Positions 1-64,000 of a stretch of 64,000 nucleotides of DNA are shown here, one piece after another (position 1 is the stretch's first letter; the number at the start of each line of letters is the position of its first letter). Origin of the DNA: Mytilus galloprovincialis (Eukaryota; Mollusca; Bivalvia; Mytilida; Mytilidae); contig NC_134838.1 of the NCBI RefSeq assembly GCF_965363235.1, positions 12,990,441-13,054,440 of the forward strand, read 5' to 3'. The notes beneath the pieces are model-generated. The model was not told where the DNA came from, made no database searches, and was given only the letters and a program-made list of their open reading frames with translations. The position numbers and the translations under genes were made by a program.

Positions 1-237
1 GAAAAAGTTCTACATCCCTTCATATATGTTGATTTGAATTGAATTAAATGAAAATACAAAATTATGGCAATATGCGCACTCTTATATCTTGCATACTATA
101 AAGGTTCTAGCATGAACACTGTAGGTATGATATGCCTGCAAACCATGTATTCCACATAACACAAAATGATAAAATTGAAGTTATAGATCATGAAATTACA
201 GTAATACTATAAATTACACATGTGCTAATGAACTGCT

Positions 238-911
238 GCAAAAAAGGGACGAAAGATAACAAAGGGACAGTCAAACTCGTATATCGAAAATAAACTGACA
301 ACGCATAGTAAAAAAATGAAAATGGCAAACAGACAAACAGACAAACAATAAAACGCATGACACAACATAGAAAACTAAAGAATAAGTAACACAAACTTCA
401 CCAAAAACTAAGGGGGATATCAGGTGCTCCGGAAGGGTAAGCAGATCCTGCTCCACATGTGGCACCCTTCGTGTTGCTTATGCTATAATAAATCCGGTAA
501 ATAGTCTAAATCGGTAGGTCACATTCATGAAAGGGAAGGGAATTGTAGTTACGACGTAAGGAACATATCCGATATCATTTGTGAAATGGTTATTCAATAA
601 CGGTCAACAAACTCGTGATGGCGTCCGTAAAATTTACGAAGGGATGATTTCAACTTCACCATTTGGAACTCTTGTTTTAATAGCTTTCTTGTGAGCAGCA
701 ACCCTCTATCAAGAAAATCATGAAAGGAAATGCAAGCACGGGATATCGTATCAATTGAGAGATATATACCCCGTATGTAGGTGCTGCTGGAATGTTGCTA
801 CTCAGAAATGGAAAGTTCATAATTGGAAAGCTGAAAAGATCTCTTTTGTCGTAAAGTTTTGTTTTCAACAGACCCTTATTGTCATTTTCTAGAAGTAAGT
901 CAAGATATGAA
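238..911 (-). mobile_element. Penelope-like retroelement family A, 3' part (left of nested insertion)
   Basis: The low-coordinate end has the family's 3' terminus (on the minus strand, GACTGTCCC then CTTTCGTCCC). Further up, the end of a reverse transcriptase reads KLYDKRD, NFPFLSS and GVYISQLIRY. The same sequence recurs at 22437-23290. The copy stops abruptly at 911 and resumes near 3919, because a family B element was inserted into it. It is degraded and 5' truncated. Confidence 0.7.
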
Positions 912-1445
912 TAAAGGCAACAGTAGTATACCGCTGTTCAAAACTCATAAATCCATGGACAAAAAACAAAATCGGGGTAACAAACTAAAACCGCGGGAAA
1001 CGCATTAAATATAAGAGGAGAACAACGACATAACACTAAAATGTAACACACATAGACAAAATCCGACGAGAATAACAAATATAACATATATATATATATA
1101 ACATCAAAACCAAATACATGAATTTAGGATAGACAAGTACCGTGACACGTCTTATCGCAATGTGAATTTACACTCAAAAATAAGAGAAAACAAATGACAC
1201 AACGTTATTATGTAATACACACAGAAACGAACTATAATATAACAATGGCCATATTCCTGACTTGGTACAGGGCATTTTTAAAGAAAAAAAATGGTGGGTT
1301 GAACCTGGTTTTGTGGCATGCCAAACCTCGCACTTTAATGGCAATGTTAAATATAACATAGAAATAACAACATAATATTACAGGACTACAATACAAATAA
1401 ATAGGAAAACGTATTAGACAAAGAAACACATGATTAATGAATAAC

Positions 1446-1665
1446 AAAAAGCATCAGGTTTAAAATTTAATACGCCACGCGCCTCGTCCACACAAGACTC
1501 ACCAGTGACGCCCAGATATAAAAGATCGAAAGCGAAAAAAAGTACAAAGTTGTACAGCACTGAAGATCAAAAGTTGAAAAAGGTTGTGTCAAATACGGCT
1601 AAGTTTGTATGCTTGGGATAAGAACATCCTAATTATTTAGAACAATTAATGCTATTGCAAACAGT
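1446..1665 (-). repeat. SINE-like dispersed repeat (GACGAAACGCGCGTC family)
   Basis: A copy of the most frequent dispersed repeat of this window, here inside the non-coding tail of the family B retroelement. It shares the GTCTTGTG..GACG boundary block, the CAAAGTTGTACAGCA stretch and the CGTATTTGACACAAC block with the copies at 4.27 and 41.1 kb. Confidence 0.6.
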
Positions 1666-2498
1666 AAATTTTATCAAATGAATATAATAGATATACATAA
1701 TGAAACTGAAGTATTAACTCACTACATAAAACAAACACAAATACATAATGAATGACCACCACAGAATAGACACACTCGACTCAGTCCTGGCCTCAACGCA
1801 GTAAATTATGAAAATGACGTCACATCCGACGGTGAAAAGGCATTAAAAATTACGTCACATATGATGGTGAAAAGGCATTAAAAATTTGAACATATGAAAT
1901 TTCTGAAACAGCAGAAAAATTACGTCACATATGAAAAACTATATCTCAAAAGTAAGATAGAATTAGGATTGATTAAAGATTAAAATAGAACTAAATACTG
2001 ATATTGCATTTAAACACAATGCATATTGCAATACTTATTAATAGCAATTAACTATAATATGTACGTATATGTGCAGTTTGTTATGAATCCAACTTCAAAC
2101 TTAAATTATCGTACAGATTATGTTGACCAAAATTAAATCTAATAAATGACGGCGGTGATTAATTTTTGTTTCCATAACACATAAATATAATAGAAAAGAC
2201 GTCAACACATTTGACAAAATCCGATGAGAATTACAAATATAACATTAAACATTTAAACTAAATACATGAGTTAGGGATAGACAAGTACCGTAACACGTCT
2301 TATAGTAATGCGAATTCACACTCAGCAAAACAGTCACATTCGGGAATAAGTCACGTTTGGTAATTAAAAGATTAGACGACATAATGACAAACCACAATCT
2401 ACCATGTGGTAAAAATGTCCTTAGCTAGTTTGGTTAAACACACAGCGTATGGATCCACCAATTCGTGATGGTGTCAATAAAATTTACGGAGTGTCAAT

Positions 2499-3890
2499 TT
2501 ATAATCTGTCCTCCTCATAACTTTGTTGGAGAAGTTTCTGCGTAAGTAGCACACTCCTGTATATGAAGTCCGTATAGTGTGAACAAGCACGTGAATAACG
2601 TATCAATTGTGATATGTAAACACCATACGAAGGGGCAGATGGTATGTCACTGCTGAGAAATGGGAAATTGATAATTGGGAAGTTGAAATCGTCCCGTTTG
2701 TCATAGATTTTCGTATGAAATCGTCCATCTACGTCAATATTGAGGAAAAGATCAAGGTATGAAGCAGTCCTTCTAGTATCAGTAGTATCCTTAATTTCAA
2801 GTTCACTGGGATATATGAGATGTAAGTATTGGCTGAAGTATGGGTTATTCAATGATAGACCATCATCAATATATCGGAAAGTAAAATTAAAGAATTTCGC
2901 AAGGTGCTTTTTCTTTTTGTCTTTAAGAAGGTTTTGAATGAACTCTGCTTCATACGAGTACAAAAACAAATCAGCCAGCAGGGGTGCACAATTAGTACCC
3001 ATTGGAATACCGATTGTCTGTTGAAATATAAATCCTCCAAACTCAACAAACATATTATCTATCAAAAAGTCCAGTATTTTGATAATATCATCTTCAGTAT
3101 ATTTTCTGGAAGATTCAGTGTGATTCTTCACAAAATATGAATTATTGTAACCCAAAACAAGAAATTTGTATCTACAATTCCCATTTTTATAGAAAAAGCT
3201 CTGTTTTATGAGATGGTGAAGTCGATCTTTCAACTGAGCATGGGGAATAGTAGTATATAGCGTAGAAAAATCAAAAGTTGTTATGTTGCTGCAAAATTGC
3301 AAAGATTGTGATCGAAGTTTAAGCAGTAGATCTTTGGAATTTTCGAGAATCCACATCTGGTTAACACCACTGGTAGAATATACCTCCTCACAATATTTTT
3401 GAAGCCCATCTTTAACTGTAGAAAGAATAGTAGTCAGTACTTTAGAAAGATGTTTAGTCAAACATTTTGAAGAACCAGCTATGTATCGTTCTTTATATGG
3501 AGTTTTGTGTAATTTAGGTATCCAGTATAATGAGGGCAAGTTTTCTTCGTTTTCTTTGATGTTGATACCAAAAGAGAGAAGGACAGATTTATGATTTTGT
3601 AAAATTTCGTCCTTGGTAAATGATGTTAAAGAATATGTAGGATTACCAGTAGTTTTATCAATTCCAAGCTCTGTAGTGAGACATTGCAAATAATGTTTTT
3701 TACATATGAAGACAATATTATTGGAGGCTTTATCTGCTGGAACAACGACATATTTGTCACGCAAAGAGGATAAAGCATCCACAACCTCCGGATTCTTGAA
3801 AGGGTTAGAAACTCTAGTACTCATATTGCATCGTAGTTTATGTATGCGCCTCTGAATACATGATCGAATAGCTTTGATCCATTCTGACAA
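2499..3890 (-). CDS. Penelope-like reverse transcriptase (463 codons, 5' truncated element)
   Basis: The frame encodes a reverse transcriptase of the Penelope-like type. Visible motifs in order are VVPADKASNN (N-terminal block), FDFSTLYTTIP (motif A with the catalytic aspartate), GIPMGTNCAPLLADLF (motif B), FRYIDDG (motif C, the catalytic YIDD), SYLDLFLNID followed by KIYDKRDDF, and the closing YISQLIRYSRAC. LYTTIP and the MGTNCAP block separate it from LINE and LTR-type enzymes. The frame has no ATG at its upstream limit (TTG at 3888-3890) and stays open to the insertion edge, as expected of a 5' truncated copy. No GIY-YIG endonuclease was seen downstream; in some invertebrate Penelope-like groups it lies upstream and would be lost here. 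It makes cDNA of its own RNA in intact elements. Whether this copy is still expressed is unknown. Confidence 0.72.
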   Translation of the reverse strand: MSEWIKAIRSCIQRRIHKLRCNMSTRVSNPFKNPEVVDALSSLRDKYVVVPADKASNNIVFICKKHYLQCLTTELGIDKTTGNPTYSLTSFTKDEILQNHKSVLLSFGINIKENEENLPSLYWIPKLHKTPYKERYIAGSSKCLTKHLSKVLTTILSTVKDGLQKYCEEVYSTSGVNQMWILENSKDLLLKLRSQSLQFCSNITTFDFSTLYTTIPHAQLKDRLHHLIKQSFFYKNGNCRYKFLVLGYNNSYFVKNHTESSRKYTEDDIIKILDFLIDNMFVEFGGFIFQQTIGIPMGTNCAPLLADLFLYSYEAEFIQNLLKDKKKKHLAKFFNFTFRYIDDGLSLNNPYFSQYLHLIYPSELEIKDTTDTRRTASYLDLFLNIDVDGRFHTKIYDKRDDFNFPIINFPFLSSDIPSAPSYGVYISQLIRYSRACSHYTDFIYRSVLLTQKLLQQSYEEDRL

Positions 3891-3918
3891 AGTGTCCAGT
3901 TCTGGTTCGTCTGGTTCG

Positions 3919-4055
3919 CAAGGCAGACTTAACTGTATCTGTTGTATCCTCTATCTCTAGTTCGATGGAATAGATGCGTTCAACATAGTCCCCTTATTTT
4001 GAATTATTTAGTGAAAGAACGTCATCTATATAGCTGAACACAACATTAAACAAAC
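3919..4055 (-). mobile_element. Penelope-like family A, 5' remainder (right of nested insertion)
   Basis: This stretch resumes the element broken at 911: it matches the part of the 22.4-23.3 kb copy encoding EIKDTTDTVK and the YIDD region. It ends near 4055, where similarity to that copy stops. Confidence 0.65.
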
Positions 4056-4267
4056 TCAATTATTGACAGTGTGAAAATCAGCGTTTCTCAAACATATTTT
4101 TTTCTAAAAGCATGATAAAAAAATACTTATGTATGTTAACTATACAGTCTAATCACCGTTTGTTATGAGGAATGTAACTACTAGCCGTCTATTTCAAGAC
4201 CACATGCAGTAATAGAGAATGCAAAATATACACGGTTTTCATTTTTATAAATTACCTGTTAACAAAA

Positions 4268-4492
4268 CTTTGAATTTTTCGAAAAACTAAGGATTTCTTA
4301 TCCCATGAACAGATTACCTTAGCCGTATTTGGCACAACTTTTTTGAATTATAGATCCTCAATAGTCTTCAACTATGTACTTGTTTGGTTTTATAAATATT
4401 TTGATATGAGCGTTACAGATGAGTCTTGTGTAGACGAAACGCGCGTCTGGTGTACTAAATTATAATCCTGGTACCTTTGATAACTATTTTCA
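4268..4492 (+). repeat. SINE-like dispersed repeat (best-preserved copy)
   Basis: About 225 bases: GGATTTCTTATCCCA, then GCCGTATTTGGCACAAC, then GAGTCTTGTGTAGACGAAACGCGCGTCTGG, shown here only as blocks, and an end in AATCCTGGTACCTTTGATAA. At least eight relatives of differing length and both orientations occur in the window. There is no coding capacity. The class is unproven; no clear tRNA-like promoter boxes were seen. Confidence 0.6.
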
Positions 4493-5314
4493 TGTGTTCG
4501 CTTATAGCCAATTATATTCCTGGAAGTGTAAAGGTGAGACATCTTTAAAATGTGTCTTACCAATGTTATTTCAACTAATCGGGCGGAGCTTACGTTTTTT
4601 AAAATTTGCATAGGGACAGTTTATTTGAAGATGTGTGTGATAAGGATTATTGGCATTATAATTAATATTGATTTCCAATCACCTACCAGTATCATCAAAG
4701 GAATTCACAAAAGAATGACTGGACACTTCATTGATGAGTTTATCCTAAAACAGACTGGTGTATTATAGGCGAATCGGCTAAACCCCGCCCAGTCAAGTGA
4801 AATAAATAGAGTAATACTTACATGATAAATAAGTTGTAGGTTGAAAGCTCAAAGAGGGTTTTGCTGTACAAACTTTGTACCCTGTGTGATCGTGAAGGAC
4901 GGAAAGGGGTCAAACATATGATTGCGATATGTATTCAGAGTGGTAAATAAATATCGATATTTTTTTTTATTTATTTAGATGATGCACGTTTATTTATTTT
5001 TATTATCTTATATGTTTCTTTCCTTTTATTTCATTAATTGTCTTTGAAGTTATTATTCTTTTAGGTTCTTTTCTTTTGTTTTAGAAAATATTTGGTCTTT
5101 GAAGACATTTGTTTTATTTCCATTAAAAGCAATTCCAACCAATCTTTTCTATTTTATGTAATAACTATTTCTATTTTGGGATTTGCTGACAATCGTACTC
5201 CTAATTTGTTTTTAATATCGTCCAAACTAAATATATTCTATTGTGTTATCATTCGCAGAAAATTGTAATCTGTGAAAATGCATTTTTGTTTTTTGTTTTT
5301 TTTTTTTATTCGAA
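4493..5314. other. Non-coding, A+T-rich
   Basis: No exon with convincing splice sites and no long frame was found. The stretch around 4820-4960 (GGTTGAAAGCTCAAAGAGGG to the region of ATGATTGCGATATG) looks like part of another dispersed repeat. Confidence 0.4.
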
Positions 5315-5402
5315 CTACGATGATGAGTATATTGTTCGCTAAGCGCACGACAAGCGTTCAAAATATGAGCCTGGTATAATTGATGAGTTTAAATTGTTAT
5401 TT
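5315..5402 (+). repeat. Degenerate SINE-like copy
   Basis: A weak relative with CGCACGAC in place of the usual GACGAAACGCGCG core and a preserved end GCCTGGTATAATTGATGAGTTT-like block. It sits just beside the 5.44-kb signal-peptide exon. Confidence 0.35.
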
Positions 5403-5438
5403 GATTAAGCCACTATTTTGTTTTTTTAGAAGTATTAC

Positions 5439-6400
5439 CTGTTGATCCGGTTACTCCTATAAGAACAACTATAACCACCCACGCATCTGAAAAATATAAA
5501 TAGATAACATGAGGTATTTGAACATATTCAATTCATGTGCAAATGTATAGAGAAAATGGACATTCGTTCTACTTGAACACATCCGCGACATTGCGGTGTT
5601 GTAATTGTTGTACGTTTAATTTGGTATTTTTGTTCTGACTATTTAATAAAATGATGTTGTTTAATAGGTGTATATCTTTTCCCTGTATACCATAACTTTC
5701 TGTCGGAACCGTACTTGTACACTTATATTGTTTCTAATAGTTAAACATGAGCAAGGGCACTGTTATCAGAGTGTATAAGTAATATCTTATCCTTTTGGAG
5801 AGACGTTTTTGCCTCAAGTGTTGTAAATGTGAATGTTGAGGGTTAGAGACCGAAACATCAGAGCTCCTCAGTTAACAAAAAACGATACTGACTGTATGGT
5901 TTAGAAAGAAAGTGAGAGCAAAACATCTGTAATGGATATCGTGCATTATTCCATCAATACCATCGAATATCGGTAAAACGAGTTTCGGTGTAACGAGACG
6001 AAATAAGGATTCTTTTTCTAAATTGCTGTTTTTGTTATTTTTAAAATGAAAGCAAAACATTGAATATTGGAGTAGCAGCATTTGACTTCGTTAAGGAAAC
6101 AAAGTGAAAATTAGTCAAAAGTCAAAAAGTGACTTTAACAATACTTTGAAGGCTTTTTATTCGCTTAAGATACTCTAAAGCAAAACATATCACAATATAG
6201 ATAATATGGTATTCTTAGTAATTGTGGATTGTATTTTCCTCGGTTATTGTTTATTGTGGGGGGTATTTGCATTCGTCTAAATATTTCATTTGAGTATGTA
6301 AAGATACTAAATGTATGCGTTGAGTTGATCTCTTGCAGTCTTAAAATGTTTATTTAGGACACATAGTTTAAAAATAATTACAACAAAATTACTTACTCAT
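5439..6400 (-). CDS. First two exons of a secreted protein (signal peptide only)
   Basis: On the minus strand, AAAGAA-ATG-A is followed at once by a GTAAGT donor (ATG at 6398-6400, exon edge 6397). A second candidate exon, 5439-5486, has a TTTTTCAG acceptor and a GTAATA donor. Joined in phase they encode MNAWVVIVVLIGVTGST, a typical signal peptide with a hydrophobic core. The layout, with an intron right after ATG plus one base, then a short signal exon ending in phase 1, is the same as in the two LU-fibrinogen genes. The next exon should lie below 5.4 kb, but no matching LU or fibrinogen exon was found there; the region is filled by retroelements. The gene may be truncated, or its exons may lie outside the window. 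Function unknown beyond probable secretion. Confidence 0.42.
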
Positions 6401-8030
6401 TTTCTTTATGACCTTCAGTCGTCAAATTCCTCTTTAAATGTCAGTACACTATCGACACCGAATAGATAAGATATGTAATTATATGTGTAGCACGCAAAAT
6501 TCAAAAACCATGATAACGTAGTTCTATTCAAGGCCTACAGTTAGTACAGCTTACAGTCTGATAACGAAGAGGTTTTCGTTTAACAACATATATATCGGTC
6601 AATATCTCTAATGCGCTTGTTATTAAGGTACTCTTTGTCGTCATATTCGAAATTCTGTTCTAACCAGTTACTGCGGTAAATCGTTTTTTTTTTATATGAA
6701 AACAACAGGAACATAAGATAAACGTGTAAAAACTAAGGACTTATTTGATGTATGTAAATAAATTTATTTTCAAAGAACTTTTTTTCTGAAATAAGGGTTC
6801 TTTAATTAAAAAGACTGTATCACGAAGGATGTGTCGGGGGTAGTTTAAATTACTTATAAAATAATCTCTCTTCGTACCCCGAAATTCAATCACGTATTTG
6901 AAAATCAATCATTTTTTAAACAAGCTATTAAGTTATCAATTTGGACCCGGACATTGCAGAAAATGCTACCATTCCGGCCTACCTGAAATTACCCATATTA
7001 TAATATAATCTGCATGGAAACCCTCTGTCTCCTGTAAATATTCCCGAGTTCTGGGACTAAATTGTCTAACAGATACTTATCAATATGTTTACAGTAACGG
7101 ACGACCTTTACAAGAAAAAAATTAATAAATGGCATTAGTGAATTTAACATGTATATTTAACAATGACTTATAAGATTTTAATGTGAATGTGAGCAATTGA
7201 TTTTGCCTATTGATAAGGAACGTTCCGTTTGAAATTGTCCTGGAGTTCAGTATTATTGTGATTTTACTTTATTAATATATGGAAAGATACACAATTATCG
7301 ATGATTTGTTTAGGCATGTTTTATCAACTTCTTGATATTCGAATTCCAAATAGTGTAAGCAACTTCCAAATTGACCCTGAATACAAATACATGGGTAGTT
7401 GGTCATACCTTTCTTTTTTAAATCGGTTTTGTGTTCGTTAAAATGAGGTTCAAAATCGAGAATTTCTGAAATTCCATTCAATCTTTATTTCAACCTTATC
7501 CCTAATTGCCTTATCTAGAAATTTCCTATAATTCAGTTAACCTTAAGATAAGTCTGGTTGTCCTTTCATTAGACGTACTTACTTTACAAGTATTCTATAC
7601 ACAGAAGGCATTTGGTCTAATATCTATAGAATTTAGAAAACCATCTTATGGATTAAGAAATTGAGGCGAAGGTCTTAATATCTGATGGTTAACATCTTGC
7701 AAATGTTGCGTAGTTCTTTACTTTCATTTGAAGATGTATTAATTATGCCCTATCACGCAACTTTCCACAATTTCAGTGATGTTTTACATCTAATATATCT
7801 GCGTAAAGGTGAAATTGAGAATAGTATCAAAACCAGATTTTCCCCTCATATCTGGAACTTTTCCTGCACATTAACACATACTTCAAACTAGGGTCTATGA
7901 TAAACAAGACGATTTCAACAGTAACATAAACTTCTTCAACAGAGCTATGAGGAACAACGACTTAATTCGAAGCTACAATCATGTACGGTCATTATCACGA
8001 ATTTAATTACACATAAGTGTAATAGGTATA
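6401..8030. other. Non-coding region upstream of the signal-peptide gene
   Basis: It would contain the promoter of the 5.4-6.4 kb gene, but no element could be assigned. At 7190-7265 there is a copy of a dispersed repeat (blocks CCGTTTGAAATTGTCCT and GGAGTTCAGTATTATTGTGA) that recurs at 11.75, 25.8, 38.25 (reverse) and 58.36 kb. Nothing else was seen. Confidence 0.4.
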
Positions 8031-8225
8031 AGAAGATGTGGTATGAGTGTCTATGAGACAACTCTCCATCCAGGTCACAATTTAAAAAAAGTAAACCATT
8101 AATGGTCACTGTGGGATTACACATTAAACAACAAAATAACTAATGTAAAACAATTCAAATAGGCAAATCAACGGTCTAATTTATATAAAAAATGAGAGAC
8201 GAGAAACACTTATGTTTAAACAAGT
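8031..8225 (-). repeat. Dispersed repeat with GAGACAACTCTCCATCC block
   Basis: It contains GTATGAGTGTCTATGAGACA, CTCTCCATCCAGGTCACAA and AAGTAAACCATTAATGGTCA. Relatives occur in the other orientation at 10.17-10.54 kb and as a fragment at 43.22-43.30 kb. No coding capacity. Confidence 0.5.
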
Positions 8226-8239
8226 CAGGAATATGGCAG

Positions 8240-8440
8240 TTGTTATCTTATTGTTCGTTTCTATGTATGTTGCATTGTTGTTTGTTTTTGTACTAATGTG
8301 TTCTGCTGTTTTGTTGCTATTCCTCTTTTAGTTGATATGTTTCCCTCGGTTTTAGTTTGTAACCTGGATTTGATTTCTATCAATCAATTAATGTCTTTTA
8401 AACAGCGGTATACTACTGTTGTCTTTATTTATGATCCTTA
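8240..8440 (+). mobile_element. Penelope-like family B, 3' tail fragment
   Basis: It ends in CAGCGGTATACTACTGTTGT followed by CTTTATTTAT, the same terminus as the family B element at 912, and includes the GGTTTTAGTTTGTAACC block. It is heavily truncated and has no coding part. Confidence 0.5.
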
Positions 8441-8747
8441 TCAATAAAAAACAACTACTGATCAACAGGTTCCTTTCTTATAGGACAGGTATAAACAAAT
8501 GCAGCGGGTTTAACAGGCGCTAATATGCAATCTAGCCTAAAAAAGTTATTTCATTCTTAGATCTTTACACATTAGAAAAGTCGTCTAATCTATATTTTTA
8601 ACTGATGTTGTCCTCTTCGCAATTGTGACATTTTCACTGAATTTGCATCCAAATGTTACAATATTGTTTCGGATAAAACCATTAAAACGTTTAAACTCTT
8701 TGCAGTTGTTTGAATCTTTACTAAGTCAAGGAATCTTGAACAAATAT

Positions 8748-8874
8748 ATCATGTTATGGAGGGTTATTTGCGAAAAATACCAGTCGAGGGATTGTGAAAT
8801 TTCCCAAGCCGCTAGTCGAGGAAAATTTAGACCCAAGACTGTTTTTTTTCGAAAATACCCCTCCATAACATGAT
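8748..8874. mobile_element. 127-bp MITE with inverted ends
   Basis: The left end ATCATGTTATGGAGGG and the right end CCTCCATAACATGAT are inverted copies, and similarity continues inward to the GGTATTTTCG block. It is short and non-coding, a typical non-autonomous DNA transposon. No clear target-site duplication could be fixed. Confidence 0.6.
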
Positions 8875-9420
8875 GTATCTGTTTGATTACACAGAATAGC
8901 GATTTGGATTAAAACTGTTCGTACAGATGAAGGGAAATCGTAGTACCACACAAATTTAAATTATTGCTGCCTTTAGTACGTCACGTCATGGTTTCTATGT
9001 GTAAACGTCATTATTATTCCATCATTAAATCATTCATTTGTATGTAGGGCTTTTTTCACTTTCTATCATGTATTTCTCTGACATTTTAGTTTACAGTTTT
9101 AGTTTTAACTCAATCAATAGTGCTCAGCCATGTTGTCTTGATAATCGGGATAAAGTGAGAAAGGTTCTGTTTTGGCCGTAAGAGGCCCCCGAGGGTAAAA
9201 AAAGAATATCCAAAATGGCAAATCCAGCGACAGAGAGGGTAATTTGAGGCAAATTCAACAGCAGGGATGAAAAATAGACAACTTCGTTTGAAATGAGGAA
9301 AATGTTAGAATATGCCAAACACTGTCTAACAACCAATCAAATCCGGCATTCCTATATAAGGTGTATTTAAATGTTCAATATTGTCATTTGTTGATGTTGT
9401 TTATGAGTGTTTCTCGTTTC

Positions 9421-9425
<5 letters not shown>

Positions 9426-9461
<36 letters not shown>
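9426..9461. repeat. (TA)n microsatellite
   Basis: About 36 bases of alternating TA directly precede the first copy of the 188-bp direct repeat. Confidence 0.95.
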
Positions 9462-9464
<3 letters not shown>

Positions 9465-9466
9465 GA

Positions 9467-9654
9467 GTCTAAATTGAAAACTACGTTCAAACCTATGATT
9501 GCGTTGGATAAAAACCGCAATTTTTATACGTGTGCATGTAAAACAAATTTCGTTGTAGAAGGGTCTAAAAACAGCACAAACAACATTTTCCAAAAGACCA
9601 AAAAAGTGAAAAAGTATATTTAAACAAAACGCATTTGACTAACAGGTCGAACAA
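9467..9654. repeat. 188-bp direct repeat, copy 1
   Basis: Nearly identical to 9971-10158, with a handful of differences confined to the last 40 bases. It starts GTCTAAATTGAAAACTACG and passes through TTTCGTTGTAGAAGGGTC. The short frame it contains is present in both copies but resembles no known protein. The two copies are 504 bases apart. Confidence 0.85.
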
Positions 9655-9970
9655 GATGTAACAAAATGGGTCTTATTATAAATTTAATACTAAACAGAAA
9701 AAAATTAACTTGTGGCCACGATGTTATGCCACAAACATACGGTGTCAATATTTAAGTACACCAGATCCGGATTTCGACAATAAATGTCTCTTCAGTGATG
9801 TCAGGGATCGAAACAGTATTTGGAAGGCCATATAAAAAGTACCCTCATTTTTAGAAAAAGTACCCTCATTTTTAGATAAACTCTAGAATTTTAAGAGTCA
9901 ATGTAGGATGAACGGATCATATTAACCGGAGGGAAAATATGATTCAAGCCCAAACGAAAAAATATAAACA

Positions 9971-10158
9971 GTCTAAATTGAAAACTACGTTCAAACCTAT
10001 GATTGCGTTGGATAAAAACCGCAATTTTTATACGTGTGCATGTAAAACAAATTTCGTTGTAGAAGGGTCTAAAAACAGCACAAACAACATTTTCCAAAAG
10101 ACCAAAAAAGTGAAAAAGTATATTTAAACAAGGCTCATTTGACTAACAGATTGAACAA
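9971..10158. repeat. 188-bp direct repeat, copy 2
   Basis: The second copy of the 9467-9654 unit. Between the copies lie unrelated sequence and two tandem 21-base units with AGTACCCTCATTTTTAGA (9837-9880). The arrangement of a core unit plus a microsatellite resembles Helitron-related interspersed elements of bivalves; that link is only a suggestion. Confidence 0.85.
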
Positions 10159-10169
10159 CTGATGTTCTT

Positions 10170-10540
10170 TAACCCTGCTGACTGCCATTGGCGATTGCCA
10201 AATATATATATATAGATTAGAACGTTAGTTTTTCCGTTTGAATGGTTTTACACTAGTATTGTTTTGGGGCCCTTTATAGCTTGCTGTTCGGTATGAGCCA
10301 AGGCTCCATATTGAAGACCGTACTTTGACCTATAATGGTTTAACTTTGTACTTTTTTTGGCCTTTTTGACTTTTTTGGATTAGAGCGTCACTTATGAGTC
10401 TTTTGTAGACGAAACGCGCAGCTGGCGTATATACAAAATGTAATCCTGGTATCTATGATGAGTTTATTTACTTTGATAAATTGTGACTTGAATGGAGAGT
10501 TGTCTCATTGACACTCATGCAACATCTTCCTATGCCTATA
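10170..10540 (+). repeat. Dispersed repeat interrupted by a SINE-like copy
   Basis: The outer parts (GCCCTTTATAGCTTGCTG to ACCTATAATGGTTT, and GAATGGAGAGTTGTCTCATT to the end) belong to the same family as 8031-8225 in opposite orientation. Between them, at about 10372-10465, sits a SINE-like segment with GACGAAACGCGCAGCTGG and AATCCTGGTATCTATGATGA. The order shows that the SINE-like unit came later. Confidence 0.55.
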
Positions 10541-12900
10541 GCAGGATATTATCTCAGTTTTATTAATGATCTCGGAGATATAGAAAAAAATTACATTTGA
10601 ACAAATTATTTTGTTGTGATCCTGTCTTAAACGATGGATTTACTACACATACACATAAAAAAAATCCAAATTGATAACTATTGATCAAACATTCGTTTAA
10701 CAATATTGTCTTTAAAACTTTTATCACTTTTTTTAAACAAAAATGATCACTCATCATAACTTTTTCTTTTTCAATTCATTAACTAAATGCTGCAAAATAA
10801 CAGGTAATCCGGATCAATGTCAACATCAAACTTGACAGCCATTTAGAATAAAAATAAGAGATATGCTATCTACAAGAGTTCAAATGACGAGGATGAAGCA
10901 TCAATTCGACACGATGAAAATTTAGTCAGCCACCTCATATCAATTTGTACGGAAACAACTGGAGCCGAAATACTAACTTAACTAAAAATAATTGATTTTT
11001 TTTGTAAGAAAACAAAATAAACAACTGAACTTCTAATGGGAGATTGATTAGATTAATACTGATTTCTATTATAAATAGGTCTATGATTAACACCTCTGCA
11101 GTTGTTTCAATCAGTCACGGGGACTATCTTAAAAGTTGTTAAAACTAGTGGAATTTAGAAACAATTGTTGTTGTTGAAGAAAATTTTTAAATGAAAAAAT
11201 AAAAATGCTTTTAAATTGATCAGATTTGTATGGGAGATTCGATTAATATAGAACACTATTTTTGTACTAAACGTCTAAAGACAGATGTTGAATGCACATG
11301 CATGGCGATTATTAACGACAGCGTAGACTACAATTGATAGATTTACATCCAAAAGAGTTGATCGAATTTTATATTCGTCCTATCTGCAAAGACACATTAT
11401 TACCTTCTGTGGAATATCTAGTTTAGGTTAATTTATCCACCATAACTATAATCGAATAGTGCTCTCTCGGTCATTATGTTCCAGTTATAATCTAAATATC
11501 AGCACTTCCAAATATTTTTGCACGAATTACGAGAACTAATTCGTGACTATTATAGAACTAGAAAGCTTCAGCAGTTTTATTTAGTAATTGTTATTATTCC
11601 CAAGGCGTATATGTCTCTCGTACATTTGAAAAGAGAAACACCCATAGTAGATTTTTGTTTTAGAAACAGTGCATGCTATATGTGCCTGTAAAAAAATCAG
11701 GAGCCTGTTATACAGTGGTTGTTTTCCATTCTGATGTGTTAACTTTTACCATTTGATTATTGACTTTCCGATTTGAATTTTTCTCGGTATATTTGTAATA
11801 TTATTGTTTACTTGAACATCAGGACATAAAAGCAAAATTTGATAATTTGTATTTTACATTTTTATTTTTATTTGTAACATACAATCTTAAAAAAAAACAA
11901 TAATTTCGTTATTCATGTATTCAACTTTTTGACTAGATTCTGTGATTTTGGAAAACACAAAATAAAATTCAATTTAGCATTTAGAATATCCTGCAACTGT
12001 TTTAAACTACAGCAAGAGAATAAGTATAACATGATAATAAATGCATTCGCAACAAAAATATGATATTTTATAATTCTAGATTCTAGAACCAATTTAACAG
12101 TTTGTATAAAATATTTGTAACAGTTCGTAAAACTAACTACAAGGCACCAAATTATAACATTCGAAATAACAGAATATCCAAACCCGTATTGTAATCTCCG
12201 ATCTATTAACACAATATATATTCTACCAAGTCGCCTATCTCTGGATAAGCACCTGTGTTAAAAGAAAATTAAATATTATAATATTTGTAAGTTTACCTTC
12301 TATCCCGAACAGATGACAGCACAGGTATATGAATAATTTATTAAGCGTATTTCTTAACTACAAAAGTCCCGTATAAAACAATACACAATGTATGGTACCG
12401 ATTTATAGTATCAAAATTTCATGTGTATTCTTACTTTAATTACTTTTTTATTTGATTTTCTATTTTCTCCAGTTGGGAATGACGATATTGGTTTCTGTGT
12501 TATAGACAGAGGCGGTCACCTTATGTTTACAGGTTGTTCATAAATGTCCTGATTCAGAACACTCAGACAACTCACATTGCCATGATATCGAACCTGATGC
12601 TTAAGGGGACTGTTGAATTTTGAAAGTTGATATGAGGTGTTTTATAAAACATACATTGTGTTTTAGTCAAACCTTACAACATCATTTGCAAAGTTTAAGA
12701 GTTCAAAGACAATTTTGACAACATTGGGGAACAGACAAAAAGACGATTATGAGAACAAGCTGATAATGATTTCAAACTAGATCGTGCCCGTTTAAAAAAT
12801 CAACAAATTTTAAGAACATCACTAAATGGTCCAAGAATTATAAACGCAAGCAGAACTTATCACTCAGAACATATCTGAATGTTAAATTCTTAATAGACTC
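10541..12900. other. Non-coding, A+T-rich
   Basis: No gene recognised. It holds a fragment of the GGAGTTCAGTATT-type dispersed repeat near 11750-11810 and otherwise unique-looking sequence on both strands. Confidence 0.4.
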
Positions 12901-13129
12901 ATGAACTTTTGCTTTCTTCAAAAATCATAATTATACATAGATTGATCAATATTTAATTGATTATTGTTACAAGAAAACTTACTTATAAGAATATGTATGT
13001 AGGGGTCTAAACGACTAATCGATTGATCGACAGGATCAGTTCCGCCTCCTATAATATTTTGGTTGTGCCAAAGAATTCGAAGCTCACTGAGATCGAGCTT
13101 ACTCCGCCAGAGCATATGTATTTTTTTGA

Positions 13130-13215
13130 ATTCGAGCGTCACTGATGGGTCTTTTATAGACGAAACGCGCGTCTGGCGTAGACAAAATTTAATCTTGGTA
13201 CATGTATCTATGAAG
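13130..13215 (+). repeat. SINE-like fragment
   Basis: It contains GAGCGTCACTGATGGGTC, GACGAAACGCGCGTCTGG and an AATCTTGGTACATGTATC ending. It abuts an exon-like minus-strand stretch and may have been inserted into it. Confidence 0.6.
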
Positions 13216-13421
13216 GGTTTATTTCAAACATATCTGATAATACGATCTTTCATACGTCTTAAAGAATGTAAGTGCATGCTGATACAAATTAGATGAACAA
13301 GTGATAATAATATAATTACCAAATTGTGTGAAAAATAGTATTGTTGCTTTCGTTATTCTGTCTTTAGAAAATCCCATCGATAAGGCTTCTCCAATTACTT
13401 CGTCAGAAAAGAAACATGTCC

Positions 13422-14363
13422 CTTAATAGAGGTAGAATTTTGTCACAATTTGTACAGTAAACTTAACGTCCAAAGTAGCAATTTATATTTTGTTTCCTAA
13501 AACAAACGTAATAATATACCATCTTGATATAACATACGAATAACGACGTACCGAAAAAGAACATAACTTGTACTTAAATTTTGAGATAGATTCCCTATCT
13601 CACATATTCAATTCACTTATACTGTACATGTTTTCTACTTAATTTACCAATGCGTTAAAAAAAAAGACTAACTATGTTACACGGGACATACCCCAGTTTC
13701 GACCATATTATCTCAGATGAAAAATAGGTCATCTATAGGCACAACACTTTTATTTAGTATGATTTATGTATGAATAGTTTGGTTTCTCCCTGTGTCTCAT
13801 ATACGTTTTTACATGATAAGGTTTTTGAATTTGATTTACAACACAATTTGAAGATGAAATGAGAGCTCTGCAGCTATCTTTTTATCCGGAGAACATACTT
13901 TTTAATAGAAATATGCACATATTTGAAAACATTTCTTTTTGACTGTTTAAGCTATGTACTATCATAAGAAACAGGTTAAGAAGTCAGGTAAAACAATTTA
14001 ATGACGGAAGAAAAAATAAATGTTCCGGGATTTTGAACATTAAGTTAAGATATAAAATGAATGCAAATTCCAAATGGTCGCTTACATCGATTTTTAAATG
14101 AGTTAGTAGATATGTATCAAAATTATTCTGTACAGCAAAAATGTTGTATTATTCAAATAAATTAAAGAACACAAAATCTATTTAAATTTTGCCTGAAAAT
14201 CTTTTTGTAAAATGAAAACAAAAAATGTAGAGACATAAATCATGTTAACTTATACAACCACGAAACATCTTTTTAAGAAAATATATAAAAAAAAATGTAA
14301 GACGTAATTGTATGAGTATATTTAGTTGTTGGTTAAATAAGAACATTTTTTTAACAAAACCTA
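13422..14363. other. Non-coding, possible intron of the IAP-like remnant
   Basis: A+T-rich with no frame or repeat that could be named. If the IAP-like model is right, this is the intron between the BIR-ending exon and the UBA exon. Confidence 0.35.
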
Positions 14364-14483
14364 CCTCTTGGTCTCCGCACATTTATAAGAATACTTCTTT
14401 CGCAATATAGTCTAGTTTTTCTCGAAGCACTCCACAGCTTGGCCTGTGAAGTCTTGCAACTTCATATATTGTCCAAATGATGT

Positions 14484-16780
14484 CTAGAAAAGAAAAGTAA
14501 TAAATTCATTTCGTAAAACATTTTGTAATGCTCTTCGTTTATAGATATATCATGAAAAACAAACACACAAATGAAGTATATAAAAGCAAAGAACAAAACC
14601 AAGGTCAATGTTCTTAAAAGTCCAAGAATGTTTTTATTAGATGCTTCTAAAGAATAAGAATCTTGGTTTTACATTCTATGTTCCAAATGAGGATTTTTTT
14701 TAGTTCAGTAGTCAGTGATTTGGCACTGACAATGTGTAAAACATACCTTTCTGAATTTCTCAAGTTAAATCAAGGAAGGTACAAACAAGAAGTTCAGACG
14801 CATAAAAAGTTATAACAGGTCGTTTTCATTTTCTAGTGCCTGTTGGAATCTGCCACTGTTATATTGATAGTCACAGAAGTTTAATAAACCAAAAAACCCA
14901 GAAGTCAACGTTGACGGGTTGTAAGTTGCTGATTTTAGAAAACCGTTATGTATCCCTATTAGTATATAACGTTTAATTAAAGAAAATATGGTAAATAACG
15001 ATCTCCTCAGAAAATTCCAAACGGAAAGTTCCATTTCAAAATGAAGTCAAAAGGTCAAACACATCGAAAGAATGGAAAAATAACTGTCATTTTCCTCTAT
15101 TTTTAAAGGTTTCTTTATGTAGAAAATGATTTATTAATCCTGGCTACATAGCTTGGAAAACCTCTCACATGTTTGAAATTTCCTTAGAATGTCATTATAT
15201 ATTTACAGCAATGTGTGAACAAATAAAGCAGATATGTTTGTTAAATAAAGGCATCAGTTGAATACCGATGTTCAAAAGTCAATATTCGATTGAGAGAAAA
15301 CAAATTTGGGTTACAAACGAAACCCGATGAAAACATATAACTATAAGAGGATAAAGAACAACAGAATTACAGAAAGTGCAACAAAAACAAACGGCAAAGA
15401 CAAAGAAACGAACTATTTTATAACAAAAAAATCATGATGAATCTATTAAAGATGTCAAATGAGAAAATGAATGGTCGGTGTCTACCTTAATATTATTAAA
15501 GTTGTCACAAAAATGCATGCGAAATCCACGGGGGGGTAACTTCGATATTTTCTTGGTAGGGGTGTGCCATTTTTGCCTCAAAAACGTACCCATTTTAATA
15601 TAACATTCACTGAAATTCAGTACCTATAGTTATATAAATATTTAAGAAAGAATGACCTATACTTATATACAATATTTAAAATATGAGCCATGCTTATATA
15701 AGCACTAACTCACCGGGGTTCATTTGGGAACTTATTTGAAAGCACTTTGTTTGAAAGGTGAACTTTCAAATGAATTGATTTAATTTAATATAATAATTGG
15801 CCATTAATAATGTATGATTCTCAATAGCATATTTATATATGATATGTAGATCATACCCCGAATCAATATATAGTTATCAAACGTAAATGCATTTTAATAT
15901 AGGATGTCATTAAAAAGGAGGGTCATTTTTATATAAAATCTCGCAAAATTATGACCCATATTTTTGGCACATCCCCGTATACCCAATAATAGGAAGTTGA
16001 CCCCCCGTGGCGAAATCAGCGGAACAATTGGCGATAAAATACTGTGAAGTTGATTGTTTGCTTGATTGTGTGATTGGCTCTTTGATGCTGAACGTGCAGT
16101 GCCAAATAGTGCACGCATGTTCAGGTAGAGAACAAATTCACAAAAATAGATAGGGTGGCGTCGGAGATGAAGATGGGGTTATTTGAAATGCCATTGGAAA
16201 ATGAAAGAATATGTAATAGATAAGACATTATGGACGCCCACCTACTGACTCTGCAAAGAGTTGATGCAAAGGTTCCTAAAGTGTAACGGGCTTCTACATG
16301 ATGCATCGGATTTAATGATCTTATTCTGATCGGACATAGGCTTACTACTTGTACATACCACACAGCCGAAAGGACATCTCACTTTTGCAAGCGTTCTACG
16401 GCAGATCGAACATGTCGAAAGAAGACTTAAGTGATCATATTTATATTTCGTAGCCACTCATTGTGTGATTTGGGAAATGAAAAGTCTTGTTACAACTGTA
16501 ACAATAACCTTGTAAAAACATATAATGAAACTTTCAAAATGGCGGACTTTGCAAGAAATAGTTATGTACCAAACAAAACTGTTTATCCTAAATAAATAAG
16601 CCGTACTATCGATCAGTGTGAAATCAGTATTCTATCAGCGAAAAAAAGCCTTCCCATGAAAATTCAAGTGGTCTATTAAGACTTCCATGTTAATTATGAT
16701 TTAACTGAGTATTGTTTTTTGTTTTGTTTTATGTCATATGAAAACGTAAACAACTTATTCCATAACATTGTAATAATATA
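14484..16780. other. Non-coding, includes a family B retroelement tail
   Basis: At 15240-15420 there is a minus-strand 3' tail of the family B Penelope-like element (AAATAAAGGCATCAGTTGAA start). A stretch at 16240-16457 has a cysteine pattern faintly like a RING finger but too irregular to call. The rest is anonymous. Confidence 0.4.
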
Positions 16781-16892
16781 GGGTAATTGCATGAATATTG
16801 GGGAAAATTGTCCCGAGTAGAATTTTATATTGCATTAGCTTGCGAGTGCAGTTCTAGGGGGGACAATATCCCCAATATTAATGCAATAACCC
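16781..16892. mobile_element. 112-bp MITE with inverted ends
   Basis: The arms GGGTAATTGCATGAATATTG and, inverted on the other side, GGGTTATTGCATTAATATTG continue into GGGGA and TTGTCCC. It is non-coding and nearly fully palindromic apart from a central loop. Target-site duplication not clear. Confidence 0.6.
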
Positions 16893-17039
16893 TTTTATTG
16901 TAAAGGAATATAATATTTGAAAGTAAAAAATGGTTTAAACTACGATTTTATCGTTGATGACGTCATGAATTTTGAGGATTTATTGCACGCTAACTTTTGG
17001 TTACTTCCTGTGGGAAATATTATATTGCTATGCAATAAC

Positions 17040-18370
17040 TTTAAGTGTTTAGCACACTCACACCACACCAAGTTAAGATCAGTTTGAACACGGCTTATGT
17101 CAACAAAGATTAACTAAATGCCAAACATACACTAAATACACAAAGGGCATAAGTAAAACTGAAAGACAGGAATACAAAAATGAACTACAGCACTAAAACA
17201 TAATGGCGGGATGAATAAAACCCGTGACCCACCAAAATGATGTTACCATAATCCACGTAATTAAGGTGAGAAACAGCGTCAGTACCTAGAATCTTAACTT
17301 CATTTCCATCATGTATGACTTGTGAAGTTGATATGAAATATTTATCAACAAGGTCTTGGTATCTTCAAACGAACTTTTTGAAAAAGGACTTGACTTCACA
17401 AAACCCTGGTTATATATGAGGATATATTAATAAAACCCAATCAGAAAAGATTGAATTATTAATGGAAGGAAAACCATGACAAATGAAGGTATTTCGACTA
17501 TTGAAAAATAGGGCGATCTGGACGTAAGAGGTTTTTATATTGTTGTTTTTGGTCTTTTTTGTTTGTTCATGTAGTTTTGTTTTATTGAATTTGCACTTCA
17601 TGGTGAAAGTGTATACTGTAAAAACTGTTTTGTTGTCGTCTATGATATATTTATCATCAACTACAATAACTTTTTTGTTTGTTTCTTTGATAGATTTCTT
17701 TGTATTTTTCTTAAATTCTTTTATCCAGATGCGTTCTATGTATAAAATTGAGAATGGAAATGGGGAATGTGTCATAGAGACAACAACTCGACCATAGAAC
17801 ACACAACAGCAGAAGGTCACCAACAGGTGTTCAATGCAGCGAAAAATTCCCGCACACGGAAGTGTCCTTCAGCTGATCCCTAAACAAATACATATACTAG
17901 TTCAGTGATAATGAACGCCATACTAAACTCAAATTATAAGCAAGAAACTAAAACCAAAATTAATACAAGAATAACAAAGGCCAGAGGCTCCTGACTTGGG
18001 ACAGGCGCAAAAATGCGGCGGGGTTAAACATGTTTATGAGATCTCAACCCTCCTCTATACCTCTAGTCAATGTAGAAAAGTAAACGCATAACAATATGTG
18101 AATTTCAGTCTAGTTCAAGACAAGTAGAGAGTCTGGTGTCAGAAGATGTAAACAAAGAAAATAAACAAATGACAATAATACATAAATAACAACAGACTAC
18201 TAGCACTTAACTGACATCAGCTCCAGACTTAAATTTAACTTATTGAAAGATCATGTCTTCATCATATGAATATCAGGCACAATCCCTCCAGTTAGGGTTT
18301 AGTATCATACTATCATATCATATATGAGAAGAACATAACCCGTGTCATGCCACAAACTGGTTTTTTTTCT
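17040..18370 (-). repeat. Dispersed retroelement-like non-coding repeat, several joined pieces
   Basis: The region contains several blocks that look like the 3' tail of a retroelement lying on the minus strand. The block at about 17757-17880 (CAACAGCAGAAGGTCACCAA, ATTCCCGCAC) is repeated at 60435-60565. Another piece has GGCGGGGTTAAACATG and ATGAGATCTCAACCCTCCTC. No reverse transcriptase is present here. It is a degraded, non-coding fragment. Confidence 0.45.
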
Positions 18371-18545
18371 CATAAATACATGTGTTTAGTATGCACACAG
18401 TTGGTTTAGTTGATGTACATTTCAATAATACACAGATGCCAAATTAGTCTCACAGGACTCTTGCATGTTTTGTTTGAAAAGGCCTATTTGAAAAATCAAA
18501 TCGTTTAGTGGAGTTTTAAAATATTGTACTTGTACACTGATTTTT

Positions 18546-19294
18546 ACATAAGACATAAGACATAAGACATTTTATTTCACTAAAGCCCCCACATGGGGTA
18601 TGTTAGTACAACATTGTTTAACAAACAATAGAAGTGTGAACATATTTACATTAGAACAACATGGTTAACAAAGGTGCAATAATAGTATATATATAATTAA
18701 TACAAATATTTGACAGGAAGTACAAATTATAGTAACATGATTAAGCACATGTATTAAAAGGTTTTAATAACACTTTTGCAAAATTTTGCTATTCCAGTAA
18801 GTGTAAATAAATTCTTTAAATTTTAAAACATTTGTGTTTTTACATATATTTAAAGGTAAAAATTTAGCTCTTACATTGTTGAAAAAGGTACATTTGAATA
18901 AGTAATGAAACTCATCACCAAGTTCATTAGCATTACAAAGATTACAATGTCTTTCAGATCTATCAATATTAAAAAATCTGCCCGTTTCAATGGGCAATTT
19001 ATTACTAAGGCAACGGAATTTACATAAATATATTCTTAGATCAGATGGTAACACCGATAAATATTTCTCAAAACAAAAATCAGACTTGTATATTCTGTAA
19101 TTAAGACATTTTGCAGAATTCATAACATTATTACTCCAGTTCAACATAAATTTATCACTTAAACATTTCTTGACATTCTTACTAATATTATCAGATTTAG
19201 CAATTATTTGATCATCCCACATCAAATTAAATCCACATTCATATAAAGTATTTTTAATTTCTAACAACCATTTAGAGTGGTAGATACCCCTATT
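18546..19294 (-). mobile_element. LINE 3' end (CR1/L2-like), downstream half
   Basis: The minus-strand frame below 19295 encodes the region C-terminal of a LINE reverse transcriptase: KFMLNWSNNV, SDLRIYLCKFRCLSNKLPIE, RHCNLC and GDEFHYLFKCTFFNN, with the CxxC and H..F.C zinc-knuckle-like spacing seen in mollusc LINEs, then a stop at 18764. A 200-base 3'UTR follows and ends in four ACATAAG-type units (18546-18570), the short tandem tail usual for this group. The upstream half lies at 20864-21050 on the other side of an inserted element. The reverse transcriptase core itself is missing, so the copy is 5' truncated. Confidence 0.7.
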
Positions 19295-19734
19295 AGACCT
19301 TTTCAATATCTCTCGACACCTACAGTTGAGAACGACTACGACAGGTAAAAGGTGAAGGGTCGTCTCAAAAATTAAAAAAAAATGAGATCATTATTGATTT
19401 TATTGCTTTCAATCATTGACACTGATAAAACTTGCCTACAGAGTCCATGTTTTTTTTAAATTTATTATAAAGAAAAGGATATACTTTAAGTCACATTTCA
19501 TCTTTTAGAAGTTTAGCTTCTAGCTGTCCTGGTTGAATTTTGAAAACGAAAAGAACAAATTATGTTTTATTGTAGTTGATATTTAATTATACAATGATTG
19601 TGTCGGTTAACAAGGGCGGCACATGTCTGTTAGTTTTGGCCTTGGATGCCTCAATAACTTACTCAATACTTTGTATCATTTCAATTCACCAATTTGGTGT
19701 TCCACTTGAATGTTGTATTCAACAATCACTGCTT

Positions 19735-19795
19735 AAATGTTGTAACATTGAAACATTAAATGTTGTAACATTGAAACATTAAATGTTGTAACATT
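19735..19795. repeat. 23-bp tandem repeat, about 2.6 copies
   Basis: The unit ATTAAATGTTGTAACATTGA followed by AAC repeats perfectly. Confidence 0.85.
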
Positions 19796-20255
19796 GTCAA
19801 TTAAATTTTTTTTTCAAAATTCATCCAGGAAAAACTTTACCTCGAACAAGATATCTTGAAACGTTGATAAAAAAAACAATAACAAAAAAAAAAAAGACGT
19901 GATATTTTCCTTCGACCTAAAAAATCAATATGTAATTATGTAAAAATTGAATATGTACATCAACTAAGGTAAAGATCGGTGGAAAAACACAAAGTTGGTC
20001 GTGTTCTCAAGTGTGATACGGACGGACGGACGGTCCAGTATTCTTTTTCATTTTTGAAAAAAATCTTATAAGCTTTTACACCAAAAAATAAAATCGTTAT
20101 TGGCATGCGGCAAATATTTAGCGAAAGACTCACATAATCACAAAAGTGAAGAGAAAATGGGTTAGGATTCTGAATGATTGGAATATTTGTTTAATCAATT
20201 CAACATGAAATGTCGTGCAAATTCATACGAAATAAGAATATTATATGACAGAGAC

Positions 20256-20682
20256 ATATGTATGGTGGACGGATCGGACGTTTCCCCTTTTCGTGTTTTC
20301 GGGGAAATCTAGAAATCGAGAAAGTGAAATCGAGAAATTGAGAAATCGGGAAATCGAGAAATGAAGAAATTGGGAAATCGAGAAATAGAGAAAGCAAAAA
20401 CGCAAAATCGAAAATTCTTTTCGCGTTTTCGTGTTTTCTCTTGCGTGTTTTGGCGTTTCTGCTTTCTTGATTTCTCGATTTCTCGATTTCCCGATCTTTC
20501 CCGATCTTATCTGTTTCCCATTTTCTCGATTTCCCTATTTCTCGATTTCCCGATTTCTCAATTTTTCGATTTTGCTTTCTCGATTTCTCGAATTCCCAAT
20601 TTCGCGTTTGCAAAATGAAAGGAGAAGTCACGAAAACGCGAAAAGGCGAAATAAATGGCCGCATCCGGCCTCCATACATATA
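20256..20682. mobile_element. Foldback element made of AAATCGAGA units
   Basis: Outer arms of about 55 bases are inverted (ATATGTATGGTGGACGGATC on the left, a matching inverted GGCCGGATGC arm on the right). Inside, the left third consists of GAAATCGAGAAAT-like units and the right two thirds of their complement (TTTCTCGATTTC), so nearly the whole element can fold into one hairpin. The frames it opens on both strands are low-complexity and not genes. Confidence 0.8.
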
Positions 20683-20863
20683 TTTATTTATTTATTTGGT
20701 TGATATATATTCTTACACTATATAGTCAAAACAGTATAAAACCGCCAATCCAATATGATACGAAATGATAATCACGATGGTTTTTGTCTTTGAGACGACC
20801 CATCCATTTTACTTGTAAACTGTAGGTGTCATTAGTCGGTGTCGAGAGATGTTGAAAAGGTCT

Positions 20864-21050
20864 TTTACTAAGCTGATACAATATAGAATACAGTGTGTAT
20901 GAATTTTTTTCTCTTTTACCACACATGATACGTTGCCAGAAACCAACCATTCTAGCTTTAATAAGAATATGTAATGGTATTCTACCCAATTCTCCATAAA
21001 TCATACAATGAGCAGTACTTTTACGATAGAGAGACATTTTCAATTGAATG
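20864..21050 (-). mobile_element. LINE fragment, upstream half
   Basis: The minus-strand frame encodes STAHCMIYGELGRIPLHILI, KARMVGFWQRIMCGK and YTLYSILYQLSK, the region just after the reverse transcriptase in CR1/L2-like mollusc LINEs. It continues at 19294 once the inserted element is skipped. Similarity starts near 21050, marking the 5' truncation. Confidence 0.65.
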
Positions 21051-21678
21051 GTTTAATGGTGAAGAATTATACCAAAATGAATGGTTCTAAGACCTTTGTC
21101 ATCAGAGGGATCGTTTTCCCGTTAATTTATTTGCAATGTCAACTGGTCTGAATAGTACGAACAGTTCATACAAATACAATTGCTGTCAAATTGTATTAGT
21201 TTGAAAGATGATTTGTAGACATAGGCAAGTGGATTGTAATTCTACCGGATTTAATTCAGTCTTGTGATATCTGTTTTATTTGATTTTGAAAGAACTAAAA
21301 GTAAAAAAACTACCTTTGATATATCATTTCTATAGGTACACGAAGGACTTGCAACCTATTCAAGATGATAAAGCAGAATCAGATAAAATTTTCAATTTAC
21401 AATACACTAAAAGGAAATATTTATCCATATAAAACAATACACGTGCTATCAAACTTTTTTTAAACAAAGCAGTTAGTATTAAACAATCATTCAGATGTAG
21501 ACATCAATCATATCCGGATTAATGAAAATCTGTGTACAAACACAACTAATATGATCTATACTAATGTGAACAAGGTTAATATAAGGAGCCGGATTTCGAT
21601 GTATCTTTTACAAATTTAAAAATTAATTTTTAAGAAACGAAGCAAAAAATATCTTTCAGATTTGATAAACAAACTCAC
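21051..21678. other. Non-coding
   Basis: No frame, repeat or exon recognised. It would be intronic if the IAP-like model is correct. Confidence 0.35.
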
Positions 21679-21867
21679 TCAATTTGACCTGCTTTTCAAC
21701 TCCACAAGAGACGCATTCAATAGAACCGTCAAGCTTTTTTCTAAATCCTTCTTGTGCAAATATCTTTTCTGTAGCATTTAGAGTTCGGGAAAAGGCAAAT
21801 GTTGCTTCCCGAATCTCCCTCTCCAGTAATCTCTGGAACAATGGAACAGGTAATGTCGGCATTGTGT

Positions 21868-22436
21868 CTGAAATAATGAAAACTAAACACTGAAGCTTTG
21901 TTAAATAAATGTCTTAATTTAGATACAAAAATCGCTACATATATACCATAATAATATCTAATAACAAGCTCATCAAACCAAATGATACAGCAAATACGCA
22001 AAAATGACCGACAATCGTTAATGGTAAGCTTTGTTTAATGGTGGTGCAAACGTCATTCTGTAACATTATTTGATGTATAATTAACAAAAAAGAATTATAT
22101 CGTTGAAATAAAAAGAAAGCATTGCAAAATCATGTTGTCTTTTACTGTTATCTTTTTCTACGACAGTCTTTCATAAATCTGTTATGATATGAATACTCAG
22201 AGTTACCTCCCATACAGCATGGATTTGAATTATTAAATGTTATTAGTCTCCCATTTAGAACAGAGTGTATGGTGGTAAAAAACATTGTAAGCTATATTTT
22301 TTTCTGCGAACAACACAAAAATCGATGGAATTACAAAACTGTTTACACCCATGCAAAGACTGAAATAAGAAAGAAACATAGGAATTAAGACTAATTGATC
22401 AGCATTCTTCAATCTCGTCCTTGTAAAAACCAAATA
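21868..22436. other. Non-coding
   Basis: It would hold the upstream exon or promoter of the IAP-like remnant. No convincing exon was seen. Confidence 0.35.
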
Positions 22437-23290
22437 TTACAAAAAAGGGACGAAAAATACCAATGGGACAGTCAAACTCATCAATCTAAAACAAACTGAC
22501 AACGCCATGGCTAAAAATGAAAAATACAAACAAACAACAGCACACACGACACAACATAGAAACCTAAGGAATGAACAACACAAACCCCACCAAAAAACTA
22601 GGGGTGATCTCAGGTGCTCCGGAAGGGTAAGCAGATTCTGCTCCACATGCGACACCCATCGTGTTGCTTATGTGATAACAAATCCGGTATATAGTCTAAT
22701 TCGGTAGGTCATATTCATGAAAGGGAATGGGATTGTAGTAACGACATAAGGAACATATCCCATATCATTTGTGAAACGGTTATTCCATAACGGTCAACAA
22801 ACTCGTGATGGCGTCCGTAAAATTTACGAAGGGATGATTTCAACTTCACCATTTAGAACTCTTGGTTTAATAGCTTTCTTGTGAGCAGCAACCCTCTATC
22901 AAGAAAATCATGATAGGAAATGCAAGTACGGGAATATCGTATCAATTGGGAGATATATACCCCGTATGCAGGTGCTGCTGGAATGATGCTACTTAGAAAT
23001 GGAAAGTTCCCAATTGGAAAGCTGAAATCATCTCTTTTGTCGTAAAGTTTTGTTTTCAACCGACCCTCATTGTCAATTTCTAGATGTAAGTCAAGATATG
23101 AGGCCAACTTAACTGTGTCTGTAGTATCCTTTATCTCTAGCTCGATTGGATAGATGCGTTCCACATAGTCACCAAATTTTGAATTATTTAGTGAAAGAAC
23201 ATCATCTATATAGCAAAAAGTAGAGTTAAAAGATATTGCTAACTTCTTATCTTTCTTCCTAAGAAGTTCCTGCATGAAGTCAGTCTCAAT
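22437..23290 (-). mobile_element. Penelope-like family A, truncated copy
   Basis: The element's 3' terminus is at 22437 (AAAAAAGGGACGAAAAATAC on the plus strand). A frame at 22853-23275 gives the last part of the reverse transcriptase with FCYIDDVLSLNN, SYLDLHLEID, LYDKRDDF and GVYISQLIRYSR. It breaks off near 23290, so only the catalytic end of the polymerase and the 3'UTR remain. It is the reference for reading the split copy at 0.2-4.1 kb. Confidence 0.72.
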
Positions 23291-24878
23291 TTAGTCTCAT
23301 ATTTATGACATCAAAAGAAGCTTGATAAAGCTTTACCCTTATTTTTTTTACCCCAATGTGTTGTGTTACAATGACGGAAAAGTATAAGTTGCAGTGTTTG
23401 TTCATTGTGTTGGTTTTGAAACCATCAATTTACTAGCATGTTATTGACTAAGGTAAACACATATGTGCACGTAAAAAAAAGATTTCATCATTTGACCATC
23501 TGCATACACAGAACAATTTATCAAAAAAAGGTTAAACGATTTTGTTTTGTCGCCTCTTTTGTTAATGAGAATGAATTGCATAATCACAGATAGGTTGCAT
23601 GATTATTCCACTCCTTATTTATAGCTGACTTTCATGTTCCTTTATATCAACACATTAAATACCATGTTTAACTAATTATGCAAAAAGTAAGTTTTGCTAT
23701 GACTTTTTACGATGATTAGAAATGCTAACAATTTTCAAATACATTTCAAATCCTTAATTCTGATTTAAAGTCCAAAAATGAAATCGTCAATTCGAAGCCG
23801 TGAACATTAACATGTCCAAGATAGAACAGACTAGCAGATATACATATAATTGTAACACTAGAAAATATATATCAGAACTGAACCAATTAAAGATGAAGTC
23901 CTTTAATCAGGAATGTTTAGGAATAGAACATTTGCAGTACTGCAATTTCTGAAGCCTTAACAAATGACATGTCCAACATAATAAAAAAAAAAACTCATAA
24001 TGTCTTTTTGAAATTTTCACACATGTCTGTCTAAATGTAAAAGACTACAACTTTCCAAATTTACAAACAATTCGTTATGTTCTACACAATTATTTTCTGG
24101 ATATTGACAAATAGTTCTTACAGGATGGGAATAATTGCAGTTTGGAATTAACTACAACATAGAACTGTATCAGTGGTTTAATAGTGGAAATAAGTTGTAA
24201 AATTAATCAAATTGTCTAATTAACACTTTAGATGAGATGGAACACAGAGAGCAAAACTGGGAACCAGTATGTAAGCAAAATTAATTTTCTATGAATATTC
24301 TAGATTTTGGTTTGAGAAACAGCTGTATTTACAAAGTGCAACCTAAAGGTAGCACATTGTCCAATATATAAGCATGTCTTTTAGTGATGGATATGCTTGA
24401 ATCTGTTTGATAAATTACTTTTAAATCATTTCAATTTCAGATAAAATTGTGTTGACCATTATGGACACTAACAAATAAAATCTTTAGGACAAAAATTCAT
24501 TAAGTCTTGAAGAACTGAATTTTGCTGTGTATAACTATGACAGACCACACTCTTTAGTGTATAACTATGATGTATCTTTTCTTTAACTTCCTTTATCATT
24601 TAATTTTCACTTGTTGTGTCAGTTAAATTGTTGGTGCTGGAACAGTGTCGTTCAAATTACAGAAAAGTTTAGTAATGTGGTATACACCCTAATCTTAACT
24701 TCTTTTTTGCTTACATAAAGGCAATTTGTTTTGATCAGGACTGTTCTATATTGACGCTTATCTATCGATCAAACTTGACAGACTTTGGGACAGCTTCCGG
24801 ACGTTGCATAATGGAAATCAAGGGGAATAATTTCAATAATCTCGCTACGTTGAAAACAAAAGTTGTAGAACAAAGTAC
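23291..24878. other. Non-coding
   Basis: A+T-rich, no gene or named repeat recognised on either strand. Confidence 0.4.
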
Positions 24879-25269
24879 CAATAGACCACTTTCGAGTTCA
24901 TCCGTCACCGGAAAAAAATCGTCAATTAGACGCGCCTGTATGACGTCATTTACCAGATAAATGGGATCGCCTGTATCCCTGCACTATTAACGTTTATCAA
25001 GCGTCTAAGTGATCGTCATTGTGCAGAATATAAACTAGAAATAATATTTGTTTTGTAAGTACCTAATCACAATTCCCTAATAACAGCAGTGCTGATTGTC
25101 AATTGTGAGAATTTAATTTGCCAAATGATTCGTGCAATATAGAATTATAGTTTTTCAACCACTAGCTCAACATTGGAGCGGAAGTGACGATGCCCTTAAA
25201 CGCACGAATGATGATCACTAAAACCAGAGTTTTTTAAGGAAATGCATCGAACTCGAAAGTTGTCTATTG
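24879..25269. mobile_element. 391-bp MITE with inverted ends
   Basis: The left end CAATAGACCACTTTCGAGTT and the right end, inverted, differ at one base in the first 21. The interior is non-coding and includes TGACGTCAT. It is a non-autonomous DNA element. Confidence 0.65.
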
Positions 25270-26785
25270 TGTTCCGGTTTAAAAGAAACATCAATATTGC
25301 ACATTAAAATGCATTCTTACATTCCTACATCCTCACTTGAAAAAAGTATCATTTCTATACAATTACATTCCTTCCATGTAAATGCATACAGAAATATGAA
25401 AGTCAATAATTTAAAATATACCATAATTTAAAATTTACAAATGTTTATGATATATATAGAACAAGAAGGTGAGAATATTAAAAACCATTACAGCAATTGA
25501 ATAAGACTTATATTTGCTTCTTTGTTACATATTTTTTTTATATTGATTAAGATTATAACACAATGTTGTCTCCGTCACACCAATTTTTGACATTGTTACC
25601 TATTATGTCTATTTGTTTTGTTCCCGCATCGTTGTCAATATGATGGAATTTAATGCGACAGGCATACAAGTGAGAGGTTTAGCTAGCTATAAAACCAGGT
25701 TCAGTCCACCATTTTCTACATAACAAAATGCCTGTACCAAGTCAAGAATATGACAGTAATCAATTCGTTTGATGTGTTTGAGCGTTTGATTTTTCCATTT
25801 GATTAGGGACTCACCGTTTTGGATTTTATTCAGAGTTCAGTATTACTGTGATTTAATTTTTACAATTAATACTTTTAACATCAAACCATAAAGCAATAAG
25901 TTATGGTTATATTTTTTTCATGAAATAATCTAGTTTAGATCATTGTAAAAAAAAGTGTTTAAAGTACATATGTCATCTTGAAATGTCTTACCTTAAAATC
26001 CATACTGAATTCTACAAATTACAGTCGCCCTTAATAATTAAAAATAAACTCGAACCGTATTTGTATCATTCACAACTAAACATTTCGCTCATACTGTCTA
26101 TTTGTGGTACCATATAGTGGTACTAACAGATGATAAGTATTCATCAAGTTTTACTACCAGACGATCAAAAGGCTTCCTTGATTGTTCCATATACGAAACT
26201 TTACAAAATCCTGTGCTTTCAAAACAAATGACGGAAGTATTTGTGTACATTGCATGTATTCTTTCACTTGAAACTGAATCCTAGCTACAATAATTCCTCT
26301 TTTAAATGAATTCGAATATGGAAAATATTCCCAGGCGTTTCTTTAAAAAAAATATACTTTGTGTATAGACTATTAAAAAAACGACACTCAACAATTAACA
26401 ATTCTTTAGATTATGGTTGAGCTGTAAAAGGATATTATCACATTTCAAGTTAATTTCATTCAATAACACTATAAAAATATAACACTTCATAATGGTTTTG
26501 TACATTTAAATTTATACATATCATGCTATATTTCAATTTAAAAACTACTTTACCTAACAGCTATACATAGTATCTTTTTATTTGACTTCTTTCGATTGTC
26601 TCCTTGGTATCTTGTATCTTTTTGTTATAGTTTAAATGACTGTTGTTTCGAATGACGGATGCTGTTTGCACAGCAAGAGACAGACACTGCCCACTCATTC
26701 TGTCTTATTTCTCTTTTGGAGATCATGCAATTCCACCAGTTTTTGTGTGTTACCTTCCCTTTTATTCTTTATTGGTTCATAAATG
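25270..26785. other. Non-coding with one dispersed repeat
   Basis: At about 25640-25865 there is a dispersed repeat with ACCAGGTTCAGTCCACCATT, GCCTGTACCAAGTCAAGAAT and TTGATTAGGGACTCACCG blocks; its first part is related in reverse to 1230-1340. Nothing else recognised. Confidence 0.45.
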
Positions 26786-27330
26786 GAGAAAGTCTGGTAA
26801 GGGCTTATTTTTGCCTAAACATGAAGTACCTGATTTTGGACATTTGTTAAACACTTTAGTGTCTACTTCATTTAATTCAATTATTTTATGTTAAAAATTG
26901 AACTGTGTTGGTCATTGAAGACTTTCAAATTTAAGGTTAAATATGAAAAATATATTAAATATACCGTTAAACGTCACTTTTCAGATGGTTTTGTCTACAA
27001 TGGAAGTAGCCGCAATTGTTTTCAGTCTCGACATTTATATTATGTTATGTTTTATCATGGGATATGTTAAAAAATATAAAGACTAAACACAAGAGCAACC
27101 GCTTCCATTTTAGAAAAACACCGTCTGAAAATGAGCGTATTGCTTATTCTTTAGTTTTATATGTTGTGTCGTGCGTACTTATGTTTGCCTGTTTGTCCTT
27201 TTCATTTTAAACCATTGCGTTGTCAGTTTATTTTCTATTTATGAGTTTGACTGTCCCTCTGGTATCTATCGTCCCTCTTTTGAAGTTATGAAGATTTCAG
27301 TGCTTTCTGCATGCACTCAGCGATGGGTTG
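26786..27330 (+). repeat. Dispersed repeat split by a Penelope-like tail
   Basis: The blocks AACACTTTAGTGTCTA, GTCACTTTTCAGATGGTTTT and CCGTCTGAAAATGAG match 55060-55375. The repeat then breaks at about 27131 and resumes at 27285 with GAAGATTTCAGT. The insert is the 3' end of a family A Penelope-like element on the plus strand. Confidence 0.55.
27131..27284 (+). mobile_element. Penelope-like family A, 3' end fragment
   Basis: It carries the family terminus (TATGAGTTTGACTGTCCCTC, then CTATCGTCCCTCTTTT) and the TTTTATATGTTGTGTCGTG block. It is non-coding and interrupts the repeat at 26786-27330. Confidence 0.6.
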
Positions 27331-27634
27331 TTTTATACGCATAGGCATTATTTTCCCAATTTATAATTTGAAACAACAAGCACTATTTTACACATTCTCT
27401 GATGTTATCATAAAAAGTATATTACGTTGCTATATGAAATGGGTATAACTAGTATTCTTTTGTATTATTACTCCCTGGCCCGTTAAATATGATCTTATCA
27501 TTCCCAATGTGTGAAACGTCCAAACCTATTACAAAACGATGAGAAGATCGTACAGGAAACTATTCCAAATCATTTAAAATCTTGATTAACAATTAAATAC
27601 GTGCATACCCTTATTTCTTAAATGTTAACAGACC

Positions 27635-27795
27635 GTAGATTAAAACGTTTCAGTGTTCTGTTGTTTCGCTGATTTTGTCTTATAATTGATGTGTATCACT
27701 CGGGTTTAGTTTGTAACCCGGATTTCTTTTCTCTCGATCTATTTATGTATTTTGAACTTCGGTAAAGTATTGTTGCCTCTATCAAACAAATTCTT
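27635..27795 (+). mobile_element. Penelope-like family B, 3' tail fragment
   Basis: It includes GGTTTAGTTTGTAACCCGGA and ends in AAGTATTGTTGCCTCTATC, like the tails at 8.24 and 0.91 kb. Non-coding. Confidence 0.45.
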
Positions 27796-28020
27796 AAACG
27801 TTATCAAAGGTACCAGGCTTATAATTTAATACGCCAGACGAGCGGTTTGTCTAGATAAGACTCATCAGTGATGCTCAGATCAAAATAGTTAAAAAGTTAA
27901 ACAAGTACAAAGTTGAAGAGCATTTATGACCTAAAATCCCAAACAGTTGTGTCAAATATGACTTAGAATATCTATGCCTGGGATTATAAAATCCATAGTA
28001 TTTCAAATAATTTAGCCCAT
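27796..28020 (-). repeat. SINE-like dispersed repeat
   Basis: A long copy in reverse orientation with GTACCAGGCTTATAATTTAA, AAGACTCATCAGTGATG and ATGCCTGGGATTATAAAATCC-like blocks. It directly follows a family B tail, suggesting insertion next to it. Confidence 0.6.
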
Positions 28021-28266
28021 GCTGACATTTTCCAAGGTTTCTGGTCTGTATTGTAATACGTATTTTAACACAAAAAAGAACGAATTTCGTTTCATATCTT
28101 CAACTATACAATGTCCAACTACAAAAACAATCTGATTTATTTTACAAGTTCTCTTTCAACATCAAGAATGACTTGTAACAACTTGGCCACATTTTTTATC
28201 AAAGCGGATGCAACAATATCGAGGTTAAAACAATATGCTTGTACACTGTATACAATTTACATTATT

Positions 28267-28787
28267 AGGTCTTTCCACTTTTCGTGGTAGGACCTTTTGT
28301 TTTTCTTCGGATTATTTTTTTTTTCTTTTGCCGTCTGAGATGCTTTGTTGTCTTACAACATATCGAATGAATTTTTGGTCAAGGATGTTGTACAGTAATG
28401 GAATTTTTAAAACTCACCCTGTGTGACCAAACACTTATTCTTATAGGAGTTATCCCCCCACGTCCCCTTTTTCTTGTCATCGCTATATCTCTAAAACTGT
28501 AAAAGATTTTAACAAACTGTATCACCAAATTGTTCGTCTACTCTTAAGAATGATTTGGTTAATTTTGACTGGAGTGATAGGAGGACATCTTATTGGAGTT
28601 ATTCACCTTTGAAAATTTGAGATAGGCGATATGTTGGATCAATTCATACGTTATAAGTCGGAGAGGTCTACAGTCTTTTGATATCTTTTTGTATATCAGT
28701 TTGATTTACCACAATACATCAACACGGAGTGCAATTTTCGGACATCGTTTTTTAAATTTCATTCTTATTATCGAGGTGGAAAGACCT
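28267..28787. mobile_element. 521-bp MITE with 12-bp inverted ends
   Basis: It begins AGGTCTTTCCAC and ends GTGGAAAGACCT, an exact inverted pair. The interior has no transposase. The short ends make this call less sure than the other MITEs. Confidence 0.5.
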
Positions 28788-30285
28788 TCAATTGTTCTCT
28801 GAAGAATTGGTTTTTAATTTGTACAGACTTCGTTCTTCAATGAATGCTCGTTCTATTTTTTTTTTATGGATGTGCCGTTGTAATTTGTGATTTAATGTTG
28901 CTCGTGGGTACAAAAAAATCAGCAAAAAATTAAAACTTTATATTTTTATTACAAATTTTATTTATTACACTATTAGTTATTACTTAATGATATGATACAA
29001 AAATCAACCCAAAAAATTGATTCTGTTTCCTCCCAGATGACTTTTAAATTTTTATATCATTGAAAAAGCTTCAAATTATCTCCTTTTGGAGCAAAAATGC
29101 CATTTTTTCAAATATGTTTTTTTTAACTCATCGGTGACCTATATTTTTTTATTATTGTTTTTAAATAAGCTGTACATAAACTAAATAATTGTAAAATTTA
29201 AGCGATTTCTGTAATTAGGTTATTTTATTATTTCGATATTACCTCTATTTCACCTATTAGTTCAACAGAAAAAAACGACATTAACAAAAATGTATGCTTT
29301 TTCCGGAGGCAGATTGTGAGCTTAAATGAACGGTGACCCCATTTTTTTTATTTCATTTTTCATTTACGTATATGATAAAGTTTATATATAAAACAATATT
29401 TCGAAATCCTATATTAGAAAAAAAAATTGATTTATACCCAGGAGCATAATCTTGATCATACTTATAGGTGTTTTTTTTTTTGGAATTTGTTGAACGGAGT
29501 ACAAAAGCCGATATGATAATATGATGTAGACGACACAGTGACAGTTTTCATCTTGGCATGCTCTTAATTTTAAATTGAAATCGTTAGATATTTGGTTTCC
29601 AATTCATAACAATTATATAAATTGCTCATAAGTACGAATGATTTGTGAACTAGGTCAATGAACTCACAAACTGAATAAAATTCTTATACTGGGTCGCTGA
29701 CTCATCAACGTTATATGAAAAACCTAAATGTTTTCCAATTTGTGATTTAATCGACACATATTTCCATTGATAACCTCTAGCAAAATGTTTATGTCCATTG
29801 TCCGATCATTTAAAGCCAATGAAAATCGGTAAATATTGTTACTTTTGACGGTTTTGTCATTGACCCTGTTGTGCTTTAACGCTCTAAGTTTTTTTGTATC
29901 AACTCATTATTAATATATTAATCTTTTGATGTCTCGAAGATTGTTGTGTTGCTGTTTCATTATCATAAACTCGCAGAATTTTATGTTCTTTTGTAAGGTT
30001 CATTAAACATTAACAATTCTTGCTCAATCTGTGCAGTTTCTTAGATACAAAAATACATTACCAATCTTTGATATCGGCGTGTTTAGGAATACGGTTAACA
30101 GTATGCGCAGACCAATTCCACTAAATATTTAAATCAAGTGATATTCAAAATTCTGTAAAGGACCTGTAAGAGAATGGTGAAGTTCTAAATGTTGCTTATC
30201 TTAATGGCCGATACGTGAGTTTTTCTTAAGGCTATTAAAATAAAAACAACAGATTTCATGTAAAGTTTATTTAAATGTCTTCAAA
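28788..30285. other. Non-coding, 3' flank of fibrinogen gene A
   Basis: Very A+T-rich. No remnant of a Mab-21 gene was recognised here, although the duplicated layout would place one downstream of gene A if there were a third unit. A poly(A) signal for gene A was not fixed. Confidence 0.4.
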
Positions 30286-33200
30286 TTAGTATTTTCTAAT
30301 CATCATCATGGTAGTTTTCATTGAGTAATGATACCCATGAAATGTAAACCAATCTATTCCAGTGGCATATTCATCATGATGGCCATGAAAATAAACTCCA
30401 TTTAAATTTGACAGATGGCAGCTGTCATACCACCATGCACCTTTATAAAGTACTGCGCAATTAGATCCATTACTATCATTGTCTCGGTCAAAAGTAGTGA
30501 ACTGGTGCCCATTCTGTCTTGTCAACGAATCACCTAAAATTGAATAGAGCTGTATATTGATACTAATCATCTAATAAATTCTTATATATTATTGTGTTGT
30601 TTTTTCCGGATGCTGGTTGCGTTAATGAAGGTTTAAAAAAAGTTTAAGATGAAACAAAGGTAATTAATATAACCATGACAAGACACCATTGCAAAACTAA
30701 TAAATTTGATTTTATTAACACACTCAAATTAAAGTTAAAGAGATAAATTTAGCTTGGGTGTCTCCTTCCATCTTCAGTTTCAAAAGAGCAGATAACAATT
30801 GGTTTAGATAAGTTGCCTTTCTTAGAATTTGAAATGTTTTGAATTTACCGAAAAAAAGTGTTATTTGCTTGATGATGAAGCAGAACACTATCGTTCGCTT
30901 ATTCCCGGAAAAAAATGTGTTTCCTTTTTAAAACGCAAACAGCAACTGTTGAACATGAAACCTACAATAATTAGGTATGACAAAATATTACGATGCTAGC
31001 TCAGTAACAATTCAAAGCTTATAATTCATTTTAGGTGATTCTTTATCCAGACATAATGGGCACCAGTTCACTACTTTTGACAAAGATAATGACGATCATG
31101 GATCTAATTGCGCCGTACTTTTTCAAGGTGCATGTAGGTATAACAACTGTCATTATTCAAACTTAAATGGAGTTTCTATACATGTTCAATGCTTACATGT
31201 CCTTTAGAATAAATAGAGAATCAATAGGGAATTAACCATTTTTCTTAAGGTTATTGTAGTGCATACTAGGTTTACTAACTAACCAAAAAAAGCTTTATAA
31301 AGTTTATGAATCGGCGTCACTTTTTGTGACTTATATTTAGTTTTTGAGCTCATTGTCTGTTTACTCTTTTTTAAATACATTTGCTCGTTATCAATCTCAC
31401 CGCAAATAGTGGTTTCGTATTCCCAAAAATTCTATTTATCAGGGTTTCCCCTGAGTCAATTATTTTTTTCGCCACCTCTTTCGCCAAAACAATATATTTT
31501 TCGCCATCTCCGACTTTATCATTTTACTTTGATATCGATCATTGGTTTGAGAGGGTACTTTAAAGTTGTTTTTGCGACACACGTGTTTCAAGCATAGTTT
31601 TGCGTCTTCACGTTTTCAGTTACCATGGTCCAGAAAGAAAACTGTCGTTATGAAGGAATATATTCAACAGAATGGGAACAACCACTCCAATAAAGGGTTA
31701 CACTTCAATGCAAATGGCTATATCTTTAATGAGGGATCAATTTCAAGTGATAAAACAATTGTTTTGTTATAAAATCTACTTGTTAGTAGAAAAGGGCACA
31801 CATTTATATTTTTTGAAAAAAAAAATTTTCCCAAGTAACTATATATTCATGTAAATGGTATTATTTTGTAAAAAAACAATATCCAAGGATTTTGTTACAT
31901 TTCTGGACTTATTTCTCCTTATTATCAAAGGTAAGTGGACCCCAGTTTTAGGAATGTTGTTCCAAATATAGTTCATTTTCCGTTTTACTAAAAAAAGAAA
32001 AAGAAGCAAAGCTTTTTTTTTAAAGTAAACTTTCAGTGTTTGTTAATAATTGTTTCAAAAAATTATTTTGTTTCTGAGTGTACGTCTAACATTTCATGGT
32101 CGTTAATTAAAAGTATAAAAGGTAAGAACACATGTTTTTCCGGCAATAAGTGATCGATAGTATTCTGTGACACCAACAAGCACAGAGGACGTGTTTTCGG
32201 TTAATTGTATACATTTCTAAGTCCTAAAGGAATAGCAACTCATTTACTGAATCAATTAATGACCAAGGTAAACGAAACGACTATTCTGAAAACAAATATT
32301 ATTTAATTCATTCGAAATGTTTCATAATTTGCAATGACGGTGTCTTACAGTGTACTATAAGTTATGCATTTGCTCATTGTTGACTGCCGTGTATTGTCAC
32401 ATAGTTTATTACATTCTAGTCCTTTGATATCTGATAATTAAGTATTAAATAGGCAAGCATATCATACCTTTTTAGAAATCGTGTGTAGAATTGGTCTTGG
32501 TTAAAGCATGGCTTAAATAACTTCAAACCTTTTTACCACTTGCAAATAAATTTCATTGTTTTTCACGATTATAAAATATGTACATGCTTATTTATGGTAT
32601 ATCGACGTTGTTGTTTCATTAATACCTACATAAATTGGTGTTTGATTCATTTATGTAAATTTGTTCAAATTGACTCAATATTAGAAGATGACAAATATAT
32701 AGAGTACTACTCACACTATTTTTTATTGTATATACTGTAAAACATACCTGCAGTTCCATCATATTTACTGACCAATAGCCGATAACCATTCGCCTCAGAA
32801 GATATATGGAACGAGAGATATTCTGCAAACTTTGTTACCCCACTAAAATCTGTCATCACTACCATCAATTCATGGTTTCCGTCTGATGTCAGCTCATGTA
32901 TGTTGTCGTTTCCTGTGAAATAGATACATTTAATGACATAACTTTTCAAATTAGACTATATGCCAGGTTTGTAATAACATGAGCAACACGACGGGTGCCA
33001 CACGGTGACCAGGATCTACATACCCTTTTAAAACACCTGACGTCACCCCAAGTGTTGCTTATCTCTTATTATTTTATGTTGTGTTTTGTTTATTACTGGT
33101 TGTCTGTTTGTCTTTTTCTTTTGTTGCCCGACGTTGTTAGTTTATTTTTAATCTATGAGTTTAAATTACCCCTCTTTTACAACAGATAATTAACCAATCG

Positions 33201-36200
33201 GAAAAAGGTATAAACCGGATAAGAGTAAGAGAACTCTAGTTCATCTGTTACGTTAATTATTTATGCTAATGATATCTCGAAGAAAACTGAAACTTAAAGT
33301 TAAGTGTTACAACTTCTACATACAGACGTTTCATGAGATCAACTCGGAAAGATGATAATAATGAACAATACTTCAAAATGAACAGTGACGATATAATATT
33401 AAACAGAAATCATACAACACAATCAAACCAAGAAACAATCCAAAAGTATTTGAAGGTATACATCTGTTTGCATAACAAATGTCGTCAACGAAGTGATTTT
33501 AATGCCATGTCAATAAATAATCATTAAATGAATAAAACGATTGACAACTAATTAAGACGAACAGCCTAAATTACTCTTAATCAAAAATTTCCGAGCGATT
33601 TATTTTTAGCAACTTTCGCGAGAAGAAAATAATTGAACATGTAAAACTTAAATCTTTTCTTTAAAAATCGCGTTATCAAATCGCTTCGAAAAGGGCTAGA
33701 AGGACTAACGCGAAATTAACTACCCAAGACAATAAGTCGGTTCACAGCTAACAGAAGACCAAACTGCAAAATAATATAAATCACGAAAATGAAATTACTG
33801 AAAAGCTTAGTATTACGGCTTAGATTCATGAAACAAGTTGACAAATGAATTAAAAGCAATTCGAACGCATAAAATTCATAAAGTGTTATTGGACACATTA
33901 ATATTCTTCCCTTCGGTGTATGCTGGTAAAGATCATGCACCGTTTTGTATTCACTTCTATTCAACTGACTAATTTATTGTCTGTTCACACTTATTACTTT
34001 ATTCTTTCTATGTGTATTTTACCTAACCAATATTCGTCGTTAGCTTGTCCAAATCCAGTCTTGTATGCTTGCCAATCTCTGTAAAAATTGACTGATCCAT
34101 TAATTCTTCGTTGAATAACCTGAAATGTTAATATCTAATTTATTTGTTGAAATTAGAAAAGGAGTAACACTTGATCAATACTAATGACAAACAGATGTAC
34201 CATTTAAGGGTACTCGCCTTATATACACCTCAATCACTTAAATGTTAGGCATTATTTTGCAAGGGACAAACAGTTTTTAAAATTATAATCGTTGATACAT
34301 TATTTTTATACTGTAGTTTATATATTATTCTACGTTTAGTTTTGATTGTACGCCATTTTGTTAAATATATCTTAACAGATTTGAAATAAACATTGAATGA
34401 AACTACAGTTCCAGCTTCTATTGGCAAAGTTTGGGTTGGATTTTATACATTGGTGACTTTCATTCTTTAGATCATGTTTTTCGCGTCACTTTGGACTTCA
34501 AATTTTGGCTTTGATCGTTCCTGGTGCAGGTTAATCTAGAAAAGAACTTCGAACGCATAAAATGTATTAATAGTAGTTTTCATTTAAAAAGCCAGTACAG
34601 GATTCAATTACAATTAAAATTCCAATAATGATTCTCCATTAAGATAGGAGTATATCACAATGTTATTACAGGACAATTAAAAAAACAAGACTTTTGTCTA
34701 TCAGGAAGGTTCAAAACAATACAATATGAAAGTGAAGAATGAATAAATAGTCGAGTTCTTGAGGTCCTGTATGACAAAATATAATTATAAATACGTCAAT
34801 TAAATAGGTAAAATGTTCTTTGAATAGGACTAAAGTCTCGTTTAATGTTCATATTACAAACTTACAGTCCAAGTATGGAAACTTGAATCTACGTAGCAAT
34901 AAACAGATGCCGGAAGCTGCATCTGTCCATATGGGTAAATAGTATGGACGCCGCTTTCAGATAACTGTAAGTCGGTACATTCTCGTGGAAGTCTTGAGGC
35001 TGAAAAGATATCCCGTATGTTAAATATAAATTAAGTAAGTAAATGATTTATTATAGTGACATGTGTTTTATAATCTTCGTTATGTCTTCTGACAAAACAT
35101 ATCGTTATAAACAGAATGTATGATAAATCATTTCTATAACTGTCAAGTAACAAAACATTGGATTTGAAGAACTGTTTTTACGCAATTTGGGGAGAAAATA
35201 GGTTTTCAGTACCAGATTTCTTTTAACATATTTAAGTCCAATGTCTCCAACAGAAAAAAACATCCTGTCGATAACTCAATATGGTCTGTCATGTTATTCT
35301 AAAAAAAAACGGACGAACATGACAAACCACTCAAGGTTAATGTGATGTATTTACATAATGAAAATGTAAGAAGTATAACTTCTTTGCAAAATATAATTGT
35401 TCTGTTGAAATTGAAGTAAACAAATCTGTGGTGTACTGTAAAGAACTTGTTTTGACATCAAAGAGTATCTTTTGTTTATGAATTGGGATATGATCTGTTT
35501 TGTTTTATATAATTTTGATATAGAGAGGTGTGCATATCTCCCAGGGACAAGACTTACTGTGGATTCATTTATTTTCGTGGGTACCAATTCAATTTTCGTG
35601 GATTGAGGAAAACCTGCATATCCGTGCATATTCAAATTCGTGGTTTTGGCAAAGTCTGCATAAATTCCTTTAGAACATTCGTAATTCGTTAAACATTTAA
35701 ATTCGTGGCTCTCCTGTACCCACGGTATCCACGAAAAATTAATATCCTACGGATATTAATGAATCCACAGCAATACTAGTTAGAAAGGCAATTCATACTA
35801 TATATAGATTAAGATGACAGTAGTTTACTGATGTTCAAATCTCGTTAATTGATTGAAAAATTCTACTTTTGATCACCGGTATACTACTGTTGCCTCTATT
35901 TATAGGTTCAAAGTTCAACATATATACAAACTCAAAAGTCGATCACAAACTAACATCACTATAGCATAACATTGACCCATATGCTATTAAGGAATATAAT
36001 TACACATTGAGTTGGATTAATTGTTTCATAGCTTATTATTGGTTTTCCAAATTTATTATCGGCAGTTAATACTGTTGATCTTTATTATGGATTCTATAAA
36101 AACACAAAATAGTGAGCATTTTATTTTAAATTATAAAAGATACAGTGTACTTACGTAATTGACCAGAATTTGTGCAATTCAATTGATCATTACATAGTCT

Positions 36201-39200
36201 GGTATCGCAGCAAAGTGTGCACCTAACATGATGACCTTCTGAACGGCGCCCCAGTATCGAACTACCAGAATTACTACAAGCCTTTATCGATACAAAAACA
36301 AATGAATTGTATCATGTACGTACGTATATACTGTAGAGGGTATATCCAAATTGAATTTATGTTGGTTTTTTTTTAGAGGTTTTGCTAATAATGCTTGATA
36401 AGCTGTCAGTCTATTATTTTAAAAATGTTTGTTGAAACATTCATGTTTTCTGATTATTTTTGTCGTTTAAGTTTTTTTGTTGACGTTTGCCAGCCAATTT
36501 GTTTATATATATAAAATATTAACACATTTATTATGGGTATAATCAAAACATCATTGTTTGAATATATCAATTCTTATACAGTAAAACCTCCATAGCATAA
36601 ATTAATACACCTGATATTTATAAAATAATATGAGATATGGTATAATTGCCAAACAGAAAACTATCCATGGGATCCAAATGTCGTAAGGGTCGGGGTTAAC
36701 TCTAAGATAGTAAACTTAAGTATACCAGTGACGAGCCACATCCGTAATCAAACTCTACAGCACCGGATTCCGTTACAAAGTTGTGCATATAGCAAACCTA
36801 CAATAAAAACAAATATTACTTACAATAGTAAGTCTTAACAAAAAACCATTACTCACTTGACACGAGCCTTTAATTGAAGCACATGTATCAAGGAAATCAA
36901 GATAGGAAAAACAAGCCCTGAATTATTGTCCGATCTAAGGGATACATCAAATATACCTATATTGTCCTTATATCAAGTTCATAATGTTAGATAGGTGCTT
37001 ATTTAGCACATGTGTTAATTCATTTTTTTTAAAGAGATCGGGTTGCTTGCTGTCGTCAATGACGGATCGAAGTCTAAAAAAATCCCGCATTAAATATTAA
37101 ACTATTACATTTCTTCAAGACTACATATGATATTTGAATTTTGTTTTGTCCTTTAGTTAAGCAAGAAACATTTTGTTTTCAATTCGCTCTAAAAAAAAAG
37201 GCTTTTCCCTGAACATGACTTATTGTTTAATTAACAACAGTAACTCAATAGAATGATGCATGATCTACTGAAGCGTCCGGAGTACTTGAGTCCACCCCAC
37301 CCCCGTGTTAGTATTGTTATTGCTCTGAGTATAATTTGCTATCGTTGTTTGTCGTTCGTCAATTTTCGTTTTGGCTATTGATTTTTATTAACTTGCTTAC
37401 TTTTTGTGACTCTTAATACCCCTTGGTATATTCATTATTTTAATCAAGGAGCATTACTAACATAGCGGAACATGACGTTAAAAGAAACTAACAGTATCGT
37501 TTTGTATGACATTAGCTTAACAAGAATACAGGAATAAGTCGGCAATAAGAGAAGTACAGTTTTTTTCCAAAAGGAATGAGAACTTACAAATTATTTTGCT
37601 GATTACTTCCACTTTTTTTACTCTCGGTGTTTTTTATTTTGTTATTTTTTTGTAATTGAATGAAAATTATTAATTACCAACAACAACATTCATGACTGCG
37701 TTTGATTTTATGATGTAGATTTGAAACAAAAAAAAGAAAACCAAACTGACCTCACCATCATCACACTGTATACGATGATTACACTCGCTGCTGCTTTCAA
37801 CTCCACTGCAGGACCAACATTCTTGTTTACACTCTATCACGAGTGCTTGTGACATAAAAAAAAAAAGACATGATTAAAATATACAGTTCTGTACGTGTGC
37901 ATGATTTTAAAAAAACTTTGATATTTGTTTGTGTTCATTTTCTGAATCATTTTTTGAAAATATTGCAATTTATCAAAAACATTTCTCTATTCATGTTGGC
38001 AAAATGGTGATTGCCATCAGATACAGTCATATGAATATATCATTTGAACTAAAAGACCCTATACAAATTACATATGTTTATAAATTAGTTTGATGGTAGA
38101 ATATGTTCAACTTTTTATCTCTTTAATAAATACATACCTATAAAGGATATGAGAAGCACACAGACAGACCATTTAACTAAAAATATAGTAAATCAAATAT
38201 CTGAATAGATCAGAAAAAAGTAAAATTACAAAAATACTGAACTCCGAGGAAAATGCAAAACGGTAAGATCCTAATCAAATGGCAAAAATCAAAATCTCAA
38301 TTACATCACACACATAAAACGAATGGATAACAAACAGATTAAAATAGATAACACTTTCTGTGAGTGTCATTTATTGTCTCATTAAGGTATACCAAAAGTG
38401 AGTTCAATATAATTCTTATATAAAAAGAAATACATATTTATGCAAAACATCCGTGAGCTCTGTCCGTGTCTTTAAATATTTTTAGAATATTTCAACCACA
38501 AAACATTTGCATTATATGTTATGTCCAAAGTTAAAGATATTATTTTTTATATTTTTCAGAGGAAATCATTTAGTACCGGTGTCATATAGTATTTTGAACC
38601 CCATGGTAAATTGACACCTGGGTCAAAATACCGCTATGGTAAATACCCCCCCCCCCCCCCCCCCTGTATGGAAAATTGACCCCCATGGTAAATTGAACCC
38701 CCCTGTTTTTTTCATTCTAAATTATTAATAAAACATTTTCCATTATATAAAAGCTAACCAAAGATTAAAAATCATTCATATAAGAACGGGAGGTCAATTT
38801 TCTATGATTGGTTTGAAGAGAAATATTTGCTTGGTATTTTTAGTGCTCTGAAGTCTTCACCAACAAAAATTTCATTAAAAAAGGCGTTATAACTAGACCA
38901 TGTAGCTTGAACACTTTAATTCTTTGAAATTTGAAACATTTATATAGAATGGTAGACTTAAGTTTTAATTTTCAATAGTAAGAAAGGGGGAGGGGGTCAA
39001 ATTACCATGGCTCATTTAAATCTAAAAAGTAAAATTTTCAAAACATCTTTTCAAGCTAGTAAAATACATACTAACCACTTATTGGAGTATAATTACTATG
39101 TAAAGGAGTTAGAGTAGCTACAATTTTTAAAACTAAAGGTCTATAGTAGGGGTTTCAATATACCCTGGTAGACATGGTAGAAAAAGGGGGTGTGTGAAAA

Positions 39201-41616
39201 TACCATGGTAAAGTAAAATTTTCTAAAATATCTTTTCCATCATGTTAAATACATACAAACTACTTATTGGAGTATTGTTACTATGTTAATAAGTTAGAAT
39301 AGCTAGAATTTTTCAAATGAGAGGTCTATAACAGGGGATTCAATATACCGCAGGGGGGTCAAAATACCATGGCTAAGTAAAATGTTCAAAACATCTTTTC
39401 CAGCATGTTAAATACATACAAACTACTCATTTGAGTATTTTTACTATGTTAAGGAGTAATTACAGCTAAAGTTCTGAAATTCAAGGTCTATAGTAGGGGG
39501 TTCAACAATATACTATGGTAGGGGGGTCAAAATACCATGGTAAAGTAAAATTTTCAAAATATATTTTCCAGCATGTTAAATACATACAAACTACTCATTG
39601 GAGTATAATCACTATGTAAATGAGTTACAGTTGCTAAAATTTTTGAAATTAAAAGCCTATAGTAGGGGGTTTAAAATACCAAGGTAGAGGTTCCAAATAC
39701 CATGGCAAAGTAGAATTTTCAAAATATCTTTTCAAGCAAGTAAAAAACAGATAAAAAAATTAGAATAGCTAGAATTTTTGAAATTCAAAGTCTATAGTAG
39801 GGGGTTCAATATACCATGGCAAAGTAAAATTTCAAATATCTTTTCAAGCAAGTAAAATACAAACAAACTACTTATTAGAGTATAATAACTATGTAAAGGA
39901 GTTAGAATAGCTAGAAGTTTTGAAATGAGAGGTCTATAGCAGGGGGTTCAATATACCGCAGGGGGGTCAAAATACCATGGCTAAGTAAAATTTTCAAAAC
40001 ATCTTTTCCAGCATGTTAAATACATACAAACAACTCATTTCAGTATTATTACTATGTTAAGGAGTAATAACAGCTAAATTTTTGAAATTCAAGGTCTATA
40101 GTAGGGGGTAGATATTTTGAAAATTTTACTTCGCCATGGTATTTTGAACCCCCCCCCCCCTTAACCATGGTATATTGAACCCCCTACTATAAACCTTGGA
40201 TTTCTAAAAATCTAGCTGTTATAACTCTTTAACATACTAATTATATTAGAAGTAGTTTGTATGTATTTTACTTGCTTGAAAAGATGTTTTGAAAATGTTA
40301 CTTTGCCATGGTATTTTGACCCCCTGCGGTATATTGAACCCCCTACTATAAACCTCTCATGTAAAAAATTCTAGCTATTCTAACTCCTTTACATAGTAAT
40401 TATACTGCAATAAGTAGTTTGTATGCATTTTACTTGCTTGAAAAGATATTTTGAAAATTTTACTTTGACATGGTATTTTGAACCGCCTACTATAGACCTT
40501 GGATTTCAAAAAATCTAGCTGTTATAACTCTTTAACATAGTAATTATATTCCAATGAGGAGTTTGTATGTATTTTACTGGCTTGAAAAGAAGTTTTGAAA
40601 ATTTTACTTAGCCATGGTTATTTTGACCCTCCTGCTGTATATTGAACCCCCTACTAAAAGTCTCCAATTAAAAAAAATGATAGCCAACAAATTGTAAATT
40701 AAAATTATCTGCAATACTATTTATCAAAAACAGGGGGCTTCAATATACCGCTGGGGGGTTCAAAATACCATATGGGAAAAATGACCCCGGGGTCAAAATA
40801 CCATGCGGTATAATGACCACGGGGTCATTTTACCGCGTGGTATTTTGACACCGCTTCATTTTTTAAGGGATTCAAAATACCATATGACACCGGTCCAGAA
40901 TTCATTGTGATATTGCTGTTCTATAAACTAAAATTTCACAAATATTTCTGGAAATCATGTTCAAATGTATAGTTTTATAAATGACATACATGACATTACG
41001 TACATCATACAATTTTGGGATTTACTGTTGAACTTAAATCCAAGATGCTTGTTATACAGTTATACATATACATAGTTTTGACGCCAGTCGCGCGTTTCAT
41101 CTACATAAGCCCCATCAGTGACGATCAGATCAAAATAGTTAGAAAACAAAACAAGTATAAAGTGGAAGAGCATTAAGGTCCCAACATTAAAAAAACACCG
41201 TTGCTTCAAATACGGCTTTGCAATATATGTCTGGGATAAGAAAATCCTAAATATTTCGAATAATTAATACTTTTGAAAATAGTTAATTTATAATAAATGA
41301 CCATATAATTAATATTCCTGTCAACACCTAAGTCCTGACTACTGGGCTAGTTAAACTGTCGGGGACGAAAAATTCTCTAGCAGTGTCATCGACCCAGTGA
41401 TGTAAGTAGTTAAAACATTGAATTAGCTCATCTAGCTAAGGTGTCCCATTAACCTACCTCCTAATCATCAATTAAAAAAATGACATAACTATACAATCTA
41501 ATTTTATACGGTATACAATAAATCTAATACTGCTTTACATATACGTTGTGATACTTCATAATTAAACCTCAACCTGTGTATGACAGATTGAAGCAAAAGA
41601 ATAGTGACTTACACAT
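30286..41616 (-). CDS. Secreted LU-domain plus fibrinogen-related protein, copy A
   Basis: Nine exons join in phase into a 326-residue protein: 41613-41616 (ATG plus one base; the 5'UTR lies above), 38138-38176, 37751-37845, 36726-36797, 36155-36281, 34866-34999, 34023-34119, 32748-32912 and 30286-30533 (stop). All inner borders are GT-AG. Residues 1-18 form a hydrophobic signal peptide. Residues 23-106 hold a Ly6/uPAR three-finger domain with CxxC at 24-27, spaced cysteines at 36, 42, 48, 66, 72 and 91, and the diagnostic CC-x4-CN ending at 94-101. Residues about 113-326 are a fibrinogen C-terminal domain: PREC, WTVIQRR, EYWLGN, the calcium-site DRDND, NCA and GAWWY..CH.SNLNG are all present. 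Fibrinogen-related proteins of molluscs are secreted, usually lectin-like immune recognition proteins; that role is inferred here. Introns hold a foldback element, a MITE, repeat fragments and an inverted orphan exon. Copy B is its tandem paralogue. Expression is unknown. Confidence 0.87.
31035..31195 (+). pseudogene. Inverted orphan copy of the last fibrinogen exon
   Basis: On the plus strand, opposite to gene A, a TTTTAG acceptor at 31029-31034 is followed by sequence encoding [20 protein letters not shown], then SNCAVLF and SNLNGV. This is the start of the last fibrinogen exon. Similarity fades after about 31180 and the WWY and CH motifs are lost, so it cannot complete a domain. It lies in the last intron of gene A, only about 500 bases from the real last exon, and so forms an imperfect inverted repeat with it. 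It is best explained by a local inverted duplication. Confidence 0.8.
32985..33182 (+). mobile_element. Penelope-like family A, 3' end fragment in an intron of gene A
   Basis: It contains GGGTGCCACACGGTGAC, AAGTGTTGCTTAT and TATTTTATGTTGTGTTTTGT and ends near CCCCTCTTTTAC. This is the same 3' region as at 22.44 kb in opposite orientation. Non-coding. Confidence 0.55.
35557..35770. mobile_element. 214-bp palindromic MITE (CTGTGGATTC ends), copy in gene A intron
   Basis: The ends CTGTGGATTCATT and AATGAATCCACAG are inverted, with further inner inverted blocks (TTTTCGTGGGTACC and GGTATCCACGAAAA). It lies between exons 5 and 6 of gene A. The sister copy is at 48564. Confidence 0.75.
38230..38312 (-). 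repeat. Dispersed repeat fragment in intron 1 of gene A
   Basis: Reverse copy of the block seen at 58345-58435 and 25800-25865 (ACTGAACTCCGAGGAAAAT, ATCCTAATCAAATGG). Confidence 0.5.
38575..40894. mobile_element. 2.3-kb foldback element of about 170-bp repeats, in intron 1 of gene A
   Basis: The ends are inverted: ACCGGTGTCATATAGTATTT on the left, and the same with one change read inward from the right. From about 38930 to 40108 the unit (GGTCTATAGTAGGGGGTTCA, ATACCATGG, CAGCATGTTAAATACATACA, ACTATGTAAAGGAG) recurs about seven times in one direction, at spacings of 133 to 175 bases. From 40115 to about 40680 it runs three to four times in the opposite direction. A run of 18 C lies at 38647-38664. 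No protein is encoded. The pivot is near 40110. It accounts for the greater length of intron 1 in gene A (3.4 kb against 1.7 kb in B). Confidence 0.8.
38647..38664. repeat. Poly-C tract, 18 bases
   Basis: An uninterrupted run of C near the left end of the foldback element, rare in such A+T-rich surroundings. The exact length may be affected by sequencing error. Confidence 0.9.
41078..41290 (-). repeat. SINE-like dispersed repeat in intron 1 of gene A
   Basis: A long reverse copy: GACGCCAGTCGCGCGTTTCA, TCAGTGACGATCAGATC, CAAATACGGCTTTGCAATA and GGGATAAGAAAATCC. Confidence 0.6.
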
Positions 41617-41786
41617 TTTCTCCGACTACCTATTTCATTCAAGACTTCATGCGATAAGCCAGTTTAATAGAGATAAGAGAATACACATTAGTATGCATGT
41701 ACAATTCGATAGATTACAGCGTACAATAGGTGTTGCTTATTATTTTCATTTTCATTTTCAAACTTCCGATCCTTTTCCAGTTTATA

Positions 41787-41807
41787 CGTCAAATTGTCAA
41801 TGGATCA
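41787..41807 (-). promoter_or_regulatory. Conserved upstream block of fibrinogen gene A
   Basis: A 21-base block, about 175 bases upstream of the start codon of gene A, matches the block at 58704-58724 upstream of gene B at 20 of 21 positions. Its core on the plus strand is CGTCAAATTGTCAATG. The surrounding 200 bases are also related but more diverged. It could be a promoter element or simply part of the 5'UTR exon; the transcription start is not visible. Confidence 0.4.
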
Positions 41808-42356
41808 AAATAACATGTCTTATTCTGTGAATAAGTCTTCTCAATATAAGGTGCCTTAACCGTGGCTGTGTTTATACATAGAAGTACGTATAGAACCTTA
41901 TGATCAGGAACATTAGATTTATAAATGTTGAAACTGATAACACAATTAAAGATAATGTACCTTCCAAATAATTTGGTTAATGCTAATCCACATTTTTTTC
42001 ATATTTCACGCAAAAGATACTGAAGGACTTGTTGAAAATAAAATATATTTTCTTGTAAGAGGTTGTGCAATAAAAAGATGAATAACTCACAAGATTCGGG
42101 TCTATGTTTACAAAGAAAGTATAAATTCAAACTTATGTTCAGAGCTATCAAGAAAATGTGACACATTCATCGGAACTCCCTTAAAATCTGCATCTACTTG
42201 AAAAAACAAAAAAATAAATGCAGTATGTATATAAGTCACACATTGGCCTTATCTGATTTCCGTTTACAAATCAACCGGTAAAAGTTATATTGCCGGCTTA
42301 TGAAGACGTTTCTAATACACGAAAAACCGTCAGAATTCAGTATCGTAAATCTCTGT

Positions 42357-45247
42357 TAAGCTAGTTTCACACTGCCGATCAGATCAACTCGATCAAGCCC
42401 GATCAAGACAAATTACGTGATCGGGAGACTGGTCTGACTCAATCGACAAGAATGTTGGTGATAGTCTACCTTGCTCTTCATCGATTTGACTTTCTACCCG
42501 AGAGTTTTTGACATGTCAAAAACATTCGAGTAAGGATCGAGAAGCAATTCACTCGAGAAGAGATCGAGAAGAGATCGAGTAATGGTCGAATTGATCGACA
42601 AAGGATCGTGTAGAGATCGAGTTTGGTCGGAATACAAAAAAATTTACCGATCAGTACACGATCGTTTCGACCTTTGCTCGACTAATGTCCAATCATTTCC
42701 AGATTAACTCGACCAATGCCCGATCGCTTCCAGATCACTTCGATTCTATATTTATTTTATCCCAGACCAATTCGACCAAAACCCGATCACATTCGACCAC
42801 TCTTCGATCTCTACTCGGCCATACACGAGAACACATGACTGCTACATGATTCTTTAAAAGTGTGTGCAGATCTGATTAACTCTCATAACTCTGCTTCCGC
42901 AAAACTATATTGGCAACATTTTTTTTAACTGTACAAAAATTCCTTCATGTACAGTACGTGTCTTTACTTTTGCAAGGAGAGGTAACATTTTAAAAGAGAG
43001 GCAAAAGACACCAAGTATCAATTTAACTCAATTTTGGCACCGGCGGATTTTTCAAATATGAAAGAGATTGTGCAATAACATTCATTATTAGACTGCTGAT
43101 GACTAAGTTATCTTTCAAAGAAAGTTGGTTTATAAGGACATAAAGATTATATTTTACCTGTTTAATGGACTATTTTCTGTTTTGTCTGCACGTATTTTCC
43201 GTTTGTCCAGAAATGTTGGTAGTATAGAAAAAAAGATGCCAATGAGACAGCTCTTCACAGAACACCAAATAACACAGAAATTATTAATAACAAATAAAAT
43301 TCTCCTTACAGTCATTTTTTTTTTCATTCGAATTTTTTGACGTAATTTCACACCAAAATAAGATAAAACCAAACTATACACTCTCTTCAAATGCGTCTTC
43401 AGTTTGTCGTTTGTCGTTTGTTAGTTCAAATGATGCATTTTTTTTCTAACTTTAACATTAAATCGATTATCTAATTGTGTTCTTGCTTGTCATAACTCAA
43501 AACAATGTCTAAAATTACTCAAATTTAGGTATCATCCTCCTTTCTTTCATTAAAATAACAGCTATGAAAGAAAATTTGAGTAATTTTAGACAATATTTTG
43601 AGTTATGACAAACAAGAACATACCTCCTTATAAAAAAAGAGGCTTTATCATCACTATCGTCATACAGTCATCTGATTAATATGAAGAATTGCCAAAAAAA
43701 TAAGTATGCATAGAGGAGCGATGTCCTCTGTGTCTATAACATCTTCTACGGAGGCTATTTTCCCGGCGTAATAAGTTCAAACAACATAAAAATGTGCATG
43801 CGTTTTTGACAGTTCAAACAGGGTCAGTAAACTCTGATTAAACGATGCATTTGTTTCTACCTCTGTAACGCTTAACAAACTATAACAAACGGCACACAAA
43901 GTTTACAAAACTTTGGTTAGAAAGAAATAAACTCTTGATAGATATATGTAAAATTGTAAACAGTTTCAGAAAAGATATCACTCCAGGGGATTGAAATTCT
44001 ACTTTGGGTCAAATTTTGGGGAAATATGTGACATCTTTGCCCTCTTTTGCAATATGATTTAGCAAATACATGCAGGTTGTTGCCATACAGCAAAAAGAAA
44101 ATAAATATCTTTACCCATTCAACTACTGGATATCAAATCTATGAAAAATTCTGAATACATACTTATGCACATATATGACACAATCGGTAGGCTTAATTTG
44201 TAAGATAGCAAGGACAAGTGGGTGGTAAAGTTTATGTATGTTGCTAACTTACATAAGTACTAATCTAGTGACAAATCTCATTTTGTGGTGTCATTTTAAA
44301 AAAAAGAGCAATAAAACTACTATTACATATCAGTGTCCACTATAAGGAAGTTTTTATAGGCATTGGGTTCCTCTTTGTTGAGTTAGTGCAAGTCTCTCAT
44401 ACTGCCCACGCAGTGATCGCCGTATCAGCCATGGCCTCACCTAGATTTCTCGTCGCCCGTTGCTGTCTAAACCATCTTCTATGCACTCGTCAAGCTCCGT
44501 CACAGCTATTAACCTGTCTCTCTTAGCTCTTATCACCTTGCCCGCAAATCCAACTGCTTTATTTCTATGTAGATATTTTAAATGTATGACTTTACTCGAA
44601 CCGTCTACTGAATATAACCAAACAAACGGAGAATGTGTCCAGCTAGCATATATAACATTATAAAGGGTCATTCGCAAGAACAGTCACCCAAATTCGCATT
44701 TGAACTGTGTTTTATGGTTATAAGCATTGTGTATACGGCGAGTCACAAAATTTGGTTGAGGCAAAATAAAATTAGTGAACGGAAACTAATATTGCTGGGA
44801 CGTACGTACGTACGAACGGACGAGACTAACACTTAATGCCCACTCCGACGGGGAATAAAAATTTTGGGCGTTTTTATACTAAAATTGTGCATACCCGACC
44901 AATTCTCGAGTATCCCTACGACCCATATACGATCAGTTCGATCTGGTCTGGTCGAGATCAGAATGAGATCGTGAATAGTTGATTTGGTTTAGATAGTCGA
45001 GTAGAGATCGTCTAAAGATCGTGAATTGATCGGAATTATCGAATAAGTATTCATTTTGTTGTCGGGATTGAGTCGTGGTGGAGTCATTAAGGAGTCGTTA
45101 ATGGTCAAGTTAAGGTCGTGTACAGTCGGATGGCGGTCTGGTAAAAGTCGTAAACAGGCCCGATCAAGACTTTGGTTGAGCTTGGTCGTGGAAATTTGGA
45201 CAATCGGGATCATCGAGTTGATCTGATCGGCAATGTTAAACTTGCTT
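42357..45247. mobile_element. 2.9-kb inverted-repeat element rich in GATCGA
   Basis: The ends are inverted copies (AAGCTAGTTTCACACTGCC, then GATCAGATCAACTCGAT, on the left). Both outer arms, roughly 42360-42860 and 44880-45247, are packed with GATCGA- and CTCGA-type words, so the element is partly self-complementary. The interior contains a separate palindrome (43479-43621) and an exon-like open stretch (44441-44660, minus). No transposase was recognised, so it is non-autonomous. It lies between fibrinogen gene A and the Mab-21 pseudogene and explains the greater spacing of that pair. Confidence 0.7.
43479..43621. repeat. Palindrome with 51-base arms
   Basis: The left arm (GTTCTTGCTTGTCATAACTC, then AATTACTCAAATTT) is repeated inverted at 43571-43621, with a 40-base loop. 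It sits within the 2.9-kb element and may itself be a small inserted foldback. Confidence 0.75.
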
Positions 45248-45357
45248 TCGAGAGCAAGACAAACTTAAAGCCAGACCTTTAAATTTAAATCTTAAATATA
45301 CCAAAATTAAAAGTTACACAACGTAATGTGTAATTAAGCATATTTTTAATTACGTTA

Positions 45358-45440
45358 TAGATAATGCATATTTTGATGTTTTTGTTGTCGTAAAACACAC
45401 CGTGTTTTACGACAAGGATAACCTTAAAATATGCATTATC
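45358..45440. repeat. 83-bp imperfect palindrome
   Basis: AGATAATGCATATTTTGATG and GTCGTAAAACAC pair with GTGTTTTACGACAAGG and AAAATATGCATTATCT around a five-base centre. It is probably a very small MITE. No coding content. Confidence 0.7.
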
Positions 45441-46604
45441 TTACTAATATACCGTCAAAATTTATTATTTTTATAAAGATTAGCAAAATTTAGCATCCTA
45501 TTTTACCGACCACACTTAAGTGGGAAATTCCTTTCCAATGCGTTCAGGTTTTAATACGTCCTACGGTTTATCAGGAATATGAAATTAATTCACTAATTAA
45601 TCTAAAAAAAAACCTTAGAAATTATCACTCATAATACTGTAACTGCATGAAGAAAGACACAAATGAATTTTTACCATCCGATAACGGTAAAAGAAAAATA
45701 CCAGACACTTTGTAAGTAGTTTATTATACCAACTAAGTTTATGGGAAAAGGGGGTGGTACTATGTTGTTGGTATTTTTCTATTTGTTATGACATTTCTAT
45801 CACGGAAAAGTGATAATGTTTTTAACAATTTTAATTGCATCGATTGAAATATTATTTTTATATATATATTTTTTTTAATGAAATCACATTTTTTTTTTAC
45901 AGATAATCATGATATATACAGCCTATCATATATTGAATTTTAAAAAACAAATTCCCAAATCGGCAACTAAAACTATCAGACGAATTTATTTTTATTTTAT
46001 GCCTTGAATCATGTTATCCTCCGGGTTGATTCTTCGAAAGAATGACATATCGTACTGAAAGAAAATAACTCCATAAAGGTATATAAATGTAATCAAAAGT
46101 GATGAATTAAATCCATTTTTTCATGTTATCATGGATACTTTTCAATCACATTTCATAACATTTATAGTGTCTCACGCACGTTAATAAACTTATAAAATAT
46201 AACATTGTGTTTTAATTAATTTTATTTCATTTGATATGTAATTTGAATTTATGAAGTCTTTCTGTACTTTAATTTTGAATATTTATTATTTCTAAGAAAA
46301 CAAATACAAATAGATCATTGTTCAATATTTTACATATCTCATTAAAAAAATATAGAATATTAACAGAAATGTCATATGATATTTAAGACGTGGTAAAAAT
46401 TTCGTCAGTTAGTTTAGATACAGATATATATCGTTCAGATAAACCATTGATTGGATTATGTTAAATTAACCTTATTAATCGATAATTGTTATCATATTTT
46501 TAATAGAATAACTGTATTATAACGTTAGTTGTTAGTTTAATGCTTTTGAAAAATGTAATTGAATATGACTTTTTTATAAATTTAGATAAATTGTAAATTA
46601 TTAG
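45441..46604. other. Non-coding spacer before the Mab-21 pseudogene
   Basis: Strongly A+T-rich, no gene. The last 100 bases (from about 46560) align with the 5' flank of the intact gene (from about 61470), so the duplication includes upstream DNA. Confidence 0.5.
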
Positions 46605-46631
46605 AGTATAGCTTGATTATACAACTGTACG

Positions 46632-48196
46632 ATGTAAGATGAAGGGACGACAGCTGTTTCAGTGAAGAAACTATATTACGGGAATGTATTACAGATACTC
46701 TGCAAAGGATTAACTAATGTACTGGTTCGCCAATCAGAAGTGAGATGATGTTAATACCGATAAGAGACGTAACAACACTTTTATTCATTATGCTGCAATA
46801 AAAACAAATACATAAAATTATGTACTAGAACTGTATGTTCCGGTCCCTTGAGTTGATGTCACAAGGCGAGTATTTACCACTTACAATGTTTTACACAGTT
46901 CAACTTACAACATGGTTGCTAAAAACGATATGCAAAGATACCTTCAAGTTCTTTTAAGTTTTGGAATCAATATCAACCAAAATACTGGTCATGGGTATTC
47001 CTTAGACCTTACATTCACTTAGCAAGAAAAATACTATCCTTCCAAATTTCCTATGGTTTATCATCGAGTCTTGCAAGGGATTGAACGTTACAATGATAAA
47101 CTACAATGGTAAAAGTTGTCCTCATACATTAGGGAAAAGTATATATAAATAAAGTTCCGTGACAATTTATTTTAAGGATAGAGTTTCACGTCGTGAAGAC
47201 TTTGCCTTGTATTAATAACAATATAATAAAAGAGAGGCGAAAGATAGATACCAAAGGACCATTCAAACCCCTTGAAAACTAGCTGACAATGCCATAGCTA
47301 AAAAAGAAAAAAAATCAAACAGACAGACAGACAGACAATAGTACACAAAACACAACATAGAAAACTGAAGACTGAACAAAACACAACATAGAAAACTGAA
47401 GACTGAACAAAACACAAATTAAACCAAAAACTAGGGGTGATCACAGATGCTCCAAAAGAGTTAGCTTATCCTGCGGCACCTGTCGTGTCACTCATTTAAG
47501 TACAAACCGGGTAAGACGTCTAACTGGCAGGTCTCATTTGAGCAAAAGAAAACGGGGTTGTAGTTACGACAATTGGAACATATCCGTTATCATCTGTGAA
47601 ACAGATATTACATAACAGTCAACCAGTCTTTTTTGCGTGCGAAAAATTAAGAATGGATGACGTCAACTTTATCAATGAAACTCTTGGTTTCGTTGCTATC
47701 TCTGAGTAGAAACCCTCTATTATATACATCATGATATGACATACAAGCTTGGGAATATCGTATCAATTAGGAAATATCTTCTCCGTTTGCAGGTGCTCAG
47801 GAAGGTGATATTATCTGCTTTGTCTTGAAGATATGAGTCAGACGAATATATCAAAAAATTCACAGTACATATCATTGATCGCCCAAAAACAGTTCAAATC
47901 GATTTAAGAATCTATACGCTGCCAGCTATATTTGCATATCGAAACTTTTCGGTAAAAAGTACGCGATAGTTATGCGCTGGGAAACATCTGCTGTATGTTA
48001 AAAACTTTAAATTTCATATGTTACAAGAACTGCATTGGAACACATATACACTAAATGAAACTTATTAATTTGATAACTTACTTCTTAATCTTATATTGTA
48101 AGGATATTAATGAAGCTTTTAACATGAAATAAAAAAATATGTATTGCCTAGATTCTTCTTACCTGAGTTAAACATTTTTTTAAAGACCAATATCTT
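46632..48196 (+). pseudogene. Ankyrin-Mab-21 pseudogene, duplicate of the gene at 61.5 kb
   Basis: The sequence from 46605 to about 47215 follows the intact gene at 61505 to about 62095 closely, including the 5'UTR, the start region, the HYAAIKTNT ankyrin repeat and the segment encoding VLLSFGINI. From 47828 to 48196 it follows 63600-63995 (the end of the Mab-21 domain). About 1.5 kb of the parent in between, including the catalytic centre, is missing; a Penelope-like 3' fragment lies there instead. There is a stop directly after the start codon and many more stops and frame changes, so no product is expected. It sits 5 kb from the 5' end of fibrinogen gene A in divergent orientation, exactly as the intact copy sits beside gene B. 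It is therefore the other half of a duplicated gene pair, not a random retrocopy. Whether it has any transcript cannot be seen. Confidence 0.85.
47228..47826 (-). mobile_element. Penelope-like family A, 3' part inside the Mab-21 pseudogene
   Basis: Same order as the 22.44-kb copy: terminal AGAGAGGCGAAAGATAGATA, ACAACATAGAAAACTGAAGA (34 bases duplicated in tandem at 47343-47412), CTAGGGGTGATCACAGATGC, then the degraded end of the polymerase. It occupies the place of the pseudogene's missing middle part. Confidence 0.65.
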
Positions 48197-48563
48197 CAAA
48201 ATAAACTGCAAACTTAAAATAGTTTTAAATTCCTAAAACAGACAGTGACATACTCTAGTGATAAAATTGATTGTTATGATGATTATAATGATGAACTTTA
48301 CATATTTTCTGAAATAATACTGAATTAATTCTTTGGGAATTGACAATTAAGGGTTGATATCTAAACTTGATAACAACCCTACGAATATCGCACAAGCAAT
48401 ATATTATTACCGGCCTATATAAAGAATACACGGTTTCCATTCTAGACTGGTTTGGACTGTACATGATATGATGATGTGAGATAATAGGTCAGGAGTTCGA
48501 GTCTGCGTTCATCAACTACTAACAGTGTTGTTTGGTAAATATATTGCTATTGTACTTGTATTA

Positions 48564-48770
48564 CTGTGGATTCATTATTATTCGGTGGATACCAATTTTC
48601 GTGGTTTTCGTGGGTACAGGTAAACTACGAATTTAAATGTTCAACGAATTACAAATTGCCCATCAAGCTGTATGCAACCTTTGACAAAACCACGAAGTTA
48701 TATATCCATGAAAAGGAAAGTTTTCTGCAATCCACGAAAATTGGTACCACGAAAATAAATGAATCCACAG
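48564..48770. mobile_element. 207-bp palindromic MITE (CTGTGGATTC ends), intergenic copy
   Basis: Same family as 35557-35770, with the same inverted ends and inner GTGGATACCAATTTTCGTGG and CCACGAAAATTGGTACCACG blocks. It lies between the Mab-21 pseudogene and the 3' end of gene B. Confidence 0.75.
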
Positions 48771-49330
48771 TAAATCTTTTGTAAAGATGTTCCTTTTTTT
48801 TCTGATCTCATGTTCATTTCCACGTTATTTTCTTAACTTTGACATTTTATTGATAGAGATTGAAACTCATTTTTATAGTCTCCGTCCATTTATCAATTCA
48901 TTATCAATGTTTTTAAGTTCATGGGCTTTTGATTTGCTGTGTTTGACATACTTGATTTGTTTATGATAAAGTCAGTATATTCATAAATAGACGTCTTTCA
49001 TATTTTTGTGTTGTCGGGTTGGTTGTTCATTGTACCACCAAAACCCTTTTTATTATTTTTTTTTTTTTTGCAGAAGTTCGTGCTGTTTCTTATATATAAT
49101 TCACATAACCAATCATTGCTATGTGCTGCATTGGTATGTGAGGGTTTGTGCATTAGGTTTACACATTTTCAACAAATGATACATGTGATATTGAGTTCAA
49201 AAGTCAAGATTTTTCTAAAGACATACGTCTCTATAATGTTCTATTTTCACTGCCGATAACCGAATTGCTCTACTGGCATTTAAAAAAATTAATTGGATTT
49301 GATGTAATATATAATTGAAATATATGCATA

Positions 49331-52300
49331 TTAGTAACTTCTTATCATCATCATAGTAGTTTTCATTGAGTAATAAAATCCGTGCCATGAATACCAATCT
49401 ATCCCAGTGGCAAATTCATCATGATGGCCATGATAATAAATTCCATTTAAATTGGATTTGTGACAGCCTCCATACCACCATGCACCTTTATAAAGTACGG
49501 CGCAATTAGATCCAGATCCGTCATTATCCCGGTCAAAAGTAGAGAACTTGTACCCATTTTGGTTGGTTAAAGAATCGCCTGAAATTGAAATGAGAATAAT
49601 GTGTTGCTGATTTAGCATCTTATTATTTTCTTATACATGTTTTTAGCATGAATAATATATATATAATATAAATAAACGTGAATACGTATACTGCAATCAG
49701 TTAAGGGCACCTGACAGAGAGGTCACTGCTTTTGGTTAACATATCCCATATGCCACGCAAAATAAAAATGGGTGAAAAAAATACTCTCTGTTTTCAAACG
49801 AGCTGACAATACAATGGAAAAATTCAAACAATAAACCACAGTATACAAAATAGGACAAAGAACACTAAAGACTTAGTAACACGAGCCCTAACAAAAAGCC
49901 GGAGATGATTACTTGTGATCATGACGGGCTCGCAGATACAGCTCCACGTATGGTACCCATCGTTTTGCTCATGAAGTTAGAATCCTGTTATAAGTTTTAT
50001 CATGTATGTGTCATTCGGGAAAAACAGCACAGGATTGTGGTTACAACCATTACATTGTCGTCATCTATGAAACAGATATTCCATAAAGGTAATTCAAATC
50101 GATATCTGAAAAATTCGATTTTATATACACATAGAAATGACTCTTATCAACATGGTATTACTTGAAATAAAGATATAACATGCCTGCAGTTCCATCATAT
50201 TTACTGACCAATAGCCGATAACCATTTGCCTCAGAAGACACATGGAACGAGAGATATTCGGCAAACTTTGTTACCCTACTAAAATCTGTCATCACTACCT
50301 TTAATTCATGGTTTCCATTTGCTGTCAGCTCATGTATGTTGTCATTTCCTGTAAACATTAGACATATATGAAAGTATTAAAGAAATTAACATAATTAGTG
50401 CATTTCTAAATCTAATGATCTAAGAAATAGGGGTAGTCATGAACCGTATGGTTACAATTTCGAACTTGTCCAAACGTTTCGTCACATCAAGGAGAGTTTT
50501 TGAGATACCAAAGAAATAATCAAATCCGTATGCCAACTAATGACGTAATGACAGTAATCTAAAAACAAACAAAAGATAAACAGTAGTCAACAAAACAAAA
50601 CGCCGAAGACTTAAGATTGAGCAACACAAATCCAACCAGCAAATCGCCCAACTTACAGGTAAAGTAACAACAAACAATATATGCAATGGCGAGATAAAGG
50701 AACAAACATTCAAAGACAATCAATCAACACAACTCAAAAGTATCTGAATGTTTAGATCTGATCCGTTACAAAGACGAATATTCGAATAAATTTCAGAAGC
50801 ATTGAATTGTCTTAAATGTTCCTATATCAAAATTGGTTATATTGACTTGTTGAAAACAATTAAAAAATTGAAAATCGTTTAACCGTACTACTGTTGACAA
50901 CGCGCTATCCTTTTTATTTTGAATTACTATCAAACTGGGTTTTAAATGTTAAGGTTTGAGCGTTCGAAATACTTAGTAAAGGTAATTTCTCAAAGGTTCT
51001 TCAGACGCACGACACTATTAAAGTGTTATGTTCAATATCGACCACTGGTTCTATACCACTGCTGGTGACCGTAATTCTCCTAGGGAATAGTTGTATCAGT
51101 AGTCAATGATTCTGAACTAAGTTTACTTATTACTATTTTGCTAAAATTCAACGTTCATGAATTTATTTTATTTTAAGAAAAGAAGGTTCCAACTCGCTCT
51201 CTCAGGCAAAGAAGATATTACAATTTTACCGATTCTCTTTAGGTACATTTTAGGTCATGTGGGTCCTCACCCATAGAAGTATTGTTTTCATCTCTGGCTT
51301 TCAAATGTTCAAAAAGAGGAACGAAAGATACCAGAAGGACAGTCAAACTCATAAGGTTCCAAATGAATGTAGGTTAAGAAAGGCGCTATTAAGAATTCAG
51401 AAAAGAGTTATTTTCATCTATCGACAACTCATAAAATATCCAACTAATTTATCGATAAACTCGTCATATATCCCTACTTTAACTTTTTATTCATTTTTCT
51501 ACAAATGATTATTCAAAATCCCTCAACTCTCTTTGTGTGTGTGTTTTTTTTTGTGTGGTTTTTTACCTAACCAATACTCTTCGTTAGCATGTCCAAATCC
51601 AGTTTTGTATGCTTGCCAATCTCTATAAAAATTTACTGATCCATCAATTCGTCGTTGAATGACCTGAAATAATGTAATCGAGTTAAATGATGTAAAGTAA
51701 TAAAAGGAGTTATATATAGTTTACGAAACCCATATCGTGAAAAATGAATTTACAACTTAAAAAGCTATCTCCATTCATTGGTGTTCGTCACCTTTTTGCT
51801 GAGTTTGAGGGTGTTTGCTTCATTATTTCAAAATAAACAAGTTTAAAAAAAAAACTGTTATAAATAGATAATATTAAAAAAAAAACAGAATCGATCTTGT
51901 TTCAATATATAATCAATTAAAAGTTTAGCAGGAAACTATTTTTATATATTTAACATATGCTCCTTGTTTTTCTTTAAAAACAAACTATGAAAAAAAACAA
52001 GGATTTTATAAGATTTTCAAAAATGATTTTCAAAACTTTATGCAATAAAGTTACGAAAAGAAAACTAGGAGTTGCCTGGTAAACGTTTTATTGACACTAC
52101 ATGAATCAAACTAGAGGATTCCGAATATCTGACAAAAGAGTAGCATGACAAACAAACTTTAACATTAAACGTTACCTAAAGTATAGTCAAATAGATAGGT
52201 AATATTTCGTTGAATTCAAATAAAGTCTCGTTATATCTACAAATTGAAAACTCACGGTCCAAGAGCGCAAACTTGAATCTAAATAGCAATAGACAGATAC

Positions 52301-55300
52301 CGGATGCTGCATCTGTCCATATGGGTAAATTGTATGGACTCCGCTTACAGATAATTTTAAGTCGGCACATTCTCGTGGAAGTGTTAATGCTGAAAAGATT
52401 TCTGAGATGTTTAATATAATCTATGTCATGCTTTATATTTATGTAACTATCAAAATGCATCTATATTATCTATATTACCAATTGGGATAAAATATCATTT
52501 CTTTAACAAGTAACAAAATATTGCCTCCTAGTTTCAAGATATATGGTTCTGTCAGTACCAAGTATAGTTTTACATATTTAGGGGTGATTCCATCAACAGA
52601 GATGGACTTTCTGATTTAGTTTTAGATCAGGATGAAAAATGTGAAATAAAAGGAATCTCAGTGTTAATTCGATAATTTTGCAACAAACACAAATAAATAT
52701 ACAAGTAAAACAAGAAGATTTGTGTTTATACATACATATATTGATGTTTGGAACTGAAATGTCCGAAAATTGGGTTAAATTAATTGTTTCTTTTTCTTTT
52801 CAGATTTATCATCTCTATATACGAATAATTTCCAAAGTCGACAATAAATTATATTGGCCTATGTGTATGTCATCAATTTAAAACACTAAATAGTGAACTT
52901 GAGTTATAAAGATAAACAGTGTACTTACGTAATTGACCAGAACTTGAGCAATTTAAAATGTCATTACACAGTCTGGTATCGCAGCAAAGTGCGCATTTTA
53001 CATGGTGGCCTTCAGATCGGCGACCAAGTATCGAACCAGCCGAATTACTACAAGCCTTTTTCGAAACAAAAAGAAATCAGTTATATTGACTTTTTGTTTA
53101 ATAAATACGTTTTTTAACTAATTGTAAAAAAATGTACCTTCTTATGGAGATTCTGGGTTTTTTTATATGCTGTTTTTCTTAGTTCTTTTATTTGAGTTTT
53201 AACAATCTACCGAGCGAAAGTACTAATTTAACCTAGCCACATTTTATTCGGCCTTTACCAAGTCCCTAACGTCGACGGTTTTCGTATGTCATATTTCAAT
53301 TGTTTTGTTATATGTTGGATTTTGATTTATATTTGATTTTATTGGTTTTGTTAAAATTATTCACAAGGTTTACAGAAAGAACAATCTAGAGTTTTAATTT
53401 ACAGTTCAATAAGTTCATATATATATATACCAAGCTTTAAATAGTGTATGTCAAATGCGCTTATCGTCTGCAAACGACTCATAAAGAACGCTCGAGTCAA
53501 CGAAGTTAAAAAGCAAAATTTAAAAAATACGAAGCTAAAGAGCATTAGAGACCAAAAGTTTCGAAGGTTTTTGCAAATTAAAAAGTAGTCAACATGTTTC
53601 TGGAGTGTGTCTATTATTATAGATTGTTTTTTGTCATTTAGAATTTTTCTCGTTATTTTTGTTGTCGGGTTGCTCTGTCGTCTACGAATGTCCAACATAT
53701 CTTTAAATTCATACAAAATGTGAACATAAGTACTGAGGCTGATATAAAAAGCATCCTTATTTGAATATAGGCATTTTCATACCGCAAAAAATGTCGTAGC
53801 ATTTGTAAATTAATCCACCATATACAACACCTGTATCTATACTTCTAAAGAAAGAGAGCGATTTCATAGAGCCGCATCTCCTCTGAAACCTTACAAAGTC
53901 GGAAATATTTGTGAAGTGACGTATAAATGAAGCGTTTTGTTATTCCTTATTTTGACTTTGAAACAATCTTTTTTCCATAGAAAACGCCAATTTTTGAAAC
54001 AATAACCCACTTCGGAGACCGTTATCGATCCGTGTCTTATTCGCTTTCACGCATGCTTAGTCGACGTATTGTCCTCGAAATTTAAAAACTCTTTGTTTCA
54101 ACACTTGCCCAATTGAATCGCGATTTCGCGGGCATGTTATATTTACATAAAAGAATGAGATGTGGAAGAATTATCAAATGAGATCTGGTATAATTGCCAA
54201 AAAACGCAACTTTCCAAAACAGTTCAAATGACGTTTTGACGTAAGCAAGTTTATTGGGGTCTTTTTCATCTATTTAATATTACAGTTTAATATACCAGTG
54301 ATGAGCCACATCCGTAATCGAATTCTTCAGCACCAGATTCGGTAACAAAGTTGTGCATAAAGCAGACCTGAAATAAAAATGAATATTACTTTCAATTATA
54401 AATAATATCTAGATGCTCTCAGGAGCCTGTTTCGCTCACCTGTATTAACTGTGGTTTTTGAAATTACGTAAAATATGGTTAAATCATTATTAATAGTATT
54501 AAATACCCTAATAATGATTGAGGACAATTTGGTTTAATTTGACGCAGTAGTTAAATTAAAAGCAGAAGAATTATGATTTTGTTTTTACAAAAATTACTAA
54601 TAAACTGCAGAAATTTACTTTAAACGACAATAAGACATTTGTTAGATGACAATAACAATCAAAACCAAGGAGAAAACAAAGACTCGTAAAACCAAAAGAC
54701 ATTTACATCAACAGTTATAAATAATAAATAAAAACAACACAAAATCCACTAAAGACCGGGAGTGAAATCAGGTGCTCCGAAAGGGTAAGAATTTTCTGCA
54801 CCGTATACGGCAAAGGTTTTAATGTTTTTTTTCTGTAAATGTAAGGGCAGATAGATGTTAACCTGATGAACATGTTTACCACATGTCAGATTTGATCTAA
54901 ATGCGTTAGTTTTAGAGAATTAAGCCAACAACTGCATTTTACCTAAGTTCTATTTTAGCCTTGTCGGCCATGTGGGTTGGCCTAATGCTAATGTGTTCAA
55001 GTTTGGTTAAAGGAGTAGGTCCTGTATGGGGTGGATTTTGGCCTCAATTTTCAGGTTCATCTGACGAAAGATTTTCGACACTTTTTAGACACGAAAGTGT
55101 CTATTTCAGTTATTTCAATTAGTTTATGTGAAAGATCCTAACTGATTTAGTCATCAAAAACGCTACGATTCAAGCTTAAACATGAAAATCTATCAAATAT
55201 GCCAAAAAATGTCACTTTTCAGATGTTTTTTGTCAAAAATAAAAGTGGCTGCATCCGTGTTCATCCTGAACCTTTATATATGTTATGTATTATCATCAAA

Positions 55301-58300
55301 TACAACTTATATTTCAATATTAAGAATGAACACAAATGCGGCCACTTTCATTTAAGACGGAAACCGTCTAAAAATTAACTAAAATGCTAAAATTGTGAAG
55401 ATTTCAGTAATTTAGCATGACTTAAGGATGCTAGTACCCGATATATGTGCATTGTTTTGTCAAAAACAGCCCATATTTTTGTATCAGAAGTATACTTCTT
55501 TCCAATAAATAACTAAAAGTTTACATTTAACAATTTTGTAATTCAATTGATAATTTTGGTCATATTGACTTATTTTCTAGAACTTACTTTGTTGAATATT
55601 ATTGCTGTTACAGTTTATCTCTATCTATAAGAATATTCAAGTTAATAACAAAAAATGCAAAATTTCCTTTAAATTACCGATTCTGAATCTGCAACTTAAC
55701 AACAAGTGTGTTTTTCATCTGAAACCCTGCATTTTACTCCTTTCTTTTATATCTAGCCATTTCGGCCATGTTGGTTGGATAGAACACATTATTAAAACTA
55801 AATATCCTAAGACTCATTGTGGTCAAGTTTGGATAAATTTTGCCCAGTAGTTTCAGAGGAGAAGATTATTGTAAAAGTTAACGGACGACGACGACGGACG
55901 ACAGCGATGGACGCCAAGTGATGAGAAAAGCTCACTTGGCCTATTGTGCAAGGTGAGCTTAAAATATATTATCAACTTTCTTGTGATCAATTTAAGTAGA
56001 CATAAAAGAAAACAGAAGAGACTGTATCTTCGCTTTCATTCTATGTAACCAACAGCCATTTACATTTACATAATTTACATTATTCAGTGAAAGGGCGTTA
56101 TATAGGTAGCGGAACTTGACGTTAAAGGTAAATTACCGCTTCTTTTAATTCACCTGAACATGTTCCCGTGTGAAATCAACTTGATAAGAATAAAAGAACA
56201 ATTCGGACAGGAAGAAAGGGATAATTAGTATCCAAAGGAATAATACATGAAAACTACTCTGAGTAATTAATGTTGTTAATGTTGATAAGAATTTAAAACA
56301 TAAATAAAATATAACTAACCTCGCCATCATTACAATGTATACGATGATTACACTCGCCAACGGTTTTAACTCCACTGCATGACCAACATTCTAGTTGGCA
56401 TTCTATAATGAGAAACACAAACAAGAAATCATATACTAAAAAGGAGGTTCTTGTCACATACAATTCCATTGTTTACATTTGTAAAATAAAAACAATAGGA
56501 ATAGGATAAAGATATTTTTTAACATGTTTATTTACAATTTCGGAATTAATCTTACCAGTTACGCTTTTGTTTAAAATTTACTTCATATCGTGTTTCCGTA
56601 CATATTACAGGTACATATTAATCATCGTGCTTATTTGCAAGATCTCAGCAAAACTATATATTTTGTCAACAATATATTAAAAAAATAAATCATTCATAAC
56701 AATTTCTGTATTCAGTGCAGACAAAATAAAAGCACTAGCTATACAAAATTATATGAATTCATAACTCAACTGAAATGAAATGATTATTTTATTTGATAGT
56801 TAAGCGTTATATATCTTCAATAAATACATACCTATAAATGATATGAGAAACACAAAGACCGACCATTTGACTGAAAAATACAGTAAATCTCACAACCAAT
56901 ACTTTTAAATAAAATATATCAATAGACCCCAACAGATTAGAAAGAATAATGATACTTGGGACTTTCGGACGGATGACATAAAGCGTGTTCTTTGCAATTA
57001 TTATTAGAAATAGTCTTTTTTACAGTTCAATCGGTTACGTTATTATACATGTTTATGTCTTAACATACTTGTATGCATAGTTTTCTTACCGGCGCAAAAC
57101 AGTTTATATTTTCCTGTCTGACGAATAAGGTTACATGGCAATGTAGCCGTTGTTGAGACAGTGGGATCTAAAATGAACTACAACCCTGCTCTTTTCCGCA
57201 AACTAAGATTAAAAATACCTTTTAGTGAGCTATACTATAAACTGCCCCGACATGACAATATGAAGAACAATAAAAATATAAACGAAAAATAAATATTTTA
57301 GACCTTAATCAACAACAACAGCAGGTATCCGATTTTAAAGATCACAAAATACTTATTATTTGGAACAACAGTAACACGTTTCGTGTACTCATCTGTGGAA
57401 CTAAAAAATCAAAGCTGTTGGATTAATAGATTGATTGATTAATTTGACTTAAAATTAGGAATGAAATAACCAATCAGTAATTAGCAAATATGATGGTCCT
57501 CAATGTTCTTCATTTTTGTATTTCTTTCGAACTTTTGAACTTTTTTCAAACGTTACTGTTGACTCTTTTTTCAGACGAAACGCACATCTGACGTACACAA
57601 TATAATACCTGGTATCTCTGACCAGTCTATTGACAATTAAAGCGCACTTAATATTTGACCAGAAATGCAGGGTTTTATTTTTGGTAACATATTTAGTTCT
57701 TACTTCTGGTTACGAAATTTGAAGTAACGTTTTTTTCAGATTTTATTCGAAATAATTTGAATCTGTAATGAACATTCTGACAGTAAGAAATTTCCCAATA
57801 TTCATTTATCCTAGTGAACAAAACGTAAACATACTGTTTGTAGTATTGTTCATGTTTATTACGGCAATTATCTTTAAGTACTGGTCTAAAATTTAACATA
57901 ACATTTTACTGACAACATTTCTGGAAAAAAATTATTTGTGTATTGTTTTCCATGACATAAGCTGTAATCGTACATCATGTAATTTTAATATTTGGGTGAA
58001 ATTGAAGAAACTTGGTACTCTGGAACATATTCAAATCGATATATTTAAGCACACAGCTATGCTACTGTATATTGAATACATAAATGCAAAGTTTCTCAAA
58101 TCTTGTTATGAAATTATGGAAATGTGATATTATTGCAAAAGTAACAACTATCTTCAAAATACCAGAAAGGTACAGGTCACTGAAGGGCTTTCAATAATGA
58201 AGAATAAACATACCGTATATATATATAGTAAGTCAAAATGAGTTCAACTCTCCGTAAGTCTAGGATAGTAGTGTAACAGCACAATATAAGAGTATTTAAT

Positions 58301-58531
58301 ATTTTTATAAAGCTATTGAATTAGTTTAGTATAGTTAAATATTTAATCATTTGATTTTACCATTTGATTAGGGACTTTCCGTTTTAAATTTTCCTCGGAG
58401 TTCAGTGTTTTTGAGATTTAATTTTTCAATTTTAATATAATGCTTTACATATACATTGGTGTACATCATAATCAAACTGGAACCTAAAAATGTACGATAT
58501 ATTGAAGGAAAAAGCATATTGACTTACGCAT
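49331..58531 (-). CDS. Secreted LU-domain plus fibrinogen-related protein, copy B
   Basis: Nine exons give 322 residues: 58528-58531 (ATG plus one base), 56832-56870, 56320-56402, 54296-54367, 52929-53055, 52256-52389, 51567-51663, 50184-50348 and 49331-49578 (stop). Exon lengths equal those of copy A except exon 3, which is 12 bases shorter (83 against 95). The order is the same: signal peptide (residues 1-14 hydrophobic), LU domain with CWSC and CC-x4-CN, then the fibrinogen domain with WTVIQRR, EYWLGN, DRDND and GAWWY..CH.SNLNG. This copy keeps the usual RRIDG where A has RRING. The intron after exon 8 begins GC instead of GT (CAG|GCATGT), a known minor splice class; copy A has GT at the same place. 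The likely role is extracellular recognition of sugars or acetylated groups, inferred from the family. A divergently oriented ankyrin-Mab-21 gene starts 3 kb from its 5' end. Confidence 0.87.
49790..50095 (-). mobile_element. Penelope-like family A, 3' fragment in the last intron of gene B
   Basis: Diverged copy of the 3'UTR: AACGAGCTGACAATACAATG, GGAGATGATTACTTGTGATC, ATCTATGAAACAGATATTCC. Non-coding. Confidence 0.5.
50560..50665 (-). mobile_element. Small Penelope-like family A fragment
   Basis: ACAGTAGTCAACAAAACAAA followed by GAAGACTTAAGATTGAGCAA and CAACACAAATCC resembles the 3'UTR middle block. Weakly supported because of divergence. Confidence 0.35.
53440..53590 (-). repeat. Diverged SINE-like copy in an intron of gene B
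   Basis: Reverse copy with GTCTGCAAACGACTCATAAA, AAAGAGCATTAGAGACC and related blocks. Much changed. Confidence 0.4.
54416..55968. repeat. 1.55-kb composite dispersed repeat in intron 3 of gene B
   Basis: The right end GAGAAAAGCTCACTTGGCCT, then GCAAGGTGAGCTT, and the left end AGGAGCCTGTTTCGCTCACCT-like block look like the borders of one element. The middle (55060-55410) matches the repeat at 26.79-27.33 kb. A fragment of the family A retroelement tail lies at 54668-54820. A GACGACGACGACGG simple tract lies at about 55880-55900. No protein was recognised. Confidence 0.45.
57500..57625 (+). repeat. SINE-like copy in intron 1 of gene B
   Basis: It contains CAGACGAAACGCACATCTGA and AATACCTGGTATCTCTGACC. 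Intron 1 of gene A has its own, different SINE-like copy, so both were gained after the duplication or one was lost. Confidence 0.5.
58345..58435 (+). repeat. Dispersed repeat fragment in intron 1 of gene B
   Basis: TTACCATTTGATTAGGGACT, CCTCGGAGTTCAGTG. Same family as 7190-7265 and 25800-25865. Confidence 0.5.
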
Positions 58532-58703
58532 ATTCTCAGACTTCCTCTTTTATGTAAGACCTAAAGCGATAAGTCGGCTTTAATGAGATAAGATAAAGCA
58601 CACAAGTTTATATGTAGAATTTGGTAGATTATAACAGACTGTAAAACGGTGTTGATGGTTAAGAAAACAAATTGTTGAAACCTCGGCCATATTCCTGTTC
58701 ATA

Positions 58704-58724
58704 CGTCAAATTGTCAATGAATCA
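58704..58724 (-). promoter_or_regulatory. Conserved upstream block of fibrinogen gene B
   Basis: This is the counterpart of 41787-41807, also about 175 bases upstream of the start codon, with one base different in 21. The equal distance in both paralogues, although the flanks differ more, suggests a constrained promoter or leader element. No TATA box could be assigned with confidence. Confidence 0.4.
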
Positions 58725-58739
58725 TAGCTTCACAGGAGG

Positions 58740-61470
58740 GTTTTTTTTTGCGAAAAGGTTTTCATCAATGCAAAGTCGATTGAGTTGTGGCATTGTTTGT
58801 ACGTAGAAGTTATTGTGAATGCTTATGGTATCTATTTTATAGAAATTGCTCAAGTAGTTAATTGGAAATATTTTTTTGAAAATTATCGATTTTAGTTAAA
58901 ATGATATGACTTTTTTTTTAGTGGGAACTAACTTTTGTCCGATGACTGTAGTTGGCATGTTTAGTTTCTCTTACTTTAAATCATAAATATTCATTATTTC
59001 TTTGAAACGTATACCTAAATATCATGATTAATAATGTAATTATTATGTATTATAATCTTTACTTTTCTTTTTGATTCATGAAATGATTTGCTTACATTAT
59101 AATAAAAAATAAACAGTACAAATGTACTGACAAATTGTCTGTTTATGTGGTATTCTACTAATGAATGATAAAATAAGCTAATGAAATACTCATTCGTTCA
59201 ACTAATTTAACAGGCACTTTTATTTTCAATTTCTATTTAGGTGGCGTAGACATAGTATATCCATGGTGCGTCTATTTAGATAGTGCTTGGAACAAGCCTA
59301 TTATTGTTATCACCTGATCATGAAAATATCACCTGACATAACACAAAGCCCTTTGTGGCCTCGTTTAATATATTTAAACTTTAAAAAGGCTTTGCTTACA
59401 AGGAAGAAATTTAAGTTAGAAATGGGATTGGCTGTGTGTTTTTATGCATTGCGGTTTGAGACGTCTGGACGTCTTCTTAAATACTAGGAAAACGAAGGAG
59501 AAGGTATGTATATAAACTGATCATAGATACCAGGATTGAAATATTATATTTGCATTAGACGCGAGTTTCGTCTACAATAGACTCACTAGTGATGCTCAAA
59601 TAAAAAGACGTTAAAAAGACCAAATACTGTATGATTATATGGCAGGTTGATTGAAATTTAATGTTTAAAGCAATTCTCAACACATACTTCTTTATTATTC
59701 TAAAATATTGTAGTTAAACTGAACATTGGTGCTATTTCTTATTGAATGTGGATTTTAACAGATTGTTTTGTAATCGTCAATGAGGCAACAACCAAATGAC
59801 GAAAACAACTAAACGATATCCAGAAGGATATAAACAACCTCCATTTTTATTGATAGAATTACCATCATTTAACAATTATAAAGAATGAATAGCTTTTCTA
59901 AGATGTGACTAACTTCATCGACACACAATTTAAAAGGTACAGATAATCATGGTTCATATGTTTTTTTAAATGCCAATGCTATCGGATAGAATATCTCTTC
60001 AGTTTTAACATTTTGTTATAATCCATAGTAAACTAATACAAGTGTTATATGTTTAACTGTTTTCTATTGAAAACAAACATGTGTTTTAGAGTTAACGGAA
60101 CAAAATAGAAAATGTGTACACTTAGATTTTAAGTTAAACCTCTTTCTTCAGAGTTGATTTATGTCTTACACACTACAGATAATATTCATCATTTCCAAGT
60201 AATGGTTAACATAATTTAAGCTAAATATAAATGGAATCATACATCTTCGTTTTTGAGACAATCGGGATTTAAAAAATGTTGGTTTTTTTGGTTAAATTAA
60301 AAACAAGGTCGAAACTTTTATGAATATAATAACTAGTGAAGATTGTACAGATGTTCTTTATTTATTCGTCCTGAAAAATCTATTTTAAAAAAAAATAAAT
60401 GTTTCCAGAAAATATTTAACCAAAATAAATCGCTATGGTCAACAATAATGTGTCAAAGAGACAACAACCCGACCACAGAAAAACAACAGCAGAAGGTCAC
60501 CAACAGGTCTTCAATGTAGCGAGAAATTCCCGCACCCGGAGGCGTCCTTCAGCTGGCCCTTCTTTAAGTATTGACAAATGCTTGCATGTGTCTTCAATGC
60601 AAAGGCAGCTTAAATTGATACTAGTAATAAGTGTAGTTAAGATTTAAAAGAAGGGGGAGACAAGCTGTTGATAATGTAATTTGTCATAGTTTTAAAACTG
60701 ATTTTTTTTTACAACAAATGCCACCATATTTGCAAACTGATTAATGATTCAAATCGTTCATTGATTACTTGTTCCTTGTAAAATGAAAAACTAATCAGAA
60801 TCAAAGATTGAGTTAGGCATCTGTGTGTTTCATCATATCACAGATATTTGTTTTCATTGAAGAAATTATTTTATTATTGGTCAATTCAAATTAAAGCTTG
60901 CCTCTTTGTGATCATATCTGATTGTTTCGAAGTAAACCAATTACAGAGCATTTGCTATTTATACCAAGTTTGTTTCACATTTGGTTGGTTGTTTAAAAGA
61001 GACGAAAAAGTAACTGTCAATTTGAATATAAAATCAATTAACAGTGACCAAAAGAATTCGGCATTCTTAAATTTATGATAACTTTGCTTTTCCACGCATA
61101 TAGAATAAAGAAAAGAGAAGAACAAAAATTAATGTTATTCTCCTGAACATTTGTTCAGTGTGAATGTTAAGAGAATAATACACAGCGGAAATTTTTAAAT
61201 GTATCTGCACCGTTTATTTACCCAGTGTAATTTTTTTAGAACACTGGACCAGCAATACTACCTAACACAAAACATGATACATATTAATATAAACTATCAA
61301 GTGAAGCTGGACTAGACATGAACAAATAAAATACATTTACAAAAAGATATTCCTTACATTAATAAGATCAGACCATGTTAAGCTAACGTGGGTTATTGAA
61401 AATAGTTAGCATATATATCATTCATGAATAAGTGTAAACAAAAATATACATTATTATGTTTTGTGAATTT
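58740..61470. other. Intergenic region between gene B and the ankyrin-Mab-21 gene
   Basis: A 2.7-kb divergent spacer that must carry both promoters. It contains a SINE-like copy (59520-59620, reverse) and the retroelement-tail fragment at 60435-60565 that repeats 17757-17880. The remaining sequence is A+T-rich with no exon recognised. Confidence 0.45.
60435..60565 (-). repeat. Retroelement-tail fragment, second copy
   Basis: GTCAAAGAGACAACAACCCG, AACAGCAGAAGGTCACCAAC and GGAGGCGTCCTTCAGCTGGC match 17757-17880 with few changes. Non-coding. Confidence 0.55.
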
Positions 61471-61523
61471 TTTTTTAGATAAATGTAAACCCTTAAAGTA
61501 TAACTTGATGATACAACGGTACG

Positions 61524-64000
61524 ATGGCAGAAGAAGAGATATATAACCGTGTCGACAGCAGTTTTAGTAAAGAAACTATATTACATAAATCTATCAAAGA
61601 TACTCGACCAGATCTTCTTCAGTGCTGGTTCGCCTCTCAAAATTGGGATGATGTTAATACCGGTAATAGATGGAGCCAAACTCCCCTTCATTATGCTGCA
61701 ATAAAAACAAACACATATGTCCTAGAAGTACTCCTACAGGTACCTAGAGTTGATGTCACGAAGCAAGATTTAAATGGATACAATGTTTTACACAGTTTAA
61801 TTTACAACATTGTTGCTATAGACGATTGGCAAAGAACTATTCAAGTCCTACTAAGTTTAGGAATTGATATAAATCAACAAACTAAGCATGGATATTCCAT
61901 ACTGCATTTAGCAAGCAGAAATACTATCCCTCCACGTGTCCTCCGGTTTATACTCGAGTCGTGCGCTGGGTTGAATGTAGCTATGATAAACAAAGATGGG
62001 GAAAATTTCCTTCATTCTTTTGTACACAGTATAAACAAAACAAGCCCTGTGTCGGATGAATTCAAAGATAGATTTGCTCTTCTTGACGACATTGTTAGAG
62101 GGAAAGTATCATGTTGTGCTGAAAAGAATTTGATAACATTGTTGAAACAAAGAGATTTAAATGGTACAACCCCTTTTCTTCTGATAATAAACCATTTCGA
62201 TCGATATCGAAACGTAAATGCCATCAAGGTTTTGCGGAAAATGGCTGTGGCTGGAGGATGCTCAACGATAGCTGACAATCTAGGAAACCATCCAATTCAT
62301 TATGCTATTGCTTGCTTGCGCAAAACACCTATTAAGATGCTACAAATGCTAATTGAAACCGGAGCTGATGCTAATGCTAAGAACATATATGAGCAATCGA
62401 CTGCCCATTTAGTGAGAGTTGATAGCAAAGATTTAACCTTTGAAAGAATCAAATCAATTGTTAATGTAATGAAAACAACAGACATTGATTTTAACGCGTC
62501 TGATAAGTGGGGTTGTTTTCCGTTAATGTATATTAGTGCATTTTACGATTCCGATTGTCTCCCCTTTCTGAATGATATAACTTCAACATCGACCGTTCTA
62601 AATGCAGTAGACAACAGTGGGTCGTCTGCATTGCATTATGCTGCCTACCACGATTCTGGCACTTTTGTCAATTTGTTGATTCAAAATGGCGCAAGAAATG
62701 ACATCAAAGACAAACTAGGAGAATCTCCTATCGAAACAGCTAAACGTCATCTAAGAATAAGTTCAGAGGAAGCTCTTCTTGAAAGCTCAACATCTGAAGA
62801 GCTAAACGACAAAAACCAACAATTTTTGGAAAATTTTAAGTCATTGCAAACATCCAAAAAAATAGAAATGAACATGGACCAATTTGTTGAAGAACTTCTT
62901 AATCACAAATATAGAAATGCCGGAGAAGAAGAGGAACAAATTAATTCCACTATCTGCTTCTTTGTAGAATTACTATGCAAACAAGTCTCAAAATATGACC
63001 CTAGATTTGAAATGACAGTTTTTCAGTCAGGTAGTTCAAAAGAAAAAACAAAAGTAAATGCTCCAGACGAATTTGATTTTGTCCTTTGTTTAGATAAAAT
63101 CAGCGAATTTTGTGACATCGAAGAAAGAAAAAGTACCAAAGAGAGAAAAAGTCCTAGAGAAAAGAAAAGTCACAAACAAAGAAATACTCCCATCGAAAAA
63201 ATGAACAATAATGTATTGAAGGTGAAACTTATTGAAGGCCATAAAGACGTATTAGAATTTTTTGATGAAAATGGAATTTTGATTTCACCGCCAATATTCA
63301 TGTACCTCCACAAATATTTGAATCAAGCCTTACATGATCCCAGTTTATGGAAGAATGATGAACTCCGTAATCTATGTTACGTTTTTGAAATGCCATTCTT
63401 GCAAAAAGACATGAAAACGACAGTGTTTATGGTTCGTCTTCTATGGCTTGGTTGTAAACATAAACAACTCAGGATTAAGATAGACATGGTTCCTGCCATC
63501 AGAAAAACTGCTTGGTGGTCAATTGACCCTTATTCGTTACCAATGATGACTCAAAAGATCCATGATGCTGGCTGTCTGCTTTTACTTGACACAACTTCCG
63601 ATGAGCAATCGTTCACCTCCGAATATCTCAAAGAATTCATAGTGGATACAATTGATCGAATAAGACCAGTACAAACCAATTTACGCGTCTCTACGGCGCC
63701 AGCAGAAGTTTGTCTAATGGAAACTTTCCCTCAAATAGTACGCGATAGTTACGCGCTTGCGAAGCTTTTCGTTGACATCTGCAATGTAACTGACATAAGT
63801 AGCTATATGCTGAAAAACTGCACATTTCATGTATTACAAGAACTTCGATGGAATCCTAATATGCCAGATGACATTTCTAAATTACCATCCCTTATGGAGC
63901 TTACAGTGCAGATATTCATGAAGCTTTTAGCCTTCAACAAAACATATTTTTTGCCTAGATTTTTCCTACCTGAAGTCAACATTTTTCCTCAAGACCAAGA
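61524..64000 (+). CDS. Ankyrin-repeat plus Mab-21/cGAS-like nucleotidyltransferase (cGLR-type), 3' end beyond window
   Basis: A single open frame runs 825 codons from the ATG at 61524 to the window edge without a stop. The N-terminal half (about residues 45-400) carries degenerate ankyrin repeats; TPLHYAA near 50, SILHLA near 128, HPIHYAI near 255 and SALHYAA near 368 are the clearest. The C-terminal half is a Mab-21-type nucleotidyltransferase: GSS at about 503-505, the acidic pair in DEFDF (E516, D518) and a third acidic residue in KIDMVPAI (D654). In cGAS and cGAS-like receptors these three carboxylates bind metal and make cyclic dinucleotides that signal to STING, so the enzyme may be active (inference). 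A lysine- and arginine-rich stretch, rich in KERKS-type repeats, occupies about residues 533-556 inside the domain. A poly-T tract and AG at 61470-61479 suggest that the coding exon follows a 5'UTR intron. No signal peptide is seen, so it is probably cytosolic. The mirror-image neighbour is fibrinogen gene B. Confidence 0.85.
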   Translation, partial: MAEEEIYNRVDSSFSKETILHKSIKDTRPDLLQCWFASQNWDDVNTGNRWSQTPLHYAAIKTNTYVLEVLLQVPRVDVTKQDLNGYNVLHSLIYNIVAIDDWQRTIQVLLSLGIDINQQTKHGYSILHLASRNTIPPRVLRFILESCAGLNVAMINKDGENFLHSFVHSINKTSPVSDEFKDRFALLDDIVRGKVSCCAEKNLITLLKQRDLNGTTPFLLIINHFDRYRNVNAIKVLRKMAVAGGCSTIADNLGNHPIHYAIACLRKTPIKMLQMLIETGADANAKNIYEQSTAHLVRVDSKDLTFERIKSIVNVMKTTDIDFNASDKWGCFPLMYISAFYDSDCLPFLNDITSTSTVLNAVDNSGSSALHYAAYHDSGTFVNLLIQNGARNDIKDKLGESPIETAKRHLRISSEEALLESSTSEELNDKNQQFLENFKSLQTSKKIEMNMDQFVEELLNHKYRNAGEEEEQINSTICFFVELLCKQVSKYDPRFEMTVFQSGSSKEKTKVNAPDEFDFVLCLDKISEFCDIEERKSTKERKSPREKKSHKQRNTPIEKMNNNVLKVKLIEGHKDVLEFFDENGILISPPIFMYLHKYLNQALHDPSLWKNDELRNLCYVFEMPFLQKDMKTTVFMVRLLWLGCKHKQLRIKIDMVPAIRKTAWWSIDPYSLPMMTQKIHDAGCLLLLDTTSDEQSFTSEYLKEFIVDTIDRIRPVQTNLRVSTAPAEVCLMETFPQIVRDSYALAKLFVDICNVTDISSYMLKNCTFHVLQELRWNPNMPDDISKLPSLMELTVQIFMKLLAFNKTYFLPRFFLPEVNIFPQDQ

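What the first reader, a model, noticed from the sequence alone, without database searches (positions are those of the whole stretch)
30286..64000. Tandem duplication of a divergent pair: LU-fibrinogen gene and ankyrin-Mab-21 gene
The order is fibrinogen A (-), Mab-21 pseudogene (+), fibrinogen B (-), Mab-21 gene (+). Each fibrinogen gene is head-to-head with a Mab-21 copy, and the upstream DNA is partly shared. Secreted recognition proteins and cGAS-like receptors are both immune families that expand in bivalves. A linked, co-duplicated pair, perhaps sharing a bidirectional control region, would be a candidate two-part defence cassette: extracellular sensing plus intracellular second-messenger synthesis. 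The pairing is seen; the joint function is inference.
Basis: partly seen in the sequence, partly recalled or inferred. Interest (0 to 1): 0.8.

Follow-up and report, generated by a model that had tools for sequence, protein, structure and literature searches.

The report
Duplicated lectin–cGAS-like gene pair, probably coincidental
In a mussel-like genome a secreted lectin-type immune gene and a neighbouring cGAS-like enzyme gene were probably copied together once, after which one enzyme copy died; no sign was found that the two genes work as a team.

Summary
Two intact LU-like-fibrinogen genes (A 30286-41616, B 49331-58531, both -) alternate with a broken ankyrin-Mab-21 copy (46581-48295, +) and an intact one (61524-64166, +, ending outside the window). 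Fourfold-site divergence of the fibrinogen pair (35 of 106) and of the Mab-21 pair (42 of 117) agree, so one segmental duplication of both genes is the simplest history. The main shared upstream block holds the fibrinogen start-codon exon plus ~270 bp. The cassette reading is not supported: a third, older, broken fibrinogen copy left of the window has no recognisable Mab-21 partner; among 161 fibrinogen and 158 Mab-21 hits listed genome-wide, only this locus has a pair within 30 kb, no more than chance gives; 0 of 16 other ankyrin-Mab-21 loci lie within 1 Mb of a listed fibrinogen hit. The lists are incomplete. The Mab-21 protein keeps the full cGAS-type triad and is probably an ANK-cGLR, an architecture already described. 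Best reading: ordinary birth-and-death duplication that caught two unrelated, expanding families. Expression and other mussel genomes could not be tested.

The parts
30286..41616 (-). LU-like-fibrinogen gene A, intact, 9 exons (41613-41616, 38138-38176, 37751-37833, 36726-36797, 36155-36281, 34866-34999, 34023-34119, 32748-32912, 30286-30533); hydrophobic leader, LU-like cysteine module, fibrinogen C-terminal domain
   Evidence: spliced by hand with GT-AG borders, open frame of 322 aa; PF00147 E 5e-67, PF00087 E 0.03 below cut-off
41527..41885 (-). conserved 5' block of gene A: start-codon exon (ATG+T, donor GTAAGT from 41612) plus about 270 bp upstream; matches only two places in the genome
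46581..48295 (+). broken ankyrin-Mab-21 copy (pseudogene): protein matches to aa 30-189 and about 698-864 of the intact gene remain, with stops and frame shifts; centre replaced by a repeat (47243-47806)
49331..58531 (-). LU-like-fibrinogen gene B, intact, 9 exons (58528-58531, 56832-56870, 56320-56402, 54296-54367, 52929-53055, 52256-52389, 51567-51663, 50184-50348, 49331-49578)
   Evidence: PF00147 E 5e-68; best solved relatives ficolins
58437..58810 (-). conserved 5' block of gene B (ATG+C, donor GTAAGT from 58527, about 270 bp upstream)
61524..64000 (+). ankyrin-Mab-21 (cGAS-like) gene, one open frame of 881 aa that ends at 64166 outside the window; GS, E-x-D and the third Asp of the NTase site all present

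Best explanation
A single segmental tandem duplication, most likely by unequal crossing over, copied a stretch of about 15-18 kb that happened to hold two divergently oriented neighbours: a secreted LU-like-fibrinogen lectin gene and an intracellular ankyrin-Mab-21 (cGAS-like) gene. Afterwards both lectin copies were kept under purifying selection, one Mab-21 copy decayed, and introns and intergenic DNA eroded. The lectin probably binds microbial or damaged-tissue ligands outside cells with its ficolin-like domain; the ANK-Mab-21 protein probably makes a cyclic nucleotide inside cells when it meets its ligand. Shown: anatomy, similar age of the two duplications, intact frames, catalytic residues. 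Inferred: unequal crossing over, both protein functions, and that the two genes act independently.
For: Collinear duplication. Fibrinogen A-B dS 0.437, dN/dS 0.21 over 322 codons; fourfold sites 35 of 106 changed, against 42 of 117 for broken against intact Mab-21; JC 0.435 and 0.488, difference 0.05 with bootstrap range -0.18 to 0.29. Introns of A align over 634 of 10362 bases (6%), the spacer over about 269 of 4964 (5%), so the spacer has fared like introns. The third copy C is older (dS 2.2 to A, 1.6 to B, against 0.38 for A-B, exons 6-8). No excess of fibrinogen/Mab-21 neighbours in the listed hits, none within 1 Mb at 16 ankyrin-Mab-21 relatives. Clusters of tandem paralogues, attributed to unequal crossing over, are described for oyster C1qDC lectin genes (PMC6835236, abstract seen).
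Against: The genome-wide lists are incomplete: 150 of 1678 fibrinogen candidates and 150 of 543 Mab-21 candidates were scored, so further pairs may be unlisted. Fourfold counts are small and were taken slightly differently for the two pairs (both sequences for the lectins, the intact gene's frame alone for Mab-21), so two separate duplications of similar age are not excluded. The intact Mab-21 has stayed next to lectin B throughout, which linkage alone also explains.
Confidence: 0.8

Rival explanations
1. Two-part defence cassette: the lectin and the cGAS-like enzyme are kept together, share a bidirectional control region and are induced together on infection.
For: Head-to-head order twice, probable co-duplication, retained 5' block, both families linked to immunity in bivalves (PMC9980059 passages; PMC5549309 passages).
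Against: No other pair within 30 kb in the listed hits; third lectin copy without a recognisable partner; lectin A intact beside a dead Mab-21; 3-5 kb between start codons; the block is the lectin's own start region; Mab-21 promoter unlocated.
Confidence: 0.06
2. Two independent local duplications: lectins multiplied by their own tandem events (C, then A/B) and Mab-21 was duplicated separately into the gap.
For: A lectin duplication did happen earlier (copy C), and no Mab-21 remnant is seen beside it. Intergenic homology is essentially limited to the lectin's first-exon block.
Against: Similar fourfold divergence, and the alternating order A, Mab, B, Mab with the same orientations would need a coincidence.
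Confidence: 0.12
3. Assembly artefact: the two alleles of one locus placed in tandem.
For: The Mediterranean mussel genome is rich in hemizygous regions (PMC7653742 passages).
Against: dS 0.44 between copies, largely unalignable introns, one dead Mab-21; far beyond allelic divergence (recalled to be a few percent).
Confidence: 0.02

Closest known systems
Bivalve fibrinogen-related proteins (FREP/FReD family), ficolin-type fibrinogen C-terminal domain
   Same: complete Fibrinogen_C domain, hydrophobic leader, local tandem copies; best solved relatives are ficolins 1 and 2
   Different: the N-terminal module is a short cysteine-rich LU/three-finger-like unit on three exons, not collagen, coiled coil or immunoglobulin (the latter recalled as usual for the family); the LU-fibrinogen order recurs at 10 of 11 other LU hits with E up to 0.001 in this genome. 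The papers listed by searches show none by title or abstract start
cGAS-like receptors (cGLRs) with ankyrin repeats
   Same: Mab-21 NTase with GS, E-x-D and third Asp; family profile matches MAB21L1, cGLR1 and cGAS structures; ankyrin-cGLR fusions reported (PMC9980059 passages)
   Different: a lone deep branch, at most 36% identical to the other 22 rows aligned here; activity untested
Tandemly duplicated C1qDC lectin clusters of bivalves
   Same: tandem duplication in a secreted lectin family, attributed to unequal crossing over (PMC6835236 abstract)
   Different: here an unrelated neighbour gene was copied along and one copy died

Membership tests
Fibrinogen-related protein (Fibrinogen_C, PF00147) | fibrinogen C-terminal globular domain over its cut-off | tested here: met
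   A 226.4 bits, B 229.6 bits, cut-off 22; profile positions 2-219 and 3-220 of 221
Fibrinogen-related protein (Fibrinogen_C, PF00147) | secretion signal at the N-terminus | tested here: inconclusive
   [16 protein letters not shown] / [16 protein letters not shown] read after joining the first exon; hydrophobic by eye, no predictor run
Ly6/uPAR (LU, three-finger) domain | PF00087 Toxin_TOLIP over its cut-off | tested here: not met
   15.5-16.2 bits against a cut-off of 21.2; the cysteine pattern, ending CC-x5-CN, looks LU-like (recalled), so I say LU-like only
cGAS-like receptor (cGLR, Mab-21 family) | Mab-21 NTase domain homology | tested here: met
   the protein itself gives PF03281 18.1 bits and PF20266 17.8, both below the cut-off 24.1, but its close relatives on C14 (E down to 3e-69) pass the PF03281 cut-off; the family profile matches MAB21L1 1e-59, cGLR1 2e-52, cGAS 4e-41 (that profile includes 6 canonical Mab-21/cGLR-type rows, which helps it)
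cGAS-like receptor (cGLR, Mab-21 family) | complete metal-binding triad as in cGAS, unlike MAB21L1 whose third residue is Gln (PMC4897736 passages) | tested here: met
   E80, D82, D218 of the aligned domain; third position Asp in 22 of 23 rows, Gln only in L009, the MAB21L-like row
cGAS-like receptor (cGLR, Mab-21 family) | ligand-activated synthesis of a cyclic nucleotide | not testable with these tools
   needs enzymology
Two-gene defence cassette | recurrent or conserved neighbourhood | tested here: not met
   within this genome only, on incomplete lists; other genomes not testable
Two-gene defence cassette | co-expression from a shared control region | not testable with these tools
   no expression data

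The most novel reading that the evidence does not exclude
The 3-kb divergent spacer at 58532-61523, with its retained 0.27-kb block, is a shared switch that makes a secreted LU-like-fibrinogen lectin and an intracellular ankyrin-cGLR rise together on infection, so that the pair is an emerging extracellular-plus-intracellular sensing unit found only at this locus.
Probability: 0.06. Interest if true: 0.6.

Novelty: new member of a known kind. Interest (0 to 1): 0.27.

Why it matters
It shows that adjacency of two large immune families is expected by chance in such a genome and should be held against a null before a functional link is proposed. Side results of some use: a LU-like-fibrinogen lectin subfamily with recurrent architecture, and a solitary ankyrin-cGLR with a complete catalytic triad that could be assayed.

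Tried and rejected
Shared block as a dispersed repeat: rejected, only two genome matches with either copy as query (that search skips very common words). The match 38216-38293 / 58426-58350 is a dispersed repeat (the same stretch also hit 5 of 8 control stretches) and was not counted. Mab-21 remnant beside the third lectin copy: none in the 85 kb left of 45000, best E 2.3; since that copy is old (dS about 2), a long-dead partner might not be recognisable. kB, ISRE and TATA strings in the spacers: no kB or forward ISRE site common to both; TATA-like and reverse ISRE-like strings occur in both at unaligned places. Structure prediction of the NTase domain was queued but had not finished at the last look, so no fold evidence is claimed. 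Neighbour test: 150 rows plus 11 extra; 149 rows plus 9. I left out rows that were other exons of the same local genes, second pieces of one gene, and rows matching ankyrin repeats only; lengths of three chromosomes (C9, C11, C13) were rough guesses in the null. The 16 loci are the rows that grouped with the window gene in the tree; six further places with weaker or partial matches (C6:87.0, C7:38.5, C7:12.4, C12:64.5, C14:47.97 and C14:48.06 Mb) were not in that count, but were in the list. The tree of 23 domains left the window gene's exact place unresolved. No search of other mussel genomes or of expression data was possible.

Full report
Setting. I extended it by 40 kb left and 60 kb right.

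Observation. A self-comparison shows collinear matches between 30-42 kb and 49-59 kb and between 46.6-48.2 kb and 61.5-64 kb. Hand splicing gives two complete genes on the minus strand: A 30286-41616 and B 49331-58531, nine exons each with matching exon lengths; B uses a GC donor after the exon at 50184-50348. The first exon is ATG plus one base before GTAAGT in both copies, which completes a hydrophobic leader. The proteins, 322 aa, are 265 of 322 identical. Pfam finds Fibrinogen_C at 226 and 230 bits, and only a sub-threshold Toxin_TOLIP match over the cysteine-rich N-terminal part. The best solved relatives are ficolins; the stretch around DRDND and CHxSNLNG aligns without gaps. The Mab-21 gene on the plus strand is one open frame of 881 aa, 61524-64166. 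The other copy keeps two ends and has stops and shifts.

Were both genes copied together? Fibrinogen A-B: dS 0.437, dN 0.092; fourfold sites 35 of 106 different. Broken against intact Mab-21, by the intact gene's frame: fourfold 27 of 68 and 15 of 49, together 42 of 117. JC distances 0.435 and 0.488; bootstrap range of the difference -0.18 to 0.29. One event is the simplest account, though the sample is small. Of 10362 intron bases of A, 634 align to the matching introns of B; between the genes one block of about 269 of 4964 bases upstream of the lectin ATG aligns clearly, and a 46-bp match at E 0.01 is borderline beside a control best of 0.034. So the spacer has eroded like introns and shows no large conserved control region. 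The block matches only the two places in the genome, with either copy as query. On the Mab-21 side homology starts at TTTAG|ATAAAT, which looks like a splice acceptor, so its promoter is not placed.

A third copy. At window -14080 to -420 lies another LU-like-fibrinogen copy on the same strand. Exons 6-8 are open, the two halves of exon 5 lie about 0.6 kb apart, and the leader exon was not found; the four-base start exon is too short to search. In exons 6-8 dS is 0.38 for A-B, 2.2 for A-C and 1.6 for B-C. No Mab-21 remnant lies left of 45000 (best E 2.3), though one this old might not be recognisable. The lectin array is thus older than the pair duplication.

Is the pairing more than chance? 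I took 161 listed fibrinogen hits and 158 Mab-21 hits. Within 30 kb there are two fibrinogen hits with a Mab-21 neighbour, both at this locus; rotating the Mab-21 positions gives a mean of 0.88 and at least two in 22% of 2000 runs; within 100 kb the only pair elsewhere is on C12, 58 kb apart. Sixteen other ankyrin-Mab-21 loci have no listed fibrinogen hit within 1 Mb; the nearest is 1.16 Mb. LU exons at E up to 0.001 were found at 20 places, nine of them here; of the 11 others 10 have a fibrinogen last exon 3.5-6.4 kb downstream on the same strand, and the eleventh has its nearest listed one 19 kb away. LU-fibrinogen is thus a repeated architecture, and none of those listed fibrinogen hits has a listed Mab-21 hit within 100 kb. 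The lists hold only the best-scored candidates (150 of 1678 and 150 of 543), so the test covers the better copies only.

The enzyme half. In an alignment of 23 NTase domains of this genome the window protein has G67, S68, E80, D82 and D218; the third carboxylate is Asp in 22 of 23 rows and Gln in L009, the MAB21L-like row, as in MAB21L1 where Q169 stands there (PMC4897736 passages). The profile finds MAB21L1, a cGAS-like receptor and cGAS structures, helped by six canonical rows in it; as a single protein the match to PF03281 is below cut-off, while its relatives on C14 pass it. In the tree it is a lone branch, at most 36% identical to any other row. Ankyrin-bearing cGLRs and more than 200 cGLRs in some bivalves are reported in PMC9980059 (passages), so this is a probable member of a known kind; activity and ligand are unknown.

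Reading. The best account is a segmental tandem duplication with decay of one of four genes, in a genome where both families are large. The joint-function idea is not excluded, because expression and other species were out of reach, but the tests available here came out neutral or against it. A paper search for cGAS-like receptor with fibrinogen and mollusc gave 0 papers, and two searches bearing on a LU-fibrinogen architecture listed 7 and 10 papers, none of which shows it in a mollusc by title or abstract start (papers not opened). The library holds only openly licensed papers.

Noticed in passing
window -14080 to -420 (L019-L020): Third, older LU-like-fibrinogen copy on the same strand; exon 5 split by inserted DNA, leader exon not found.
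   Followed up: yes
31024-31184 (+): Inverted fragment of the fibrinogen last exon inside the last intron of gene A, 83% identical to A's own exon.
   Followed up: no
50176-50183: Gene B has a GC donor (GCATGT) where gene A has GTATGT.
   Followed up: no
2502-3950 (-) and 22853-23290 (-): Reverse-transcriptase-like frames; the first matches RVT_1 below its cut-off, the second is 67% identical to part of it in DNA.
   Followed up: no
38991-40675: Dense array of direct and inverted ~150-170-bp repeats inside the first intron of gene A.
   Followed up: no
window -30149 to -28869 (L017-L018): Open frame with a COR-A domain (49 bits, cut-off 35), perhaps a Roco-type gene left of the lectin array.
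   Followed up: no
G000:C14:47.65-48.06 Mb: Array of at least seven closely related ankyrin-Mab-21 genes.
   Followed up: partly
G000: C9, C11, C13: LU-fibrinogen architecture recurs: 10 of 11 LU hits (E up to 0.001) outside this locus have a fibrinogen last exon 3.5-6.4 kb downstream.
   Followed up: partly
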